A stretch of DNA of 64,000 nucleotides from an uncultured Prevotellaceae bacterium (GTDB taxonomy: Bacteria > Bacteroidota > Bacteroidia > Bacteroidales > Bacteroidaceae). The DNA is taken from NCBI GenBank assembly GCA_902778255.1, contig CACYXD010000002.1:62001-126000 (forward strand), written 5' to 3'. The notes under the pieces are model-generated. The model did no database searches, had not been told where the DNA came from, and saw nothing but the letters and a program-made list of their open reading frames with translations. Below, piece by piece: positions 1 through 64,000 of the stretch (within the stretch, counting starts at the first letter, position 1; every line of letters starts with the position of its first letter). The position numbers and the translations under genes were made by a program.

Positions 1-1200
1 CGTCTCGTTCTGCTTGGCAATCATGGCAGTGGTTTTGTTCGTTCCAGAGAAGTTCTTGGTTTCATAGGCATTTCCTAACAATTGATAAGTTGTTTTGATG
101 GTTTCCATACCAGTCTTGATAGTCATCATTTTTGACTCCAACTTAATCTTCAACGGTAGTTTCCAGGCCTCAGCGTCAGCATTGTCGATGATTGCCACAG
201 AGTCTATCGTCGTTGTATCATCTACTACGACATCAACATATTTTTCTCCCCAGACATCATCAATACCACGTTTCTGCTTGTCGTTCAGCAGACTCTTGCC
301 AGAATAGCGTCCCACACGTCGCTCATAATCGCGATCTTCGTCGTAGTAGCCATTGTGAATGGTGATACGATAGGTCTCGCCAGGCACGAAGTCGAGGTTG
401 ATCCAAGCAGAACAGAGTTCACCATCAGGGAAGATACAGCGCAGACGTCCAGCTACAGGGTGATCGAGCTCTGTCTGATACTCGAAGCGCTTGTTCACCA
501 CAGGCACGCAAGCCACGTAGTCATCATCACCAATGTTAGCGAGGTCTTCGCCCGTTTCAGCGATATAGATATTATAGAGCGAGTCCTTGATATTGGCATC
601 CACGCGACCCTCAATCCTGAAGGTATTCTTCGAGGTCTCCAGTTTCTTTGCATAGATGTCAGGGCGCAGAGAGGAAATCATATAGACAGTACCATATACA
701 TCTACGCCATCACTCTCCCAAACGATGGCATAAGCATCGCGCAGCTGAGGGTTCTCAGGGTTCTTGCAGCACATCAGCCACATCTCCTGGTTTTTATTGG
801 TGCGAATACGTTGCGTGCTTTGAGTCGGACTCGACCCATTGTTGTTGATAACCTTCAGCGAGAACATCTCGTTGCTACCTGGCTGAACATGCAGGAACTG
901 ATACGCCAAGGGTTCGTTCTGGGGGAAGTTGATGGCCACCGCATTCAACACGTTGTCATTTTTAATGCGGTTTGCCGAACAATGGAAAGGCACTATTTTT
1001 ATACTCGACTCAATGATACCTGTGTTGGGATTTCGATTCACAGAATATACCTGTCCCTCGTTCAGGCCAAACTTTTGAGTAATGGCGTTTAGCGTGAAAA
1101 TAACGAGCTCTGGCTTCTTCTGAGGGGCTGCCGACGGGTCGGCACTAATGGTTATAATGGTGCTGCAAGCAATGAGCAGCATGATGAATAGACGTTTCAT
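1..1200 (-). CDS. Secreted hypothetical protein, C-terminus beyond left edge
   Basis: An open minus-strand frame runs from an ATG at 1198-1200 to base 1 without a stop, giving 400 codons of an incomplete protein. The N-terminus is a signal peptide (MKRLFIMLLIACSTIITISA), so the product is exported. The rest is polar with many short beta-like stretches and no catalytic motif I recognise. It lies 14 bp downstream of the membrane-anchored sigma partner and in the same direction as the sigma factor, so the three probably form one transcription unit, with this protein as a surface or periplasmic output or sensor. That role is inference from position. I do not recognise the family. Confidence 0.8.
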   Translation of the reverse strand, partial: MKRLFIMLLIACSTIITISADPSAAPQKKPELVIFTLNAITQKFGLNEGQVYSVNRNPNTGIIESSIKIVPFHCSANRIKNDNVLNAVAINFPQNEPLAYQFLHVQPGSNEMFSLKVINNNGSSPTQSTQRIRTNKNQEMWLMCCKNPENPQLRDAYAIVWESDGVDVYGTVYMISSLRPDIYAKKLETSKNTFRIEGRVDANIKDSLYNIYIAETGEDLANIGDDDYVACVPVVNKRFEYQTELDHPVAGRLRCIFPDGELCSAWINLDFVPGETYRITIHNGYYDEDRDYERRVGRYSGKSLLNDKQKRGIDDVWGEKYVDVVVDDTTTIDSVAIIDNADAEAWKLPLKIKLESKMMTIKTGMETIKTTYQLLGNAYETKNFSGTNKTTAMIAKQNET

Positions 1201-1214
1201 AATCATTTTGTTTT

Positions 1215-1889
1215 TTATTTTTGGGCTGTTTGTTCTATGTGATATTTTGCTATTTCGAGTTCCAGTTCCACCCATTTCAGATAGGCCTCGTTAGCTTGTT
1301 TCTTCATGAGGGCAATCTCCTCTGGGGTGTACTGATAGTTCTCAGGACGGGTGATGGGAATGTCGCGTTCAGATAGTGTTATTGTGGTGGTTGTCTGAGC
1401 GATAGCCGGCTTCTCTGCCTCAATCGTTTTGATTGTCTCTTCAGGAGCTGTTTCCTGAGCTATCTGTGGCTCTTCTTCAACAGGCATCTGCTGCTTCTTA
1501 GCCTTTGAAGGTGTGCTTTGTGCTATCTGTTTAGGTGCTTCCTTTGCAGGTGCTTCTGGCAGGATGACCTCCTGTTTCACGTCCTGTTGAGGTTCTGCCT
1601 GCTTGGGCTCCACCTTTTCTGCCACTTCCTGATTCGTGTCCGTTCCCATCGTCGTATCCTTTGGCGGAGTCAGATACACCATCATGAAGCCAGCCACGCA
1701 GGCTGCTGCAATCCAAGGCCAGAGCTTTCTGACCTTTCCTCCCTCTTTCGCAGGGAGTTGTTGGGCTTTCTGCATCACTCTGGCGTTCAGGTCTGCAGGC
1801 ATCTGAGGACCCTCCGCCTCTTCCATCCGGATGGCGTCGCGCAGGTTCTTGTCCTGCTCCAATAAAGCTTTGAGTTCGTCCTCGTTCAT
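1215..1889 (-). CDS. Putative anti-sigma factor / single-pass membrane protein
   Basis: This 224-residue protein has an acidic cytoplasmic-type N-terminus of about 55 residues, one membrane segment near residues 57-74 (starting WPWIAAACVAGF), a long Pro/Glu/Gln/Lys-rich linker to about residue 165, and a short helical C-terminus. That layout fits an anti-sigma factor anchored in the inner membrane. Its ATG shares one base with the sigma stop codon (TAATG at 1887-1891), so the two are translationally coupled. The sigma/anti-sigma relationship is inferred from the arrangement; I see no recognisable zinc anti-sigma motif. It could instead be a generic membrane protein of the same operon. Confidence 0.8.
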   Translation of the reverse strand: MNEDELKALLEQDKNLRDAIRMEEAEGPQMPADLNARVMQKAQQLPAKEGGKVRKLWPWIAAACVAGFMMVYLTPPKDTTMGTDTNQEVAEKVEPKQAEPQQDVKQEVILPEAPAKEAPKQIAQSTPSKAKKQQMPVEEEPQIAQETAPEETIKTIEAEKPAIAQTTTTITLSERDIPITRPENYQYTPEEIALMKKQANEAYLKWVELELEIAKYHIEQTAQK

Positions 1890-2437
1890 TACTGTAACAT
1901 TTTTATGATTCTACAAAGTTTCTTTCTCGTTCTGCTTAGTTTCGAGGCGATCGTCGTGGGTATCGACTCAGTAATATAAGCAATCTCCTTGAGGCTCTTT
2001 TCCTCGTAATAGAACATCGTGATGATGGCTCTCTCGTCAGGAGGCAGATATTTCAGCGCCGCTCGAATCAGTTGCACCGTTTCCTGATTGGCATGTCCGA
2101 AGGTCTCGTCCACCTCTGTATCAGACAGCGCCTCGGCCTTGCCGCCCTGATCTTCGAAATAAACCACGGGCATCGCCTTATGCCTCAGGAAGCTGATTGC
2201 CTCGTTATAGGCTATGCGCGAGATCCATGTCTTTAGCGACGATTTCTCTGCGTCATACCTATTTATATTCTTAAAGACCTTGATGAAGACATCCTGATAG
2301 ACCTCTTCGGCATTCTCAATGACAGATACCAGTCGCACCACCTGTGCAAACACATCACGACCATAGAGGTCGAGCATCTGCTGTTGTGCTTTGGGATTTT
2401 GTTTGAGCAATCCCGCTATCAGTTCTGTTTCTGTCAT
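1889..2437 (-). CDS. ECF-type RNA polymerase sigma-70 factor
   Basis: The protein has the two-domain layout of extracytoplasmic-function sigma factors. Region 2 holds AEEVYQDVFIKVFKNI and the -10 recognition helix around LKTWISRIAYNEAISFLRHK. Region 4 holds LPPDERAIITMFYYEEKSLKEIA with a helix-turn-helix near the end. I place the start at the ATG at 2435-2437 (MTETELIAGLL, 182 residues). A longer frame reaches 2491 but adds a Cys-rich stretch (MQCFCHFLRIY) atypical of the family. It is coupled by one base to the downstream membrane protein. It probably directs polymerase to envelope or surface genes under control of that partner, which is inference. Confidence 0.9.
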   Translation of the reverse strand: MTETELIAGLLKQNPKAQQQMLDLYGRDVFAQVVRLVSVIENAEEVYQDVFIKVFKNINRYDAEKSSLKTWISRIAYNEAISFLRHKAMPVVYFEDQGGKAEALSDTEVDETFGHANQETVQLIRAALKYLPPDERAIITMFYYEEKSLKEIAYITESIPTTIASKLSRTRKKLCRIIKMLQ

Positions 2438-2636
2438 GATTAATTTAGTCTTACATTTATATATACGCAGAAAATGACAGAAACATTGCACTCTGGCAAA
2501 AAAAATTTCCCTTTTTTACAAAATTATTCGGAATTCCCTTTCAAATAGTAGCGAAAGCATATACGCATCAATACCCCTGAATTGCGCCAAGGAGGTACCA
2601 GGCAGTTAACTACCAACGTAGAATTTATATAATTTT

Positions 2637-2659
2637 GATTCCGAAATCATTTCGGAATC
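2637..2659. promoter_or_regulatory. 23-bp perfect palindrome, candidate operator
   Basis: Arms GATTCCGAAAT and ATTTCGGAATC are perfectly complementary around a single C. It lies about 200 bp upstream of the sigma-factor start. The single-base spacer argues against an RNA hairpin and for a dimeric protein-binding site. Its function is unknown. Confidence 0.45.
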
Positions 2660-2914
2660 AAGTTGATGTTTGGGAAATCTATTTCCTGAACATAATGCAA
2701 CTCAAACTCTTTCAATGAGTTGCCTTATCAAAAAAAAGAAGGAAGCCAGGCGGCAGAATTGCGCTCGAACTTTGTTCGCTTTGCTTGCAAAGAACCTTCT
2801 ATATGCGACTATTTCAACGTCTCGCTACCAAACCTGCGACCATCAATCCGCCTTTTTCACGATTTTGCTGCAAGTCTGCGATGTTTAGGTTGCGTTTGAT
2901 GCTTCTTTGCTATC

Positions 2915-2978
2915 CGTTTGCAGCTTCTTTACGATGCGTTTGCAGCTTCTTTACGATGCGTTTGCAGCTTCTTTACGA
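2915..2978. repeat. 22-bp tandem repeat, three copies
   Basis: The unit CGTTTGCAGCTTCTTTACGA plus TG begins at 2915, 2937 and 2959, a period of exactly 22 bp. A degenerate copy precedes it from about 2892. No gene covers it. Confidence 0.8.
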
Positions 2979-3040
2979 CTCAAAACAGGGCATTTCGCTG
3001 ACGTTTCCTGATTTAGGTTGACTGTTTCGCGAAAATGGCC

Positions 3041-3140
3041 AACACCTACCATTTTTATTATAAATGCTTGATATTTAACAAGTTAACTATGGTAGGTGTT
3101 GTTCAAACACCTACCATACACCTACCATAACACCTACCAT
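3041..3140. repeat. ACACCTACCAT motif array upstream of clpS
   Basis: AACACCTACCAT occurs at 3041-3052. A perfect inverted pair follows: ATGGTAGGTGTT at 3089-3100, five bases (gttca), then AACACCTACCAT at 3106-3117. Two more direct copies lie at 3118-3128 and 3129-3140. The last ends 66 bp before the clpS start, so it could be a regulator-binding array for the N-end-rule operon. Confidence 0.7.
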
Positions 3141-3190
3141 AAGCGGAAAAATATCTTGGAGATTACTGATGGATTTTAAAAGAAAATCAT

Positions 3191-3198
3191 TATCTTTG
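3191..3198 (+). promoter_or_regulatory. Promoter -7 box of clpS
   Basis: TATCTTTG matches the Bacteroidetes TAnnTTTG -7 element and ends only 8 bp before the clpS ATG, so the transcript would be leaderless or nearly so. No good -33 TTG is visible at the expected spacing. Confidence 0.5.
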
Positions 3199-3206
3199 CA
3201 TTCACT

Positions 3207-3509
3207 ATGCCACAGGAACAATCGCAAATTCGCGAACGGCAACGCACAGACCTGCGCGAGCCGCCACGCTATAAGGTGACTATTCACAACGATGACTTCA
3301 CACCAATGGACTTCGTGGTGAAGGTGCTGACACAGGTGTTTTTCAAACAGCCTGCGGAGGCAGAACAACTGATGCTACAGGTACACCACTCGGACAAGGC
3401 GGTGGTGGGTATCTATACCTACGACATCGCCGTGTCGAAAGTAAAAAGGGCCACGATGATGGCTCGCAACGAGGGATATCCCCTGAGGCTGACTTACGAA
3501 CCAGATTAA
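3207..3509 (+). CDS. clpS: ATP-dependent Clp protease adaptor ClpS
   Basis: ClpS recognises proteins with destabilising N-terminal residues and hands them to ClpAP. The 100-residue sequence has the family core: PPRYKVTIHNDDFTPMDFVVKVL (the NDD and M of the N-degron pocket are visible), then HHSDKAVVGIYTYDIAVSKV with the conserved histidines that line the pocket, and a C-terminal PLRLTYEPD strand. The disordered N-terminal arm is short and basic/acidic, as usual. It begins 8 bp after a -7 box and ends 9 bp before clpA, so it is the first gene of a clpS-clpA-aat operon. Confidence 0.95.
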   Translation: MPQEQSQIRERQRTDLREPPRYKVTIHNDDFTPMDFVVKVLTQVFFKQPAEAEQLMLQVHHSDKAVVGIYTYDIAVSKVKRATMMARNEGYPLRLTYEPD

Positions 3510-3518
3510 GGAAAAGGA

Positions 3519-5753
3519 ATGGCAGAAATAAAACTGACAGAAAGACTGAACGAACTGCTGCAGGACAGCATAGAGCTATGCAAGGAGCGAAGATATGAAT
3601 TTATCACGCCCGAGGTGGTGCTCTATGAACTGCTCTCGGAGGATGTGTTCGTATCGGTGATAGACTATTACTGCGACATCACAGCGCTGATGGAAGAGGT
3701 GGAGAACAGGCTGGTGGAAACGGGATTCGTGCCCTACAACCTGGAATACCAGCTGATGCCGTCGGAGCAATACACGCAGATGTTGGGAAAGGCATCGCTA
3801 CAGGTTATCTCAAGCAGCGCCGAGGCTATTGATATACCCCACGTGGTGGCAGCCATGCTGGAGTTGGAGAACTCATGGGCCACCTACCTGCTGAAGAAAC
3901 ACCTGGGCGACGATGAGTCGGAGTTTATCAGCGACATCATATCGACCTACGAGGAGGCTGGCCAGATAGACCAGGAAGAAGAGGGCGGCGAACATTCGGA
4001 GGAGGCCTCCGGATGGCGACGACTGGTGACGTGTATGAACGACATGCTGGACCAGAAGAACCCGCTCATAGGGCGCGAGGCGGAACTGGAGCGAACGATT
4101 CAGGTGCTCTGCCGTCGCGACAAGAACAACCCATTGCATGTGGGCGAGCCTGGCGTGGGAAAGACGGCCCTGATCTACGGACTGGCTGCACGCATCAACA
4201 GCGGCGACGTGCCAGAACGACTGAAGGGCAGCAAGATCTATATGCTGGACCTGGGCACCATGCTGGCCGGCACACAGTATCGCGGCGACTTCGAGAAGCG
4301 CATCAAACAGGTGATGGACGGCGTGTCGGGCGAGAGCAAGAACAACATCATCTATATCGACGAGATACACAATATGGTGGGCGCTGGCGCCGTGGGCGAA
4401 AGCTCGATGGATGCCTCAAACATGCTGAAGCCCTATCTGGAGCGAGGCGATCTGCGCTTCATCGGGTCAACGACCTACGAGGAATACAACAAGCATTTCT
4501 CACGCTCAAAAGGTTTGGTGCGCCGCTTCCAGCAGATAGACATCCTGGAGCCCAGCATCGACGAGACAGTAAACATCCTGATGCAACTGCGCCCCAGGTA
4601 TGAGGAGTTTCATCAGGTGGTCTATGAGGACGAGGCCCTGCGCTATGCTGTAGAGGCGAGTGCGAAATTTATCAACGACCGATTTCTGCCCGACAAGGCC
4701 ATCGACCTGATTGACGAGGCGGGAGCAGCGCTGGAAGTGAATCAAGGGGACAGGTCGCCTGATTCACAGCAAAGCCAGAATCACGGACCTGTCCCCATGA
4801 TTCACGTCGTCACCAAAGCCCTCATCGCCGAGGTACTGGCTAAGACTTGCAAGGTGGAGGCGATGGCGACAAAAGAGGACGACAACGAGAAGCTGGCAAC
4901 GCTCAACGAGCACCTCTTAACACAGATCTACGGACAGGACGAGGCCATCCGTCAGGTGGTGGAAGCCGTGCAGATGTCGAAGGCAGGACTGCTGGACGAC
5001 AACAAACCCACGGCATCACTGCTCTTCGTAGGGCCCACGGGTGTGGGAAAGACGGAGGTGGCACGCGTGCTGGCCAAAGAGCTTGGCATCGAACTGCTAC
5101 GCTTCGACATGAGCGAATATACGGAGAAGCACACGGTGGCAAAGCTCATTGGTTCGCCTGCAGGCTATGTGGGATATGAGGACGGCGGACTGCTGACGGA
5201 TGCCATCCGCAAAACGCCCCATTGCGTGCTGCTGCTCGACGAGATAGAAAAGGCACATCAGGACATCTACAACATCCTGTTGCAGGTGATGGACTATGCC
5301 AAGCTGACGGACAACAAAGGACGGAAGGCCGACTTCCGCAACGTGGTTCTCATCATGACGTCGAATGCCGGCGCACAGTTTGCAGGACAGGCCAACATCG
5401 GCTTTACAGGCAATGTGAGTCGTGGCGAGGCGATGCTGAAACAGGTGAAGAAGACGTTCAAGCCTGAGTTCATCAACCGACTGAGTGGCACAGTGGTGTT
5501 CAACGATATGGATCACCACATGGCGGAGCTGATTCTCAAGAAGAAACTACGCGAGCTGCAGGAGAAGCTCACGGCAAAGAAGGTGACGCTGAACCTGAAG
5601 GACGAGACCTTCGCTGCGCTATTGAAAGAAGGTTTTACCAGGGATTATGGTGCGCGAGAGATGGACCGCGTCATCAATCAGCGCCTGAAACCGCAACTGA
5701 TGCGCGAAATACTCTTCGGCTCACTCAAAAACGGAGGAGAGATCACTCTCTAA
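3519..5753 (+). CDS. clpA: ATP-dependent Clp protease ATP-binding subunit ClpA
   Basis: ClpA is the hexameric unfoldase of ClpAP. The 744-residue protein has a Clp N-domain (about 1-150), a first AAA+ domain with Walker A GEPGVGKT at residues 209-216 and Walker B IIYIDEIHN, and a second AAA+ domain with Walker A GPTGVGKT at 505-512 and Walker B VLLLDEIEKAH, followed by the C-terminal D2-small domain. No ClpB-type coiled-coil middle domain is present, which with clpS alongside supports ClpA over ClpB. Residues 410-426 between the two ATPase domains are encoded by a 51-bp palindrome and look inserted. It is 9 bp from clpS and 8 bp from aat. Confidence 0.95.
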   Translation: MAEIKLTERLNELLQDSIELCKERRYEFITPEVVLYELLSEDVFVSVIDYYCDITALMEEVENRLVETGFVPYNLEYQLMPSEQYTQMLGKASLQVISSSAEAIDIPHVVAAMLELENSWATYLLKKHLGDDESEFISDIISTYEEAGQIDQEEEGGEHSEEASGWRRLVTCMNDMLDQKNPLIGREAELERTIQVLCRRDKNNPLHVGEPGVGKTALIYGLAARINSGDVPERLKGSKIYMLDLGTMLAGTQYRGDFEKRIKQVMDGVSGESKNNIIYIDEIHNMVGAGAVGESSMDASNMLKPYLERGDLRFIGSTTYEEYNKHFSRSKGLVRRFQQIDILEPSIDETVNILMQLRPRYEEFHQVVYEDEALRYAVEASAKFINDRFLPDKAIDLIDEAGAALEVNQGDRSPDSQQSQNHGPVPMIHVVTKALIAEVLAKTCKVEAMATKEDDNEKLATLNEHLLTQIYGQDEAIRQVVEAVQMSKAGLLDDNKPTASLLFVGPTGVGKTEVARVLAKELGIELLRFDMSEYTEKHTVAKLIGSPAGYVGYEDGGLLTDAIRKTPHCVLLLDEIEKAHQDIYNILLQVMDYAKLTDNKGRKADFRNVVLIMTSNAGAQFAGQANIGFTGNVSRGEAMLKQVKKTFKPEFINRLSGTVVFNDMDHHMAELILKKKLRELQEKLTAKKVTLNLKDETFAALLKEGFTRDYGAREMDRVINQRLKPQLMREILFGSLKNGGEITL
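4746..4796. repeat. 51-bp palindromic element in frame inside clpA
   Basis: Arms GGGGACAGGTC (4746-4756) and GACCTGTCCCC (4786-4796) are perfectly complementary; an inner TGATTC (4760-4765) also pairs with GAATCA (4778-4783). The element is exactly 17 codons long, starts at codon 410 and encodes a Ser/Gln/Asp-rich linker (GDRSPDSQQSQ...). GGGGACAGGT-type ends resemble widely dispersed REP-like repeats, as far as I recall. Confidence 0.8.
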
Positions 5754-5761
5754 TTCAAAAG

Positions 5762-6436
5762 ATGGTATATCAACTTGATGACGATTTGTGGTTCCCTGAC
5801 CCACGCCAGGCTGATGAGGATGGATGCTTGGCAGTGGGCGGCGACCTGAGCATAGACCGCCTGTTGCTGGCCTATCAGCACGGCATCTTCCCCTGGTTCT
5901 CGTTTCGCGACAGCGACGAGCCCGTGTGGTACTGTCCGCACGAGCGCTTCGTGATCTTCCCCAACGAGATACATATCTCCCACTCTATGCGCACTTTATT
6001 AAATAAAAAGAAATACACGTTTTCGTTGAATGAGGACTTTGAGGGCGTAATCCAAAACTGCAGCAAGTTGCGCTACGAAGAAGAGGGCGCCTGGCTGGGC
6101 GAAGACATCATCAAGGCCTATACGGAGCTGCATCGTCAGGGCTTTGCTGCCAGCGTGGAGGTGTGGGAGAGGAACGAAAACGATAACGAAAACGAAAAGG
6201 GGAAGCGACTGGTGGGTGGTCTTTATGGCGTGAATATCGGGTCGGCCTTCTTTGGCGAGAGTATGTTCTCGCTGGTGCCAAGCGGTTCGAAGCTGGCGCT
6301 GATCTATCTGGCCAAGACCATGCAGGAGCTGGGTGGCGGCATCATCGACTGCCAACTAAAAACCGCCCATCTGGAATCGATGGGCGGCAGGTATATCAGC
6401 TACGATGAATATATGAAGCTTATTTCTTCTTACTAG
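5762..6436 (+). CDS. aat: Leucyl/phenylalanyl-tRNA-protein transferase
   Basis: Aat adds Leu or Phe from aminoacyl-tRNA to the N-terminus of proteins starting with Lys or Arg, creating the degron read by ClpS. The 224-residue protein carries family signatures: FPDPRQADEDGCLAVGGDLS near the N-terminus, AYQHGIFPWFS, PVWYCPHERFV, EGAWLGEDIIKAY, and GGLYGVNIGSAFFGESMFS, ending in IIDCQLKTAHLESMGGR. A low-complexity loop NENDNENEKGK (about 138-148) looks like a small in-frame tandem expansion of GAAAACGA-type DNA at 6172-6203. It starts 8 bp after clpA. Its 3' end overlaps the convergent M48 protease gene by 17 bp. Confidence 0.95.
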   Translation: MVYQLDDDLWFPDPRQADEDGCLAVGGDLSIDRLLLAYQHGIFPWFSFRDSDEPVWYCPHERFVIFPNEIHISHSMRTLLNKKKYTFSLNEDFEGVIQNCSKLRYEEEGAWLGEDIIKAYTELHRQGFAASVEVWERNENDNENEKGKRLVGGLYGVNIGSAFFGESMFSLVPSGSKLALIYLAKTMQELGGGIIDCQLKTAHLESMGGRYISYDEYMKLISSY

Positions 6437-7346
6437 TGGTACTAGATTTGCTAGTTTTACTAGTCTTACTAGTTTTACTAGTCTTACTAGTTTTACTAGT
6501 CTTACTAGTTTTACTAGTGCTACTAGCCTTAATAGTTGTCTGGGGCTTATAGTATTTCAGGGCCTCGGGCATCCATTTCTGAATATCGCTGATACGCTGC
6601 TCGTCAGAGGGGTGGTCGCTGAACAGACCGCCTGAGCCGCTGCTCTGAGCTGCCATACGCTGCCAGAAACTGGTAGCCACCTGAGGGTTGTAGCCTGCCA
6701 TAGCGGCGAAGATCAGTCCCATGTGATCGGCCTCGCTCTCCTGTTTGCGAGAAAAACCTGAGGTCCAGAGGGCACCGCCTAACGACTGCCCCAGAGACAG
6801 GAGGGCCTGCGTCTTCTCGCTGACGCCAGCACCCTGAACCACAGCACCCAGGATAGCCGTACCATACTGGTTCTTATACTCATTGCTCAAACGCTCAGCC
6901 GAATGCTTAGCTACGGCATGGGCAATCTCATGACCTAGCACGATAGCCAGCGAGGCCTCGTCCTGAGTGATGGGTAGCAGGCCTTCATAGACCACAATCT
7001 TACCTCCAGGCATACACCAGGCATTCACCTGCTTGTCCTGCACCAGGTTAAACTCCCAGGCGTAGTTCTGGGTCTCAGCACTCAGCCCATTGCTGTTCAG
7101 ATAAGAGGTCACAGCATTGGCCAGGTTCTGCCCCACCCGCTTCACCATAGCGGTATTGGTGCTGTTAGTAGAGGCCTTAGCACTCTGCATATACTGCTGA
7201 TACTGCTGGGTTGAGAGACTCAGCACCTCACCGTCGCTAACCAGCAAGGTTTGTTTTCTGCCCGTGATGGGCACGGTCGATGTGGTGCCACAGCTCACCA
7301 GGAGCACGGCCACCAGCGACATCAAAATGATTTTTACTGACTTCAT
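6420..7346 (-). CDS. M48-family metalloprotease lipoprotein
   Basis: The 308-residue protein begins with a lipoprotein signal (SLVAVLLVSCGTTST, Cys about 19), so it is lipid-anchored and periplasmic. It has the zinc-protease motif HEIAHAVAKHSAER, and ESEADHMGLIFAAMAGYNP supplying the third zinc ligand, as in the BepA/LoiP/YcaL group that degrades misfolded outer-membrane proteins. SDHPSDEQRI is also typical of the family. The last 35 residues are a (TSK)n repeat encoded by 18-bp ACTAGT-containing tandem DNA. It overlaps the aat 3' end by 17 bp. The promoter is at 7372-7402. Confidence 0.92.
   Translation of the reverse strand: MKSVKIILMSLVAVLLVSCGTTSTVPITGRKQTLLVSDGEVLSLSTQQYQQYMQSAKASTNSTNTAMVKRVGQNLANAVTSYLNSNGLSAETQNYAWEFNLVQDKQVNAWCMPGGKIVVYEGLLPITQDEASLAIVLGHEIAHAVAKHSAERLSNEYKNQYGTAILGAVVQGAGVSEKTQALLSLGQSLGGALWTSGFSRKQESEADHMGLIFAAMAGYNPQVATSFWQRMAAQSSGSGGLFSDHPSDEQRISDIQKWMPEALKYYKPQTTIKASSTSKTSKTSKTSKTSKTSKTSKTSKSSTTSKKK
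6431..6521. repeat. ACTAGT tandem repeat encoding the (TSK)n tail
   Basis: Alternating units of ACTAGTTTT and ACTAGTCTT (18-bp period) run through this stretch, encoding repeated Thr-Ser-Lys on the minus strand at the C-terminus of the M48 protease. The copy number is likely to vary between strains. Confidence 0.85.
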
Positions 7347-7371
7347 AATGGTTTGTTTTTATAACTGAGTG

Positions 7372-7402
7372 CAAAAGTACTAAAAAGCGGACGAACAGCA
7401 AA
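7372..7402 (-). promoter_or_regulatory. Promoter of the M48 protease gene
   Basis: On the minus strand, TTTG (7399-7402), a 19-bp spacer and TACTTTTG (7372-7379) match the Bacteroidetes housekeeping promoter. The box ends 25 bp before the ATG. Confidence 0.75.
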
Positions 7403-7410
7403 AGAAAAGA

Positions 7411-7439
7411 CAAAAAAAATGCCTCCTTTGCAGGAGGCA
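7411..7439 (-). terminator. Rho-independent terminator of the 119-residue protein gene
   Basis: Hairpin TGCCTCCT / AGGAGGCA with a 4-base loop (7420-7439), followed on the minus strand by eight T residues (7412-7419). It lies about 30 bp after the stop at 7468. Confidence 0.85.
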
Positions 7440-7467
7440 CACATTATTCATTTCTAATACTTTCTTT

Positions 7468-7827
7468 TTACTTCAATCCACGATTCTGCAGTGTAGCATT
7501 GAGCAGGGTCAGATACTTCTTATACTGCTTCTCGTCAAGGATATAGCGCATATAGCGTACGTCCTTCTTCACAGCCTGATCAACCAGTTCCTTGCGCTCA
7601 TCATTCTGAGCATAGGCGGCCAGCATCATGTCGTTGCAGAAAGCAGTGTGGATGTCTTGTACAGCCTCCATCTGATCGCTGTTCAGGTCGAGCGTTACAG
7701 CCAACTTTCTCATATTGACTGTCATATCGTAGGCCTCGACGTTCTTTACAGCACTGTTGTTCTCGTTCTCAGCAAATGCCATTGTCATACTCAACATGGC
7801 TACTACCATCAAAACAATCTTTTTCAT
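7468..7827 (-). CDS. Small exported hypothetical protein (119 residues)
   Basis: An N-terminal signal peptide (MKKIVLMVVAMLSMTMAFA) is followed by an all-helical, charged mature part of about 100 residues, with LDLNSDQMEAVQDIHTAF and DEKQYKKYLTLLNATLQNRG. The pattern of spaced helices with 'LNxDQ...VxxI' and 'LxxKQYxxYL' resembles periplasmic Spy/CpxP-like or DUF-type helical proteins, but this is only a resemblance. It has its own promoter at 7997-8027, a long 5' leader of about 160 bases and its own terminator, so it is monocistronic. Confidence 0.8.
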   Translation of the reverse strand: MKKIVLMVVAMLSMTMAFAENENNSAVKNVEAYDMTVNMRKLAVTLDLNSDQMEAVQDIHTAFCNDMMLAAYAQNDERKELVDQAVKKDVRYMRYILDEKQYKKYLTLLNATLQNRGLK

Positions 7828-7996
7828 ACTCTTTTTCCTTTCTTTTCTTTACTCGGGACCTTGAGTTTTTTTTGTGTTATCCTTTTTAAATTTTTAATGT
7901 TGTTAATGTTTAATGTTTAATTCTTTCGGTCCCTACCTTAATAATATAATGTGTTGTTATCCTTGTCGCCAGGCTTTTTATTTCCTTTTGACGATG

Positions 7997-8027
7997 CAAA
8001 GGTACGGCGTTATTTTGATCCGACAAT
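7997..8027 (-). promoter_or_regulatory. Promoter of the 119-residue protein gene
   Basis: On the minus strand ATTG (8024-8027), a 19-bp spacer and TACCTTTG (7997-8004). The start codon is 170 bp downstream, leaving a long untranslated leader. Confidence 0.7.
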
Positions 8028-8205
8028 GGATTTTTGGTCACTGTGTGCGTTAACAGTCCGATTTTTTGACCAAAATCAACAAAACGATGTCAATTCTTAA
8101 TTCTTAATGCTTAATGCTTAATGTTTAATGCTTAATTTAATTACGTAACTTTGGCCACAGCCGAAGGTACTACACTCGGAAATGCAAAGAAAAGCGAGCT
8201 TTTTT

Positions 8206-8236
8206 TTTGTATTTCTCTCGTTTTTTCGTACCTTTG
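8206..8236 (+). promoter_or_regulatory. Promoter of the SlyD-type isomerase gene
   Basis: TTTG (8206-8209), 19 bp, TACCTTTG (8229-8236): an exact match to the Bacteroidetes consensus. The ATG is at 8254, so the leader is about 10 bases. Confidence 0.85.
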
Positions 8237-8253
8237 CAAAAAATTAAAAAGAC

Positions 8254-8853
8254 ATGGATAATAAGCAAAACAAGTACATCAGCGTCAATTACCAGCTCTT
8301 CACCATCGGCAACGATGGCCAGAAGGAGTTGATAGAAGAGACCCAGCAGGGCAATCCTTTCAAGTTTATCACAGGCTTTGGCTTCTCACTCGACAGTTTT
8401 GAGCAGCACATTGCCACGATGCCACAAGGCGAGAAGTTTGACTTTACCCTGAAACCTGCCGAGGCTTTTGGCGAATATTTCGCAGAAGGTGTACACAAAC
8501 TGCCACGCGAGGAGTTCTTCGTCAACGGCAAGTTCGATAGCGCCAACATCTTCCCTGGTGCCGTGATTACGATGAAGAATGAAGAGGACAAGCACTTCAT
8601 GGTACGCGTGACAAAGGTGGAGGACGATGGTGTAACCCTTGATGCCAACCACCCACTGGCTGGCGAGACCCTGCAGTTTACGGGCGTGGTGCTCGAGAAC
8701 CGCGAGGCCACAGCACAGGAAATCCAGGATCTGATTGCTCACATGAGTCATGGATGTGGCGGATGCGGTGGCAACTGCGAAGGCGGATGCGGCAGCGACT
8801 GTGGTGAAGACCACGAATGCGGCGGAGGTGGCTGCGGACATTGCCACCACTAA
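8254..8853 (+). CDS. slyD: FKBP-type peptidyl-prolyl isomerase, SlyD-like
   Basis: SlyD-type proteins speed proline isomerisation and bind metals such as nickel. The 199-residue protein has the FKBP/IF (insert-in-flap) layout: ISVNYQLFTIG at the N-terminus, FSLDSFEQHIATMPQGEKFDFTLKPAEAFGEY, the flap with EFFVNGKFD and FPGAVITM, and the returning DANHPLAGETLQFTGVVLENREATAQEI. Residues 163-199 are a Gly/Cys/His tail (HGCGGCGGNCEGGCG, then CGHCHH at the end) with eight Cys and six His, typical of SlyD metal-binding tails. It probably has cytoplasmic chaperone and metal-delivery roles. It precedes aroC by 60 bp of AT-rich repeats. Confidence 0.92.
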   Translation: MDNKQNKYISVNYQLFTIGNDGQKELIEETQQGNPFKFITGFGFSLDSFEQHIATMPQGEKFDFTLKPAEAFGEYFAEGVHKLPREEFFVNGKFDSANIFPGAVITMKNEEDKHFMVRVTKVEDDGVTLDANHPLAGETLQFTGVVLENREATAQEIQDLIAHMSHGCGGCGGNCEGGCGSDCGEDHECGGGGCGHCHH

Positions 8854-8913
8854 GGAGTTAAGAGTTAAGAATTAAGAGTTGTCGCTTCGCGATTAAGAAT
8901 TAAGAATTAAGCA
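8854..8913. repeat. TTAAGA-type intergenic repeat
   Basis: Repeated GAGTTAAGAATTAAG-like units with an inserted hairpin GTCGCTTCGCGAT. Similar units occur at about 8095-8139, 28895-28917 and 30138-30169. Confidence 0.7.
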
Positions 8914-10005
8914 TTGAGTAACACGTTTGGAAAACTGTTTACGCTGACCACCTTTGGTGAGAGCCACGGCGCTGCCGTAGGAGGCGTGGTCGATGGGATG
9001 CCGGCAGGCATAGACATCGATATGGACTTTATTCAGAGCGAACTGAATCGTCGTCGCCCTGGACAGAGCAAGTTGACCACCTCACGTCAGGAGGGCGACA
9101 AGGTAGAACTGCTCAGCGGGGTGTTTGAGGGCAAGACCACTGGCTGTCCCATCGGCTTCATCGTGCGCAACGAGAACCAGCACTCGCAGGACTATGAGAA
9201 CCTGCGCACGCTGTTCCGCCCCTCTCATGCCGATTTCACCTATTATAATAAATATGGTGTACGCGACCATCGCGGCGGTGGCCGTTCGTCGGCTCGTATC
9301 ACCATCAGTCGGGTGGTAGGCGGTGCATTGGCCAAACTGGTATTGCGCCAACTGGGCGTCAGCATCCAGGCTTACACCTCGCAGGTTGGCGATATTACGC
9401 TGGAGCGCGACTATAAGAAATATAACCTCTCGCTCACGGAGACCAATGACGTGCGCTGTCCAGATGCGGAGAAGGCCCAGCAGATGGCTTCACTCATCGA
9501 ACAGGTGAAGGCTGAGGGCGACACTATCGGCGGTGTCATCACTTGCGTCATCAAAGGCTGTCCCATTGGTCTTGGCGAACCTGAATTTGACAAACTCCAT
9601 GCCCAGCTTGGCAGCGCGATGCTCAGCATCAATGCCGTCAAGGGCTTTGAATATGGCGAGGGCTTTGCCGGCGTCACTCAGCGCGGCTCCGAACAAAACG
9701 ACCGCTTCACCGTGGGTCACGGTTTACCCGTGACCACCCCCGTGACCACCACTTCCAACCACAGCGGCGGCATCCAGGGCGGCATCAGTAACGGACAGGA
9801 CATCTACTTCCGCGTGGCTTTCAAACCCGTGGCTACCCTACTCCGCCCTCAAGAGACTGTTGACTTAGAGGGTAATGCCACCACATTCACCGCCCACGGC
9901 CGACATGATCCCTGTGTGTTGCCAAGGGCAGTGCCAGTAGTCGAAGCCATGGCAGCCATGGTCATTTTAGACAATTATTTATGCCATTCGGCATACAAAA
10001 AATAA
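8914..10005 (+). CDS. aroC: Chorismate synthase
   Basis: AroC converts EPSP to chorismate, the last step of the shikimate pathway, using reduced FMN. The 363-residue protein has the three family signatures: [35 protein letters not shown], and [21 protein letters not shown]. The start is a TTG (TTGAGTAACACG, giving [10 protein letters not shown]), since no upstream ATG fits. In the FMN-loop region, normally short between GSE-ND and NHSGGIQGG, the sequence reads [17 protein letters not shown]. It is encoded by a perfect hairpin (9715-9735) that resembles the repeats around the RAYT gene. Two terminators follow. Confidence 0.95.
9715..9735. repeat. REP-like hairpin in frame inside aroC
   Basis: GGTCACGG, TTTAC, CCGTGACC: perfect 8-bp arms with a 5-base loop. 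This is the same geometry and core (CGG-TTTNC-CCG) as the hairpins at 43280-43300 and 43527-43547. It encodes GHGLPVT. Confidence 0.6.
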
Positions 10006-10036
10006 GAAAATTTCGACGAAATTGAAAAATTTATAG

Positions 10037-10064
10037 AAAAATCCATTGCCGAATGGATTTTTTT
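10037..10064 (+). terminator. Terminator of aroC
   Basis: AAAAATCCATT, gccg, AATGGATTTTT followed by further T residues, 32 bp after the aroC stop. Confidence 0.8.
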
Positions 10065-10075
10065 GTTTATCTTTG
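10045..10075 (+). promoter_or_regulatory. Candidate promoter of a short non-coding transcript
   Basis: ATTG (10045-10048), 19 bp, TATCTTTG (10068-10075). It overlaps the aroC terminator and points into a gene-free stretch that ends in a strong terminator. Confidence 0.45.
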
Positions 10076-10082
10076 CAATTGC

Positions 10083-10176
10083 TATAAGGGTTTGTGAAAA
10101 TCCGAATATGCTTTAGTTAAGTCTAGTTTAGTTTTTGTGTTGGTTAAGGGCTGGCAATTGCCAGCCCTTATTTTGT
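10083..10176 (+). ncRNA. Candidate small RNA between aroC and the pectate-lyase-like gene
   Basis: A consensus-like promoter (10045-10075) and a strong terminator (10145-10174) bracket about 95 bp with no reading frame of note. Start and end are estimates. It would face the 3' end of the convergent pectate-lyase-like gene. This is inference from signals only. Confidence 0.3.
10145..10174 (+). terminator. Strong palindromic terminator
   Basis: A perfect 26-bp palindrome at 10145-10170 (arms TAAGGGCTGGCAA and TTGCCAGCCCTTA), with TTTT following on the plus strand. It lies just past the convergent stop at 10181. Confidence 0.8.
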
Positions 10177-10180
10177 GTTT

Positions 10181-13100
10181 TTATTGCTTGAAAACTTTCT
10201 TGCCGTCCTGGATAAACAGCCCCTTCGGTTGCCCGTCTATCCGCTGTCCGTTCAGGTTGTACTTCGAAGCCTTGGCATCATCATTCTTCACCTCTGTGAT
10301 TCCTGTCATATACGTTTCGCTACGTACATAGAGATAGCCGCTCGTCATCAACTTGCTAGTATCCCATACCTGCGTGGCCGACGGACGCTCTGGTACAACA
10401 GAGGTAAAGCCGGTACCCGTGCGTGTGCCTGAGAAGACAATAAAGACCTGATCATCGGGAATGCTCTCCACATTATCCATGTTGAGCACCAGCGTAGCAC
10501 CATTGATGGTCAAGGCACCCTTGATGGCATTAGCACGCCCCTTGCCGTTCTGACAATACAGGGGAATCTCTACATTTCCGCCCTGCTCTACGATCAGTCC
10601 GCCATTGAGCTTCAGCTGTGCGCCAGTCACCAGCGTGTCGCCAGCAAACACCGTACCGCCATTCTTCACGGTCACCTTACCAGCAACGGTACCTACGCCA
10701 GCCAGCGTAGCATCGCTGTTCACGGTGACGTTACCTGTGCCTGAGTTAGTGCCGTTGACCACGAGTCGGCCACCATTGACCACCGTAGTTCCCTTATAGT
10801 CATTGGTTCCAGTCAGACGCCATACGCCCGTACCTGTCTTCACGATATTCACCGTGCCGACATGACCACTGCCTGAGCACGACCAGTTGTTAATCACACC
10901 GCGGAAGGTCTCGTCAGTATTGGCGCTACCCACCGTCCAAGTACAAGTGAAATTATCGGTCTGCTTGCTCGAACCATTGAGATAGGTACCTGCATCGCCG
11001 GAAAGACCGCCAAGGGTCTGATTGCCACCTGTTGACCAGTAGCACAGGTTGGCATTGCCTTTCAGTTCGATGACGGTATTGTTCAGTTTTGGCGTCTTGT
11101 CGAGCAACAGCAGCGATCCGCGCTTATCGCTACTCACGCCGTTGGCGATGAGTCGGCCTGTAAAACCGCTCCAGTCACCCTGCACATACTCACGCAGGTA
11201 AGGGATATTCAACTGGATGGTACCAGCACCCGTCACCTTATTATTAATATAGCAGTTGCGGTTGGGCGAGAACTGCGAGGTGGTGCCCTCCTCTACCTCA
11301 ATGGGGAAGCTATAGGTCTCATAACCGCTTGTCTCACCCTTAGTCTTCAGATGACCGCCAGCCATCACGAGCTTGGAAGAAGAACCGATGCCTGCCTTAG
11401 AGATATCCGTCGTACTCAGATAGACCGTAGAGCCTTTCAGGATAGTTGCGCCACGATGGCCGAAGAACTTCGTGGTGCCTACAGTCAACTGTCCTGCACC
11501 GTCGATGATAAAGTCGCTCGAAGCATCAGATGCCTCGATAGCGCCGTTCATCGTCACCGTAGCACTCTTGATATTGAAAGTAGAGGTGCTCGAGAGCTTC
11601 AGCGAACGGTTGGTAGCGGTATTGCCGCCAATATAGCGATAGGTACCGCCATCGAAGATCCAGTTCTGTGCATACTCCACACTGGCACCGATAGCACTGG
11701 CCTCACCGCCATTCTTCAGCGAAGAGAACTCCAGCACGCCGTCGTGCACCACGGTAGCGCCCGTATAGGTATTGGCGCCCGTGAGGGTCAGCGTGCCTGT
11801 ACCGGCCTTGTTTACTGACGTGGCACCGCTGATCACGCCGCCCACAGTCAGGTTCACAGGTTCCTTAAAGACCACAGCAGCAGGCGACACCGTCTCTGCC
11901 AGCGTCAGCGTGCCATCAGCCTGAGGTGCCAGCAGCACGTTCTTGCCATCGGCCTCGGCCTTCACGAAATCGCCTGATGTCCAGGTATAGTCGGGCTCGT
12001 AGGAGTCGATATCGAGCACGCCAACCTCAATGGGACGTGTGGACATCTCGGTCTCAGCAGCCTCGGACAATTGGTCGCCCTTGAAAGCACGGATGCGAAC
12101 AGTATATTTCGTGGCGGGCCCCAGATTGGCGATGGTGTAGCTCTTGGCATTGGCTGCCGTACGTGCCACCTCCTGGTAACTGCCTGTAGCGGTCTTGATG
12201 TCTATCACAAAACCGTCCTCATCGTAGGTATAGTCGCGCCAACTGATGGTCAGCGTCTGTGTAGAGGCCTTGTCGAGCACCAGTGCCACTGGGGTACGCA
12301 GGAAGAAGTCACGATCGTCAACGGTGATCGAGTTGATATAGTTCTCGATATTGGCATAGCCGTTGGAGGCCTTCGTCATCGCGTCGTTCTTGGTCTTGTC
12401 AGTACCGTTGGCATCTTCCCATGCATCGGGCATTCCGTCGCCGTCGGTATCCTGCTTCTTCACGCCAGCATAGACCTTCCAGGTACTGGGGGCGCCATAC
12501 ACAAGGGTCTCCTCGTTGGAGATGAGCGCGCCTTTCTTACCATAGCTCAGCACCTCGTCAACCATATAGCAGTCGGTCATGTCACGATAAGGCAGCGAAG
12601 CTCCCACCGTAGGCAGGTTGGTCTCCAATAGGGTCTTACCGGGATTGAGCGTCAACTCAGGATAGGCGTAGGGCGTAGCCTCGCGTGTAGCGGCGTTATA
12701 GTCGGTAATCTCGAAGGGATCGAACACACCATCCATGTTGTTGTCCTGCCAGTTATCTACGCCGTAGCAGTGGAAGTCGGCATTACCGCCAGTGAAGGCT
12801 GCCCCACCCTTGGCGGGACCGTTGATGAAGAGGTTCGACTGGATGTTTACATACGACTTCCCCTCAGAGTCGCCACCCATGATATAGGCACCATTCTGCC
12901 AGTTATAAACGATGTTGTTGGCATACTGGTTGATACCCTTGATCTTGTTGTTTCGTGTAGAATTGTCGCAATAGAAGTTACCTATCAGCGAGATATAGTC
13001 GGCCTGCATCAGTCCGCCTGCCGAGTGGGTCATCAGGCCCTGGCCTATCACACAGTTCTGCAGGGTGATATCCTGTGGCGTAGTGCCCTTGCCATCGGGG

Positions 13101-13585
13101 TTAATTGAAAAGGTCTCATCTAGTCCCCAGGAGAACGAGCAATGGTCGAAGATCATATCGGTACCATTGGCAATGCCCGCACAATCCTTGCCCGAGTCGC
13201 CTTTATGTCCCATACGGAAGCGCATGTGACGCACAATGATGTTCGATGCACCCGAGAACGACACACCATTGCCATAGACGGTGATACCCTCGCCTGGTGC
13301 AGTCTGTCCTGCCACATAGAGGTTGTTCTTGAACACCAGTCGGCTCTGCAGGTTGATCACACCAGCCACGTCGAACACGATGATTCTATTGGCCTGACTC
13401 ACGGCATCACGCAGCGAACCCGTACCAGAGTCATTCAGATTAGTTACATGATAAACGCTGCCTGAGCGACCGCCTGTTGCAAAGCGACCCCATCCCTGGG
13501 CGCCAGGAAAGGCTAACTGCTGGGCACCTGCTGTCAGGCATATTGCCGACAACGCAAGCCCTACAAATAGTTTCTTTGTTTTCAT
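10181..13585 (-). CDS. Secreted pectate-lyase-like protein with FN3 and autotransporter-type repeats
   Basis: The 1134-residue protein starts with a signal peptide (MKTKKLFVGLALSAICLTAGA) and a parallel beta-helix of polysaccharide-lyase family 1 type: FPGAQGWGRFATGGRSG, SGTGSLRDAV, IIVRHMRFRMG and MIFDHCSFSWGLDETFS. A calcium-type motif DTDGDGMPDAWED follows near residue 376, then a fibronectin type III domain (about 420-520). Next come beta-strand repeats of the autotransporter-associated kind (AGTGTLTLTGANTYTGATVV near 590 and TGTGVWRLTGTNDYKGTTVV near 930). The tail YNLNGQRIDGQPKGLFIQDGKKV resembles Bacteroidales sorting domains. It probably degrades pectin-like plant polysaccharide at the surface. 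It is 41 bp downstream of pyrD, without an obvious functional link. Confidence 0.88.
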   Translation of the reverse strand: MKTKKLFVGLALSAICLTAGAQQLAFPGAQGWGRFATGGRSGSVYHVTNLNDSGTGSLRDAVSQANRIIVFDVAGVINLQSRLVFKNNLYVAGQTAPGEGITVYGNGVSFSGASNIIVRHMRFRMGHKGDSGKDCAGIANGTDMIFDHCSFSWGLDETFSINPDGKGTTPQDITLQNCVIGQGLMTHSAGGLMQADYISLIGNFYCDNSTRNNKIKGINQYANNIVYNWQNGAYIMGGDSEGKSYVNIQSNLFINGPAKGGAAFTGGNADFHCYGVDNWQDNNMDGVFDPFEITDYNAATREATPYAYPELTLNPGKTLLETNLPTVGASLPYRDMTDCYMVDEVLSYGKKGALISNEETLVYGAPSTWKVYAGVKKQDTDGDGMPDAWEDANGTDKTKNDAMTKASNGYANIENYINSITVDDRDFFLRTPVALVLDKASTQTLTISWRDYTYDEDGFVIDIKTATGSYQEVARTAANAKSYTIANLGPATKYTVRIRAFKGDQLSEAAETEMSTRPIEVGVLDIDSYEPDYTWTSGDFVKAEADGKNVLLAPQADGTLTLAETVSPAAVVFKEPVNLTVGGVISGATSVNKAGTGTLTLTGANTYTGATVVHDGVLEFSSLKNGGEASAIGASVEYAQNWIFDGGTYRYIGGNTATNRSLKLSSTSTFNIKSATVTMNGAIEASDASSDFIIDGAGQLTVGTTKFFGHRGATILKGSTVYLSTTDISKAGIGSSSKLVMAGGHLKTKGETSGYETYSFPIEVEEGTTSQFSPNRNCYINNKVTGAGTIQLNIPYLREYVQGDWSGFTGRLIANGVSSDKRGSLLLLDKTPKLNNTVIELKGNANLCYWSTGGNQTLGGLSGDAGTYLNGSSKQTDNFTCTWTVGSANTDETFRGVINNWSCSGSGHVGTVNIVKTGTGVWRLTGTNDYKGTTVVNGGRLVVNGTNSGTGNVTVNSDATLAGVGTVAGKVTVKNGGTVFAGDTLVTGAQLKLNGGLIVEQGGNVEIPLYCQNGKGRANAIKGALTINGATLVLNMDNVESIPDDQVFIVFSGTRTGTGFTSVVPERPSATQVWDTSKLMTSGYLYVRSETYMTGITEVKNDDAKASKYNLNGQRIDGQPKGLFIQDGKKVFKQ

Positions 13586-13626
13586 CTTTCTTGTTTGATT
13601 TGTTAGTTTTAGTTATCTAAGTGTTT

Positions 13627-14535
13627 TTATTGAATAGCGCCTACTATCTCATTGACATCTGAAATGCCATGTTTGTCAAGCCATTCGTTGATGCCGTCGC
13701 GTACTTTGATGGTCACAGCCGGATCCAGGAAGTTGGCTGTTCCTATCTCTATGGCGCGTGCACCGCACATCAGGAACTCAATGGCATCTTCAGCCGTGCT
13801 AATGCCGCCCAGTCCGATAACGGGTATCTTCACGGCCTTAGCCACCTGATACACCATACGCAGGGCTACAGGTTTTACACAGGGGCCACTCAGTCCACCA
13901 GTGCCGATGCTCAGCGTCTTGCAGCGCTTCTCGATATTCACCGCCATACCCATCAAGGTATTGATCAGACTCACGCTGTCAGCTCCCTCGGCCTCTACGG
14001 CACGGGCAATCTCGGTGATATCCGTCACGTTGGGCGACAGTTTTACGATGAGCGTCTTATGATAGGCCTGACGAACGGCTTTCACCACGCTGGCAGCGCC
14101 TGCACAGGTCACGCCAAAGGCCATACCGCCGTCCTTCACGTTCGGACATGAGATATTCAGTTCAATGGCGGGGATATGCTCCAGCGCATCCACACGGGCA
14201 GCACATTCCGCATAGTCCTCAGGCGACGAACCGCTGACGTTCACGATATAGTTTCCGCCAGTAGGCAACAGCTGCGGATAGATATGCTCACAGAAATAAT
14301 CCACGCCCTTGTTCTGCAGACCCACGCAGTTCAACATCCCCTGCGCCGTCTCTGCCATTCGTGGATAGTCGTTACCTTCACGAGGTTTCAGGGTAGTGCC
14401 CTTCACGATGATGCCGCCAATCTCTTTCAGATCTACAAAGTCCTGAAACTCAAGACCATAGCCAAACGTACCCGAGGCGGTCATCACGGGGTTCTTCATC
14501 TTCAACGCCCCTATATTTACTTCTAATCTTGCCAT
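13627..14535 (-). CDS. pyrD: Dihydroorotate dehydrogenase, class 1B catalytic subunit
   Basis: PyrD oxidises dihydroorotate to orotate in pyrimidine synthesis. The 302-residue protein shows the FMN-barrel signatures: [57 protein letters not shown] (the Cys is the class 1B active-site base), [28 protein letters not shown], and [21 protein letters not shown]. The neighbouring pyrK-like gene 30 bp upstream supplies the flavin/iron-sulfur partner, confirming the NAD-linked 1B type. Confidence 0.95.
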
Positions 14536-14565
14536 AATTATGAACCATTAACCATGAACCATAAA

Positions 14566-15411
14566 TCACCACATCAGTCTGCTGATGGGGAATACAGGCC
14601 CTTCCTTGCATACACACACATTCGTTGTCACCGTGGTCGGCGTTTCTCCGTCGCTCTTTGTCACCGTGGTCGGCGCATCTCCGTCGACTCTCACCTTCTC
14701 CACACAGCAGAGACAAGCCCCCAGACCGCACGCCATCAGGTTCTCCAGCGATACCTCGCATTTAATTCCTTTCTCACGCGCATAGCGGGCCACCGCCTTC
14801 ATCATCGGTGTAGGTCCGCAGACCTGGATCAAGTCAAACTGCTCGTTCTGCAGCACGCTATGATTAGTCACAAAACCTTTCTCGCCCATGCTTCCGTCCT
14901 CTGTGGTCACCAGCACGCGTCCATATTTCTCAAACTCCTGAAGCAGCAGCAAATCCTTGGCAGAGCGTGCGCCCAACAGGAACGTAGGCTCTATGCCCTG
15001 CGCCTTCAGCGTAGCGCCAAGATACAGCAGAGGAGCCACGCCTACACCGCCACCAACGAGAAGAGCCTCACCCCCAACCCCTCTCGCAGGGGTGAGGCTT
15101 TGTATCGTAAACCCATTCCCCAGCGGCAGCACGCAATTCAGCTTATCGCCCGCCTTCAATTTTGCTAGTGCTTTGGTGCCATCGCCCACGCAGGCCACCA
15201 GCAGCCACAACTCATTGACCTTTTGGTCAATGTAACAAATGGAGATAGGCCTACGCAGGAAAGTAGATGGAGAACCATCTACACGCACTTCAACGAATTG
15301 ACCAGGAAGCATCGGGGGCAGGGGCTCCTTATCAGACAGCTTTATGAGCACATAGCGCTCATGAACGCGTTCCAACGACACAACCGTGAGGTCTAAAATA
15401 TATTTCTTCAT
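14566..15411 (-). CDS. pyrK: Dihydroorotate dehydrogenase electron-transfer subunit
   Basis: PyrK passes electrons from PyrD to NAD through FAD and a [2Fe-2S] cluster. The 281-residue protein has the FAD-binding barrel (PGQFVEVRVDG, FLRRPISIC), the NAD domain (LLVGGGVGVAPLLYL, VCGPTPMMKAVARYA) and cluster cysteines in ENLMACGLGACLCCVEKV with the last at NVCVCKEGPVFP. Two local expansions are visible. Residues 105-116 (SLTPARGVGGEA) come from a 36-bp palindrome. Between the third and fourth cluster cysteines a 33-bp tandem duplication gives DGDAPTTVTKS then DGETPTTVTTN. Both lie in loops, so function may be kept. It is longer than the usual ~260 residues. Confidence 0.93.
   Translation of the reverse strand: MKKYILDLTVVSLERVHERYVLIKLSDKEPLPPMLPGQFVEVRVDGSPSTFLRRPISICYIDQKVNELWLLVACVGDGTKALAKLKAGDKLNCVLPLGNGFTIQSLTPARGVGGEALLVGGGVGVAPLLYLGATLKAQGIEPTFLLGARSAKDLLLLQEFEKYGRVLVTTEDGSMGEKGFVTNHSVLQNEQFDLIQVCGPTPMMKAVARYAREKGIKCEVSLENLMACGLGACLCCVEKVRVDGDAPTTVTKSDGETPTTVTTNVCVCKEGPVFPISRLMW
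14626..14691. repeat. 33-bp tandem duplication in pyrK
   Basis: GTCACCGTGGTCGGCG begins at 14626 and again at 14659; the 33-bp units differ at a few positions. They encode two 11-residue copies (D-G-D/E-A/T-P-T-T-V-T) between cluster cysteines. Confidence 0.85.
15064..15099. repeat. 36-bp palindromic element in frame inside pyrK
   Basis: Arms AGCCTCACCCC and GGGGTGAGGCT are perfectly complementary with a 14-base spacer. Exactly 12 codons (105-116). As far as I recall, CTCACCCC...-type palindromes are common dispersed repeats in Bacteroidetes. Confidence 0.8.
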
Positions 15412-15444
15412 TTACACCTTATTATATATAAACAAAATTTGTTG

Positions 15445-15452
15445 CAAAGATA
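15445..15452 (-). promoter_or_regulatory. Promoter -7 box of pyrK-pyrD
   Basis: TATCTTTG on the minus strand, 33 bp upstream of the pyrK ATG. No clear -33 TTG at the right distance. Confidence 0.5.
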
Positions 15453-15526
15453 CAACAAAAAAATGATTTTAAACACGAATTACCATTAATTACCCACGAA
15501 TTATCATAAATTATATGAATAATTAT

Positions 15527-15565
15527 ATGGGCAATTAATGATAATTATATGTTTAAAAGAAAATA
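15527..15565. repeat. Left copy of an imperfect direct repeat flanking the XRE gene
   Basis: Contains ATGGGCAATTAATGATAATT and ATATGTTTAAAAGAAAATAA; matches 16463-16500 over about 37 bp with a few differences. Its reverse complement also matches 16391-16406 exactly over 16 bp (CATTAATTGCCCATAT). Confidence 0.65.
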
Positions 15566-15587
15566 ACAGGTATTTATATGTTGGAAA

Positions 15588-16091
15588 TTACTTCTTCGAG
15601 GGCACAAAACTTTCCCATGTTTGATCATCATAATACACCCGAATTTCAGTAACGCGTCTTAAAGGTTTCTTATCATTATTTAACATTTCAGCATTTTGTT
15701 CGACTCGTGTATTCCTAACACTATTGAAATGATTGACCGCTGGTTGAACAAATTGTGGGGTAGGAGCAGGCATCTGAGCAAAATCGATGACCTGATCAGT
15801 TTGTTGAGCACCAAAATTAGATGTGGTTTGCGTTGAGGTTAAAGCCTCTGGATCACTCTCGACCCCTAATTTTTGAGACGGTGATTGATACATTTCACCA
15901 AGTCCGAACATCAACCAGTCGAGACTGATATCTGGAAATTTCTTTTTAATGCTCTCAATGATGTTGATAGTAGGGCGGGTGCGATCATTGAAGATGCCAC
16001 TCAGGGTGGCTGGGGTGGTGCCGATGTAGTTGGCGAACACCTGCTGACTCATGTGCTGAGCCTCCATGATTTGTCTGATTCTGTCCTTCAT
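15588..16091 (-). CDS. XRE-family helix-turn-helix regulator
   Basis: The first 65 residues form a Cro/C1-type helix-turn-helix: MKDRIRQIMEAQHMSQQVFANYIG, then TTPATLSGIFNDRTRPTINIIESI with the recognition helix, and FPDISLDWLMFGLGEMY, a signature of this Bacteroidales group. The C-terminal hundred residues are Gln/Pro/Thr-rich and end with VTEIRVYYDDQTWESFVPSKK, probably a dimer or effector region. I favour the ATG at 16089-16091; a frame starting at 16103 adds MVRK. Both sides of the gene carry AT-rich repeats with CATTAATTGCCCA motifs that may be its own operators. Promoter at 16145-16175. Confidence 0.9.
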   Translation of the reverse strand: MKDRIRQIMEAQHMSQQVFANYIGTTPATLSGIFNDRTRPTINIIESIKKKFPDISLDWLMFGLGEMYQSPSQKLGVESDPEALTSTQTTSNFGAQQTDQVIDFAQMPAPTPQFVQPAVNHFNSVRNTRVEQNAEMLNNDKKPLRRVTEIRVYYDDQTWESFVPSKK

Positions 16092-16144
16092 TTTTCTAAC
16101 CAAGTCGTTTTTGACCCTAAAAGGGAGGTTTTCTTTTCAATTTA

Positions 16145-16175
16145 CAAAGGTAAAGCAAAAAAATGAACTGTGCAA
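16145..16175 (-). promoter_or_regulatory. Promoter of the XRE regulator gene
   Basis: On the minus strand TTG (16173-16175), 20 bp, TACCTTTG (16145-16152), about 50 bp upstream of the start. Confidence 0.65.
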
Positions 16176-16462
16176 CTTTTTAAAGAAGAATTTGTGATAT
16201 TAAAGTTTAAATATTTATTTTTGAATTTGTAAAGTCAAAATGCAAATAACGAGTTTTCTTGGTTCAAATTCATAAATCTAAACCTTCAAGCATTTAAGAA
16301 AGTAAATAGAAAATATCATAAAAATTAGTAAAATGCTGATTATTAACCTATTAATAACGCAAAACGGGCGGTTTTGGAACATATAATCACCATTAATTGC
16401 CCATATCATCTACCATATAATAGCTAAGAAATCTCGATAAATAAAGGATTAATGAAAAATTC

Positions 16463-16500
16463 ATGGGTAATTCATGGTAATTACATGTTTAAAGGAATAA
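16463..16500. repeat. Right copy of the direct repeat flanking the XRE gene
   Basis: Contains ATGGGTAATTCATGGTAATT and ACATGTTTAAAGGAATAA, matching 15527-15565 in the same orientation about 935 bp away. Confidence 0.65.
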
Positions 16501-16939
16501 GCAAAGTCTTAATTCGTATTATAAATATATCTATGTGATTTTTAATGGTTTATATCTGTTAGAATAAACCTTTATGAATATACATTCATGTATTTGAATA
16601 CAGAAATTCGAATACTTAATCCTAAATTTTAAATTATTAAATCGTAGCAAGTTTACGTTTTAATATTCGTATTTGCATCCGATTTCTTTATGATTTAAAA
16701 TGTTTAATCCTTTAAACTTTAGATTCTTGAACTATAAAGAAAGTTAACTATAAATTTTAACGTGCTCAAAATTCGCTATTTTTGAATGCTTGAAAAATTC
16801 TGAACCAGCATTCGGATAACTGAAAATTTTTAAATTATGAGGGTAGTTATTTCATTGGAACGTGCTGATTTTATGGGCAGTTAGGGTCAAAAAAAGCGCC
16901 CTTGGCGGGTGCTCATTCTAGATCAAAAACAGGTAGTTT

Positions 16940-17968
16940 TTAGTGCAAAATGAAGAAGATTAGCTCCTTCATCAACTCCTCTGGAGGGGTGTTTGGGTTG
17001 TCAAGACCTTTACTTTTTGCATCAATTTCGCGTAGTTTGGAAATTATCTGCATCGTTTTCATGGCAGAGAAATTTCTCATGCCAGTCATGTAGTCTTTTG
17101 CTGCCCATGGCGATCTCAGTTCCAACCACTCTGCTACCCCCTCCTGACTCCCTTTTTGGGGTGCATAATAGGCCAACATCAGATTCTGGAAGTAATTAAA
17201 GAGCATTGGGAGGAAAGAATAGATGCTTCCCGCCTTCGGATTTTTTTCAAAATATTTAACAATTTGATTCGCTTTGAACACATTTTTATTAACAATTGCA
17301 TCTCGCAGTTCAAAGCCATTAAAATCCTTGCTCACCCCTATCTGATCCTCCACCACCTGGGGTGTGATGCGACGATCCTGGTCACCAAGACTGAGCAGCA
17401 CCTTATCAAGTTCGCTGACGAGGCGACTTAAATCGGCTCCAATGGCATCCGCAATGAGTTGCGTAGATTTCGGATCGATGCTTGCATTTTTCTGTTTGAC
17501 GTAATTTTCGATGAAAGCAGGCAAATCACGGTCCCTCAGCTTCTGACTCTCAAAAAGAACGCCCGCCTGTTGGATGGCTTTCACGTAATCGCGCTTACGG
17601 CCGTCAATTTTGCCGTTTTTATGACAGATAACCAGAACTGTGCTGAGAAGCGGCTGTTTCAAATATTTTTCCAGCGCGTCCGTATTTTTTAAATTCTGAG
17701 CCTCTTTCACGATGACCACCTGTCGTTCGGCCATCATGGGATAGCGCCGCGCTGCATCGGCAATCTGCGATGCATTCACGTCAGAACCGAACATGATGGT
17801 CTGGTTGAAGTCGCGTTCCTCAGGCTGCAGGGCATGTTCGGCGATATAGTCGCAGATTTTGTCGATATAGTACGACTCCTCGCCCATCAGGTAATAGACA
17901 GGGCGATACTGACCGCTCTGCAGTTCCTTCATAATACTGCTATAAGTCACATTTTTGGTCTCTGCCAT
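16940..17968 (-). CDS. holA: DNA polymerase III subunit delta
   Basis: HolA opens the sliding clamp within the clamp loader. The protein shows family features: PVYYLMGEESYYIDKICDYI near the N-terminus (the degenerate P-loop region), ERDFNQTIMFGSD, RRYPMMAERQVVIVKEAQ, LVICHKNGKIDGRKRDYVKAI, the central IADAIGADLSRLVSELDKVLLSLG and the C-terminal helical collar with IYSFLPMLFNYFQNLMLAYY. I favour the ATG at 17966-17968 (MAETKNVTYSSIMKEL, 342 residues); an upstream ATG at 17980 adds MQRA. It is divergent from the small nuclease-fold gene at 18095. Confidence 0.93.
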   Translation of the reverse strand: MAETKNVTYSSIMKELQSGQYRPVYYLMGEESYYIDKICDYIAEHALQPEERDFNQTIMFGSDVNASQIADAARRYPMMAERQVVIVKEAQNLKNTDALEKYLKQPLLSTVLVICHKNGKIDGRKRDYVKAIQQAGVLFESQKLRDRDLPAFIENYVKQKNASIDPKSTQLIADAIGADLSRLVSELDKVLLSLGDQDRRITPQVVEDQIGVSKDFNGFELRDAIVNKNVFKANQIVKYFEKNPKAGSIYSFLPMLFNYFQNLMLAYYAPQKGSQEGVAEWLELRSPWAAKDYMTGMRNFSAMKTMQIISKLREIDAKSKGLDNPNTPPEELMKELIFFILH

Positions 17969-18040
17969 TGCTCTTTGCAAGATTTTTAGTACTTTTAAAC
18001 TTCGTTTTTAGGTACTTTCGCTCGGAAAATGCAAATTGAA

Positions 18041-18072
18041 TTTGCATTTTCTCTCGCTTATTCGTACCTTTG
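18041..18072 (+). promoter_or_regulatory. Promoter of the HsdR_N-like gene
   Basis: TTTG (18041-18044), 20 bp, TACCTTTG (18065-18072); ATG at 18095. The -7 box is one half of the 24-bp palindrome at 18064-18087. Confidence 0.75.
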
Positions 18073-18087
18073 CAGCTGCAAAGGTAC
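18064..18087. promoter_or_regulatory. 24-bp perfect palindrome made of two facing -7 boxes
   Basis: GTACCTTTGCAG followed directly by CTGCAAAGGTAC. Each half contains TACCTTTG, so the -7 element is present on both strands. It may be a repressor site, or a bidirectional promoter serving holA as well. Confidence 0.6.
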
Positions 18088-18094
18088 AAAATAA

Positions 18095-18562
18095 ATGGAA
18101 ATAAACCTACCTCCATACGAAATAAAATTACGCGAGCAGAACGGACATCGTCAGATTTTCGACTTCCTGCGCCGCCGTTACGTGGCCTTGACGCCTGAGG
18201 AATGGGTGCGCCAGCATTTCGTGCACTTCCTGGTAGAGCATAAAGGTTACCCCAAGGGACTGCTGGCCAACGAGGTAGAGTTGCGTATTGGCGAAAAGAA
18301 ACTGCGCTGCGACTCCTTATTATATAATAAGGAGTCGCAGCCGCAGATGATTATTGAGTATAAGGCGCCGCATATCGAGTTGACGCAGCGCGTGTTCGAC
18401 CAGATCACGGCCTATAACACCCTACTCCACGTAGATTATCTTATCGTGTCCAACGGTCTGCAGCACGTCTGCTGCCGTATGGACTACGAAAAAAATAGTT
18501 GGGAATTCCTGCAGGATATTCCCAACTATTCTATGATTCACAGTTTAGAGTGTAGAGTGTAG
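18095..18562 (+). CDS. Stand-alone HsdR_N-type PD-(D/E)XK protein
   Basis: The 155-residue protein resembles the N-terminal nuclease domain of type I restriction HsdR subunits as found alone in many Bacteroidetes. It has RRRYVALTPEEWVRQHFVHFLVEHKGYP, then LRCDSLLYNKESQPQMIIEYKAP, giving the D...E-x-K catalytic core, and FDQITAYNTLLHVDYLIVSNGLQHVCC. No helicase or partner methylase is nearby, so it is not a restriction system; its substrate is unknown. Codons 71-82 or so are encoded by a 36-bp perfect palindrome. Confidence 0.85.
   Translation: MEINLPPYEIKLREQNGHRQIFDFLRRRYVALTPEEWVRQHFVHFLVEHKGYPKGLLANEVELRIGEKKLRCDSLLYNKESQPQMIIEYKAPHIELTQRVFDQITAYNTLLHVDYLIVSNGLQHVCCRMDYEKNSWEFLQDIPNYSMIHSLECRV
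18306..18341. repeat. 36-bp perfect palindrome inside the HsdR_N-like gene
   Basis: Arms GCTGCGACTCCTTATTAT and ATAATAAGGAGTCGCAGC meet with no spacer; with one bulged C a further CTGCG/CGCAG pair extends it. It could extrude as a cruciform in DNA or form a long RNA hairpin. Confidence 0.85.
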
Positions 18563-18577
18563 AGTTTACTACCGCTA

Positions 18578-19441
18578 TTACACCATATCATTGGCGTCGG
18601 TTGTCTTCTTTGAACTTGACGTCTTGCGCACGCCAGTGCCGGCAGCACGACGACGTGTGGTCTTCTTCTCCTCTGTAGCAGGATTCTCAGTCTTTACACC
18701 AGCCAACTCGGGATCAACGAGGATACGTCCGCAGTACTCGCACACGATGATTTTCTTGTGCATCTTGATATCCAACTGGCGCTGGGGTGGAATCTTGTTG
18801 AAGCAACCGCCACAAGCGTCACGCTGTACATAGACGATACCCAGACCGTTGCGGGCATTCTTACGGATACGCTTGAACGAGGTGAGCAGACGGGGCTCAA
18901 TCTTTGCCTCCAGCTCGTGGGCTCTCTCTCTCAGCTTCTCCTCCTCGGCATGAGTCTCTTCCATGATCTCATCCAGTTCGCTCTTCTTCAGATCCAGGTC
19001 GCCCTGACGCTCTGCGAGCACGCTCTGGTTGGCCTGCAGCTCTTCCTGCTTCTCGGCAATACGATGCTGGGCCTCATTGATCTTCTTGTTGCAGAGCTCA
19101 ATCTCCAGGCTCTGGTACTCAATTTCCTTAGAAAGCGTGTCGTACTCACGGTTGTTGCGCACCTCGTCGAGCTGCTTCTTATAGCGCTCCACATTAGCCT
19201 GAGAATCCAGGATCTCGCCTTTTTTCTGCGAGATAGCACGCTCAAACTCCTCTACCTCGCTCTGAATACGCTCGATACGCGTGTTCAAGCCCTCAATCTC
19301 GGCCTCCAGGTCTTCCACCTCGAGGGGCAGTTCACCACGCAGGGCCTTCTTCTCGTCGATAGACGACAGGGCCTGCTGCAACTGGAACAAAGTCTTCAGT
19401 TTCTCTTCCACTGACAAGTCTGTAGGATCTTTCTTTGCCAT
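18578..19441 (-). CDS. Coiled-coil C4 zinc-ribbon protein
   Basis: Residues about 10-180 of this 287-residue protein form a long antiparallel coiled coil rich in Glu, Lys and Leu. A zinc ribbon follows with CGGCFNKIPPQRQLDIKMHKK and CEYCG supplying four cysteines, and a basic Thr/Ser/Lys/Arg tail that may bind nucleic acid. This is the DUF164/zf-RING_7 family. It is 87 bp downstream of the Nif3-family gene, a neighbour pairing conserved in many bacteria. The biochemical role is not settled. Confidence 0.9.
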   Translation of the reverse strand: MAKKDPTDLSVEEKLKTLFQLQQALSSIDEKKALRGELPLEVEDLEAEIEGLNTRIERIQSEVEEFERAISQKKGEILDSQANVERYKKQLDEVRNNREYDTLSKEIEYQSLEIELCNKKINEAQHRIAEKQEELQANQSVLAERQGDLDLKKSELDEIMEETHAEEEKLRERAHELEAKIEPRLLTSFKRIRKNARNGLGIVYVQRDACGGCFNKIPPQRQLDIKMHKKIIVCEYCGRILVDPELAGVKTENPATEEKKTTRRRAAGTGVRKTSSSKKTTDANDMV

Positions 19442-19528
19442 AATTCTGATTTAATTTATTTCGTTATTTCGATGTTTCGATGTTTCGAGGCTTTGAGGCG
19501 CCGAGGTTTCGAGGATTCGATATTCCGA

Positions 19529-20326
19529 TTAAAAAAAATAAATCGGATTCGTAATTGCCTCGGCGATGAAGGTCTTGACTCCCGGGCATTCCTTCTGGAT
19601 GATTTCCTGGAAGATTTCCGATGTAAACTGCTCGCTCTCGTAATGGCCGATGACGCAGATCTGTATCTGCTGCTCGTGACCGAAATACTGGTGGTAGTGC
19701 ATCTCGCCTGTGATAAAGGCATCGGCACCAGCCGCGATGGCCTCGTCGAGCATGAAGTCCCCTGCCCCGCCGCAGATAGCCACCTTTTTAATAGGGCGCT
19801 CCAACAGCTCATTGCAATGGGCGCATTTCACGCCGAAGCGCTCCTTCACCCGTGCGATAAAGGCCTGCGCCGCCATTGGCTCTGGAAGCTCGGCCTGGAC
19901 CATGGGGATTTTCTCAGCGGGGAAACCACTGAGCACAGTGGCGGGAGAAGCGCTGGGCACAGTGGCGGAGGCGCCCAGCTTTTCTGCGATTTTGAAATTT
20001 ACGCCTCCGCGCGCATTATCCATATTGGTATGCATGGAGATGACGCAGATATCGTTTTTGATGGCCTTGCGTACCGTGCGCTGCACGTCGTTGGCATCGC
20101 TCACCTGCTTCAGGCCGCGAAACAGCAACGGGTGATGGCTCACCACCAGGTTACAGCCCTTGGCGATGGCCTCGTCGATGACCTTTTCAGTCACGTCCAG
20201 ACACAATAATGCCCCTGAAACCTCCGCCTCTGTCAATCCAATCTGCAGGCCAGCATTATCCCAGCTTTCCTGTAGCGGCAGGGGCGCGAACTGTTCAAGG
20301 GCGCTCAGCACTTGTTGTATTTTCAC
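19529..20326 (-). CDS. Nif3-like dinuclear metal-center protein
   Basis: Members of the Nif3/YbgI/DUF34 family are hexameric rings with two metals per subunit; a GTP cyclohydrolase 1 type 2-like name is often used. The 265-residue protein has ESWDNAGLQIG, NLVVSHHPLLF with metal-binding histidines, CVISMHTNMDNARGGVN, and the C-terminal CGGAGDFMLDEAIAAGADAFITGEMHYHQ plus GHYESEQF. Residues about 120-139 (SATVPSASPATV then LSGFPAEK) are encoded by two tandem 24-bp REP-like units and look like an in-frame insertion in the inter-domain loop. It is the first gene of a pair with the zinc-ribbon protein. Confidence 0.92.
   Translation of the reverse strand: MKIQQVLSALEQFAPLPLQESWDNAGLQIGLTEAEVSGALLCLDVTEKVIDEAIAKGCNLVVSHHPLLFRGLKQVSDANDVQRTVRKAIKNDICVISMHTNMDNARGGVNFKIAEKLGASATVPSASPATVLSGFPAEKIPMVQAELPEPMAAQAFIARVKERFGVKCAHCNELLERPIKKVAICGGAGDFMLDEAIAAGADAFITGEMHYHQYFGHEQQIQICVIGHYESEQFTSEIFQEIIQKECPGVKTFIAEAITNPIYFF
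19913..19964 (-). repeat. Two tandem REP-like units in frame inside the Nif3-family gene
   Basis: On the minus strand the 24-bp units read CACTGTGCCCAG-CGCTTCTCCCGC (19964-19941) and CACTGTGCTCAG-TGGTTTCCCCGC (19940-19917). The second, with its flank, folds as CTCAGTGG-TTTCC-CCGCTGAG. They match copies at 42724, 43051 and 43520 near the RAYT gene. Confidence 0.8.
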
Positions 20327-20349
20327 GCTTCAATTTGCTTTACAATCTG

Positions 20350-20357
20350 CAAAGGTA
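20350..20357 (-). promoter_or_regulatory. Promoter -7 box of the Nif3-family gene
   Basis: TACCTTTG on the minus strand, 23 bp upstream of the ATG at 20326. No clear -33 TTG seen. Confidence 0.5.
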
Positions 20358-20518
20358 CGAAAAAATATTCAAAATTTCCATCATTATTCTGTATTTTTAA
20401 ACACACTTTAACAATAAGTGTCATTTTTACAAAACCGAAACGAGAGCGCAAAGTTTCCCCGCAACCTCTCTTGATTTAGTTAAAAAATGTTAGATAATAT
20501 CCAAAAACACCCCATAAA

Positions 20519-20550
20519 ATTGTCTATATTTGCAAAAATGCCTACCTTTG
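20519..20550 (+). promoter_or_regulatory. Candidate promoter of the fimbrial operon
   Basis: ATTG (20519-20522), 20 bp, TACCTTTG (20543-20550), 40 bp upstream of the first gene. A second TAnnTTTG match (TATATTTG) lies at 20525-20532. No invertible repeats flank it. Confidence 0.6.
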
Positions 20551-20590
20551 TCGATAAAAAGAGTGCGAATTATATTCGTTTTCTATTAAA

Positions 20591-22072
20591 ATGGTACGAC
20601 ATTTGTATAAATATATAAAAAGATTCCTCTTCACGTTTCTGCTATTTATAGCAGAGTCGTGGTGTCTATTTTTATATGCGCAGTCGTCCATTCCTGACGC
20701 CCCGAGCTACAAAGACTACTCCTTTATCAAGTTTATAGACGACAAGCCCGACTCCGCGTTGACCCGCATCAGCGATGATGAATTTCTCGACGAGGCGGGA
20801 AAGATTGTATTCCGAGTAAACCGCTACGACGTCTTTACCAACGACTCCCTACTTCACGAGTTGGACAAGGTCATCTTGCCCCTTATCAACCAAGACAGCC
20901 TGAAGCTGCGTCTGATGGTGGTGCGTGGTGCCGCATCGCCAGAAGGTCCTGTGCCCAACAACCGTATGCTGGGTCGTCGTCGTGTGGAGACGCTTGTTAA
21001 TTTTTTACGTGCGCGCCTAAGTGTTCCAGTAGATAGCGGCACGCTTTCAACTGAGTCGGTGACTGAGGACTACCGCCTGCTTTTGGCTATGATGCGCCGC
21101 CAGTCAGACCCCGACCTGGATGTGGTGCAGCGCCTCTGCGACTACCACCTGCCCCGCTATGAGTACACCCGACTGAAGATCAACTTGCAGCGCCAGCAGA
21201 GCGGCCGACTCTGGAAGCGCCTGCTCAGAGAGTACTTCCCAGAACTCCGTGCCACCCGCATCGTGCTGTTCTTTGAGCAGACCAAGGAAACGCCTGTTAC
21301 CCCTGAGATTCCTGTAATTCCTGAAACTCCTGAGATTACGGATACTCTTGAGTCCCAGGAGCCCGCAGATACCATCTACCTCACCCTGCCCCGCCGTGAG
21401 TTGCTTTCTGTGAAGACCAACCTGCTGCTGGACCTTGCCTACATGCCTGGCTACAACCGTTGGTGTCCGATACCCAACATTGCCGTTGAGTACTATCCAC
21501 AGCACGGCCACTTCACCTATGGCGCCTCGCTCGACTTCCCTTGGTGGCAGCACCACAACGACCATAAGTTCTTCGAGATACGCAACTATCAGCTGGAGAC
21601 GCGCTACTACACACATTCTGGCGACATCAACCTGCGTGAGCCTGGCGAGGGCGCTGCCTTCCGCGGACTCTATTTCTCAGTCTATGGCCACGCAGCACTC
21701 TACAGCATCTGCTTCAACAAGAACAAGGGCTGGGAAGGCGAGGCTCTGGGTGCCGGCCTTGGCATCGGCTACGTGCTGCCCATCAGCCGCACTGGCCACT
21801 GGCGCCTGGAGTTTGCCGCACAGTTTGGATTCATCTACAGCGGCTACGACCCCTACCAGTTTGAGAACACCATCAATCCCGCCTACCACGACAATCTGTA
21901 TTACTACAAATGGAGTGGAAACGTGGCAGATTTCCGCAAGCGCCAATACCGTTACTCATGGATTGGCCCCACTCGTGTAGGCGTTACCCTGAGCTACGAC
22001 CTACTCTACCGCAAGTGGAAGAAAAACGGCGCAAGCCTTAAGAGCACAGAAAGGAGGGCCTATGAGAAATAA
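20591..22072 (+). CDS. OmpA-like / DUF3575 outer-membrane protein
   Basis: The 493-residue protein begins with a signal peptide (hydrophobic FLFTFLLFIAESWCLFLYAQ). Residues about 60-150 resemble an OmpA-type domain (LRLMVVRGAASPEGPVPNNRMLGRRRVETL). A Pro/Glu/Thr/Ile tandem linker lies near 237-262 (TPEIPVIPETPEI). Residues 270-475 are a DUF3575-type beta-rich region (LLSVKTNLLLDLAYMPGYN, NIAVEYYP, YGASLDFPWW, LGAGLGIGYVLPIS). In Bacteroidales such genes commonly precede fimbrillin genes, and the protein may be an outer-membrane anchor or assembly factor. It overlaps the next gene by 11 bp. Confidence 0.85.
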   Translation: MVRHLYKYIKRFLFTFLLFIAESWCLFLYAQSSIPDAPSYKDYSFIKFIDDKPDSALTRISDDEFLDEAGKIVFRVNRYDVFTNDSLLHELDKVILPLINQDSLKLRLMVVRGAASPEGPVPNNRMLGRRRVETLVNFLRARLSVPVDSGTLSTESVTEDYRLLLAMMRRQSDPDLDVVQRLCDYHLPRYEYTRLKINLQRQQSGRLWKRLLREYFPELRATRIVLFFEQTKETPVTPEIPVIPETPEITDTLESQEPADTIYLTLPRRELLSVKTNLLLDLAYMPGYNRWCPIPNIAVEYYPQHGHFTYGASLDFPWWQHHNDHKFFEIRNYQLETRYYTHSGDINLREPGEGAAFRGLYFSVYGHAALYSICFNKNKGWEGEALGAGLGIGYVLPISRTGHWRLEFAAQFGFIYSGYDPYQFENTINPAYHDNLYYYKWSGNVADFRKRQYRYSWIGPTRVGVTLSYDLLYRKWKKNGASLKSTERRAYEK

Positions 22073-23279
22073 GCTGATAAGCCTCATCGGACTTCTTATA
22101 GGGCTCATCGGCCTTATAAACCTCCTGACCCTCACTTCTTGTGAGCGTGAGCCGGTGCTCCATCTTTACGATTCACAGACTATTACCACCGACATCCCCG
22201 TGGTGGACCTCGACCTGAAGGTGATCTGGGACTACCAGCTGACGTTTGACGTAGAGTACGACTGGCAGGCCGAGTGGTACTATGGTTGGGACGAGAACGA
22301 CAAGGTCATCTATGGTGAACTGGGCTACAGCCAGCCCACCACCTTCAACCTCAGACGCTACTACACGGGCGCCGTGCCTTACGCCCCCCATACCACCGTC
22401 ATCGCACCCCCACCCTTCACCGGCTCTCACTATCAGGACCGCTTCGAATGGGGCTTCTGGGATGTGCTGGTGTGGAACGAGATCAAGACCATCGACGGTG
22501 TGCAGAGCCTTATCTTCGACGAGCAGACCACCCTCGACTCCGTAACGGCCTTCACCAACCAGTCTATGCACGCCTCGCGCTATCATGTGCCCAAATACAC
22601 ACGGTCGTTCTATGCCCCTGAGCCCCTCTTCGCAGCCTACGACCAGGCCATTGAGATACGCAGCGACCTGAAAGGCTTCGTCTATGATGAGGAACGAAAT
22701 GTTTACGTACGACAACTGAATATGATGATGTACCCCATCACCTATATCTACCTGACGCAGGTTATCCTGCACAACAACAGAGGACGCATCACGTCGGCCG
22801 ATGGTAATGCCAACCTCTCAGGCATGGCCCGCTACACCACGCTGAACACGGGCACCGCTGGCGATGATCCTATTGCGGTATATTTCAACAGCACGCTGAA
22901 GACCAACTGCGCCCTTGTGCCCTACGGCACGCCAACCGATGCCCCGTCACGAGCCATAGCCGAACATGCCGACATCATCGGCGGACGCCTGATGACATTC
23001 GGTATGTGTGGCCAGACGCCACGCCTCATCAAGGATGCCAGCGGGGTGACCGACAAGGAGCAGCACTATCTGGACGTGACGGTACAGTTCTACAATGGTA
23101 TGGACTCCACACTTGTCTTCGACGTTACCAATCAGGTGCGTCAGCACTATAAAGGCGGTGTCATCACCGTCGAGTTAGACATGGATACCGTCCCGATACC
23201 CAAGCGCCCTGGCGGCTCAGGTTTCGATGCCGTGGTCAAGGAAGTCGAGGACGGCGGAACCTATGAGTTTGAGATGTAG
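22062..23279 (+). CDS. DUF5119-like lipoprotein of the fimbrial operon
   Basis: The 405-residue protein starts with a repetitive hydrophobic signal (LIGLLIGLIGLINLLTLTSC) and a lipobox Cys at about 27. The mature part is beta-rich, with VVDLDLKVIWDYQLTFDVEYDW, AWEWYY-type aromatic segments, and LNMMMYPITYIYLTQVILHN, as in DUF5119 proteins that accompany fimbrillins. It has 11 bp of overlap with the DUF3575 gene and 69 bp to the first fimbrillin. Its likely role is as a pilus anchor or minor subunit, by context only. Confidence 0.82.
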   Translation: MRNKLISLIGLLIGLIGLINLLTLTSCEREPVLHLYDSQTITTDIPVVDLDLKVIWDYQLTFDVEYDWQAEWYYGWDENDKVIYGELGYSQPTTFNLRRYYTGAVPYAPHTTVIAPPPFTGSHYQDRFEWGFWDVLVWNEIKTIDGVQSLIFDEQTTLDSVTAFTNQSMHASRYHVPKYTRSFYAPEPLFAAYDQAIEIRSDLKGFVYDEERNVYVRQLNMMMYPITYIYLTQVILHNNRGRITSADGNANLSGMARYTTLNTGTAGDDPIAVYFNSTLKTNCALVPYGTPTDAPSRAIAEHADIIGGRLMTFGMCGQTPRLIKDASGVTDKEQHYLDVTVQFYNGMDSTLVFDVTNQVRQHYKGGVITVELDMDTVPIPKRPGGSGFDAVVKEVEDGGTYEFEM

Positions 23280-23348
23280 CGAGAACTATAACAAGAACGA
23301 AAACATTTATAATTCACTTATTTATTAACTTTTTTAAATTTTTCGCTT

Positions 23349-25253
23349 ATGAAAAAGAATCTATTTTTCCTCGCAGCAATCGGTGCTATAGCACTGACCA
23401 GCTGCACAAACGATGAGTTCATCGGAGAGAATGGGCCTAATGAGCCTCAAATCAAAGAAGGAGCCATTAATTTCGGCTTCAATGTGCCTAACACCACACG
23501 TGCCAACGTCACTGGAGCAGCTGCAGCTGACCTGCTGGGTAATAAGTTCGTTGTTTTGGGTGTGAAAGGTGATGGTACTGGTATTGACCAGACTACTGTT
23601 TTCTCTAACTACGTTGTTGAATGGGCAGAAGGTACAGCCAAAACGACCGAAAGTAACACAGCAGATTGGGAGTATGTAGGTGTTTCACCTATTGCTGACC
23701 TTACGGGCGTAGCATCTCAGACTATCAAATTCTGGGACTACAACACAACTGCTTATGACTTTGCGGCCTTCTCTGCAGGTAAAGGTAATAGCATTATTAC
23801 ATCTGGCGATCCTGGTTCTAATCAAATTTTGGCAACGCCTATTGTTTACGCCAAAACGTCTCCTGCAACCATAGCAAGCTATACCCTTAAAGGTGCTCGT
23901 GCTGATTTGGCAGAATGCTACATCACAGACATGAAGACTGTTGCCCAGGCTGCTTATGGCAATGAAGTGCAACTCCAGTTCCGTTCATTAGCGTCGAAGG
24001 CTCGTATGGCAATTTACGAAACTGTTCCTGGTTATTCTGTTCAGAATGTTCGTTTCTATACAACAGATGCCGCAAGTGACGCAGATATCGACACGGATTT
24101 GTCTGATGCTGCTTTTGCAAATGCAACACTTTTTGGTGCAGATGCATTCTATACAGGTGGCCTCTACACTATCAGTTTCCCCACTATCGGTAGCACTAAT
24201 AGCTCTAATAGCGACTACAACAAGGCACACGTAGTAATCAGTGGGGAAAGTGCAACTGGCACTCAGTCATTCGGTACGTTGAACTATACTGCTAGTAAGC
24301 TTGGAACTTCATCAAATGCTGCAACTTTCGCTGGTGCAGAAGCCCCCTATTACCAGACTATTTTGCCCAACGAGAACGGTGTTGTACTTGAGATGCGTGT
24401 AAATTACGACCTCGTTTCAGACGATGGATCTAACGAGACTATCACAGTACATGGCGCTAAGGCTTTTGTTCCTGCAACTTACACCAAGTGGTTGCCTAAC
24501 TATGCTTACACCTACATCTTCAAGATTTCTGACAACACCAACGGTTGGACAAGCACAGATAAGTCAGATCCTGCAGGTCTCTATCCTATCACCTTTGATG
24601 CAGTAGTCCTTGACCCGATTGTTGCAACTAATGAGCAGACTACCATTACAACTGTAGCTATGCCTAGCATCACTACCTATCAGAAAGATCATGCAGCTTC
24701 TAATAATGAGTATGTAGCTGGTGAAATCTACGTACAAGTGATGAATGGTAGCACACTTGCTACAGATCTGCACACCAAGAGTTCTCTCTATAGCCTGAGC
24801 GAGGCTGCTAGCGAGGCTGAGGTTATGGATGCATTGAACCTTCAAGCTAGTGAAGCTGGAGGTGCTGCCTATATTACGGGTCGTAATGGTTTGAAACTTA
24901 CTTCTGTAGCCTTGACGTATAATGAGGCTGATCCAACAGATAAGCTGTACATTCCTGGCGAAGATGGCAATAACATTATTGTTGATAAAGGTAAAGCTGC
25001 TAAGTTCACCGCTACAGCAGACACATACTATGCTTATGTATATCAAGTTGCCGATGCTGCTGATGATAATGTCATCTACCCAGTTGTTTTAACCGCAGAA
25101 CCTGACGATTGGTCAACAACAGACAATGTATACTATACAGATGCTGCTTGTACTAGTCATGCAGATACCGCGTATGCAGATGGTACGTATTACAGAAAGT
25201 ATACGAATCTGAACAAGACCCTCGGAGTTAAGGTTATCAAGGTTATGCCTTAA
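23349..25253 (+). CDS. Fimbrillin-family lipoprotein, copy 1
   Basis: Type V pilus subunits are made as lipoproteins and released by cutting after an Arg. This 634-residue protein has the lipobox IALTSC (Cys 19), and NTTRANVTG with Arg 51 at the expected cleavage point. Mfa-like features follow: NKFVVLGVKG, TADWEYVGVSP, QTIKFWDYNTTAYDFAAFS, LQFRSLASKARMAIYETVPGYSV and YTYIFKISDNTNGW. The extra C-terminal 200 residues include WSTTDNVYYTDAACTSHADT, a repeat-like loop. A strong hairpin follows at 25267-25295. The leader TTATTTATTAACTTTTTTAA is shared with copy 2. Confidence 0.9.
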   Translation: MKKNLFFLAAIGAIALTSCTNDEFIGENGPNEPQIKEGAINFGFNVPNTTRANVTGAAAADLLGNKFVVLGVKGDGTGIDQTTVFSNYVVEWAEGTAKTTESNTADWEYVGVSPIADLTGVASQTIKFWDYNTTAYDFAAFSAGKGNSIITSGDPGSNQILATPIVYAKTSPATIASYTLKGARADLAECYITDMKTVAQAAYGNEVQLQFRSLASKARMAIYETVPGYSVQNVRFYTTDAASDADIDTDLSDAAFANATLFGADAFYTGGLYTISFPTIGSTNSSNSDYNKAHVVISGESATGTQSFGTLNYTASKLGTSSNAATFAGAEAPYYQTILPNENGVVLEMRVNYDLVSDDGSNETITVHGAKAFVPATYTKWLPNYAYTYIFKISDNTNGWTSTDKSDPAGLYPITFDAVVLDPIVATNEQTTITTVAMPSITTYQKDHAASNNEYVAGEIYVQVMNGSTLATDLHTKSSLYSLSEAASEAEVMDALNLQASEAGGAAYITGRNGLKLTSVALTYNEADPTDKLYIPGEDGNNIIVDKGKAAKFTATADTYYAYVYQVADAADDNVIYPVVLTAEPDDWSTTDNVYYTDAACTSHADTAYADGTYYRKYTNLNKTLGVKVIKVMP

Positions 25254-25266
25254 TCCTCTCTCATAT

Positions 25267-25344
25267 ATCCACCGAGGTTCGACTCCTCGGTGGATAACAT
25301 ACGGAAATAATATCTAATAATGTAAAACGAGGGCCGGTGCCCTC
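25267..25344 (+). terminator. Two hairpins between fimbrillin genes, possible attenuator
   Basis: ATCCACCGAGG / CCTCGGTGGAT with a 7-base loop (25267-25295), then GAGGGC-cggt-GCCCTC (25329-25344). Neither is followed by a long T run, so partial termination or mRNA-end protection is likelier than full stop. Confidence 0.6.
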
Positions 25345-25397
25345 ACAAAAAGAGATAAACAATTTTTTATTTAATAACTTTTTAAACTTTTACAATT

Positions 25398-27539
25398 ATG
25401 AAAAGGAACTATCTATTAGCTACAGCACTCGCCATTATGACATTGGCAAGTTGCTCTGAGAATGACTATGTAGGAGACCAGCAGGCTCTGAATAGTCCAA
25501 GTGACGGAGCGATTAGCTTCAACATGAATGTACCTGCAATTACTCGTGCAGATAAGACGGGTGCTGACGCAGCTACAGACTTGAATAACCAGTTCATCGT
25601 CTATGCTGAAAAGGCCGAGACTGAAGATGGTGCTGCTCCTGTTGCAGGAAAGCTCGTGTTCCAAAACTACAAAGTGGCTTATACCGCTAACACAGCTTAT
25701 ACCACCACTTCTAACACAAAGAACTGGGAATATGTAGGACAAGCATGGACTTCTGATGAGCAATCTCACATTACCACTTCTACTACAGATGCCCAGACTA
25801 TCAAGTATTGGGACTGGGGAGCAGACACATATACTTTCACAGCAGTATCTGCTAAACCTAGTGATATCAGCAATGGTTATGTTGGTATAACAAAGACAAC
25901 CGAAGCCACTACTGGAAACAAAGTATATGACAAGGGTTATACTGTAGCTCTTACAGCTGCTGCAGACCTTGACAAACTCTTCTTCTCAGAGCGTAAGGTT
26001 ATTACAAGCACGAACAATACTGATCGCGACGCTACCAACGCTTATGGTGGTAATGTCACCTTGCGTTTCCACAACGCTGCTTCCAAGGTTCGCGTAGCTA
26101 TGTATGAAACAATTCCTGGTCATACTGTAACTATTAACTCGTTCAAAGTTGTTGATAATGCTAGTCCTACTTTTGAAACGATGACAACTACAGAGACTGG
26201 GCGTTTCAAAGCCAACTTCGTAAATAATGCAAATGGAACAGCTGGTAGTATGACTGTGAAGTATGTCGCTTCTGGAACAACCGTGAATCATCCCACTGTT
26301 TCTTTCACTCCGACTTCTGCCGCTGCAAACATTCTGGAACTTGGTGACCAGTTGAAGGCTACTGTCACAATAGGTGAGAGTGCAACAGGTGCCACCTATG
26401 ATAAGGCAGCAAAAGCTTACACCAGCGTATTCCCCAAAGAAGACAACGCCCAGAATCTCAAGTTGAAAGTCTGCTATACCCTGACAGCTCCTGTGACGGG
26501 TGAAACCATCGTAGTCACAGATGCTACTGCTGAGGTTCCCGCTGAATATCTGAAGTGGAAGTCTGGCTATGCCTACACTTATATCTTCAAGATTAGCGAC
26601 AATACCAATGGTTCAACAGGCACACCTGGCACTAACCCTGCAGGTCTCTATCCTATCACCTTCGATGCTGTAGAAACAGTTGACGAAGATGGTTTGGCAG
26701 AGTACATCACGACTGTTAGCGAGCCTAGCATTACCACATTCGGCGTAAGTGGAGGCAGTTACGTCAGTGGTGGTAGCGAGTATGCAGCAGGTAGCGACAT
26801 CTACGCAACCTTCACTGAGAGTAGCACGGTCAAGACTCCTGTTCTTGGAACAAGTGGTGCACAGCATGTAAATGTATTCAAGGTTACTACACCTGATGCA
26901 ACTAACTTCCCAATTACAGAAGCTTCTGTTGCTGAGGCTATCGCTAATCCTGGAAGTATAACTAATAATGTATACACCTGTACTGTAACCTATACAATAG
27001 TATCAGGAGAAACTACTTTTGCAGCTGGTACGAATTACTATAAAGCAGATAGTGAAAGTAGAGTACCTGGAACAACGGGATATGTACCGACTCTTGCAGT
27101 AGCAGCTACTGACTATACAGTTGGAGAAACTACAAGAACAGTAGACATATACACCTGTGCAGTCACCAGTGTAACTGAGGTGACAGATGAAACCACTCTG
27201 GCAGCTGGTACGACATATTATAAGGCAGATGGTAGTAGTGTTATACCTGGAGGTGCCAACTATGTACCAACTATAGCTGTTGAGGGTGCTGACTATGAAG
27301 TAGCTCCTAAGATAAAGGCTGTTAACATTACAACGTATGATACAGACGATACATACTTTACTGGAAATGTAAAACCTGCTGTAGTAGCTACCGTTCCTGC
27401 TGAGGATGGTACGACCAAGACCATCGATGCCGTGAAGCTCACAGGTGTGAAGGCTGGTACTTACGCTATCGAGTATGAGGCATCTGCAGCTTGGACTGGT
27501 GATTACAAGAAGGTTTACAAGGTAATTGTAGTTCAGTAA
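25398..27539 (+). CDS. Fimbrillin-family lipoprotein, copy 2, with internal duplication
   Basis: This 713-residue protein has the lipobox MTLASC (Cys 19) and AITRADKTG with Arg 50 as the likely processing site. The Mfa-like core has NKNWEYVG-type, QTIKYWDWGADTYTFTAVS, VTLRFHNAASKVRVAMYETIPGHTV and YAYTYIFKISDNTNGS segments, closely matching copy 1. A tandem duplication of 59 residues (177 bp) begins at about 26970 and 27147: VYTCTVTY...AGTNYYKAD and IYTCAVTS...AGTTYYKAD. This makes it longer than copy 1. The leader resembles copy 1's (AACTTTTTAAACTTTT before the ATG). Confidence 0.9.
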   Translation: MKRNYLLATALAIMTLASCSENDYVGDQQALNSPSDGAISFNMNVPAITRADKTGADAATDLNNQFIVYAEKAETEDGAAPVAGKLVFQNYKVAYTANTAYTTTSNTKNWEYVGQAWTSDEQSHITTSTTDAQTIKYWDWGADTYTFTAVSAKPSDISNGYVGITKTTEATTGNKVYDKGYTVALTAAADLDKLFFSERKVITSTNNTDRDATNAYGGNVTLRFHNAASKVRVAMYETIPGHTVTINSFKVVDNASPTFETMTTTETGRFKANFVNNANGTAGSMTVKYVASGTTVNHPTVSFTPTSAAANILELGDQLKATVTIGESATGATYDKAAKAYTSVFPKEDNAQNLKLKVCYTLTAPVTGETIVVTDATAEVPAEYLKWKSGYAYTYIFKISDNTNGSTGTPGTNPAGLYPITFDAVETVDEDGLAEYITTVSEPSITTFGVSGGSYVSGGSEYAAGSDIYATFTESSTVKTPVLGTSGAQHVNVFKVTTPDATNFPITEASVAEAIANPGSITNNVYTCTVTYTIVSGETTFAAGTNYYKADSESRVPGTTGYVPTLAVAATDYTVGETTRTVDIYTCAVTSVTEVTDETTLAAGTTYYKADGSSVIPGGANYVPTIAVEGADYEVAPKIKAVNITTYDTDDTYFTGNVKPAVVATVPAEDGTTKTIDAVKLTGVKAGTYAIEYEASAAWTGDYKKVYKVIVVQ
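26970..27323 (+). repeat. 177-bp tandem duplication in fimbrillin copy 2
   Basis: Two units of 59 codons sharing AAG-T-YYKAD and YVPT-AV motifs; they have diverged at many positions. Confidence 0.75.
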
Positions 27540-27564
27540 TCCCCCTCTATCCTCCCCCTTCCTC

Positions 27565-27591
27565 GCTCCCCCTTCGTAGCAAGGGGTGAGC
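27565..27591. terminator. Hairpin after fimbrillin copy 2
   Basis: GCTCCCCCTT / AAGGGGTGAGC with a short loop and one bulge. No T run follows. Confidence 0.5.
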
Positions 27592-27612
27592 AGGGAGCTG
27601 GAAGGAAAATCA

Positions 27613-27693
27613 TTCCCAAGCTGGGAACGGTTAGTTCCCAAGCTGGGAACTAGGCATTCCCAACGTGGGAATAAAGCATTCCCAGCGTGGGAA
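27613..27693. repeat. Four phased 15-bp palindromes, 22-bp period
   Basis: TTCCCANNNTGGGAA-type palindromes start at 27613, 27635, 27657 and 27679: spacers AGC, AGC, ACG, GCG. The period is exactly 22 bp, about two helical turns, and the last ends 44 bp before fimbrillin copy 3. It may be a cooperative operator array or a dispersed repeat. Confidence 0.85.
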
Positions 27694-27737
27694 TAAATTA
27701 GGAACTTAGACCTACAAGGTCAGAAAGAATTTGATAT

Positions 27738-28895
27738 ATGATTAGGAAGTACGGACATATCATCATGATGGCAATGGCAATGCTGTTGAGCACGGCCTGT
27801 AGCCAAAGCTCCGAGGATTCGGAGCTGGGTGGTGATATGCCCGTTACTGACTATCAAACTGCTATTAGCTTCAGCGGCAACGAGAGCCAGGAAGAGGCTG
27901 TCACCAGAGCTGCGAGCAAATCACTAAGCGAGAATGTAACAAGCTTCACAGTGTGGGGCTACAAGAATATGAGCTATGATGAGGGTACAGGTTATGGCGA
28001 CCTGCAGACGGTGTTCCCAGGCTATACCGTGAATTGGTACGCCAACAGCGCCGCCACCACGACGACAAACACCAACAACTGGGAGTACGTACTGCCAGCA
28101 CCCTCTGAACAGACCATCAAATACTGGGACTGGAGCGCCAAGGTATATAGGTTCTTTGGTGTGACAGGAACGAAGTGGGAAGCCGGCGATTGGCTCCTGG
28201 GGCAATATAAGCTCAATCAGACCGTTGGGGCCTATGAGATAAGCCTCAATGCAAACGCCACAAGTACAGATGCGATAAACAATACGCCCTACTTCTCACA
28301 TCTGTGGTTCTCCACAGGAAAGTATCCAGAATACGCCGACAAGCAGTTTGGCAAGCCGGTGACGCTGGAATTTTTGAAGCCTCTCACGCGCGTGCGATTC
28401 ATATTTAAATACGTGTACCCGCGCGAGGGAGTCATTTTGAGAGACCAATCATTTAAGCCAACAACAGTTGGCGGCAAGATAGCCCGCAAGGGCACCGTGA
28501 CCATCAGCTACCCGCTGAAAGGTAAGACTGAGAAAGAGACATTTGCCACGACGGTAGATACCAGCTCTGGATACCTGACTGCATTCACCGTGGACAGCGA
28601 TCTCGAGGACGACGCAAAGGACTACGTGACATTGTCGTCAGGCCAGATGACCAGTGATGGCTGGTACATCGTAGCGGCCAACAAGTCGCAAGGCAGCTAT
28701 ACGTTGAGTGTCACCATCAACAACGATGCCAAGACCGCCGTCGTGCCGGCTGAGTATATGAGCTGGCTGCCAGGCTACAGCTACACCTACATCTTCAAGA
28801 TCACTCAGGAAGGTGGCGTGGAGATTGGTTGGGTAGAATATGCCGTAACACCATGGACAGATCTGGAAGCAGACCACATGGTATATAATTGGTAA
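27738..28895 (+). CDS. Fimbrillin-family lipoprotein, copy 3
   Basis: The 385-residue protein has the signal MIRKYGHIIMMAMAMLLSTAC (Cys 21) and AVTRAASKS with Arg 57 near the expected maturation site. Conserved features include VTSFTVWGYKN, NNWEYVLPAPSEQTIKYWDWSAKVYRFFGV, KPVTLEFLKPLTRVRFIF and SWLPGYSYTYIFKIT. It is shorter than copies 1 and 2 and probably an accessory or tip-proximal subunit. It has 17 bp to copy 4. Confidence 0.88.
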   Translation: MIRKYGHIIMMAMAMLLSTACSQSSEDSELGGDMPVTDYQTAISFSGNESQEEAVTRAASKSLSENVTSFTVWGYKNMSYDEGTGYGDLQTVFPGYTVNWYANSAATTTTNTNNWEYVLPAPSEQTIKYWDWSAKVYRFFGVTGTKWEAGDWLLGQYKLNQTVGAYEISLNANATSTDAINNTPYFSHLWFSTGKYPEYADKQFGKPVTLEFLKPLTRVRFIFKYVYPREGVILRDQSFKPTTVGGKIARKGTVTISYPLKGKTEKETFATTVDTSSGYLTAFTVDSDLEDDAKDYVTLSSGQMTSDGWYIVAANKSQGSYTLSVTINNDAKTAVVPAEYMSWLPGYSYTYIFKITQEGGVEIGWVEYAVTPWTDLEADHMVYNW

Positions 28896-28912
28896 GAGTT
28901 AAGAGTTAAGAA

Positions 28913-30139
28913 TTGAAGAGTGAACAGACCATAGTAAGAGAGCTGAGAAGGCTGATGGGACTCATAAGACCGATGGGGCTTATGGGACTTATGCTGCTCA
29001 TGAGCCTGATGGGACTCGTGGGGTGCTCGTCGGACGACGACGAGTTCCTGGGCGAGACATCGCAGGGAGCCATTATCCCTGAGGTGGCCAGCTATGTTAC
29101 ATGGTATGAGGAGGCTCGTCAGAGCAATAAGGGCAATAGGGCTTGGGCTGTGCCTACAGGGTATATGGCCTATGAGGATGGCATAAAGCCTATCGGCATC
29201 GCCTTTACACAGGACACTAAGGCACCTATGATTGGAAGTTTCTTCTATAGCAGCGGAAAGTGGCGCACCAGCTTCGACGATATCAAAGCTGAGACCTACT
29301 ACCTCTATGGCTATATACCTCACTTGCCTGGCATCAGGTATAGCATCACGGACTATAATGGCGGAGCTAATGATTCAGAAAAGAATGCCGACTACAGCAC
29401 GGGAGCCATCATGACGCTGGAGAACGTGCCCACGGTGATGCCTAACGACCTGTGCGTAGTGATAGGTGCCAAGGACGGTACGGGCAAGGAGACCGTAGAT
29501 GGTCTGCGCCGTGGTGCCTTTGCCTATGCCGCCAAGGCGACATCATCAGGCGAAGATGCAAGAGGCAACTACGTGTTCCTGCTCTTCGACCACCTGTATG
29601 CTTCACTTCGCGTCAAGATGAAGGTTTTCGACACCTATGCAGCACTGCGCACCATCAAGCTGAAGTCGCTACAGATGAGCACGAAGGCTGGTGACACCAC
29701 GAGCAAGGACCATAACACGATTACCGTCAAGCTGCTGGCCAACGATGGTAGCGAGAGTCCCATCTCAGGCGCCATCACCTATGAGCAGACGGGTGCGACG
29801 ATTGGCACTGGCGGAGAAGAGGGCATCGAGTTCTGGAAATCAGAATCTGCTGCTGGCCAGACGCTGACTACTGCATTCCAGGATTTCACAGGACACTTCA
29901 TGCCGAGTGGCATCACCACCCTGATCCTGACCAGTGTGTATGATGTGTACGACACGAAAGGCAACAAGATACGCGAAAATTGTAAGGCCACGAATACAAT
30001 GGTTGTCAAAGACCTGCTGACAGAACAGACGGTGACCCAACGTGGCAAGAAATATACAGTCAATATGACAATCAACCCGACATACTTGTATGTATTGTCG
30101 GAACCGGACCTGGATAATCCCACGGTGACGATTGACTGA
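28913..30139 (+). CDS. Fimbrillin-like lipoprotein, copy 4
   Basis: The 408-residue frame opens at a TTG (28913). An ATG at 28955 (residue 15) is an alternative start that places the signal (MGLIRPMGLMGLMLLMSLMG, lipobox LVGC) close to the N-terminus. Mature features are GAIIPEVASYVTWYEEARQ, TYYLYGYIPHLPG and a long beta-rich region with FLLFDHLYASLRVKMKVFDTYAALRTIKLKSL, typical of minor fimbrillins. The signal DNA is itself repetitive (ATGGGACTYAT units). It is followed at 31 bp by the first giant gene. Confidence 0.82.
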   Translation: MKSEQTIVRELRRLMGLIRPMGLMGLMLLMSLMGLVGCSSDDDEFLGETSQGAIIPEVASYVTWYEEARQSNKGNRAWAVPTGYMAYEDGIKPIGIAFTQDTKAPMIGSFFYSSGKWRTSFDDIKAETYYLYGYIPHLPGIRYSITDYNGGANDSEKNADYSTGAIMTLENVPTVMPNDLCVVIGAKDGTGKETVDGLRRGAFAYAAKATSSGEDARGNYVFLLFDHLYASLRVKMKVFDTYAALRTIKLKSLQMSTKAGDTTSKDHNTITVKLLANDGSESPISGAITYEQTGATIGTGGEEGIEFWKSESAAGQTLTTAFQDFTGHFMPSGITTLILTSVYDVYDTKGNKIRENCKATNTMVVKDLLTEQTVTQRGKKYTVNMTINPTYLYVLSEPDLDNPTVTID

Positions 30140-30169
30140 AGAGTTAAGAATTAAGAGTTAAGAATTAAG
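30138..30169. repeat. TTAAGA repeat upstream of giant gene 1
   Basis: Two copies of GAGTTAAGAATTAA fill the whole gap between fimbrillin copy 4 and the first giant gene; the same unit occurs at 8854-8913 and 28895-28917. Confidence 0.7.
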
Positions 30170-30170
30170 G

Positions 30171-33100
30171 ATGAGACGATATATTACCATATTGATTTTT
30201 GCACTCCTGAGCACGATTGTAGCACAGGGGCAGATTAAGATTGGTGGTAACGTATATGGTGGCGGCAACCATGCAGAGGTGAAGGGCAGCACGAGGGTGA
30301 CGGTGAAGGCCGGTGACTTTGGTGCCGTTCTTGACACAACTGCAGTACGCCCATTGGCTGACCCCAGTGGTAAGGTGTTTGGTGGTGCACGTATGGCTAA
30401 CGTAGGAGGAAGCTCCTTCGTGAACATCGATGGCGAGAACGCCACCGGCTATATTCTGATCAACCAGGTATTTGGCGGTAACGATATCGCCGGCAAGATC
30501 GGTACGGCAAGAACGGTAGGAGAAGACATTCCTGCGGAACTGACAGCGGTGAAGCGCATTGCGGCTGATGATACCGATTCTACGAAAAACGTCGTCACCA
30601 ACACCTTCAACAGCTATGTGCGCATCAGCACGAAAGTGTGGAGAGATGAAGTAGGTGATACCATAAAAAGATATACTCCTGCAGAGATTACTGCTGCAAG
30701 AGATCCGGAAGCTGATGCCTATGGCAAGCGCACTACCGATGTGAAGCCCGATCCTGATGCCAAGAAGGTATATATCGGACAGCTCTTTGGCGGCGGTAAC
30801 GGCGACTACACGTATCTGGATGAATACGGTGACTCGCTGAGAGATGGTGACGACTATATCGCCAAGCATGGAGACATCATCATTGCCAGAAGTAATACTC
30901 CGCTCATACCCCCAGAACAGGATAGTGTCTATCTGGAGGTATTGGGTGGCTCTATCGTCTATGGCTACGGTGGTGGTAACAACGCTACGGTAAAGGAACA
31001 GGCACTCATCCACTTCAACAACCCCAGTGCGGTGGTGAACCATATCTGGACCGATTCCACTGGTGTGGAAGTTGCAGAAGGCACAGCAGGTGCCATTGAC
31101 CTGCTGACCAACGACCGCTTCAGGGAGATGGGCATTAACCTCGGATTCTCGCAGCCAAGTAGTGGTGCTTATCAGGTAGGCCGCTTCTTTGGTGGCAACA
31201 ATAAGGCTGAGATGCACATCCGTCCGACGTGGAACCTGCTGGCGGGTAAGATTCGCAACCTCTATAGTGGTGGTAACCGCGGCGCGATGACCTCTCCTGA
31301 GGGTCTGCTCCTTGAAATTGAGGATTACTCCAGCCTCATCGTTGATAACCTGTATGGCGGTTGCCGTATGGCAGACGTGAAACCTACGGTGAATGGTGAA
31401 TATGCGCCATGTACGAACCTGCCGGGCTATAGCTTCCCCAACGAGCTGTCGGCCCGCACGCTGGTACGCGGCGGCTATGTGCATAATGTATATGGTGGTA
31501 ACGACGTGACGGGTACCGTCTATGGTGGTAATGCCATCGATATCAATACCAATGTCTATGGTAATGTGTATGGTGGCGGTAATGGCAACTACCCATATAC
31601 CGACAACGAATATCTGCAGGATGACGAGACGTATGGCGACTTCTACTACGATGGCGGTAACTCTACCATGGACTCCCTCCGGGCCTTCCGTCCGAATGCT
31701 GAGCAGGTGTCTATCCATCTGAAAGGAACAGATGCCAGACATCCAACCACCATCCACGGTTCTGTATTCGTAGGTGGTAACTGTGCATCGCTGGATGTCA
31801 AGAAGAAGATCCCGCTGATTGAGGTGAAGATGGGTTCACACGTCATTTGCGACAATGTATATCTCGGCAACAATGGTGAGGGTATGATAGACACTACATA
31901 CCTGAAGCTGTTTGCCCAAGAAGGCTTCAACTCATGGCAACTGACCGACCCCGTTGAGTTCAGCGATTATATGGAAGGCGTAGCCATGACTCAACAGCCG
32001 CGCATCGTATTCGACAATATTGCCAACGGAGACCCTGAACCCTATAAGCAATACTCCAGTTACGTAGGTTCCTTCTTCTGTGGTGGTAACGTGGGTAGTA
32101 TGGCTATCCCTGGCAAGATGATCTTCAACATTGACAGCTGTCTGAATATCTATAATAAGTTCGTGGGGGGCTGTAACAATGCCGATGTGATTGCTGAAGA
32201 TGGTCTGAATGCTTACTACGAAGGTGGTCTCATAGGCTCTAAGGAAGAAAGAGGTGAGGGTAAATATACTGACAACAAAGGCAACATCAAGGACCGTCTG
32301 GAAATCAACTTCCAGAACCTGGCTATCATGCCACTGCGCTGGAATGACGAATTTACCCAAGTTACTAATGGCACTACGCTTACAGCCGGAAAGGAATACT
32401 ATCATACCGATTTGCGCTCAACCAAGTTTATTGCCGAAGGTACGGAAGTGGCTAAAGAAGACAGCACTTACTGGGAGCTGACAAGAATCGGTGACAGGCT
32501 GATATGGAATACGGCAAAATGGTCTATCCCGGAGGATAACTTCGTAAGCGTTGCGAATAATGCCGTGAATGACTCCACCCGTTTGCTGGAAGGTAACATC
32601 TATGGCGGCTGCTATAACAGTGGTCACATCAACGGAAACATCGTTCTCAACATCAACGAAGACATCTTGCTGAAAGACGACATCTTCGGTACAGGAACGA
32701 GTGCATTCTTTGGGCAGAAGAAATCTGGTGTGATATTTGATAAACAGCGCGACGACGTGATGGCTGTGGCCCTGTCAGTGTTCGGAGCCGGATATGGTGA
32801 GAAGACAGAGGTATGGGGTAGCACTACCGCAAACCTCAACAAGGGCTACACCTTACAGATATTCGGCGGTGGCGAGCAGGGTGTTGTAGGCAAGAGAAGA
32901 CACGACGCTAATGGTGCTCCTATTATCGATGGTGAGGGTAACTATAGCTATGCGTTCAACCCGAAATACAGCACAACGGTCAACCTCAACGGTATTGCAA
33001 CGGTATATTCTAAGGATGGTAAGGTAGAGAATCTGGCAGAAGCAGAATATCTGTATGGTGGCGGTAACGAAGGCCTCGTAGCAGGTAATACCCTTATCAA

Positions 33101-36100
33101 CCTAGGTAACGGACGCATATACGACGCCTTTGGCGGTTGCAGTGATGCCGACATCCTCGGACATTCTGAAGTGTATATAGGTCGCCAGCCCAACGGTAGC
33201 GGCGGCTATAAGGACGGTTTCCCATTTATTAAGGATATTGTCTATGGCGGTAACGACTTCGGTGGTACTATCTACGGTGAGTACGAGGACAACTACGACT
33301 TCACGAAGCGTGTAAAGAACTATGCTACCGACAAGACACAGTTGCACGGCTATAAAGCTAACGAGATACCCGAGGTTCTGAAGTCATCATCGTATGTGGA
33401 GTACCTGCAGGGTCGTGTCGATTCCATCTTCGGAGGCGGCTACGGTGCTTACGACTACACAGACACCCTGCTCTATGGTAATGACGCTGCCATGCCTAAG
33501 CAGCACAGCTCTTTTGTGAATATCCGTCCGAAGGATCATGCACAGAACGCCCTTAAGGCCGTCTTTGGCGGTGGTACTGGCTATCCTGCCAACCGAGAGG
33601 ATGACAAGGCACAGGACCGCAGCTATGTGCTTGTTGATATTCCTGATGGAATGGAGACCTTCAGCAAGATGGAGGTGTTCGGTGCCGGTAGTTACAATGG
33701 TCTGGGCATGAGGTACCACATGAATGCACAAGGTAAGACGGTAGATGAGGAGGACACTCCTGTCAGCAGTCTTGACGAGGCTTCTGCCATCATCGACCTG
33801 CTTCACGGACATATCCAAAACGCCTATGGCGGCAGCTATCAGGAAGGCGTGACACGCCGTACGGTGGTTAATGTGCCTGCGGAAGCTACCATCCAGATTG
33901 ACAGCATCTTCGGTGGTGCTTACGGTAGGTATATCCTGCCGCCATGCGATGTGTATGAGACGCAGGTAAACTATAACAATACCAGTGAGAAGGCACAGAC
34001 TTACGCCATCTTCGGTGGTAACAAGAACGAGCGTCGTTCACTCTTCACACAGGTCAACATCTCTTCACCGGTATATAGCAATAAGGCGAAGGGCTATACC
34101 GCAACGGTCTATGGTGCCGGCAAGGGTATCGACACCTGGTCAGAGCATACTGAGGTGAATTTGCTTGATGGCGCTAGAGTCTATAAGGTATATGGTGGCG
34201 GTGAGATGGGTCACGTGCTCAACTCCGCGAGCATACAGGCCTACATGAATCTCTATAAGAACGATTTGTCGAAGCAGATATCAGAACAAGATCCATTCTG
34301 GAAGAGTGGCGGCAAATATACGATAATTGACGGGAAGCGAGTTCCGGCAAGTGCTGAATTGCTTACCAGATGGAAGAAAGACTGGAAGGATGCCTGGACA
34401 ATGGGTAGTTACTACGAGCCAGGAGTTTCAAATGGTGAGACTGCAGGAACTGCATATACAAAATATGCTACCAACGAAGCTACCAGCCTCGATCATTTCA
34501 GTGACCGTGCGGAGCTGGACGACAAGACCGCAGCACAGCTGGACGGCAGGAAGAAACATAACACCAATGTCATCATCAACAAGGGTGCAGTCGTAGAAGG
34601 CTATGCCTACGGTGGTGGTTTGGGTGATGTAAACGAGTCGCTTACTGGCGATATATATGGCACAACCTATGTTGCCGTACTTGGCGGTCAGGTCAACAGA
34701 GACGTATATGCCGGTGGTGAGGCCGGAAGCGTTGATAACCTCTTCGGTGCAACAGAATTTTCGGGTGACAAGTTTGTGGCTTCTGCCAACGCATATATCC
34801 AGGGCGGTACGGTACGTAACGTCTATGGTGGCGGTTACAAGGGACACGTAGGATATCATACAGGCGATATCACACAGACCTTTGTCGGAGACCGTCCTGC
34901 AGAGGCGTATGTAGTAGTCGGTAAGGCGGGCACCAACACCTTCGAGGGTGGTGCTCCAGCCATCACGCGTAATGTATATGGTGGTGGTGAAGGTGGTTCT
35001 ATCTATGGTTCTTCAGAGGTTAACATCAACAACGGTTACGTCGGCTATCGCTATAAGAACACGGGTACTGAGTCAAAGCCTAAGTATGAATATGTAGAGG
35101 AACTGGACGACAAGGAGCCCAATGACATCGCCATGGCAGGTAATGTATTCGGTGGCGGTTATGTCATCAATAGTTACGTGGACAGCGTTACCGTCAATAT
35201 GTACGGTGGTACCGTACGTGGAAGCCTGTACGGTGGTGGTGAGCTCGGTCCTATCGGACGCGGTGCCCTCAGAACCGGTTTCGGAAGGGGACTGGTGAAC
35301 GGCGATGCTACCATCTTCAAGGCCGGTACTACCAATGTCAACTTGTATGAAGGTCTCGTAAAGCGCAACGTCTTCGGAGGAGGCCGTGGTAAGGACAGCT
35401 GGGGTGGCGACGGTACCATGTATATGGATAAAGACCTGGTGGCTTCTTTGAAGTCGGGTGGCTTGTTCTGTAAGGGTTATGTCTTTGGTCAGACCCGCGT
35501 CAACATCCATGGCGGTGAGATAGGTACTGAAGAAGGCATGGCCAATGGCTATGGTAACGTCTTCGGTGCTTGCGATGAAGGTACGGTTTATAGCGCATTG
35601 CACGACAAGACAGGAGCTTTGCACATAGGTTTGAAACGTGGTACGCGTTATGTAGAACCTTATCAAGGCTACTATTATGAGTCAGCAGACGGTACAAATT
35701 ACCTGACAAATGACGGTGACCTTATCTTCACCGAGGACTGTAAGGTGGTTGTAGAGCCACACACAAGGGCTTATCTGGACGTCACTGTCGGTGACAGTGC
35801 CTATAAGGCAGGTCAATATGTGCTCATGTCAGACCTTAATAAGCTGAAGGGTAAGAATGATGAACCTAAATGGACCAGTCTTGATGACAAAGGTATCATC
35901 ATCCATAATGCCGTGTTTGCCGGTGGTAACATCGCAGCGGGTAGTAGTTCGCTGTACGCTAATGCGAAGACGGTATATGGTAATGCTACCGCTTCTATCC
36001 ACGATGTCTATAACCGCGACCTGATTACCATCGGAACAGGTCATACCGGAGGTCTGTACGGTGATGGTAACCTGACATTCGTTGACGGCTACCGTGAGTT

Positions 36101-39100
36101 GAATATTACCAACTACGGTACTGACTATTACCATATTGCCAAGACGTTGACCTATGATGAGTATAAGGTGCTGCCAGAGCGTGAGAAGGCATATTATGAA
36201 CTGAAGTACAGATGCTTAGTGGAATGTACAGATAATGCCGGCACAACCTATAGCGTTGGTTCTACGCTGTCGCAGGATGAAATCTTAGACCTTTTTATTG
36301 GAAATGCATCAGTGATTGTTGACAACAAGCCCAGTTCTACCTATTGGAAGGAGGAAGGTGTCGTATCAGTCTATGCCGGACGTATCATGAATACCATCCA
36401 GCGTGCCGACCTCTGCGGTGTGTTCGGTAGCCGTATGGTGATGAGAGGCGCCCAGGACCGTGTGCCTGAGACGGCAGACTATACCAACTACACCATCAAC
36501 CGTGTACGCGAGGTATCACTGAACAAGATAGATTCTAAGGCTGGCGATACTGGTGACCATGCCACTCACGGCAACTACTTCGGTATTTATAGTAAGGTGA
36601 ACTACCTTGGTGCACTGACCAGTGACGTCAGGTTCTCCGATGTACGTACTACGAAGTCTGATGATGCGAATGTTGCTGCTGATGGAGAAAAATCTTTCTA
36701 TGACTGGAAGCGAGAAAACAAAGGCAACAAGAAGAGAAATAACGGTAACTGCCATAACCACTTGGCATTAGCATCGGGTGTCTATCTGGAGCTGACCACA
36801 GAGGAGAGCACAGGTAATACGCTCGATACGAAGGTGTGGGGCCCCATCACCGGTGTTGTAGAACTCGACCTGATTAATGTGCAGCCTGGCATGGGTGGTG
36901 GTTTCGTCTATGCCAAGAATATTCATGGCAAGCCAAAGGATATGAGGGAAGAGCGTAAGACTACCACACTGACTGCCCTCAACAAGAATGCTGTCACGAA
37001 ATGGGAGTATGACTATATAGAGACCAACCCAGGCTTGACTGGTGCAGCGGCTGAACAGGTGGAATGGGAAACCTCTGGTAACTTTATCCATAGCTCGCAG
37101 ACCATCGTCGATGACTGTTACAACATCAGCAACCGCTATTTATTAGGTAATAGCCCAATGCCTGCCCACTATTGGTACATTGCCGGTTCTGTATATGTAT
37201 ATGATCAGTATATCTCTGCATATACTGGTTCTCCGAATGCATTCAGAGAGACGGTGGAAGTGCCTATCACCATCAGTGCTGCCGCACATGGTACGATGAC
37301 GTTGTTGGATGTGCAGCCTAACTACTACGCATACTATAAGACATATACCAACTCAAGCTCTAACACACCGCTTACTAACGATCAGAAGATTGTTATCAAC
37401 GATGTGACCTATCAGAAAAACGATCCTATCAGCTACTGGGATTGGAACAAGCTGACAGCAGGACAGAAACAGCTGTTTGTCAAGGAAACCTACGTCACAT
37501 CAGCCGGCTGTAAGATTGGTAGTGATACCATCTATGCTGGTACGGTGATGCTGCCAAGCGAGTATAATAGATATAAGGCTGCGGCAGAGACAATGGATGT
37601 GATGTCAAACGGTAAGGAGGTTGAGTTCGACGAGATATTCCACTCATCCAACAACATGAGCCATAACAACGGTTACCTGCTCACCTATAACGTGACTAAC
37701 CCGAAGATATGGGATAAGTGGTACACGCAGATTAATAGTACGACACATGCTAAGAAGCAAGATATAACCGTTGATGAAAGGAGCTCTTATGAGGATGGTC
37801 CTACCTATTATCCTTCAGCCACGGGTACCTATGGTCAGCAGTTGTATGATGTGAATGCAATCATTCCGAATACCATATATAATGAATATGATGCATTGGT
37901 AAATCCGCCTACTGAAAACCAGGCAACGTTCGTACCTGCTCATCTGGTGACCACGGAATACATGTCAGGCAGTGTACACTACTATCCTGGTGCACCGGTA
38001 TCTGCCAGCATCGATGGACATACCTCACCGGCATACGTATGTACTTCTACTATCCAGTTGTCAGCAACGGAATATATCTATGTCAACGACCTGATGACGG
38101 AAGCACAAAAGAATCAACTCAAGAGTGACTACTCTGATCTGGCTACAGAAATAGAAAACAGTGTTAAGCCTGCATATATCTGTACGGTAGCCGGTCTGTA
38201 TGGTGGTAAGTATTATACAAAGGATAATAACTACCGTGCCCTGGAGGCTTATAGCGCCATGTCGCCTGAGGATCGTCAGAAGTTCAACTTCAATTACGAT
38301 GCCCTTGACTTGCTCATCGACTCATTGTACGGTGGCACAGTAGGTCAGAAGTATCAGTATGACTCGAAAGCAGCTACGTTGGAAGGAGCCAATGCTAATG
38401 CTGCCCATTACTCACTGACAAGGCCTATCGACTATACTGCAACGTATGCAGGTACATCTAGTAGGACGTTGCCGACTGGAGTTACAGTAACAAAGATTGG
38501 TTCTCCAACACCTGTCAATACGCTGAGCACAGATGACGAGCTGCTAAGCACAGAATTCGAGAAGCTGCCTAATGAGCAGCACCACTATGCAGCTATTAAG
38601 GTGGAGGAATCTACAACTAATACCACGGTTTATGTCATCAAGGAGTCCTTCGTTCATGGTGACAAGGCTTATGCTGTAGGTACTACTATAAGCTACGATA
38701 CATACAGTAGTCTGACTTCATCAGAGCAAAATAACATCACAACGCTTACCTTCACACCTGGTCAATCAAATAAGACCTACTACTATTGCCGTGAGGAGTA
38801 TATGGTAGGTGAAAAGGGCGGAGGCGTTAAGCCTGCAAAGGTAAATATTACCGGATCTGCTGGTGGAATAGAAACAAGAGACGGAAAAGACTGGGTAACA
38901 GTAGGTACCATCATTAATGAGAATACTAGTGGTAGTGATAAGGGCTACAATGATCTGCCTAACTATCAGACAGAATTCACCATCCATGGTGAGTCACCGA
39001 TGGAGACCAGTACGTTGTATGTGGCTCGCAATGCCAACATCAACGATCTCTCTAAGGAGAAGATTATCACCGTCATCTATAAGTATGACTACGAAGAGAG

Positions 39101-42100
39101 TGATGATGATGGTGCACATGTTATACCTGTTACCGAACGTCATGTGGTGAACATCCACATCAACTTCAAGAGTGGTATTCCGACTGTGGAAGACATCAAC
39201 GCTCCTACTATCGTACTGCCAGGTACGGGTATCACCATGCGCATACCTTCTGTAACACCTGGTGCCTACGAGGTCACCGGTGGCGGATGGGAAATCTATG
39301 AGAAAGAGGATGATGCCGAGAGCCACATCAACGGTATGGCATATACACCTTCTGTTGATCCGCTCTACTGGTATCAGGATGGTTTCTATCTGGCATACTA
39401 TGCTAAGACATATCTGGGTAAGACCTACTCGAACCACGTGCCTGTCAGCGTGGCTAACTACCACGACCTGAAGGAGGTGATGGACGACAAGATCAACCAC
39501 CTGCACGTGGACTATGACCGCAGCCGTCTGCAGCGCGACTCAAAGATTTATATCAACGACTATAGTGGCAGTTCGCAGAACGGACTCGACCTCTTGAAGG
39601 ACTTCTATGATCTGAGTCTGATTACTAATTCTTCACCTGGCATCACCCTCGACCACGACACCATCACCAATGCCGGCAGGCTGAGAGGTCATACCCTGCT
39701 GAACAACAGCGAGCAAGAAGTGACGTTGTCAGACGGTTCTACGGTGAAGAGAGGCGTAAAGGGCGGCGATAACCTGGAGTTCTTCCTGCGCACCGATATC
39801 AAACATACTGATAGCTGGACAGCCATCGGTACTGACGATGTCTGCTTCAAGGGTAACCTGCACGGTGATGGCCATACCATCAGCGGTCTGAAAAACTCAC
39901 TGTTCTATAACCTCTGCGGTAGCGTCTATAACCTTGGTGTCACCGGTTCGTTCCAGACGGCTGGTGTGGCAGACAAGGGTACTGGTTATGTAGAGAGCGC
40001 ATGGGTGAAGACCAGTGCTACAACACCATTGGGATCTAAGCCTAACGCAGTCTTCGGTAATCCTACCGACACAAAGGGCTTCCAGATAGTAAACTCTTAC
40101 TTCTGGAATGGCAATAAGAAGCTCTATGGTAACATCGAAGGCGATACTCCTGCTGTTCCTGATTACGAGGAGACCATCACTTCTGGTGGTGACCGTGGTA
40201 AGGCAACGGCTAAGTCCGACACTGCTTTCTACAACGGTGAGCTGACCTACGACCTGAACAACTTCTACCTCTATAAGCGCTATAATGACAAGAAGATCAA
40301 CAGCGGCCTGACATATTCTTACTGGAAGGATGGCGAAGCTGAGCCACAGACTGGTCATTACGCCAGCAACCCAAGCCACTGCTCTTCTGGTTATGACAGC
40401 AAGCTTAAGTATGTGGAGGACCGCTTCGCTGATGGTGACTTCCGTTATGCAGCTGGAGAAATACCAGGCTCGGAGGATGAGCGTCTTTGGATAGACACAG
40501 AAGATGATAATAAGCCTTATTACTTCCCCATCTGGCCTGATGACTATATCTTCTTCGGTCAGAAGCTGACCTATGGTTGGGCTGCTCAGGCTCATCAGAA
40601 TGTACCTACTGCTGTTGCCCGCGACGAAGGTCGCCTGTCAACAGAAACTGATGCTAACCGCGTATATCGTGCTCCGGCATACTATCGCTCTAAGACGATG
40701 GGTATGACACACTTCAACCCACATGCTTATCTGGCACAGAAGGAGAAGCTGAGCGACGAGCAGATTGAGGCTAATGAGAAGGCTATAGAAGAAAGTCGTC
40801 CAGGAGATGTTGTCACTCCGCGTGATGTATATCCAAACATGACTGCTATCGACTTCAAGGGACATAACGACCTTGACTATCAGCTTGGATTGAATGGCAA
40901 ATGGTTCTATGCACCGCTTCTCGATGACGACGGTCTGTTGAGCATCCAGAACTGCGACGAGACACAGAATATCGTGGTTTATGCTCCTGCGGAAGATGAT
41001 AATGAGAAGACTTACACCGTGCTGAACAGCTACTTTACAGAGCCTGACTATAGCGAGCATTACGATAACTCTAAGGGCTACCGTATCGTAACTGAGGCTT
41101 CAGCAGCAAGTGTTCATGGTCACCTCGTTCAGAGCGATAAGAAGACCACCAACGACCATCTGCTCGTAGATTATCAGGACTTCAATGCACCAATAGCATA
41201 TACCTTAGGAGCAGAGAAACGTATGTGGTACCAGCGCTTGCCTCTTGACAAGGAATATGTCGACCTTACAAAGGGCTGGCAGGGCATCAGCTTACCGTTC
41301 ACTGCTGAGTTGGTAACCACCAACCAGAAGGGTGAGATCACTCACTTCTACAATGATGGCGGTGAGAATTCGAAGGGACATGAGTACTGGTTGCGTGAGT
41401 TGACAAATAACGCTGAGATGACATTAAAGAGCGAAGGTGTCCTGGAAGCCAACTTCCACTATCCAAGTGCGGCAGATGCTAATAAGAATGCGACCAACAC
41501 ATTCCTCTGGGATTACTATTATGAGAATACGGCTGTACACAACCAGAAAGACGAGAATGCTGATAAGTACCAGCAGTATTATAGTGAGTCTCGTACACAC
41601 GACAGTTATCCGTTGATGACAAGGGCTACACCGTATATCCTCGGTCTGCCAGGAGCAACTTACTACGAGTTCGACCTGAGCGGTAACTTTGATGCCAAGA
41701 ATACTGCAGTAAGCATTCCTAAGCTTGGTAAGCAGATTATCACCTTCGCTTCCGACAAGCATGAGCCCATCGGTGTGAGCGATGACGAGATGACAGGTAC
41801 GAAAGTGACATACGGTGGCAATGACTATACCTTCAAGCCCAGCTATATGAACAAGCCACTTGATGGTTCAGAGGTCAATGCCTATACCCTTGAAAACAAC
41901 GGAAGCAGCTACGACAAGGTAGCAGAAGATACGATTATCAGTGTCAGTGCCTTCCGTCCTTACTTCCTGACCACTGCTTCAAGTTCCAGCAGGAAGTTCG
42001 TACCTGAGCGCATTGTATTCAACAGTGTCAAGGACAGCTTCGGTGAGGAATATGATGAAGATTGCGGCGACGGTGCACTTCGCATCACCTCTCGCCTACG

Positions 42101-42269
42101 CCATATCATCGTAACATCTACGTTGAAGACGCCAAGGACGGTGACTATCCATAATGCTGCCGGAATCCGCATCGCCACCTTCATCATAGAACCAGGTCAG
42201 ACCATCGAGACGCTGATCAACATGCCTGGTTTCTACGTCGTAAACAAGACTAAGATAGCAGTAAGATAA
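30171..42269 (+). CDS. Giant secreted YGGG-repeat protein 1 (4032 residues)
   Basis: A signal peptide (MRRYITILIFALLSTIVAQG) leads into a glycine-rich solenoid of repeated (V/I)(Y/F)GGGN units, first seen as GGNVYGGGNHAEVKGSTRV, running with few breaks to about residue 2000. The pattern strand-turn-YGGG predicts a long parallel beta-helix. Residues 2000-3150 are less repetitive with many Tyr/Thr/Asn and polymorphic YY-K/TD loops. A GLUG-like segment FKGNLHGDGHTISGL lies near 3225. The end (TVTIHNAAGIRIATFIIEPG, then FYVVNKTKIAV) resembles a type IX-type sorting domain, so the protein is probably surface-attached. Immediately after the fimbrillins, it fits a pilus-associated adhesin; that function is inferred. 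It ends in TAATG with the RAYT gene. Confidence 0.85.
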   Translation: MRRYITILIFALLSTIVAQGQIKIGGNVYGGGNHAEVKGSTRVTVKAGDFGAVLDTTAVRPLADPSGKVFGGARMANVGGSSFVNIDGENATGYILINQVFGGNDIAGKIGTARTVGEDIPAELTAVKRIAADDTDSTKNVVTNTFNSYVRISTKVWRDEVGDTIKRYTPAEITAARDPEADAYGKRTTDVKPDPDAKKVYIGQLFGGGNGDYTYLDEYGDSLRDGDDYIAKHGDIIIARSNTPLIPPEQDSVYLEVLGGSIVYGYGGGNNATVKEQALIHFNNPSAVVNHIWTDSTGVEVAEGTAGAIDLLTNDRFREMGINLGFSQPSSGAYQVGRFFGGNNKAEMHIRPTWNLLAGKIRNLYSGGNRGAMTSPEGLLLEIEDYSSLIVDNLYGGCRMADVKPTVNGEYAPCTNLPGYSFPNELSARTLVRGGYVHNVYGGNDVTGTVYGGNAIDINTNVYGNVYGGGNGNYPYTDNEYLQDDETYGDFYYDGGNSTMDSLRAFRPNAEQVSIHLKGTDARHPTTIHGSVFVGGNCASLDVKKKIPLIEVKMGSHVICDNVYLGNNGEGMIDTTYLKLFAQEGFNSWQLTDPVEFSDYMEGVAMTQQPRIVFDNIANGDPEPYKQYSSYVGSFFCGGNVGSMAIPGKMIFNIDSCLNIYNKFVGGCNNADVIAEDGLNAYYEGGLIGSKEERGEGKYTDNKGNIKDRLEINFQNLAIMPLRWNDEFTQVTNGTTLTAGKEYYHTDLRSTKFIAEGTEVAKEDSTYWELTRIGDRLIWNTAKWSIPEDNFVSVANNAVNDSTRLLEGNIYGGCYNSGHINGNIVLNINEDILLKDDIFGTGTSAFFGQKKSGVIFDKQRDDVMAVALSVFGAGYGEKTEVWGSTTANLNKGYTLQIFGGGEQGVVGKRRHDANGAPIIDGEGNYSYAFNPKYSTTVNLNGIATVYSKDGKVENLAEAEYLYGGGNEGLVAGNTLINLGNGRIYDAFGGCSDADILGHSEVYIGRQPNGSGGYKDGFPFIKDIVYGGNDFGGTIYGEYEDNYDFTKRVKNYATDKTQLHGYKANEIPEVLKSSSYVEYLQGRVDSIFGGGYGAYDYTDTLLYGNDAAMPKQHSSFVNIRPKDHAQNALKAVFGGGTGYPANREDDKAQDRSYVLVDIPDGMETFSKMEVFGAGSYNGLGMRYHMNAQGKTVDEEDTPVSSLDEASAIIDLLHGHIQNAYGGSYQEGVTRRTVVNVPAEATIQIDSIFGGAYGRYILPPCDVYETQVNYNNTSEKAQTYAIFGGNKNERRSLFTQVNISSPVYSNKAKGYTATVYGAGKGIDTWSEHTEVNLLDGARVYKVYGGGEMGHVLNSASIQAYMNLYKNDLSKQISEQDPFWKSGGKYTIIDGKRVPASAELLTRWKKDWKDAWTMGSYYEPGVSNGETAGTAYTKYATNEATSLDHFSDRAELDDKTAAQLDGRKKHNTNVIINKGAVVEGYAYGGGLGDVNESLTGDIYGTTYVAVLGGQVNRDVYAGGEAGSVDNLFGATEFSGDKFVASANAYIQGGTVRNVYGGGYKGHVGYHTGDITQTFVGDRPAEAYVVVGKAGTNTFEGGAPAITRNVYGGGEGGSIYGSSEVNINNGYVGYRYKNTGTESKPKYEYVEELDDKEPNDIAMAGNVFGGGYVINSYVDSVTVNMYGGTVRGSLYGGGELGPIGRGALRTGFGRGLVNGDATIFKAGTTNVNLYEGLVKRNVFGGGRGKDSWGGDGTMYMDKDLVASLKSGGLFCKGYVFGQTRVNIHGGEIGTEEGMANGYGNVFGACDEGTVYSALHDKTGALHIGLKRGTRYVEPYQGYYYESADGTNYLTNDGDLIFTEDCKVVVEPHTRAYLDVTVGDSAYKAGQYVLMSDLNKLKGKNDEPKWTSLDDKGIIIHNAVFAGGNIAAGSSSLYANAKTVYGNATASIHDVYNRDLITIGTGHTGGLYGDGNLTFVDGYRELNITNYGTDYYHIAKTLTYDEYKVLPEREKAYYELKYRCLVECTDNAGTTYSVGSTLSQDEILDLFIGNASVIVDNKPSSTYWKEEGVVSVYAGRIMNTIQRADLCGVFGSRMVMRGAQDRVPETADYTNYTINRVREVSLNKIDSKAGDTGDHATHGNYFGIYSKVNYLGALTSDVRFSDVRTTKSDDANVAADGEKSFYDWKRENKGNKKRNNGNCHNHLALASGVYLELTTEESTGNTLDTKVWGPITGVVELDLINVQPGMGGGFVYAKNIHGKPKDMREERKTTTLTALNKNAVTKWEYDYIETNPGLTGAAAEQVEWETSGNFIHSSQTIVDDCYNISNRYLLGNSPMPAHYWYIAGSVYVYDQYISAYTGSPNAFRETVEVPITISAAAHGTMTLLDVQPNYYAYYKTYTNSSSNTPLTNDQKIVINDVTYQKNDPISYWDWNKLTAGQKQLFVKETYVTSAGCKIGSDTIYAGTVMLPSEYNRYKAAAETMDVMSNGKEVEFDEIFHSSNNMSHNNGYLLTYNVTNPKIWDKWYTQINSTTHAKKQDITVDERSSYEDGPTYYPSATGTYGQQLYDVNAIIPNTIYNEYDALVNPPTENQATFVPAHLVTTEYMSGSVHYYPGAPVSASIDGHTSPAYVCTSTIQLSATEYIYVNDLMTEAQKNQLKSDYSDLATEIENSVKPAYICTVAGLYGGKYYTKDNNYRALEAYSAMSPEDRQKFNFNYDALDLLIDSLYGGTVGQKYQYDSKAATLEGANANAAHYSLTRPIDYTATYAGTSSRTLPTGVTVTKIGSPTPVNTLSTDDELLSTEFEKLPNEQHHYAAIKVEESTTNTTVYVIKESFVHGDKAYAVGTTISYDTYSSLTSSEQNNITTLTFTPGQSNKTYYYCREEYMVGEKGGGVKPAKVNITGSAGGIETRDGKDWVTVGTIINENTSGSDKGYNDLPNYQTEFTIHGESPMETSTLYVARNANINDLSKEKIITVIYKYDYEESDDDGAHVIPVTERHVVNIHINFKSGIPTVEDINAPTIVLPGTGITMRIPSVTPGAYEVTGGGWEIYEKEDDAESHINGMAYTPSVDPLYWYQDGFYLAYYAKTYLGKTYSNHVPVSVANYHDLKEVMDDKINHLHVDYDRSRLQRDSKIYINDYSGSSQNGLDLLKDFYDLSLITNSSPGITLDHDTITNAGRLRGHTLLNNSEQEVTLSDGSTVKRGVKGGDNLEFFLRTDIKHTDSWTAIGTDDVCFKGNLHGDGHTISGLKNSLFYNLCGSVYNLGVTGSFQTAGVADKGTGYVESAWVKTSATTPLGSKPNAVFGNPTDTKGFQIVNSYFWNGNKKLYGNIEGDTPAVPDYEETITSGGDRGKATAKSDTAFYNGELTYDLNNFYLYKRYNDKKINSGLTYSYWKDGEAEPQTGHYASNPSHCSSGYDSKLKYVEDRFADGDFRYAAGEIPGSEDERLWIDTEDDNKPYYFPIWPDDYIFFGQKLTYGWAAQAHQNVPTAVARDEGRLSTETDANRVYRAPAYYRSKTMGMTHFNPHAYLAQKEKLSDEQIEANEKAIEESRPGDVVTPRDVYPNMTAIDFKGHNDLDYQLGLNGKWFYAPLLDDDGLLSIQNCDETQNIVVYAPAEDDNEKTYTVLNSYFTEPDYSEHYDNSKGYRIVTEASAASVHGHLVQSDKKTTNDHLLVDYQDFNAPIAYTLGAEKRMWYQRLPLDKEYVDLTKGWQGISLPFTAELVTTNQKGEITHFYNDGGENSKGHEYWLRELTNNAEMTLKSEGVLEANFHYPSAADANKNATNTFLWDYYYENTAVHNQKDENADKYQQYYSESRTHDSYPLMTRATPYILGLPGATYYEFDLSGNFDAKNTAVSIPKLGKQIITFASDKHEPIGVSDDEMTGTKVTYGGNDYTFKPSYMNKPLDGSEVNAYTLENNGSSYDKVAEDTIISVSAFRPYFLTTASSSSRKFVPERIVFNSVKDSFGEEYDEDCGDGALRITSRLRHIIVTSTLKTPRTVTIHNAAGIRIATFIIEPGQTIETLINMPGFYVVNKTKIAVR

Positions 42270-43504
42270 TGACAAGTAATACAACCATACCGCATAAAAA
42301 GACCCGCCGCGCAGCCGCCCATGACTACACACGGCCCGGGCTCTACCACATCACCATGCATGTGGCAGAGAGCTTAGGGCAGCCTCTCGGTACTGTGGCG
42401 GGGTCGCTGGAGGCCCCCGATGGCAGTGCCGATGCTCCGCATACAGCGCTGTCGACGGTCGGTCAGATGGTAGAGCACGAGCTGCTCACCGCCATCCATA
42501 GCCATTACCCCATGGTAGCCATACAGGACTATGTTATCATGCCTGAGCACCTGCATTTCCTCATGGTGGTCACTGACCGCCTTGTCAGTAAGAACGGCAC
42601 GTTGCAAACCTTGGGCCATGTATTATCAGGCTTCAAAAAGGGCTGCAACAAGCGCTATTGGGAGATGACAGGAGATAGTAGCGACGGGCAAACCGTCGCT
42701 CACACTGAGCCAAGTGTTGAAGGCAGTGTGCCTAGCGGTTTGCCCGCTATGTATAAGGTGCCATCTTGGGGCACCACTGGTCGCCAGCCGCTCTTTGCCC
42801 CAGGCTACTGCGACGTGATGCCAGTGGATACGGCGCAGCTGGCTACGCAGCGCGCCTATATCAAGGGCAACCCCCGCAGCCGCCTGCTACGCATGAGCAA
42901 CCGCGCGCAGCTCACCGTGCAGCATGGTGCCATCATGACGGCGCTGACGCCTGCCGCCCTTGACGGCTATCTGCAGCGCGAATGCCCGCCATCGGCCGCT
43001 ACCGCTGAAGCACTGGCGGCCATACAATGCCGCCTGCTCACCGCTGCCAGCAGTGTGCCCAGCGGTTTTCTCGCTGGAAAGGTGTTCATCACTTGCGATA
43101 CCTTTGGCAAACGTGCGCTCCTGACGGAGCACCGCTGCTTGCCAGTGGTGTGCCATCGCAAGGATGCCGCCCGCTTCAGCGAGCAGAAACAGCGCTGTCT
43201 GGAAGAGGCTGCACATGGTGCCGTCCTTGTCGGCACACGTATAGCGCCTAAAGAGCGCGAAATCATGGATGACGCCGTGAATCACGGTTTCCCCGTGATT
43301 ACCCTCCACGACAACGGTTTTGCAGACCGTTATCACCCCTCCGCAGACCGCCTCGGCCTCTGTGCCGAAGGCCGTCTGCTCATTGTCAGTCCTTGGAAAT
43401 ACCAGTACCGAGGCAAGAACGAACAAATCACCGTCCTTTTCTGTAAGGCGATGAACTGCGTGGCGCAGGCCCTATGCCGCACCCGTGACGACTGGTGGAA
43501 ATAG
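42269..43504 (+). CDS. REP-associated tyrosine transposase (RAYT) with extra C-terminal domain
   Basis: RAYTs are single-copy HUH nucleases related to IS200/IS605 transposases that mobilise REP palindromes. This 411-residue protein has the Y1 transposase pattern: RPGLYHITMHV, VIMPEHLHFLMVV with the HUH pair His94/His96, and RAYIKGNPRSRLLR with the likely catalytic Tyr197. A second domain (about 265-411) has GKVFITCDTFGKRALL, AHGAVLVGTRIAPKEREIMDDAV and GRLLIVSPWKYQYRGK, somewhat like DprA/LOG-type Rossmann folds; I am unsure. REP-like hairpins lie inside the gene and after it. The ATG overlaps the giant 1 stop, so translation is probably coupled. No IS ends are visible. Confidence 0.82.
   Translation: MTSNTTIPHKKTRRAAAHDYTRPGLYHITMHVAESLGQPLGTVAGSLEAPDGSADAPHTALSTVGQMVEHELLTAIHSHYPMVAIQDYVIMPEHLHFLMVVTDRLVSKNGTLQTLGHVLSGFKKGCNKRYWEMTGDSSDGQTVAHTEPSVEGSVPSGLPAMYKVPSWGTTGRQPLFAPGYCDVMPVDTAQLATQRAYIKGNPRSRLLRMSNRAQLTVQHGAIMTALTPAALDGYLQRECPPSAATAEALAAIQCRLLTAASSVPSGFLAGKVFITCDTFGKRALLTEHRCLPVVCHRKDAARFSEQKQRCLEEAAHGAVLVGTRIAPKEREIMDDAVNHGFPVITLHDNGFADRYHPSADRLGLCAEGRLLIVSPWKYQYRGKNEQITVLFCKAMNCVAQALCRTRDDWWK
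42680..42751. repeat. Inverted pair of REP-like units inside the RAYT gene
   Basis: Left: AGCGACGG-GCAAA-CCGTCGCT (42680-42700), which read backwards contains the core CGGTTTGCCCG. Right: CAGTGTGCCTAG-CGGTTTGCCCGC (42724-42747). Inverted REP pairs are the REPIN arrangement mobilised by RAYTs. Confidence 0.75.
43051..43077 (+). repeat. REP-like unit inside the RAYT gene
   Basis: CAGTGTGCCCAG-CGGTTTTCTCGC (43051-43074), with arms CCAGCG/CGCTGG. Encodes SVPSGFLAGK, like LSGFPAEK in the Nif3-family gene. Confidence 0.75.
43280..43300. repeat. REP-core hairpin near the RAYT 3' end
   Basis: AATCACGG-TTTCC-CCGTGATT: perfect 8-bp arms, 5-base loop, the same geometry as in aroC. It encodes VNHGFPVI and could be a native part of the protein. 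Confidence 0.6.
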
Positions 43505-43519
43505 CGCGCTCAGCGCTAA

Positions 43520-43555
43520 TAATGTGCTCAGCGGTTTACCCGCTGAGAAAAAAGA
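43520..43555 (+). repeat. REP-like hairpin after the RAYT gene
   Basis: CTCAGCGG-TTTAC-CCGCTGAG at 43527-43547, perfect 8-bp arms, preceded by AATGTG and followed by AAAAAAG. Its core matches the Nif3-gene copy (CTCAGTGG-TTTCC-CCGCTGAG) with two differences. Confidence 0.8.
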
Positions 43556-43590
43556 AGAAAACAAAATAAAAAACAATATATAAAAAAGAT

Positions 43591-46500
43591 ATGAAACGAA
43601 TTATGAATGTTAACGGTAAGTTTACAGACATTTATTCATACGTAAAGAATATATTATTCCTGACGGTGCTGCTGACTGTTGGGGCAACCAGTGTGTGGGC
43701 GCAGGAGACCGACTATTCGGGAACGTACTATATTGCCAGCGTGTCTAAAAGATCTGCGGGAAAAGACAATAATTATACATACAATGTCAATAATCCGGCT
43801 AATAACTACTATCTGTGTCCTACGGAAGAATGGTGCTCCTATAAGGCAACTAATGATTTCGAAGGAGGCGATAATGGACAACCGTTCCTGACCACCTATA
43901 AATGTAGGGATGGCGTCTATGATGCTACTAAGGCTATATGGGTTATTGAAAAAGCGCCAGCTCCTAATGATGCTTACTACTATATAAGGCATAAGAAATC
44001 AACCAAATATTTAGTGGCCAATGGCCAGATTTCAGGTGCTGGTATAGACCGTATGCGCGTTCACCTTGAGTCTGTTGTAGATCTTGATGCAGCAGGTGAC
44101 AAAGTGCTTTTTGACATCTCATTAAATAGTAAATCGCAGATAGTTTTTTCTCCTCAGGGGATTAAAGAAACAGGAAAACATGACACTTTTGACCACTCTA
44201 CGCACAGATGGTTGACCGTTAACAATGGTAACTATAATTATCTTACTGGACAACCGGGTAAGACGGGTGGTCCTACAGGATACGAAAATACTTCAGGTAT
44301 CTTAGGTATATTTAATAAAGAAGATGCCAACGCTCCATTATATCTTGAAGATGCTCGTGTTGCTCGTCCTACATTCTCGATGAATGATGCAGGAGATGTA
44401 ACCATAACTGTTCCTGCCGGTACAACCGTTCATTATACCCTGGACGGCACAGATCCTACGGCGGAGAGTGCGACATATTCATCCGTTATATTAGCAGCAA
44501 ATATTCCTGCAGAACAGACCGTTAAGGCTATTGCTGTTCCTGATGCTCCAACGGATAAACTTCCTTCTGTTGTTGCTACCTTGCCGCTTATCACTTATCA
44601 CATCGTTAACAAGTCGAATGCCATCGCTGTCAGCAGTAGTGCTATCAGACAGTTAGCAGGAACACCTTTGAGGAATGGAAATACTGATGCCAATGATGAT
44701 GGAATTACAGATGGCTACAATGACATTCCAGAAGGACTGCGTAGCCCATATATCTCTGACGAGACGATAACCTTCTACACGATGGAGGGCGATTTTGATG
44801 CCAGCAAACTTGATAACGAGCACAAAATCACGGAAACACCTGACGAGAGTGCTAACATCTATGTGACTTATTCGACAGACAAACTGAACGAAAAGTTCCT
44901 GCATCTGCAGATGGCTCGCCCAATGAATATCAAGCATGAGGAGAGCAGTACCTATAAGTACATCTATAATAATAGTGGAACAGTGACGTACGATGCCTCT
45001 GCAGAAGCCTCAATAACCGATAGTAAATACCTGTGGTATATCGGTAACAGTACCTATCCTGACCCGTACAATGTGTTTGTGAAGAATTCAACGAAGGCAT
45101 CCAATCTGAAGTATGCGTCGTCAACACTTTCTTTGACTGCAGAAGATACATATTATTTTATTACTGATACTACCTATGTTGATGCAAGTCATCAAAATAT
45201 TACCCTGAAGAATATCTCTACTGGAGATTCATTTACTATTAGGGTTAATGAGGTTGAGATTCCTACCAGTTATTACCTGATTGATAAAGCTGGTCAAATC
45301 ATATTCGGCCCAAAGGAAAGTACTTCTGCCACGATGGAAATACCAAGTGAATGGTACAGTCCAGTGGTAAAGAAGTATCACTATTGGAGAAGTAGTTCTT
45401 TTGAAGAAGATGGTACTACTTATACGCTTAAGGAAGACCAGATAGAATTAAGTGGTCTTGCCGAACTTGGAACGAGTGAACATATCTATATTACTTACGA
45501 TGTTGATAATGAGTTGCTTGACCTTGATGGCCGCAACAGTCTTGAGATTGAGGATAAAGTTAATTTGACTTATAGGCTTCAGTTTGCGCATGGCGTGAAA
45601 TTCAATCAGGAAGACGGTAAGGATGGTGTGATGGCTGCAACACGTAAGCCGATCTATCCTTATAGCAATGGTGATGCCGCACTCTATGTCTATGGTGACG
45701 AACGTTGGGAGGAACAGTTGGCAAGTGGTGCCAGCACACGTACACGTTGGCTGTGGTATATAGAGCCGGCAAGGAAACTCACTAACGCCAATAGCGTTGA
45801 TGACCTCGACCCCTACCATGTAAAGATTTCGTCCTATCAGACCCAGACGAATTATACCAATCCTGAAACTGGTAAAGTCGTAACAAATTTCCACTCCTAT
45901 CTGAAGACCTATAAGCCAGAAGGACACAATGCTATTGTTACCAGTGTTACCAATGACAACCCTGCAGTGACGGGAGGAGATGAAGATGATCCAGCCGACA
46001 ACAGCGAGGCTACGGAATACATGATCCTGGGATCGTCAATGAACAACCTGAAACTGGTGACGGTTGATGCCATATCTGATGGTTCAACTACAGAGCGTCG
46101 CACTGTCAACTCCTTTGAACAGTATTGGAAAAACAATCCTACGGTGCAGAAGAAGCTGACCACCAAGGTGACAGCTGTCGGACGTAATGTAACGATGACT
46201 GCTGCTCAGAAAGAGGAGCTGCCTTCAGGCTGGCATGCGTATAATGCCTGGGCTAATTCTCAACCGTGGGTACATAATAATGATAACCCTGGTGGTACAC
46301 CTACTACAGGTAAGAAGTTCTTGAAAGAAGAGCACGTCTTCCAGACTGTTGATATGGGCGACGGAGAATTCAAGTTCATAGAAACGGAGATTAAGCCTAT
46401 GCTTATCCTGCTTGACCAGCACGGATGGGAGATTGTTCGTCTGCCATTGCCCAGCGGTCCTGATGATCCGAATCGTGCTGCACGCTATGCTGAACTTCAC

Positions 46501-49500
46501 AAGTACAGCAGTCCGATGGTGGAGAAATACCATTTCTGGAAAACTGGTACCAAGGTACCTGGCTACCATAAGTTCAGAGTTTCAGACTATGCCACGAAGT
46601 CGGATGGAACGGAATACACCTCAGACGAATTGGGTAGAGCAGATATCACTAATCCTTTAACTCCGCCAAACCTTCCTGACTACAGTTCACAGGCCCTCGT
46701 GAGTAGTAAGGAGCGTGACTGGTATGTTACTTACGACGTGAAGGCCGAATATGCTAATACTTATACTGCTGCAGAAGAAGAAAATGGAACAGCAGCGACT
46801 CCATACCTTATTAAGCAAAACGGCTATTATGCCCAGTATAGCGGCTCCGGCAATACACTCTCCTCAACAACTACGGAACCCGATATTACGAATGTACCTG
46901 CTGGTATGCAATGGTACATAAAGCCCAACTTCAACATTGACGAGGAGATGGGTTATCACTACGAAGGCCAATATGAAGAGAAGAGCAAGGAAGATACGGA
47001 TCAAGATAACTTTGATGCTGGCAAGAACGGTTTTGACCCATATAACGTACAGATAAAGAGTGCTGTTCCAAATACCGACCGTTACTTCACTGCCAATACG
47101 AGCGGTTCAATAGTCACCAGTCTGTGGGCAGGTACATCAAGCAGTATCACCCTAGAGAATATGACCGAAACCACAAGGCAGCCTGGTGTTATTGGTCTTG
47201 ACCAGACAGAGATGAAGATTACCAATGCCACCTTTATGGTGGTGGATGATGGTCATGGCAATATGCGCCTGATGCCTCGCTTTGACAATACCAAAGTGAT
47301 GCACTCGTTCACTACGCTTGCAAATCCTGCAACAGCAAATGCCGACAGCATTGCCAAACAAGCCTTTACGCTCACCCCGGTACCACAGGTTGTGAACAGC
47401 TCTGCTGATATAAAAATCATGGGTGGTAATTATTTGTTGGACTATCCTTTTGATGCATCATCTGGCTCTATTGGTACCAAAACAGTTCCCTTCATAGGTA
47501 CTATTGAAGGTAAAATAAGTCAGAGTTTCAGTGTATCTGCACCTTTCATCGCATATGCTGATGGGGCTGTCATCAAGAATGTGATTATTGAAAATGCCAA
47601 CAGCATTAGCGGAGATACTATAGGCGCCATCGTGGCTACTGCAAATGGTGCTACCCGTATCTATAACTGCGGTGTGAATAGCGGCAGTGTCAGCGGCAGT
47701 GTGTATGCTGGTGGCATTGTGGGCTTACTTAACGATTCTTCACGTGTCATTAACTGCTATAGCTATGCTGACGTGGGTGGTGGTACTGGTGGCGGTATTG
47801 TGGGGTACAATAGCCATGCATCTAACTCAACCGATCTTAAGACCATGGTGATGAACTGCATGTTCTATGGTAATATGACCTGTAGCAGCAAGGCTCCTAT
47901 CTATAATGGTGAGATTATTTCTAACGTGGGACAAGCAGGTTTGGGCAACTATAACTACTTCCTTGCCGAGAAACCTTACGTACAGAACAACCAAATCAAC
48001 GTCTATAACTGTGCATTGATGGCGGAGACCCGTTTCCTTCAGCGCTTTGAGTTCTTCCGTATGCTGCTGAACAGCCATTTGGAACTGGCTGCATGGTATG
48101 CTACGGGTAAATACGATAGGAACGAGATGATGAAATGGGTATTGGAGACGGCAGACAGGAATATTGAAACCCCTCAGCCATATCCGATACTGAAAGCTCA
48201 TGGGCAATATCCATCTATTATCAACTATGACGCTGAAAATGCGGAACAGTTTTCTGAAGATGCTGAAATAAAGAAGACACAACGTAATCAAGGCCGTAAA
48301 TTTGGTACACTGTCGGTGACTGTTCAGATGGGAGATGGCGCACAGTTTAATAGACCTGCTGATGCAAGCATTACAGAATCAAGTCTCTCCCTACCGATAA
48401 CAGATAAAGACTTTGAACATTTCAACTTCAACTATCGCAAGGTACAGTTGCCCTATTACAACGATGTGGGAACAAAGAACTATACCGGTAACCGTGTAGT
48501 GACAGGTTGGAAAATTGTTTCCATCACTGGCGGTACGGCAGGCTCTTACACAATTGGTGCAGATGCCACAACGGATGCTGACGGTAATATCACTGCAACA
48601 CCATACAACTTCGCAGACCGTAACTGCACCAATAAAGATTTATACAGCGAAAGTGGTCGTGTGTTCAACCAAGGTGCCTACTGGGATGTTCCCGAAGGTG
48701 TAACGAGTATCACCATTGAGCCTTATTGGGCACAGGCGGTATATCTGGCAGATGCTTATCCTGACGTGGTGTATAACGAGAATATGGGTACTCCCTATAA
48801 TGTTAATGTTGCTGGCGGGCAGATCTATAAGGATAACACCTCTTACTCCATCGCTGGCAGTAGTCAGGTAGTGCGAACCACCATCGGCAATGCTGTATCA
48901 ACACTTTTCAGTGGCATTGCGGAAAACACTTCAAACAACCATACAGTCTATGACTATGCCATAGTTTTGGTAGGCAATACCCATAATATAGGTATTTCCT
49001 CCGGCAATATAAAACGGCCATACACCATTATGTCCATTGATGCCGACCATGACAACGAGCCCGACTATTCTTATATCCTGCGTTTTAACAGCCGTAACGA
49101 AAGTCACCCTGTGAGGGTTGACTTTGTCAACATGCCAGGTCTTGGTATGGCACAGAAATCAACGGGTGGATCAGGTTCATACAACTTTGGTATTTTGATT
49201 CCAAAGGGTTGGTTTGAATCTACTAACACCTCGTTGTTCCGTGTTACCCAGTTCGAGTACGAACACGGTAGCCATCCTGCAACCTCACCGATTATCGTGC
49301 AGGGCGGTGTCTTTGAACAATGGGTGAGCAACAACCAGAAGGGAACATCAAATAAAATACCTTATATCCATGTAGGAGGAAACGCGTGGTTCAAGGAATT
49401 CCACACAGGTTGTCACCAAGATAAAAGCATAGCGACCAAACACTCACCAATATCTGTGACAGGCGGCGATTATAACGAATTCTATCTCACGGGGCTCTAT

Positions 49501-52500
49501 CGTGGTGATGTTGCCAGTTACGCTGACAATGCTGAGTGTTATATCAACGGTGGACGCTTCGGCATCGTATGCGGTGCCGCCATGGAGGGTGTCGGAAAAG
49601 CTAATGGTGCCGACAATACAGGTAATATCACTTGGCAGATACAGAATGCTGATATCGAAGAGTTCTATGCTGGAGGTCTTAATGCTGCCAGACCTGTGAC
49701 CGGAAACCTTAGTACTACCATTACTGATAGTCATGTGGGCATCTACTGTGGTGGTCCTAAGTTCGGAGACATTAGTCCTAACAAAATCGTCACTACAAGG
49801 GCTACTAATTGTACCTTTGGTACCTATTTTGGTGCTGGCTATGGTGGAAACTCATATAGCCGCTATGCACCAGCGAATCAGAACAACGTTACAAATATCA
49901 ACTGGAACAATTGGCTTAATACCGAATACACGCAGGAATACAATGCTACCTATGGTGGCGTTTCAACCCAATTTACTTATCAGTTCCTGCCAATGTCTGA
50001 CAATGTTACCAATGTGGCTCGTATCTTAATAGATTTTGTCAAGTTCTCATTGGCTACCACGCATAATGTCACGTCTCAACTCACGGGATGTACCGTGACG
50101 GGTAACTTCTATGGGGGCGGTAGGCTTGGTAAGGTTGATGGTAATGTAACCTCAACACTGAATGGCTGTACTGTGAAGGGCAATATATTCGGTGCAGGCT
50201 ATTCTGCAGAGCTACCTACTGTAACGGTTGATGCTATAGGTTTTGAAACGGAGCCTTTATACTATACAGCAACAGGTACCTACCGTACAGGTGTGAAGTA
50301 CAAAGAAAATGAGGCTTATAGACCAACAACCTACACATGGGCGAAAAAAACCGGTAACAGTTGGATCAATAAAACCGACCATATTCTCTACACTAACGAG
50401 GACCTGACAACCCTTGGTGCTGTTACTGGCACTGTCACGCTGACAATTGATGGAGCAAGTGCTGTCGGTGATAATGCAAATGAGGATAGTGGTAATGTCT
50501 ATGGTGGTGGTGAGTCGAGTGATGCTACAAGCGATGTGACTGTAAACGTCCTTAACGGTTCTATGACTGACGTCTATGGTGGCGGTAAAGGTCAGACGAC
50601 GGTTGTCGGTGGTGACGTAACGGTGAACATCGGTGCCAAGGATGGTGGCGGTGCACTCAGCGGTTCTGGTGCCGTGAAAGGCAATATCTATGGCGGTAGT
50701 GCCCTTGGCGTAGTGAATGCTATAAGCATAAAGGATGGCAATGGCAATATTACGGGATACGCCCCATCAGCGGACAAGACTTCCCATGTCAATATCTATG
50801 GCGGTGCAGTAACTGGTAGCGTCTTCGGTGGCGGTCTTGGCGAGAAGACAGGAGTGAGCGACATCGCTGCCCAGAACTTTGGTGATGCCATCATCAGCAT
50901 GGAAGGCGGTAGCGTTGGAGACGCCATCTATGGCGGTGCCAATGCTAATGGTGTGCTAAAGGCTGATGCTAAGGTGACATTGCTGGGCGGTACGATAAAT
51001 GGCGGTTCAAAGGATACAAGTAAAGACGTTGTCTTTGGTGGTGGTAAGGGTGAACCTACGCTGGTAAATGGCAGTGTATGGGTGAATGTAGGTAATTCTA
51101 ACCATACTGGTGCAGCTATCATCTACGGTAACGTCTATGGCGGTTCTGCATTGGGTAATACCAGTGCCAGCAAGACGGGTAGTGATCCGATGGTGTTCAA
51201 TGCCAGCGATACTACGTATGTAAACCTCTATGCCGGTACGATTAACGGTAATGTGTTTGGTGGCGGCTTGGGCCGTAAGGCAGCAGCAGCTGTAGGCACA
51301 GAAGGGCAAGAAGGATATATTGCTCCTGTAACAGCTGTTGAATCATTCGTTGGTGGAGATGTAAAGGTGCTTCTTGACGGCGCGAAGGTACATCAGGTCT
51401 TTGGTTGTAACAACCTGAATGGTACACCAAAGGGCCATGTGAAGGTGCATGTGAAGCAGACTAAAAACTTCGATGGAGACGACACATATAAGAATCATAG
51501 CGAGACAGCCCTCGATGCTCGTACCACATATGATGTTACTGCTGTTTATGGCGGTGGTAACCAGGCGGACTATAACCCGACAAAGGCTACCGGCTCTGCT
51601 GCTGATAAGGAAAAGGCATTTGCCGAAGTAAAGATTGAAGGTTGTGATAAGACCAGTATAGAATATGTCTATGGCGGTGGTAATGCTGCTGCCGTGCCAG
51701 CAGACTCAATTACTATTGAAAGTGCCTACATTATTGGTTATTTGTTTGGTGGTGGTAATGGATCTGGCGCAGGCAACCCTGGAGCTAATGTGGGTATTAT
51801 TGATACAACTGCCTATAAAACTAACCCCGCAAATGGTATCTATGGTACTGGTATCGCAAAGACAAAGTTGATTGGTGGTCAGGTTCGTTACGTATATGGT
51901 GGTAGTAATACCAAGGGTAACGTACGTGGAGGAACATCGTTGGAGAGAAAAAATACTGATACCAATTCTTGTGACTTGATAATTGGCGAAATCTACGGTG
52001 CCGGTCAAGTGGCTCCAATGGATGGCGATGTCGTCATTAAGCTGGACTGTATGCCTAAAGATTTCGTTTCTCAGGTGTTCGGTGGTGCCAAGAATGCTAC
52101 TATCAACGGTAATGTCTATCTGACAGTTTCCAGTGGTAAGTTCGGACGTGTCTTTGGTGGTAACAACCTGGGTGGTAGCATCAATGGCTCTATCGAGGTA
52201 AATGCTTATGAGGATGGATGTAAGCCTTTGATTATCGGCGAGCTCTATGGTGGCGGTTTCAATGCCCCCTACTCTATCTGGGGTTGTAATGACAGCGACG
52301 GAGATGGAACATGGACGCCCAACACTCCTGCAGGGGATCCTCATGTTGCAGAAAATGCTGATGCTATTTCGGTGAATGTATATTCATGTACTTCTATCGG
52401 TAAGGTCTTTGGTGGCGGCTTTGGTGCTACTGCCAATGTGGTTGGTAACACCCACGTCTGGATCAACACCATGCAGGGTATTGTTGACGGAGAAATGAAG

Positions 52501-55500
52501 ACCTATGGTGAAGGTGTGTACATCGGCAAGATAGGTCAAGTCTTTGGCGGTGGTAATGCTGCTCCAGTGAAAGGCGATGTTACCATTGATATCGGTACGG
52601 CAACAGTAAGCAAAATACCTTCCACAGGTGAGGATGCAGAAAAGATAGGTATCAGAATCATCAATGGTACCGACTATCTCAAGACGACAACGGATGCTGA
52701 TACTACAATTACTGCCGGTATCTATGGCGGTGGTAATGCAGCCGACGTGGATGGCAACGTTACGATGAATATCGGTACGGTTAGTCAGAACCAGGGCATC
52801 AACATCGGTGGTAATGTCTATGGCGGTGGCTATGGTGAAACGACCCATGTGACTGGCAATGTGACGATGAACATCGGCGCAGATACAGGTACTGCTCCTG
52901 CCCATAACTACGTAGGCTATGCTAACATCACTGGTGATGTCTATGGTGGCAGTGCGAAGGGTAAGGTGAATTCTCATTTAGTAGAATCTACCGAGACGTA
53001 CACTGCTGATAAGACTACTCATGTAAACTTCTATGGCGGAACTATCTATGGTAATCTGTATGGTGGCGGACTTGGCGAAGCAACGCATGCTGCCGACGTC
53101 TATGGTCCTGTGACTGTGACGATGGGAAGTGGTACCGTCAATAACGTGTTCGGCTGTAATAATGTTCTTGGTACTCCTAAGGATTCAGTACTAGTTATTA
53201 TCAATGGCGGTACTGTTAACCAGAGCGTCTATGGCGGTGGTAACCGAGCTGTCTATACACCAAGTGGTGAGCAGAATTATCCGGCAGTCAGAATCAATCA
53301 TGGTACTGTCACGGAAGATGTCTTTGGTGGTGGCCTGGGAGCAGCTGCAACTGTCACTGGCAATCCCCAAGTGACGATTGGTGATACAGAAGAGAATCAT
53401 ACGGTTGCTGTGGGCGGCAGTGTGTATGGTGGTGGTGATGAAGGTAATGTTAATGGTAATCCCCATGTCATGGTACAGAATACAAATACCACTATTGCCA
53501 AGAATGTGTTTGGTGCTGGTAAAGGTAGAAGTACCACCTTCGAGTGTGCGGAAGCTATGGTGGGCGTTAATAACGCAGGTGCCTGCGCAAATCCCGAAGA
53601 TTATGAAAACAAAGGCACGAAAGTTACCATTATTAACGGTACTATAGGAACGCTCAATGAAGGAAATCTCGTTGCTGGTACCGGTAACGTCTATGGTGGC
53701 GGTGAGATTGGCCGTGTGGAATGGAATACGCAGGTGGAGATAGGTGTCGGAGGAGGCGCACCTGTTATCGAAGGATGCGTATTCGGTGCCGGTAAGGGTT
53801 TGGAGACCCATGGTTATTCAGCGCTTGTGCGTGGTAACAGTACTGTCACCATTGATGGCTATGCTAAAATTGGAAAGAACGTCTATGGCGGTGGTGAGAT
53901 AGCTACTGTGGGCAGATATTGGGTGAAAGGTGGTAATGCTACTCCTTGCGATGGTGAAGATGCACCTAATACACCACCTGCAAGTTTGCCTAGTGGAATG
54001 CCTTACCAAATGCGTAAAGGTGGAATATGTAATGTCACCATCAAGGGCAATGCTGATATTGGCTATCATGGCGTTGCGAGTGACGCAGGACATGTGTTTG
54101 GTGCTGGTAGGGGTGTTAATCCTCACTTCGTTGAAAGTGGAGAAGGTGAGTCCAAAAAGATGACCATGGAAGGTTGGGCGGATCTCGCTTCAGAGGCAGA
54201 TTATTTAGAGTTCCTCGAAACTTTGGCCTTAGTCAGCAGAAGTACGGTGACTATCAACGGTTGCAACATCAAGGGTAATGTCTATGGTGGAAGTGAGAGT
54301 GGTTTCGTACAGACCTGGACATCTGTAACCATTAAGGGTGACAGCAAGATTGGTACGAAAGGTTCTACGACTTACGGTAACGTCTTTGGCGGTGGTAAGG
54401 GTCTTGCAACCTTTGCGGAAGCCGGAAAGGTGAGAGGATATACCACTGTGAATATCAGTGACGGTATCGTATATGGTAACGTCTATGGTGGTGGCGAACG
54501 AGGTTATGTTCAGCAGAACGTGAGTGTCACTGTGAGTGGCGGTCAGGTTGTCAACGACGTTTATGGAGGTGGCGCATTGGCAAATACCAATACGGATAAC
54601 TGGAACACCTCAGGCAGTGCATTTGAGTATGTGGCGGTCGATCCTGTGCCCACTGTTAATGTAACTCCTGTCGGTGGATATTACACGAGATCGGGTGATT
54701 CGCCTAATTACGTTTACACATTGGTACCTAATGGTAAAGCAGCAGTAGATAAGACATATTATAAAAAGAAGGTAGTCGGAGATTGGAATGCAACTCATCC
54801 TTATACAACCAAGGTTATCCTGACTGGTGGTGTCATTGGAAATGCCTATGGTGGTGGTCTTGGAAGTTCAACTGTTGCTGCCAATGTATATGGCGATGTA
54901 AAGGTAACGGTAAATAAACCAGCAGAAATTACGAGTACTGGTGGTTCCGGAGTCGCATTTACAAGAAAGACTGTAAATGTCACGTATGGAATAGGGAATA
55001 AGCAAAAAGAGTATGTTATTCCATTGACAGGACGTGTCTTTGGCTGTAACAACATCAATGGTACGCCTACTGGAGATGTCAAGGTTGAGGTCTATGCTAC
55101 AAAGCAAATAGAAATAGACGAACAAGATAACTATACGTTGTATCCTATTTCTGGTGAAGGTAGTGAACACAGTCCGAATAGTCACAATAAATATTATGAG
55201 GTTCAGGCTGTCTATGGTGGCGGTAATCTGTCAGACTATTTGCCTGCCACAGGGAAAACCACTTCGGTTTATATTGGCGAATGTGATGTAACAAGTATAG
55301 AGAAGGTATATGGTGGTGGTAACTCTGCCGTTGTACCAAGTTCTGAGGTTGTTATCAATGGTTCATATGATATAGGTACTGCGTTTGGCGGTGGTAATGG
55401 TGGCGACCTGGTTCAGAAAGATGGCGTTTGGTATGAAAATGATGGTGCTATCGTTATAGGAACTGCTTTGATGAAACCTAAGGGCGGTAAGGTCGGTGAG

Positions 55501-58500
55501 GTCTTTGGCGGCAGTGACGCAAAGGGCTTCTGTGGTAATCCTATTATAGATAAAACGGAAACCAACCCATACTGTAAATTAGTAACTACCAGAATGTATG
55601 GTGCTGGTAAAGAGTCGGACGTGGACCATGTGGATATAGTAATTTCTGGTTGTACAGCTGAGAATACTGATATTGAATATGTCTTTGGAGGTTCTTATAA
55701 TGCTCATATTGCAGATTATATTAATTTGACTATCAAAGCTGGCGTCTTCAAGAATGTATTTGGCGGAAACGACCGTACTGGTAGTATCGGAGGTAATATT
55801 ACAGTAAATATTGAGGAAACCGAAGATTGTGCAAAGCCTCTTATCATTCAGAACTTGTTTGGTGGCGGTAATCAGGCTGCTTATCCTGGAACAAAAAGAG
55901 ATGGTACTGAAATCGCCACATCAGGAAAGATTACTGTGAATGTCAAGTCTGCTACGCGTATTGATAACATATTCGGTGGTAGCTTCATGGCCGACGTGAA
56001 TGGTGATACTGAGGTGAACATCAACATGTCGAAAGGTTTCTGGGCAGGAAAGACATATCAAGGAAAGCTCATACCAGATTCTGTCGGTGTCATTGGCAAT
56101 ATCTATGGCGGTGGTAACCAAGGTGTGGTTCGTGGTAATTCTAAGGTTAATATATGTACTGCGGATTCCGTAGGATATAAGACAATACCCGCACATCTAA
56201 CCTACAGAGAGAAAGACGGTCTCTATTATGTTCCTGTCACTGGAGCAAGAATCACCGGTGATGTATTTGGTGGCGGAAACGAAGCCAATGTGAATGGTAA
56301 TGATACTGTGAACATCTGCACTGCCGATTATTCTGGTATTTCTGGATTCCAAGGCGTTTCTATTGGTAAGACCGTCTATGGCGGCGGTAGTGCTGCTGAT
56401 GTGAAAGGTAATACATTCGTGAAAATGTCTGGTGGCTATGTCTTCAATGGTGTCTTTGGAGGTGGCCTGTCCGGTTCGGTGGGTACATTTACCAGAAGAA
56501 CTGAAGATGAATACACAGGTGTCTATGGTCATACATCTCACACCGGCTGTATTGGCAAACCCGTTTCATGTGCTGAAAACACAGGTAAATGTACGGTTGT
56601 GGTTGACGGTGGTCAGATAGGTCCTGTTGAAGTGGCAAAAGATGGTATGAACAGGTCGGTGGCTAACGGTGGTCCTGTCCCACAAGGTTGGGTATGGGGC
56701 GGAGGCTGCGGTCTCATCGAGGATCCTTCTACTAACCCTGATACGCACTTCAAGACCTACGTTGGAAGCACTGATGTGACTATTGGCGGTACGGCTTTCA
56801 TTCTGGAATCAGTCATCGGTGGCGGTGAGTTCGGGCGTGTGCTGGGCAATACGCTTGTGAAGATTAAGGACCATTGTCAGATTGGTGTGGGTGATGGCCA
56901 GTGGGAAACCGTGGCTGGCGTCGATAAGCCCATACGCTATACTGATGGTTATGACTATGGTAGTGGCGCTACTACGAACCAGTTCATCGACCCGACCGTA
57001 ACACCGGTTACAGATGGGAACAAGTTAGCCGAATGTTCGCACTTCCCGTATGGCAATGCAGGTCAACACCTGCCTTACGACACATACTATAAAAAGTATT
57101 GTAACAAGGATGCCTCATTTGCAACGAATCATCCAGAATTAGGTCCTGCCAGCACTGATAATCCTTCTGACGGTCAAACATGGATTGGCTGTGTATTTGG
57201 TGGTGGCTCTGGCTATATGCCTTACGAGAAGGCCGATGGCACTGGCTATGACTGGTGTAAATCGGCAGGTTGGGTAGAAGGTAATACTGAGGTACAGATT
57301 ACTGGTGGTCATATCCTGAACAATGTCTATGGTGGTAATGAGGTTACTGACGTAAAGGGTACATGTACGGTGACGATGTCTGGCGGTACGATTGGTGTAC
57401 CGCGTACCTTGGCACAGATTGCTGCACATCCCCTTAGCTGCTATCTGTTCGGTGCTGGTAAAGGTGACCAGCGCACCTACTTCAACGATTATAACAATGT
57501 AGGAAACGTAATAGTTAATGTTTCTGGTGGTATCATCTATGGTTCTGTATTGGGTGGCGCTGAGGATGGTCACGTGCTCGGTAATACTTCAGTGACAATT
57601 AGTGGTGGTACCATCGGTACCTGGGGTACTTCCTATGTCGATGGTAACGTCTTCGGTGGTGGTCGTGGTTTCTCTGGTGAGAACCTGGCTGCTGGTACCG
57701 TGGGGGGCAACACTACGGTGACTATCAACGGCGGCAAGATGCTGGGTTCTGTCTATGGCGGTGGTCGTATGGCATCGGTAGGTGTGAACTTCGCAAGCGC
57801 TCAGGATGCATCTTCAGGACAGTTCACGGAGGATACCAATGAGAACACCTATGGTCATGTCACCATCAATATCACTGGCGGTACCATTGGTAATTCCACT
57901 GAAACTGCAACAGAAGATGGACACACCAAGGGCGGTAATGTCTTTGGCGGTGGTATGGGTAGTCTGACTAAGCTTGACGGAACAACGCCTAACACACTCT
58001 GGACAAAAATGGCACAGGTGAAGACCTCGTCTGTCAATATCACAGGTGCTTCTACCCATATCAAGAGTAATGTGTATGGCGGTGCGGAGTATGGTACGAC
58101 ACGTGACAGGGCTTGTGTGACTATTGGTGGAACAAGGAATGAGTCAACAGGTGCAATCACTCCTGTAATAACTGCAGCAGGTACACCAACCATCAATGGC
58201 CATGTCTATGGTGGCGGTTATGGTAGTACCAATAATGCAGCGACCTATAACAGTGATATCGTGGCAGGCGAAACCACAACCTATCGCTTCACGCCAATGC
58301 AATATGCAGGTATTGTGGGTGGCGAGACGGTTGTCAACATTGTTGGCAACAGCCACGTTAAGGGTAATGTCTTTGGCGGTGGTGAAATGGCCTCTGTAGG
58401 TGTCATCGACTATAGCGTTGACGGCAGTGGCAATTATATCAATGTTATTAAGCATGACACCTATGATGATGCGAAGAATACCTTCCATGACTTCGGTCTT

Positions 58501-61500
58501 AGCTGGCCCTATAAGTTTGACTATGTACCAACGCTCAAGGTCGGTGCGAATTACATCAAAGGTGGTAAGACCACAGTGAACATCGCAGGTTCTGCAGAAG
58601 TCGGCACCTATAGTGGTAGTGCCTATACCTTTGGCGGCTATGTGTTTGGCGGCGGTAAGGGTAAAGTAGATTTCAATAATGGTGGTGTAAACGACATCAC
58701 GACGCAGCGCTATACGGAAGCTCATATTTGTAACGTCCGAGAGACAGAGGTGACTATTGGAGGTACATCAACAATCAGAACAGTTTATGGCGGTGGTGAT
58801 AACGGACACGTTCTCGAGGATGCCAGCATTACCATCAATGGCGGAACCATCAGACGTACTGCTTTTGGCGGTGGTAAGGGTACCGGCGAATTCAAAACAA
58901 CATTGTTGAATACTTCTGGTTCAGGCAGTTCTGAAGTATCTGTTTGCAGCTGGACGGCTGGTAAGGTCTATGGCAACACCTCACTTACCATGAATAATGG
59001 TAGTGTAGGCTGGTTTATCTATGGTGGCGGTAACATGGCCTCTGTGGGTAAGGGTAACTATACTGGCGGATCGGATGACTATTATGCTGCGGGCTATGGC
59101 GAATTGCCCTCTGCCGATGGTGCAATTTGGACAGCAACCCCAGCAGCAGGGACCTATGCCCACTACTTCCAGAACAGTGGTATTGCTACGGTGAATATCT
59201 ATGGCGGTACTGTGGGAGCTGATGATGCTGGTGATGATTCTGACGGTATCCCTTATGGTTCTGTCTTTGGCGGTAGCCGTGGTAAGGCTGCCAAGTCCAC
59301 TGGTTACTCTCCACGCTACAAGTACGTGCCCGACTTCTTCATGGGTTATGTGAACAAGGCAAGAATTAAGATTGGTAAGACTCGTGATGAATATGTGGGT
59401 GACTATGCATCCTATACCGGTCCAACAATCTATGGCTCAGTCTATGGCGGTGGTCAGGACGGCCATGTACGCAACAGTACTGAGGTGACGATAAATAAGG
59501 GAGCCATTTCTGGTCAAAAACCATCAGTCGATACTGGAGGTCGAAGTGGTCATGTGTTCGGTGCCGGTTCGGGTATCGGTAAATACACGGATGGTGGTAG
59601 TTATTGTAACAGCTCTTCCGGTTCTGTCACCTGTACGACGCAAATTGACGTGAAAGGCGGTAGCATTCATGGTAATGTCTATGGCGGCGGTGCCTTGGCT
59701 TCTGTAGGTCCCCGTAATATGGGTAAGAATGAACAGAAAGAAAAAACGGAATCGAGCACCCATGCATCCTTCTCACACAATAAGGTGACGATAGAGGGTG
59801 GTAGCATTGATGGCAGCGTATTTGGTGCCAGCCGTGGTCCTGGTTCTGTCATGTTCTCTGGTGTCTCCCCCGTATTCTCTGGTGTTGGTACAGGGACAGG
59901 GCAATACGATCCGACTAAGTTTGCTACCTCAATATGGACTGAGGTGAACGTGAAAGGTGGTACCATCGGTGGTAATGTCTATGGCGGTGGCGAGATGGGC
60001 CAGGTCAAGGCGAGTACAGTAGTCAGCCTGACCGGTGGTAGCATAGCCCACGATGCATATGGTGGCGGTAAGGGAACAAAAGATTCCATTGCAGCTGATG
60101 TTGGTGGTGATGTTACTGTGGAGTTGAACAAGAGCGTGGAAACTACTGCTAAGGGATGTGACGTAGAGAAAATCTTCGGTTGTAACGATATATACGGTAC
60201 ACCGAAGGGACATGTCACAGTGCATGTATTTGCTACGCAGCATAGAGACTCGACACAGATTAGTGCTAAGAGTACGAAGTTCAAGAGTATGGAGGGTGGA
60301 TATACCATTGCCGAATCTGGCGAAAGTAGCTATAAAGCTAAAACTAGCGCTGATGACCTCGGGAAACTCGCCCAAACCGTAGGCTTGACTTCCGATCAGA
60401 TTACCGCATATGAAACTGCAATTTCTGGCGGTGCTACTGATAGTATTAAGAATGTAAGACTTAATGAATACATAGAAGCTGTTGCAGACAAGAAATACGA
60501 CGTACTTGCTGTCTATGGTGGTGGTGACCTGGCAATCTATGAACCGACAGATCCTACCGAGAATACGGATGTCATCATTGAGGGTTGTGATGTGACCAGC
60601 ATCAAGCAGGTCTATGGTGGTGGTAATGCAGCTTCTACCCCTGCAACTAATGTCAGAATAAACGCTGCCTACGAAATCCATGAGGCATTCGGTGGTGGTA
60701 ATGGTAAGGATATTTATGAGTTAAATGGTGAGTGGTATGAGAACCCAGGTGCCAACGTGGGCTATTATGCGACATACCATCATACCTCTGCCGGAGGTAC
60801 ACGAGTCAGTCCTCATCCCGCTGTCGAAAACAATGGCTCTGGAGGTTATAAGGATGCAACGACTAAGGATGCTCGTCGTGCTAACTATCCTTACGGAAAT
60901 GGTACTACCAGACTGGAAATTACCGGAGGACGTATCCATACAACCTATGGCGGTAGTAACACGAGGGGTAATATCAGAGCAGAGGCATTTACTGGCACCG
61001 AAGATGCTGGAGATTGCCCTATGCAGATTGATAAATCATATACAGCCGGAAAGAGTGCCGATACCGATGCAGGATCAAAAGTTGAGGCGAAGTGCGTAGA
61101 GGTTAAACAAGATGCCATCTATGGAGGGGCTCTGGACGCTAATGTGTATAGTGATGTTGTGATTGATATTACCAATGGTACTTATGGTAAGGTATTTGGT
61201 GGTAATGATACCAGAGGAAAAATATATGGTTCTATCACTATTAATGTACATGAGGAAGGCTGTAAGCCTATCGTTATAGACTCACTATATGTTGGCGGTA
61301 AATTGGCTGATTACTCTATCTATGGATTTAAGGAGAATGGCTCTGCACGTACTAAAGCGGAATACGACGATTTGACTTCTGAGCAAAAAGCGGCTATCAC
61401 TGTTCAGCGAGACCCACAGATTAATATCATCTCTGCCACGAAGATTGGTACTATCTATGGTGGTGGCTATCAGGCAAAGGTAATAGGTAATCCATCTGTC

Positions 61501-64000
61501 AATGTGAACATGGAGAAGGGTAAAGTACTTGCTAAGTATGCAAATGATCCTGCTAAGGCGGCTGCTTACACTGTAAAAACTCACGATTCACCTGATGGAT
61601 ACACCTATGAAGTGGTTAGCCATCCTGAAAATGGAGATGCCATCCTTGCAATCGGTTCTATCGGCACCATCTATGGTGGTGGTTATAAGGGCGATGTGCA
61701 AGGTAATACTTCTGTGGCAATTGGTACTGGTGAATGGTTGAACCAAAGAGGTCAGCGAGAAACCACAGATGCAGATGGTAAAGTCTATACTTATAATACA
61801 ACTACCCAAAAATGGGATTGGACTAAGACTGTAGATGAAACCACGACATCGGGTACTGTGGATGACAAACCTGTTCCTGCCCGCAATGCTGCTACGATTA
61901 CAGGTAATGTATTTGGTGGTGGTGAGGGTGAAGCCCTTGAGAGCGGTGACCGTGCTTTCTACTGTGAGGCTGCTATGGTTGGTGTTGACCGTGAAGGTGA
62001 AGATCCTACAAAGCGAGACGGTGGAACAACTGTCATCATCGCGAATGGTACAGTGGGTACTCTTGATGGTGGAAGCCTCGTATCGGGTACTGGTAATGTC
62101 TATGGCGGTGGTAAGATTGGCCGTGTAGAGAAGAATACAGTTGTCACCATCGGTGTGGAAGGTGCTACTGGTGCAGGAACCAAGTTCAGACCTACTGTCT
62201 TAGGTAGTGTATTCGGTGCAGGACAAGGTGTTGCAACTCACGGATACTCTGCTCTGGTTCGTGGTAACAGTACTGTCACCATTCAAGGTGTTGCCAAGGT
62301 TGGACAAAGTGTATATGGCGGTGGTGAGAAGGCTTCTATCGGACGATATACCATTGCGCAAACTGATGAAGATGCTACGGCACATGGAGTAGAAAAGGGT
62401 ATGCCTTATTCTCTGTTGTCAGACAATAGCGGCAGTTGTACAGTTATCGTCAGAGACAGTGCTGAAATAGGACCTAATGACATGATTATGACAAGGGCTG
62501 GCGGTCCTGATAACTCGGGCCATGTCTTTGGCGCTGGTCAGGGCGTTTATCCTTATGAAGGCTTCTCAGGTGTAAATAAACCATGGCGTATGACGATAGG
62601 TGGTACCAAGGAAATATATAATACTGCTACTGCTGCTGATACACTTTTATATCTGAAGTATGTTGAATCTCTTGGCTTGGCTACCCAGACAGATGTCACT
62701 ATTGGTGGAAATGCCTTCGTGAAGGGTGATGTCTTTGGCGGTGCAGAGCAAGGATTTGTGCAGCACGATACAAAGGTAACCATAAAAGATAACTGCCAGA
62801 TTGGTGGTGGTTATGTACAGATGAATGATGCTGGTGAGTACTTGTTATCACCGTACAGTCTTAACCGCCGTTATACAGACGCAGAGTGGGCTGATGGACG
62901 TCTTTACAAATATGGTGAGAGCAATTATCAGCATTCTCTGCCTGAGTGTGCAAGCTGGAGGTATCAGTCTCCATATGCTGCGCATGATATATTTGCTGGC
63001 ACTGTTGGTTACGACTCTAAGGGGGGCGCACTTACAGCAACCAACGGCAGTACCTTCTATGGTAATGTCTTCGGTGGTGGATCGGGCTATTTCCCCTATG
63101 CCGCAGGTAAATGGCACTGGAAGGCTGGTGATGTTGGTGGCAATACCGTAGTGGAAATCAAGGGCGGTCATATTCTGACCAATGTGTATGGTGGTAACGA
63201 GCTGACAAATGTGGAAGGATCGTGTACTGTTACGATGTCAGGTGGTACCATCGGTGTGCCTCGTACCCTAGGTCAGATTACAAAGCACCCAGTAACCTGT
63301 TACCTCTTCGGTGCGGGTAAGGGTGACCCACGTGTATTGTTTAACAAGCAGACCAATGTACAGAACGTTAAGGTTAATGTTACTGGTGGCACCATCTACG
63401 GTTCAGTCTTCGGTGGCGGTGAGGATGGTCACGTGCTTGGCAATGACACGGTGAATATCAGCGGTGGTACCATTGGAACTTGGGGTACTTCCTATGTAGA
63501 TGGTAACGTCTTCGGTGGCGGTCGTGGTTTTGCAGGTGATGCCTATACCGCAGGTAACGTGGCTGGTAGCGTGACGATGAATATCACAGGCGGAACGATG
63601 TTAGGATCGGTCTATGGTGGCGGTCGTCTGGGGTCTGTGGGCTACGGTTTGTATGACGCAGGCGCAACAGGATACGGCGAGATGCGTGACGATAACAAGA
63701 TGGATGATGGTACAACTGCTCCTGCAGGAATGTTCCCGAATGGACGTGGTCACGTGGAAATCAACATCAGCGGCGGTACCATAGGTAATACCTATGAATA
63801 TAAAATACCTGATGCCACAAACATTGCAACTTTAAATACGGCTTTAAGTAAGTCTTTAAATACAGACTTCACACAATGGAGCGCTTCAGACTGGACGACC
63901 TGGCAGGATTATTACAATGTGCCAAGTACCACCTATGACACCTCTGACGGCAAACTGCACCACACAAGAGGTGGTAATGTTTATGCCGGAGGCATGGGAC
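43591..64000 (+). CDS. Giant secreted YGGG-repeat protein 2, at least 6803 residues, incomplete
   Basis: The frame begins at ATG 43591 and remains open to the last base, so the gene exceeds 20.4 kb and its end lies beyond the window. The signal peptide is MKRIMNVNGKFTDIYSYVKN plus ILFLTVLLTVGATSVWA. Residues about 260-330 (VTITVPAGTTVHYTLDGTDP) resemble a chitobiase-type FN3-like domain. GLUG-like repeats (NCGVNSGSVSGSVYAGGIVG) lie near 1340, and from about residue 2150 onward the sequence is almost continuous (V/I)(Y/F)GGG(N/E/K) solenoid. Long blocks recur within the gene. It is related to giant 1 and follows RAYT by 86 bp. Likely a surface fibre or adhesin; a C-terminal sorting domain cannot be assessed. 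Confidence 0.9.
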   Translation, partial: MKRIMNVNGKFTDIYSYVKNILFLTVLLTVGATSVWAQETDYSGTYYIASVSKRSAGKDNNYTYNVNNPANNYYLCPTEEWCSYKATNDFEGGDNGQPFLTTYKCRDGVYDATKAIWVIEKAPAPNDAYYYIRHKKSTKYLVANGQISGAGIDRMRVHLESVVDLDAAGDKVLFDISLNSKSQIVFSPQGIKETGKHDTFDHSTHRWLTVNNGNYNYLTGQPGKTGGPTGYENTSGILGIFNKEDANAPLYLEDARVARPTFSMNDAGDVTITVPAGTTVHYTLDGTDPTAESATYSSVILAANIPAEQTVKAIAVPDAPTDKLPSVVATLPLITYHIVNKSNAIAVSSSAIRQLAGTPLRNGNTDANDDGITDGYNDIPEGLRSPYISDETITFYTMEGDFDASKLDNEHKITETPDESANIYVTYSTDKLNEKFLHLQMARPMNIKHEESSTYKYIYNNSGTVTYDASAEASITDSKYLWYIGNSTYPDPYNVFVKNSTKASNLKYASSTLSLTAEDTYYFITDTTYVDASHQNITLKNISTGDSFTIRVNEVEIPTSYYLIDKAGQIIFGPKESTSATMEIPSEWYSPVVKKYHYWRSSSFEEDGTTYTLKEDQIELSGLAELGTSEHIYITYDVDNELLDLDGRNSLEIEDKVNLTYRLQFAHGVKFNQEDGKDGVMAATRKPIYPYSNGDAALYVYGDERWEEQLASGASTRTRWLWYIEPARKLTNANSVDDLDPYHVKISSYQTQTNYTNPETGKVVTNFHSYLKTYKPEGHNAIVTSVTNDNPAVTGGDEDDPADNSEATEYMILGSSMNNLKLVTVDAISDGSTTERRTVNSFEQYWKNNPTVQKKLTTKVTAVGRNVTMTAAQKEELPSGWHAYNAWANSQPWVHNNDNPGGTPTTGKKFLKEEHVFQTVDMGDGEFKFIETEIKPMLILLDQHGWEIVRLPLPSGPDDPNRAARYAELHKYSSPMVEKYHFWKTGTKVPGYHKFRVSDYATKSDGTEYTSDELGRADITNPLTPPNLPDYSSQALVSSKERDWYVTYDVKAEYANTYTAAEEENGTAATPYLIKQNGYYAQYSGSGNTLSSTTTEPDITNVPAGMQWYIKPNFNIDEEMGYHYEGQYEEKSKEDTDQDNFDAGKNGFDPYNVQIKSAVPNTDRYFTANTSGSIVTSLWAGTSSSITLENMTETTRQPGVIGLDQTEMKITNATFMVVDDGHGNMRLMPRFDNTKVMHSFTTLANPATANADSIAKQAFTLTPVPQVVNSSADIKIMGGNYLLDYPFDASSGSIGTKTVPFIGTIEGKISQSFSVSAPFIAYADGAVIKNVIIENANSISGDTIGAIVATANGATRIYNCGVNSGSVSGSVYAGGIVGLLNDSSRVINCYSYADVGGGTGGGIVGYNSHASNSTDLKTMVMNCMFYGNMTCSSKAPIYNGEIISNVGQAGLGNYNYFLAEKPYVQNNQINVYNCALMAETRFLQRFEFFRMLLNSHLELAAWYATGKYDRNEMMKWVLETADRNIETPQPYPILKAHGQYPSIINYDAENAEQFSEDAEIKKTQRNQGRKFGTLSVTVQMGDGAQFNRPADASITESSLSLPITDKDFEHFNFNYRKVQLPYYNDVGTKNYTGNRVVTGWKIVSITGGTAGSYTIGADATTDADGNITATPYNFADRNCTNKDLYSESGRVFNQGAYWDVPEGVTSITIEPYWAQAVYLADAYPDVVYNENMGTPYNVNVAGGQIYKDNTSYSIAGSSQVVRTTIGNAVSTLFSGIAENTSNNHTVYDYAIVLVGNTHNIGISSGNIKRPYTIMSIDADHDNEPDYSYILRFNSRNESHPVRVDFVNMPGLGMAQKSTGGSGSYNFGILIPKGWFESTNTSLFRVTQFEYEHGSHPATSPIIVQGGVFEQWVSNNQKGTSNKIPYIHVGGNAWFKEFHTGCHQDKSIATKHSPISVTGGDYNEFYLTGLYRGDVASYADNAECYINGGRFGIVCGAAMEGVGKANGADNTGNITWQIQNADIEEFYAGGLNAARPVTGNLSTTITDSHVGIYCGGPKFGDISPNKIVTTRATNCTFGTYFGAGYGGNSYSRYAPANQNNVTNINWNNWLNTEYTQEYNATYGGVSTQFTYQFLPMSDNVTNVARILIDFVKFSLATTHNVTSQLTGCTVTGNFYGGGRLGKVDGNVTSTLNGCTVKGNIFGAGYSAELPTVTVDAIGFETEPLYYTATGTYRTGVKYKENEAYRPTTYTWAKKTGNSWINKTDHILYTNEDLTTLGAVTGTVTLTIDGASAVGDNANEDSGNVYGGGESSDATSDVTVNVLNGSMTDVYGGGKGQTTVVGGDVTVNIGAKDGGGALSGSGAVKGNIYGGSALGVVNAISIKDGNGNITGYAPSADKTSHVNIYGGAVTGSVFGGGLGEKTGVSDIAAQNFGDAIISMEGGSVGDAIYGGANANGVLKADAKVTLLGGTINGGSKDTSKDVVFGGGKGEPTLVNGSVWVNVGNSNHTGAAIIYGNVYGGSALGNTSASKTGSDPMVFNASDTTYVNLYAGTINGNVFGGGLGRKAAAAVGTEGQEGYIAPVTAVESFVGGDVKVLLDGAKVHQVFGCNNLNGTPKGHVKVHVKQTKNFDGDDTYKNHSETALDARTTYDVTAVYGGGNQADYNPTKATGSAADKEKAFAEVKIEGCDKTSIEYVYGGGNAAAVPADSITIESAYIIGYLFGGGNGSGAGNPGANVGIIDTTAYKTNPANGIYGTGIAKTKLIGGQVRYVYGGSNTKGNVRGGTSLERKNTDTNSCDLIIGEIYGAGQVAPMDGDVVIKLDCMPKDFVSQVFGGAKNATINGNVYLTVSSGKFGRVFGGNNLGGSINGSIEVNAYEDGCKPLIIGELYGGGFNAPYSIWGCNDSDGDGTWTPNTPAGDPHVAENADAISVNVYSCTSIGKVFGGGFGATANVVGNTHVWINTMQGIVDGEMKTYGEGVYIGKIGQVFGGGNAAPVKGDVTIDIGTATVSKIPSTGEDAEKIGIRIINGTDYLKTTTDADTTITAGIYGGGNAADVDGNVTMNIGTVSQNQGINIGGNVYGGGYGETTHVTGNVTMNIGADTGTAPAHNYVGYANITGDVYGGSAKGKVNSHLVESTETYTADKTTHVNFYGGTIYGNLYGGGLGEATHAADVYGPVTVTMGSGTVNNVFGCNNVLGTPKDSVLVIINGGTVNQSVYGGGNRAVYTPSGEQNYPAVRINHGTVTEDVFGGGLGAAATVTGNPQVTIGDTEENHTVAVGGSVYGGGDEGNVNGNPHVMVQNTNTTIAKNVFGAGKGRSTTFECAEAMVGVNNAGACANPEDYENKGTKVTIINGTIGTLNEGNLVAGTGNVYGGGEIGRVEWNTQVEIGVGGGAPVIEGCVFGAGKGLETHGYSALVRGNSTVTIDGYAKIGKNVYGGGEIATVGRYWVKGGNATPCDGEDAPNTPPASLPSGMPYQMRKGGICNVTIKGNADIGYHGVASDAGHVFGAGRGVNPHFVESGEGESKKMTMEGWADLASEADYLEFLETLALVSRSTVTINGCNIKGNVYGGSESGFVQTWTSVTIKGDSKIGTKGSTTYGNVFGGGKGLATFAEAGKVRGYTTVNISDGIVYGNVYGGGERGYVQQNVSVTVSGGQVVNDVYGGGALANTNTDNWNTSGSAFEYVAVDPVPTVNVTPVGGYYTRSGDSPNYVYTLVPNGKAAVDKTYYKKKVVGDWNATHPYTTKVILTGGVIGNAYGGGLGSSTVAANVYGDVKVTVNKPAEITSTGGSGVAFTRKTVNVTYGIGNKQKEYVIPLTGRVFGCNNINGTPTGDVKVEVYATKQIEIDEQDNYTLYPISGEGSEHSPNSHNKYYEVQAVYGGGNLSDYLPATGKTTSVYIGECDVTSIEKVYGGGNSAVVPSSEVVINGSYDIGTAFGGGNGGDLVQKDGVWYENDGAIVIGTALMKPKGGKVGEVFGGSDAKGFCGNPIIDKTETNPYCKLVTTRMYGAGKESDVDHVDIVISGCTAENTDIEYVFGGSYNAHIADYINLTIKAGVFKNVFGGNDRTGSIGGNITVNIEETEDCAKPLIIQNLFGGGNQAAYPGTKRDGTEIATSGKITVNVKSATRIDNIFGGSFMADVNGDTEVNINMSKGFWAGKTYQGKLIPDSVGVIGNIYGGGNQGVVRGNSKVNICTADSVGYKTIPAHLTYREKDGLYYVPVTGARITGDVFGGGNEANVNGNDTVNICTADYSGISGFQGVSIGKTVYGGGSAADVKGNTFVKMSGGYVFNGVFGGGLSGSVGTFTRRTEDEYTGVYGHTSHTGCIGKPVSCAENTGKCTVVVDGGQIGPVEVAKDGMNRSVANGGPVPQGWVWGGGCGLIEDPSTNPDTHFKTYVGSTDVTIGGTAFILESVIGGGEFGRVLGNTLVKIKDHCQIGVGDGQWETVAGVDKPIRYTDGYDYGSGATTNQFIDPTVTPVTDGNKLAECSHFPYGNAGQHLPYDTYYKKYCNKDASFATNHPELGPASTDNPSDGQTWIGCVFGGGSGYMPYEKADGTGYDWCKSAGWVEGNTEVQITGGHILNNVYGGNEVTDVKGTCTVTMSGGTIGVPRTLAQIAAHPLSCYLFGAGKGDQRTYFNDYNNVGNVIVNVSGGIIYGSVLGGAEDGHVLGNTSVTISGGTIGTWGTSYVDGNVFGGGRGFSGENLAAGTVGGNTTVTINGGKMLGSVYGGGRMASVGVNFASAQDASSGQFTEDTNENTYGHVTINITGGTIGNSTETATEDGHTKGGNVFGGGMGSLTKLDGTTPNTLWTKMAQVKTSSVNITGASTHIKSNVYGGAEYGTTRDRACVTIGGTRNESTGAITPVITAAGTPTINGHVYGGGYGSTNNAATYNSDIVAGETTTYRFTPMQYAGIVGGETVVNIVGNSHVKGNVFGGGEMASVGVIDYSVDGSGNYINVIKHDTYDDAKNTFHDFGLSWPYKFDYVPTLKVGANYIKGGKTTVNIAGSAEVGTYSGSAYTFGGYVFGGGKGKVDFNNGGVNDITTQRYTEAHICNVRETEVTIGGTSTIRTVYGGGDNGHVLEDASITINGGTIRRTAFGGGKGTGEFKTTLLNTSGSGSSEVSVCSWTAGKVYGNTSLTMNNGSVGWFIYGGGNMASVGKGNYTGGSDDYYAAGYGELPSADGAIWTATPAAGTYAHYFQNSGIATVNIYGGTVGADDAGDDSDGIPYGSVFGGSRGKAAKSTGYSPRYKYVPDFFMGYVNKARIKIGKTRDEYVGDYASYTGPTIYGSVYGGGQDGHVRNSTEVTINKGAISGQKPSVDTGGRSGHVFGAGSGIGKYTDGGSYCNSSSGSVTCTTQIDVKGGSIHGNVYGGGALASVGPRNMGKNEQKEKTESSTHASFSHNKVTIEGGSIDGSVFGASRGPGSVMFSGVSPVFSGVGTGTGQYDPTKFATSIWTEVNVKGGTIGGNVYGGGEMGQVKASTVVSLTGGSIAHDAYGGGKGTKDSIAADVGGDVTVELNKSVETTAKGCDVEKIFGCNDIYGTPKGHVTVHVFATQHRDSTQISAKSTKFKSMEGGYTIAESGESSYKAKTSADDLGKLAQTVGLTSDQITAYETAISGGATDSIKNVRLNEYIEAVADKKYDVLAVYGGGDLAIYEPTDPTENTDVIIEGCDVTSIKQVYGGGNAASTPATNVRINAAYEIHEAFGGGNGKDIYELNGEWYENPGANVGYYATYHHTSAGGTRVSPHPAVENNGSGGYKDATTKDARRANYPYGNGTTRLEITGGRIHTTYGGSNTRGNIRAEAFTGTEDAGDCPMQIDKSYTAGKSADTDAGSKVEAKCVEVKQDAIYGGALDANVYSDVVIDITNGTYGKVFGGNDTRGKIYGSITINVHEEGCKPIVIDSLYVGGKLADYSIYGFKENGSARTKAEYDDLTSEQKAAITVQRDPQINIISATKIGTIYGGGYQAKVIGNPSVNVNMEKGKVLAKYANDPAKAAAYTVKTHDSPDGYTYEVVSHPENGDAILAIGSIGTIYGGGYKGDVQGNTSVAIGTGEWLNQRGQRETTDADGKVYTYNTTTQKWDWTKTVDETTTSGTVDDKPVPARNAATITGNVFGGGEGEALESGDRAFYCEAAMVGVDREGEDPTKRDGGTTVIIANGTVGTLDGGSLVSGTGNVYGGGKIGRVEKNTVVTIGVEGATGAGTKFRPTVLGSVFGAGQGVATHGYSALVRGNSTVTIQGVAKVGQSVYGGGEKASIGRYTIAQTDEDATAHGVEKGMPYSLLSDNSGSCTVIVRDSAEIGPNDMIMTRAGGPDNSGHVFGAGQGVYPYEGFSGVNKPWRMTIGGTKEIYNTATAADTLLYLKYVESLGLATQTDVTIGGNAFVKGDVFGGAEQGFVQHDTKVTIKDNCQIGGGYVQMNDAGEYLLSPYSLNRRYTDAEWADGRLYKYGESNYQHSLPECASWRYQSPYAAHDIFAGTVGYDSKGGALTATNGSTFYGNVFGGGSGYFPYAAGKWHWKAGDVGGNTVVEIKGGHILTNVYGGNELTNVEGSCTVTMSGGTIGVPRTLGQITKHPVTCYLFGAGKGDPRVLFNKQTNVQNVKVNVTGGTIYGSVFGGGEDGHVLGNDTVNISGGTIGTWGTSYVDGNVFGGGRGFAGDAYTAGNVAGSVTMNITGGTMLGSVYGGGRLGSVGYGLYDAGATGYGEMRDDNKMDDGTTAPAGMFPNGRGHVEINISGGTIGNTYEYKIPDATNIATLNTALSKSLNTDFTQWSASDWTTWQDYYNVPSTTYDTSDGKLHHTRGGNVYAGGMG
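51397..51762 (+). repeat. FGCN super-module, copy A
   Basis: Encodes VFGCNNLNGTPKGHVKVHV, AVYGGGNQADY, IEYVYGGGNAAAVP and LFGGGNG in order. Same order recurs at 55036 and 60172. Confidence 0.8.
53545..53922 (+). repeat. AMVGV/GYSALVRGN module, copy 1
   Basis: Contains AMVGV, GTIGTLNEGNLVAGTGNVYG, GAGKGLETHGYSALVRGNST and VYGGGEIATVGRY. Closely matches 61963-62349 about 8.4 kb downstream. Confidence 0.85.
55036..55401 (+). repeat. FGCN super-module, copy B
   Basis: Encodes VFGCNNINGTPTGDVKVEV, AVYGGGNLSDYLP, IEKVYGGGNSAVVP and AFGGGNG. Same 366-bp length as copy A. Confidence 0.8.
57193..57783 (+). repeat. GVPRTL/GTWGTSYVDGN module, copy 1
   Basis: Contains VFGGGSGYMPYE, GGHILNNVYGGNEVT, TVTMSGGTIGVPRTL, YLFGAGKGD, GGTIGTWGTSYVDGNVFGGG and VYGGGRMASVG. 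Matches 63067-63642. Confidence 0.85.
60172..60705 (+). repeat. FGCN super-module, copy C
   Basis: Encodes IFGCNDIYGTPKGHVTVHV, AVYGGGDLAIYEP, IKQVYGGGNAASTP and AFGGGNG; carries an extra insert relative to A and B. Confidence 0.8.
61963..62349 (+). repeat. AMVGV/GYSALVRGN module, copy 2
   Basis: Second copy of the 53545-53922 block, with an extra ATGAGTKFRPT stretch before the FGAGQG segment. Confidence 0.85.
63067..63642 (+). repeat. GVPRTL/GTWGTSYVDGN module, copy 2
   Basis: Second copy of the 57193-57783 block, about 5.9 kb downstream, near the right edge. Confidence 0.85.

Follow-up and report, generated by a model that had tools for sequence, protein, structure and literature searches.

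What larger structure does a secreted chain of almost 8,000 residues belong to, and how does it come to stand on the cell surface when it carries no sorting domain of its own? The question is raised by a giant gene, here called G, at the right-hand end of the 64,000-nucleotide stretch analysed in this work (the window, contig C2:62001-126000 of a 3.5-Mb assembly in 69 contigs from an uncultured Prevotellaceae bacterium). The initial annotation, made from the letters alone, described one plus-strand frame without a stop from 43591 to 64000 and a product of more than 6800 residues. This proved correct, as did secretion by a signal peptide, judged by eye: from its ATG the frame continues along the same contig, without a single N, to a stop at C2:129371, and the product is 7,926 residues long (Table 1). 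A cobalamin gene series (CobU, DBI_PRT, CobS) starts 18 bases 3' of G. Reading past the right edge had been proposed as the way to find both the stop and a sorting domain, and it delivered the first of the two; no sorting domain lies at the C-terminus, which falls inside the YGGG repeat. Nor does the sorting-domain model TIGR04183 match, at E<=1, any of the 10 G-type ends scanned out of 30, this G included, so by sequence G is without a type IX sorting domain. The domain that had been sought beyond the edge sits inside the window, on an upstream gene, S, and G is the second member of a conserved pair with S, a partner that the initial annotation had missed.

Table 1. Features of the S-G locus, in window positions unless marked C2.
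Feature	Position	Strand	Remarks
DUF3575 and DUF5119 genes heading the cluster	20591..23279	+	DUF5119 just under cut-off
Three lipoprotein genes	23349..28895	+	634, 713, 385 aa; weak fimbrillin-like resemblance
Lipoprotein gene directly upstream of S	28913..30139	+	408 aa
Partner gene S	30171..42269	+	4,032 aa; N-terminal YGGG solenoid and unique C-terminal half
S signal peptide	30171..30230	+	residues 1-20, by eye, before QIKIGG
S mature N-terminus QIKIGGNV	30231..30254	+	fits last 8 positions (18-25) of 26-residue coil
Beta-helix stretch of S, continuous from its first residue	30234..31793	+	predicted, pLDDT 93.4, pTM 0.93
Divergent type IX (type A) sorting domain of S	42102..42245	+	TIGR04183, 15 bits, cut-off 23
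REP-transposase-like gene between S and G	42269..43504	+	411 aa; NF047646, E 6e-4, under cut-off
Giant gene G	43591..64000, on to C2:129371 (3,371 bases beyond window)	+	7,926 aa
G signal peptide	43591..43701	+	residues 1-37, ...LLTVGATSVWA then Q, cleavage after ...SVWA, by eye
Head part of G	43591..50631	+	residues 1 to about 2,347; separate gene in some relatives
G tip, predicted beta-trefoil	43702..44358	+	residues 38-256
Stretch of G diverging sharply from P0005	43738..44820	+	about residues 50-410; bins 101-400 at 38-43%
CHB_HEX_C_1 / Fn3-associated domain in G head	44380..44547	+	residues 264-319
Shaft part of G, YGGG solenoid	50488..64000, to C-terminus at C2:129371	+	from about residue 2,300

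The description of G as mostly solenoid holds for about three quarters of the protein, where the YGG repeat runs on from near residue 2,020; it does not hold for the first 2,000 residues or so, which form a different head, outside the repeat, with a tip that is predicted to fold as a beta-trefoil. Pfam models were run over residues 1-5,000 of G and the whole of S, and NCBIfam models over the last 150 residues of G; as a family assignment for either protein only CHB_HEX_C_1/Fn3_assoc in the G head stood, the rest being at chance level. No Pfam lectin domain was detected in residues 1-5,000 of this G. RicinB_lectin_2 (PF14200) is precomputed for a number of the listed G homologues. The tip was compared with that of the homologue P0005 (7,931 aa), which stands for a cluster of 15 members with contigs of up to 105,866 bases: identity to G in the first five 100-residue bins is 62, 38, 38, 43 and 88%, and past residue 500 every bin lies at 78-100%, only 4 of them under 90%. 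Among 8 close pairs, divergence at the N-terminus is seen in 3 (one with a different annotated start) and is absent in 4, while the remaining pair diverges at 901-1300 rather than at the N-terminus. Exchange of the tip is a possible reading of these few cases.

Homologues of G were collected with residues 1-1500 of the part inside the window, which retrieved 124 proteins, 120 of them listed. At least 10 YGG motifs occur in 100 of the 120, and 86 of these 100 end in the repeat, the other 14 looking truncated or frame-shifted by eye. Named sources are Prevotella sp. E9-3, Prevotella sp. E13-27, Prevotella MAGs and Bacteroidaceae/Prevotellaceae MAGs, and those listed S and G records that carry a source name are annotated as hypothetical protein or chitobiase-domain protein. 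The protein database probably has a length ceiling, since nothing listed is longer than 7,986 aa; readings from genomes reach 8,342 aa. A separate set, P0100-P0124, consists of giants of about 4,300-7,000 aa that share part of the G head and have almost no YGG repeat, and most of these terminate in a sorting-domain-like stretch.

S begins with the repeat in which G ends. Its mature chain opens directly with it (QIKIGGNVYGGGN), and an N-terminal slice is predicted with high confidence to be a beta-helix, on which account I class the slice as a predicted beta-solenoid; a Foldseek search with the model gave no match at E<=0.001. The suggestion that the repeat be checked for a beta-helix is thus answered for the same repeat in S, the structure model being one of the S slice and not of the G solenoid. 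A PDB sequence profile of S C-termini found no match. Of 18 S C-termini, 15 are recognised by TIGR04183 at E<=1, the strongest with 1.7e-7, and the S studied here stays below the cut-off; weak matches of this sort mean little alone, because sub-cut-off matches are also present in 13 of 14 control genomes, one of the 14 having a match above it. This genome contains 8 other sorting-domain matches over the cut-off, and its Sov/SprA translocon is represented by SprA_N (E 1.2e-211), which is found in 0 of the 14 controls. S itself has 1,886 homologous proteins at E<=0.001. Among the best 120, which span 3,865-4,403 aa, 111 show the same starting pattern by residue 130, and the ends of 103 resemble a sorting domain when judged with a pattern made for this analysis. 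Antisense to the start of S (window 30165-31757, minus strand) lies a 530-aa open frame with a GTG start, probably a by-product of GGN-rich codons.

The two genes travel together. In a sample of 200 genomes of the genus, searched at E<=1e-20 with the first 1,500 residues of G and the last 1,032 of S, 48 match the G head, 53 match S and 41 match both (Fisher test 1.4e-24, kinship of the genomes ignored), and with the database count for S this makes the pair a common one. A G match lies within 15 kb at 35 of 55 S loci (one row per locus, further pieces of the same locus left out), in all 35 cases downstream and on the same strand. Most of the other 20 loci stop at or near a contig end, and many contigs stop within 1 kb after S, from which it seems that the G repeats probably break short-read assemblies and that G is under-counted. 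At the S locus of G082:C5 a head and a shaft are present downstream, at those of G150 and G168 the start of a chain is visible, and at that of G172 there is a transposase; G126 and G173 are weak S matches. A point against the fibre reading proposed below is genome G131, where the 20 kb downstream of S hold no chain of the G type. A YGG chain is the next plus-strand gene after S, 4-93 bp away, in 12 of 20 relatives, and no fusion of S to G was found, the uncut S frames in the match lists measuring about 3,600-4,400 aa. When 40 relatives from 17 genera were searched with the G head, 3 genera had matches at E<=0.001, and the two of these besides the home genus reached only about 1e-5. The S-G pair did not turn up in the literature searched, a collection without preprints and without the majority of subscription journals, and the strings NVYGGG, VYGGGN and GNVYGG are absent from its papers.

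The genes around the pair vary. The REP-transposase-like gene that separates S from G in the window, identified by a weak family match, is not part of the fibre proposed below. It directly follows S in genome G096 too (stretch 3710-5035) and follows it in G154 behind a 362-aa gene, where it is cut by the contig end; other relatives lack it. In G204, G051 and G096 a single-chain protein of 891-1,432 aa with a sorting-domain-like end stands between S and G; for the G204 and G051 proteins the identity to G is 31-32%. Upstream of S, window 20591-30139 holds DUF3575, DUF5119 and four lipoprotein genes that look weakly fimbrillin-like. No fimbrillin domain (Mfa_like / FimA) is found at E<=0.01 in the window's own four proteins; Mfa_like_2 and Mfa_like_1 each appear in the upstream genes of 1 of 14 relatives, a comparison with the upstream lipoproteins reached the fimbrial protein BF1861 at E 0.078, and PDB sequence profiles of two lipoprotein sets gave nothing convincing, so that a fimbrillin identity of these genes is at most weakly suggested by their sequences. 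A homologue of the 408-aa lipoprotein gene directly precedes S in 16 of 20 relatives, or in 14 of 21 by a stricter count that includes one G013 shaft as S and misses G103 and G013, where the upstream gene overlaps the S start. Farther upstream, at window 15001-18000, two 2-kb bins have a GC of only 36-38%, where the neighbouring sequence has about 47-53%.

What the chains of the pair have in common is best seen at their ends. I compared 27 stretches from 26 genomes, chosen for linked S and G or for several G matches and hence not a random sample. They contain 57 YGG chains, 53 of which have a complete 3' end: 22 S chains (one start-cut) and 31 others. In all but one of these 31 the chain continues for 18-32 residues beyond its last YGG, 22 being the commonest value, and the 30 comprise 9 heads, 17 fused head-shaft chains (this G included) and 4 shafts; the exception, the shaft of genome G087, ends 201 residues past its last YGG and counts against docking. 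At the other end of the molecules, YGG follows the signal peptide by a few residues, judged by eye, in all 21 complete S chains and 7 shafts, and in the S of genome G022 a linker of about 30 residues precedes the repeat. Internal YGG spacings include 25 (119) and 26 (114) among 2,004, and values below 25 are almost absent except for 16 and below. Scored against a 26-residue coil profile, the 30 chain ends fit best at phase 0 (24.6, next -16.7), filling positions 0-17, and 29 chain starts, one of them an internal piece, fit best at phase 18 (3.3, next -0.9), filling positions 18-25. As 18 + 8 = 26, one end and one start together make one coil. Against this, a 25-residue profile does not recover the start phase, placing it best at 5 or 23 instead of 17. 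Judged by their sequences, then, these are uncapped chains with complementary partial repeats, in the manner of curli. I also considered conservation of the end coils as support for an interface and rejected it, the chain ends not being specially conserved: the first coil of S averages 0.86, with 65 of 497 windows equal or higher, and the last coil of G 0.75, against 0.72-0.89 in the other YGG coils examined.

G breaks off after two-thirds of a repeat unit and S opens with the remaining third, which makes end-to-end docking likely. On balance, I lean by a little toward reading G and S as parts of one giant surface fibre, G its outer and S its basal chain, the C-terminal end of G docking on the N-terminal end of S. 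Gene structure bears on the head and the shaft of G. When two parts form one protein in some species and two in others, this is a classical sign that they touch, and the head and the shaft are fused in some genomes and split in others, which is accordingly evidence for contact between these two. Separate heads number 9, in seven sampled genomes, and all 9 end at G residues 2,321-2,375 by their best matches; G082:C5, where they are likewise apart from their shaft, brings the genomes of this kind to eight. The shafts are less orderly, and this counts against the argument: the N-termini of 2 of 7 map just behind the split point and those of the other 5 elsewhere in the repeats.

In such a fibre the type IX system would export S, whose C-terminal domain would hold it at the surface, while G, with no sorting domain, would reach the surface together with or through S. 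The last partial coil of G and the first partial coil of S would complete one turn of beta-helix, so that the solenoid would continue across the chain break, and the lectin-like tip of G would stand farthest from the cell and might bind glycans on a surface or on a host. In relatives with G as two genes, head, shaft and base would stack likewise. With about 114 and 36 YGG-like motifs in the two chains and 0.48 nm per coil, the fibre would be roughly 70 nm long. A fuller version is possible, and I hold it tentatively, with less assurance than docking as such: the fibre would be modular, its head, shaft and base all cut at the same coil point such that 18 and 8 residues restore one turn, with only the base bearing the type IX sorting domain and carrying a chain of about 0.8 MDa out, and with a tip exchanged between strains. 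The burden on any docking model is that same chain of about 0.8 MDa, which must cross the outer membrane without a sorting domain. If the reading is true, a surface fibre of about 12,000 residues would consist of two or three chains, each taking up the beta-helix of its neighbour, and only one of them would hold the export address, the type IX system would be moving a very large partner that lacks a sorting domain, and coil phase would be a rule for recognising which giant chains belong together.

The most serious alternative, which I regard as unlikely, is that S and G come from one operon but act independently at the surface or as secreted proteins and never dock, sharing their repeat by ancestry and their end phase through recombination at one point. 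Both do belong to one repeat family, for which a common phase could simply be inherited, and the ordinary conservation of the end coils would sit well with this. Yet starts and ends are not alike but complementary, and this in chains of widely differing sequence; separate heads stop just where a fused G continues, no additional capping segment is apparent in the sequence of either end, and G is left with no sorting domain of its own. A different possibility, and an improbable one, is that G-type shafts self-polymerise, with S as the anchoring terminator and the head closing the other end. It is conceivable since a separate shaft has both the start phase (18-25) and the end phase (0-17); separate shafts with both partial coils occur in 7 genomes, 4 shafts having a complete in-phase C-terminus, and head-to-tail stacking of this kind is reported for the subunits of curli (PMC10192328). 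However, this G and 16 more of the listed chains have head and shaft in one molecule, with no shaft left free, and nothing points to more than one copy per fibre. More improbable again is the idea that G leaves by a route of its own, for instance via the upstream lipoprotein cluster, and is released as a free matrix protein while S is a separate anchored adhesin: the missing sorting domain of G and the recurrence of the 408-aa lipoprotein gene before S could be taken this way, but none of the genes in the cluster was recognisable as a known type of transporter, and the complementarity of the chain ends would be left unexplained. Finally, such repeats do break assemblies, and many S loci reach a contig end just before G; but misassembly with expanded or collapsed repeats, which the initial annotation was right to want excluded, is very improbable here, as is a pseudogene, given an open frame of 7,926 codons and independent homologues of the same length in other assemblies (P0005, and a 7,814-aa protein on a 3.73-Mb contig of Prevotella sp. 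E9-3).

How does the proposed S-G fibre compare with surface systems already described? Two-partner secreted beta-helix exoproteins of the FHA/HxuA type differ from it: the neighbouring genes that were scanned include none resembling TpsB, and a signal peptide is present. Giant1-5 of Apilactobacillus kunkeei are described in PMC12863079 as extracellular proteins of 3,000-8,000 residues encoded by consecutive genes and having N-terminal beta-solenoids. Unlike S and G, they belong to a Gram-positive bacterium and, according to the same paper, have rods made of alpha-helical repeats, and the words 'stack' and 'end-to-end' are absent from that text. The tip of G resembles the ricin-type beta-trefoil lectins in its predicted fold and may bind sugar. 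Within the Bacteroidota, SprB and RemA of Flavobacterium are very large adhesins exported through Sov/SprA, and both carry the sorting domain on the adhesin itself, type B in SprB and type A in RemA (PMC10202324). S and G appear to belong to the same class of giant surface adhesins, with SprA_N in this genome. They differ from SprB and RemA in that the tip-bearing giant is without a sorting domain and the neighbouring chain has it, and G does not group with the gliding adhesins, having no type A sorting domain by the type A model. There is a mechanical likeness to curli, whose subunits are described in PMC10192328 as stacking head to tail into a continuous solenoid, some with half-repeat overhangs. 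CsgA shares with S and G the beta-solenoid chains and the uncapped ends, with partial repeats that the next chain continues in curli and would continue here. S and G may work like a curli-type stack, a likeness read from sequence and not a claim of membership in the curli family. Unlike those of curli, the chains of S and G run to thousands of residues and differ from one another, their repeat is a YGGG coil of 25-26 residues, and their genes stand in a fixed order above a base that bears the sorting domain.
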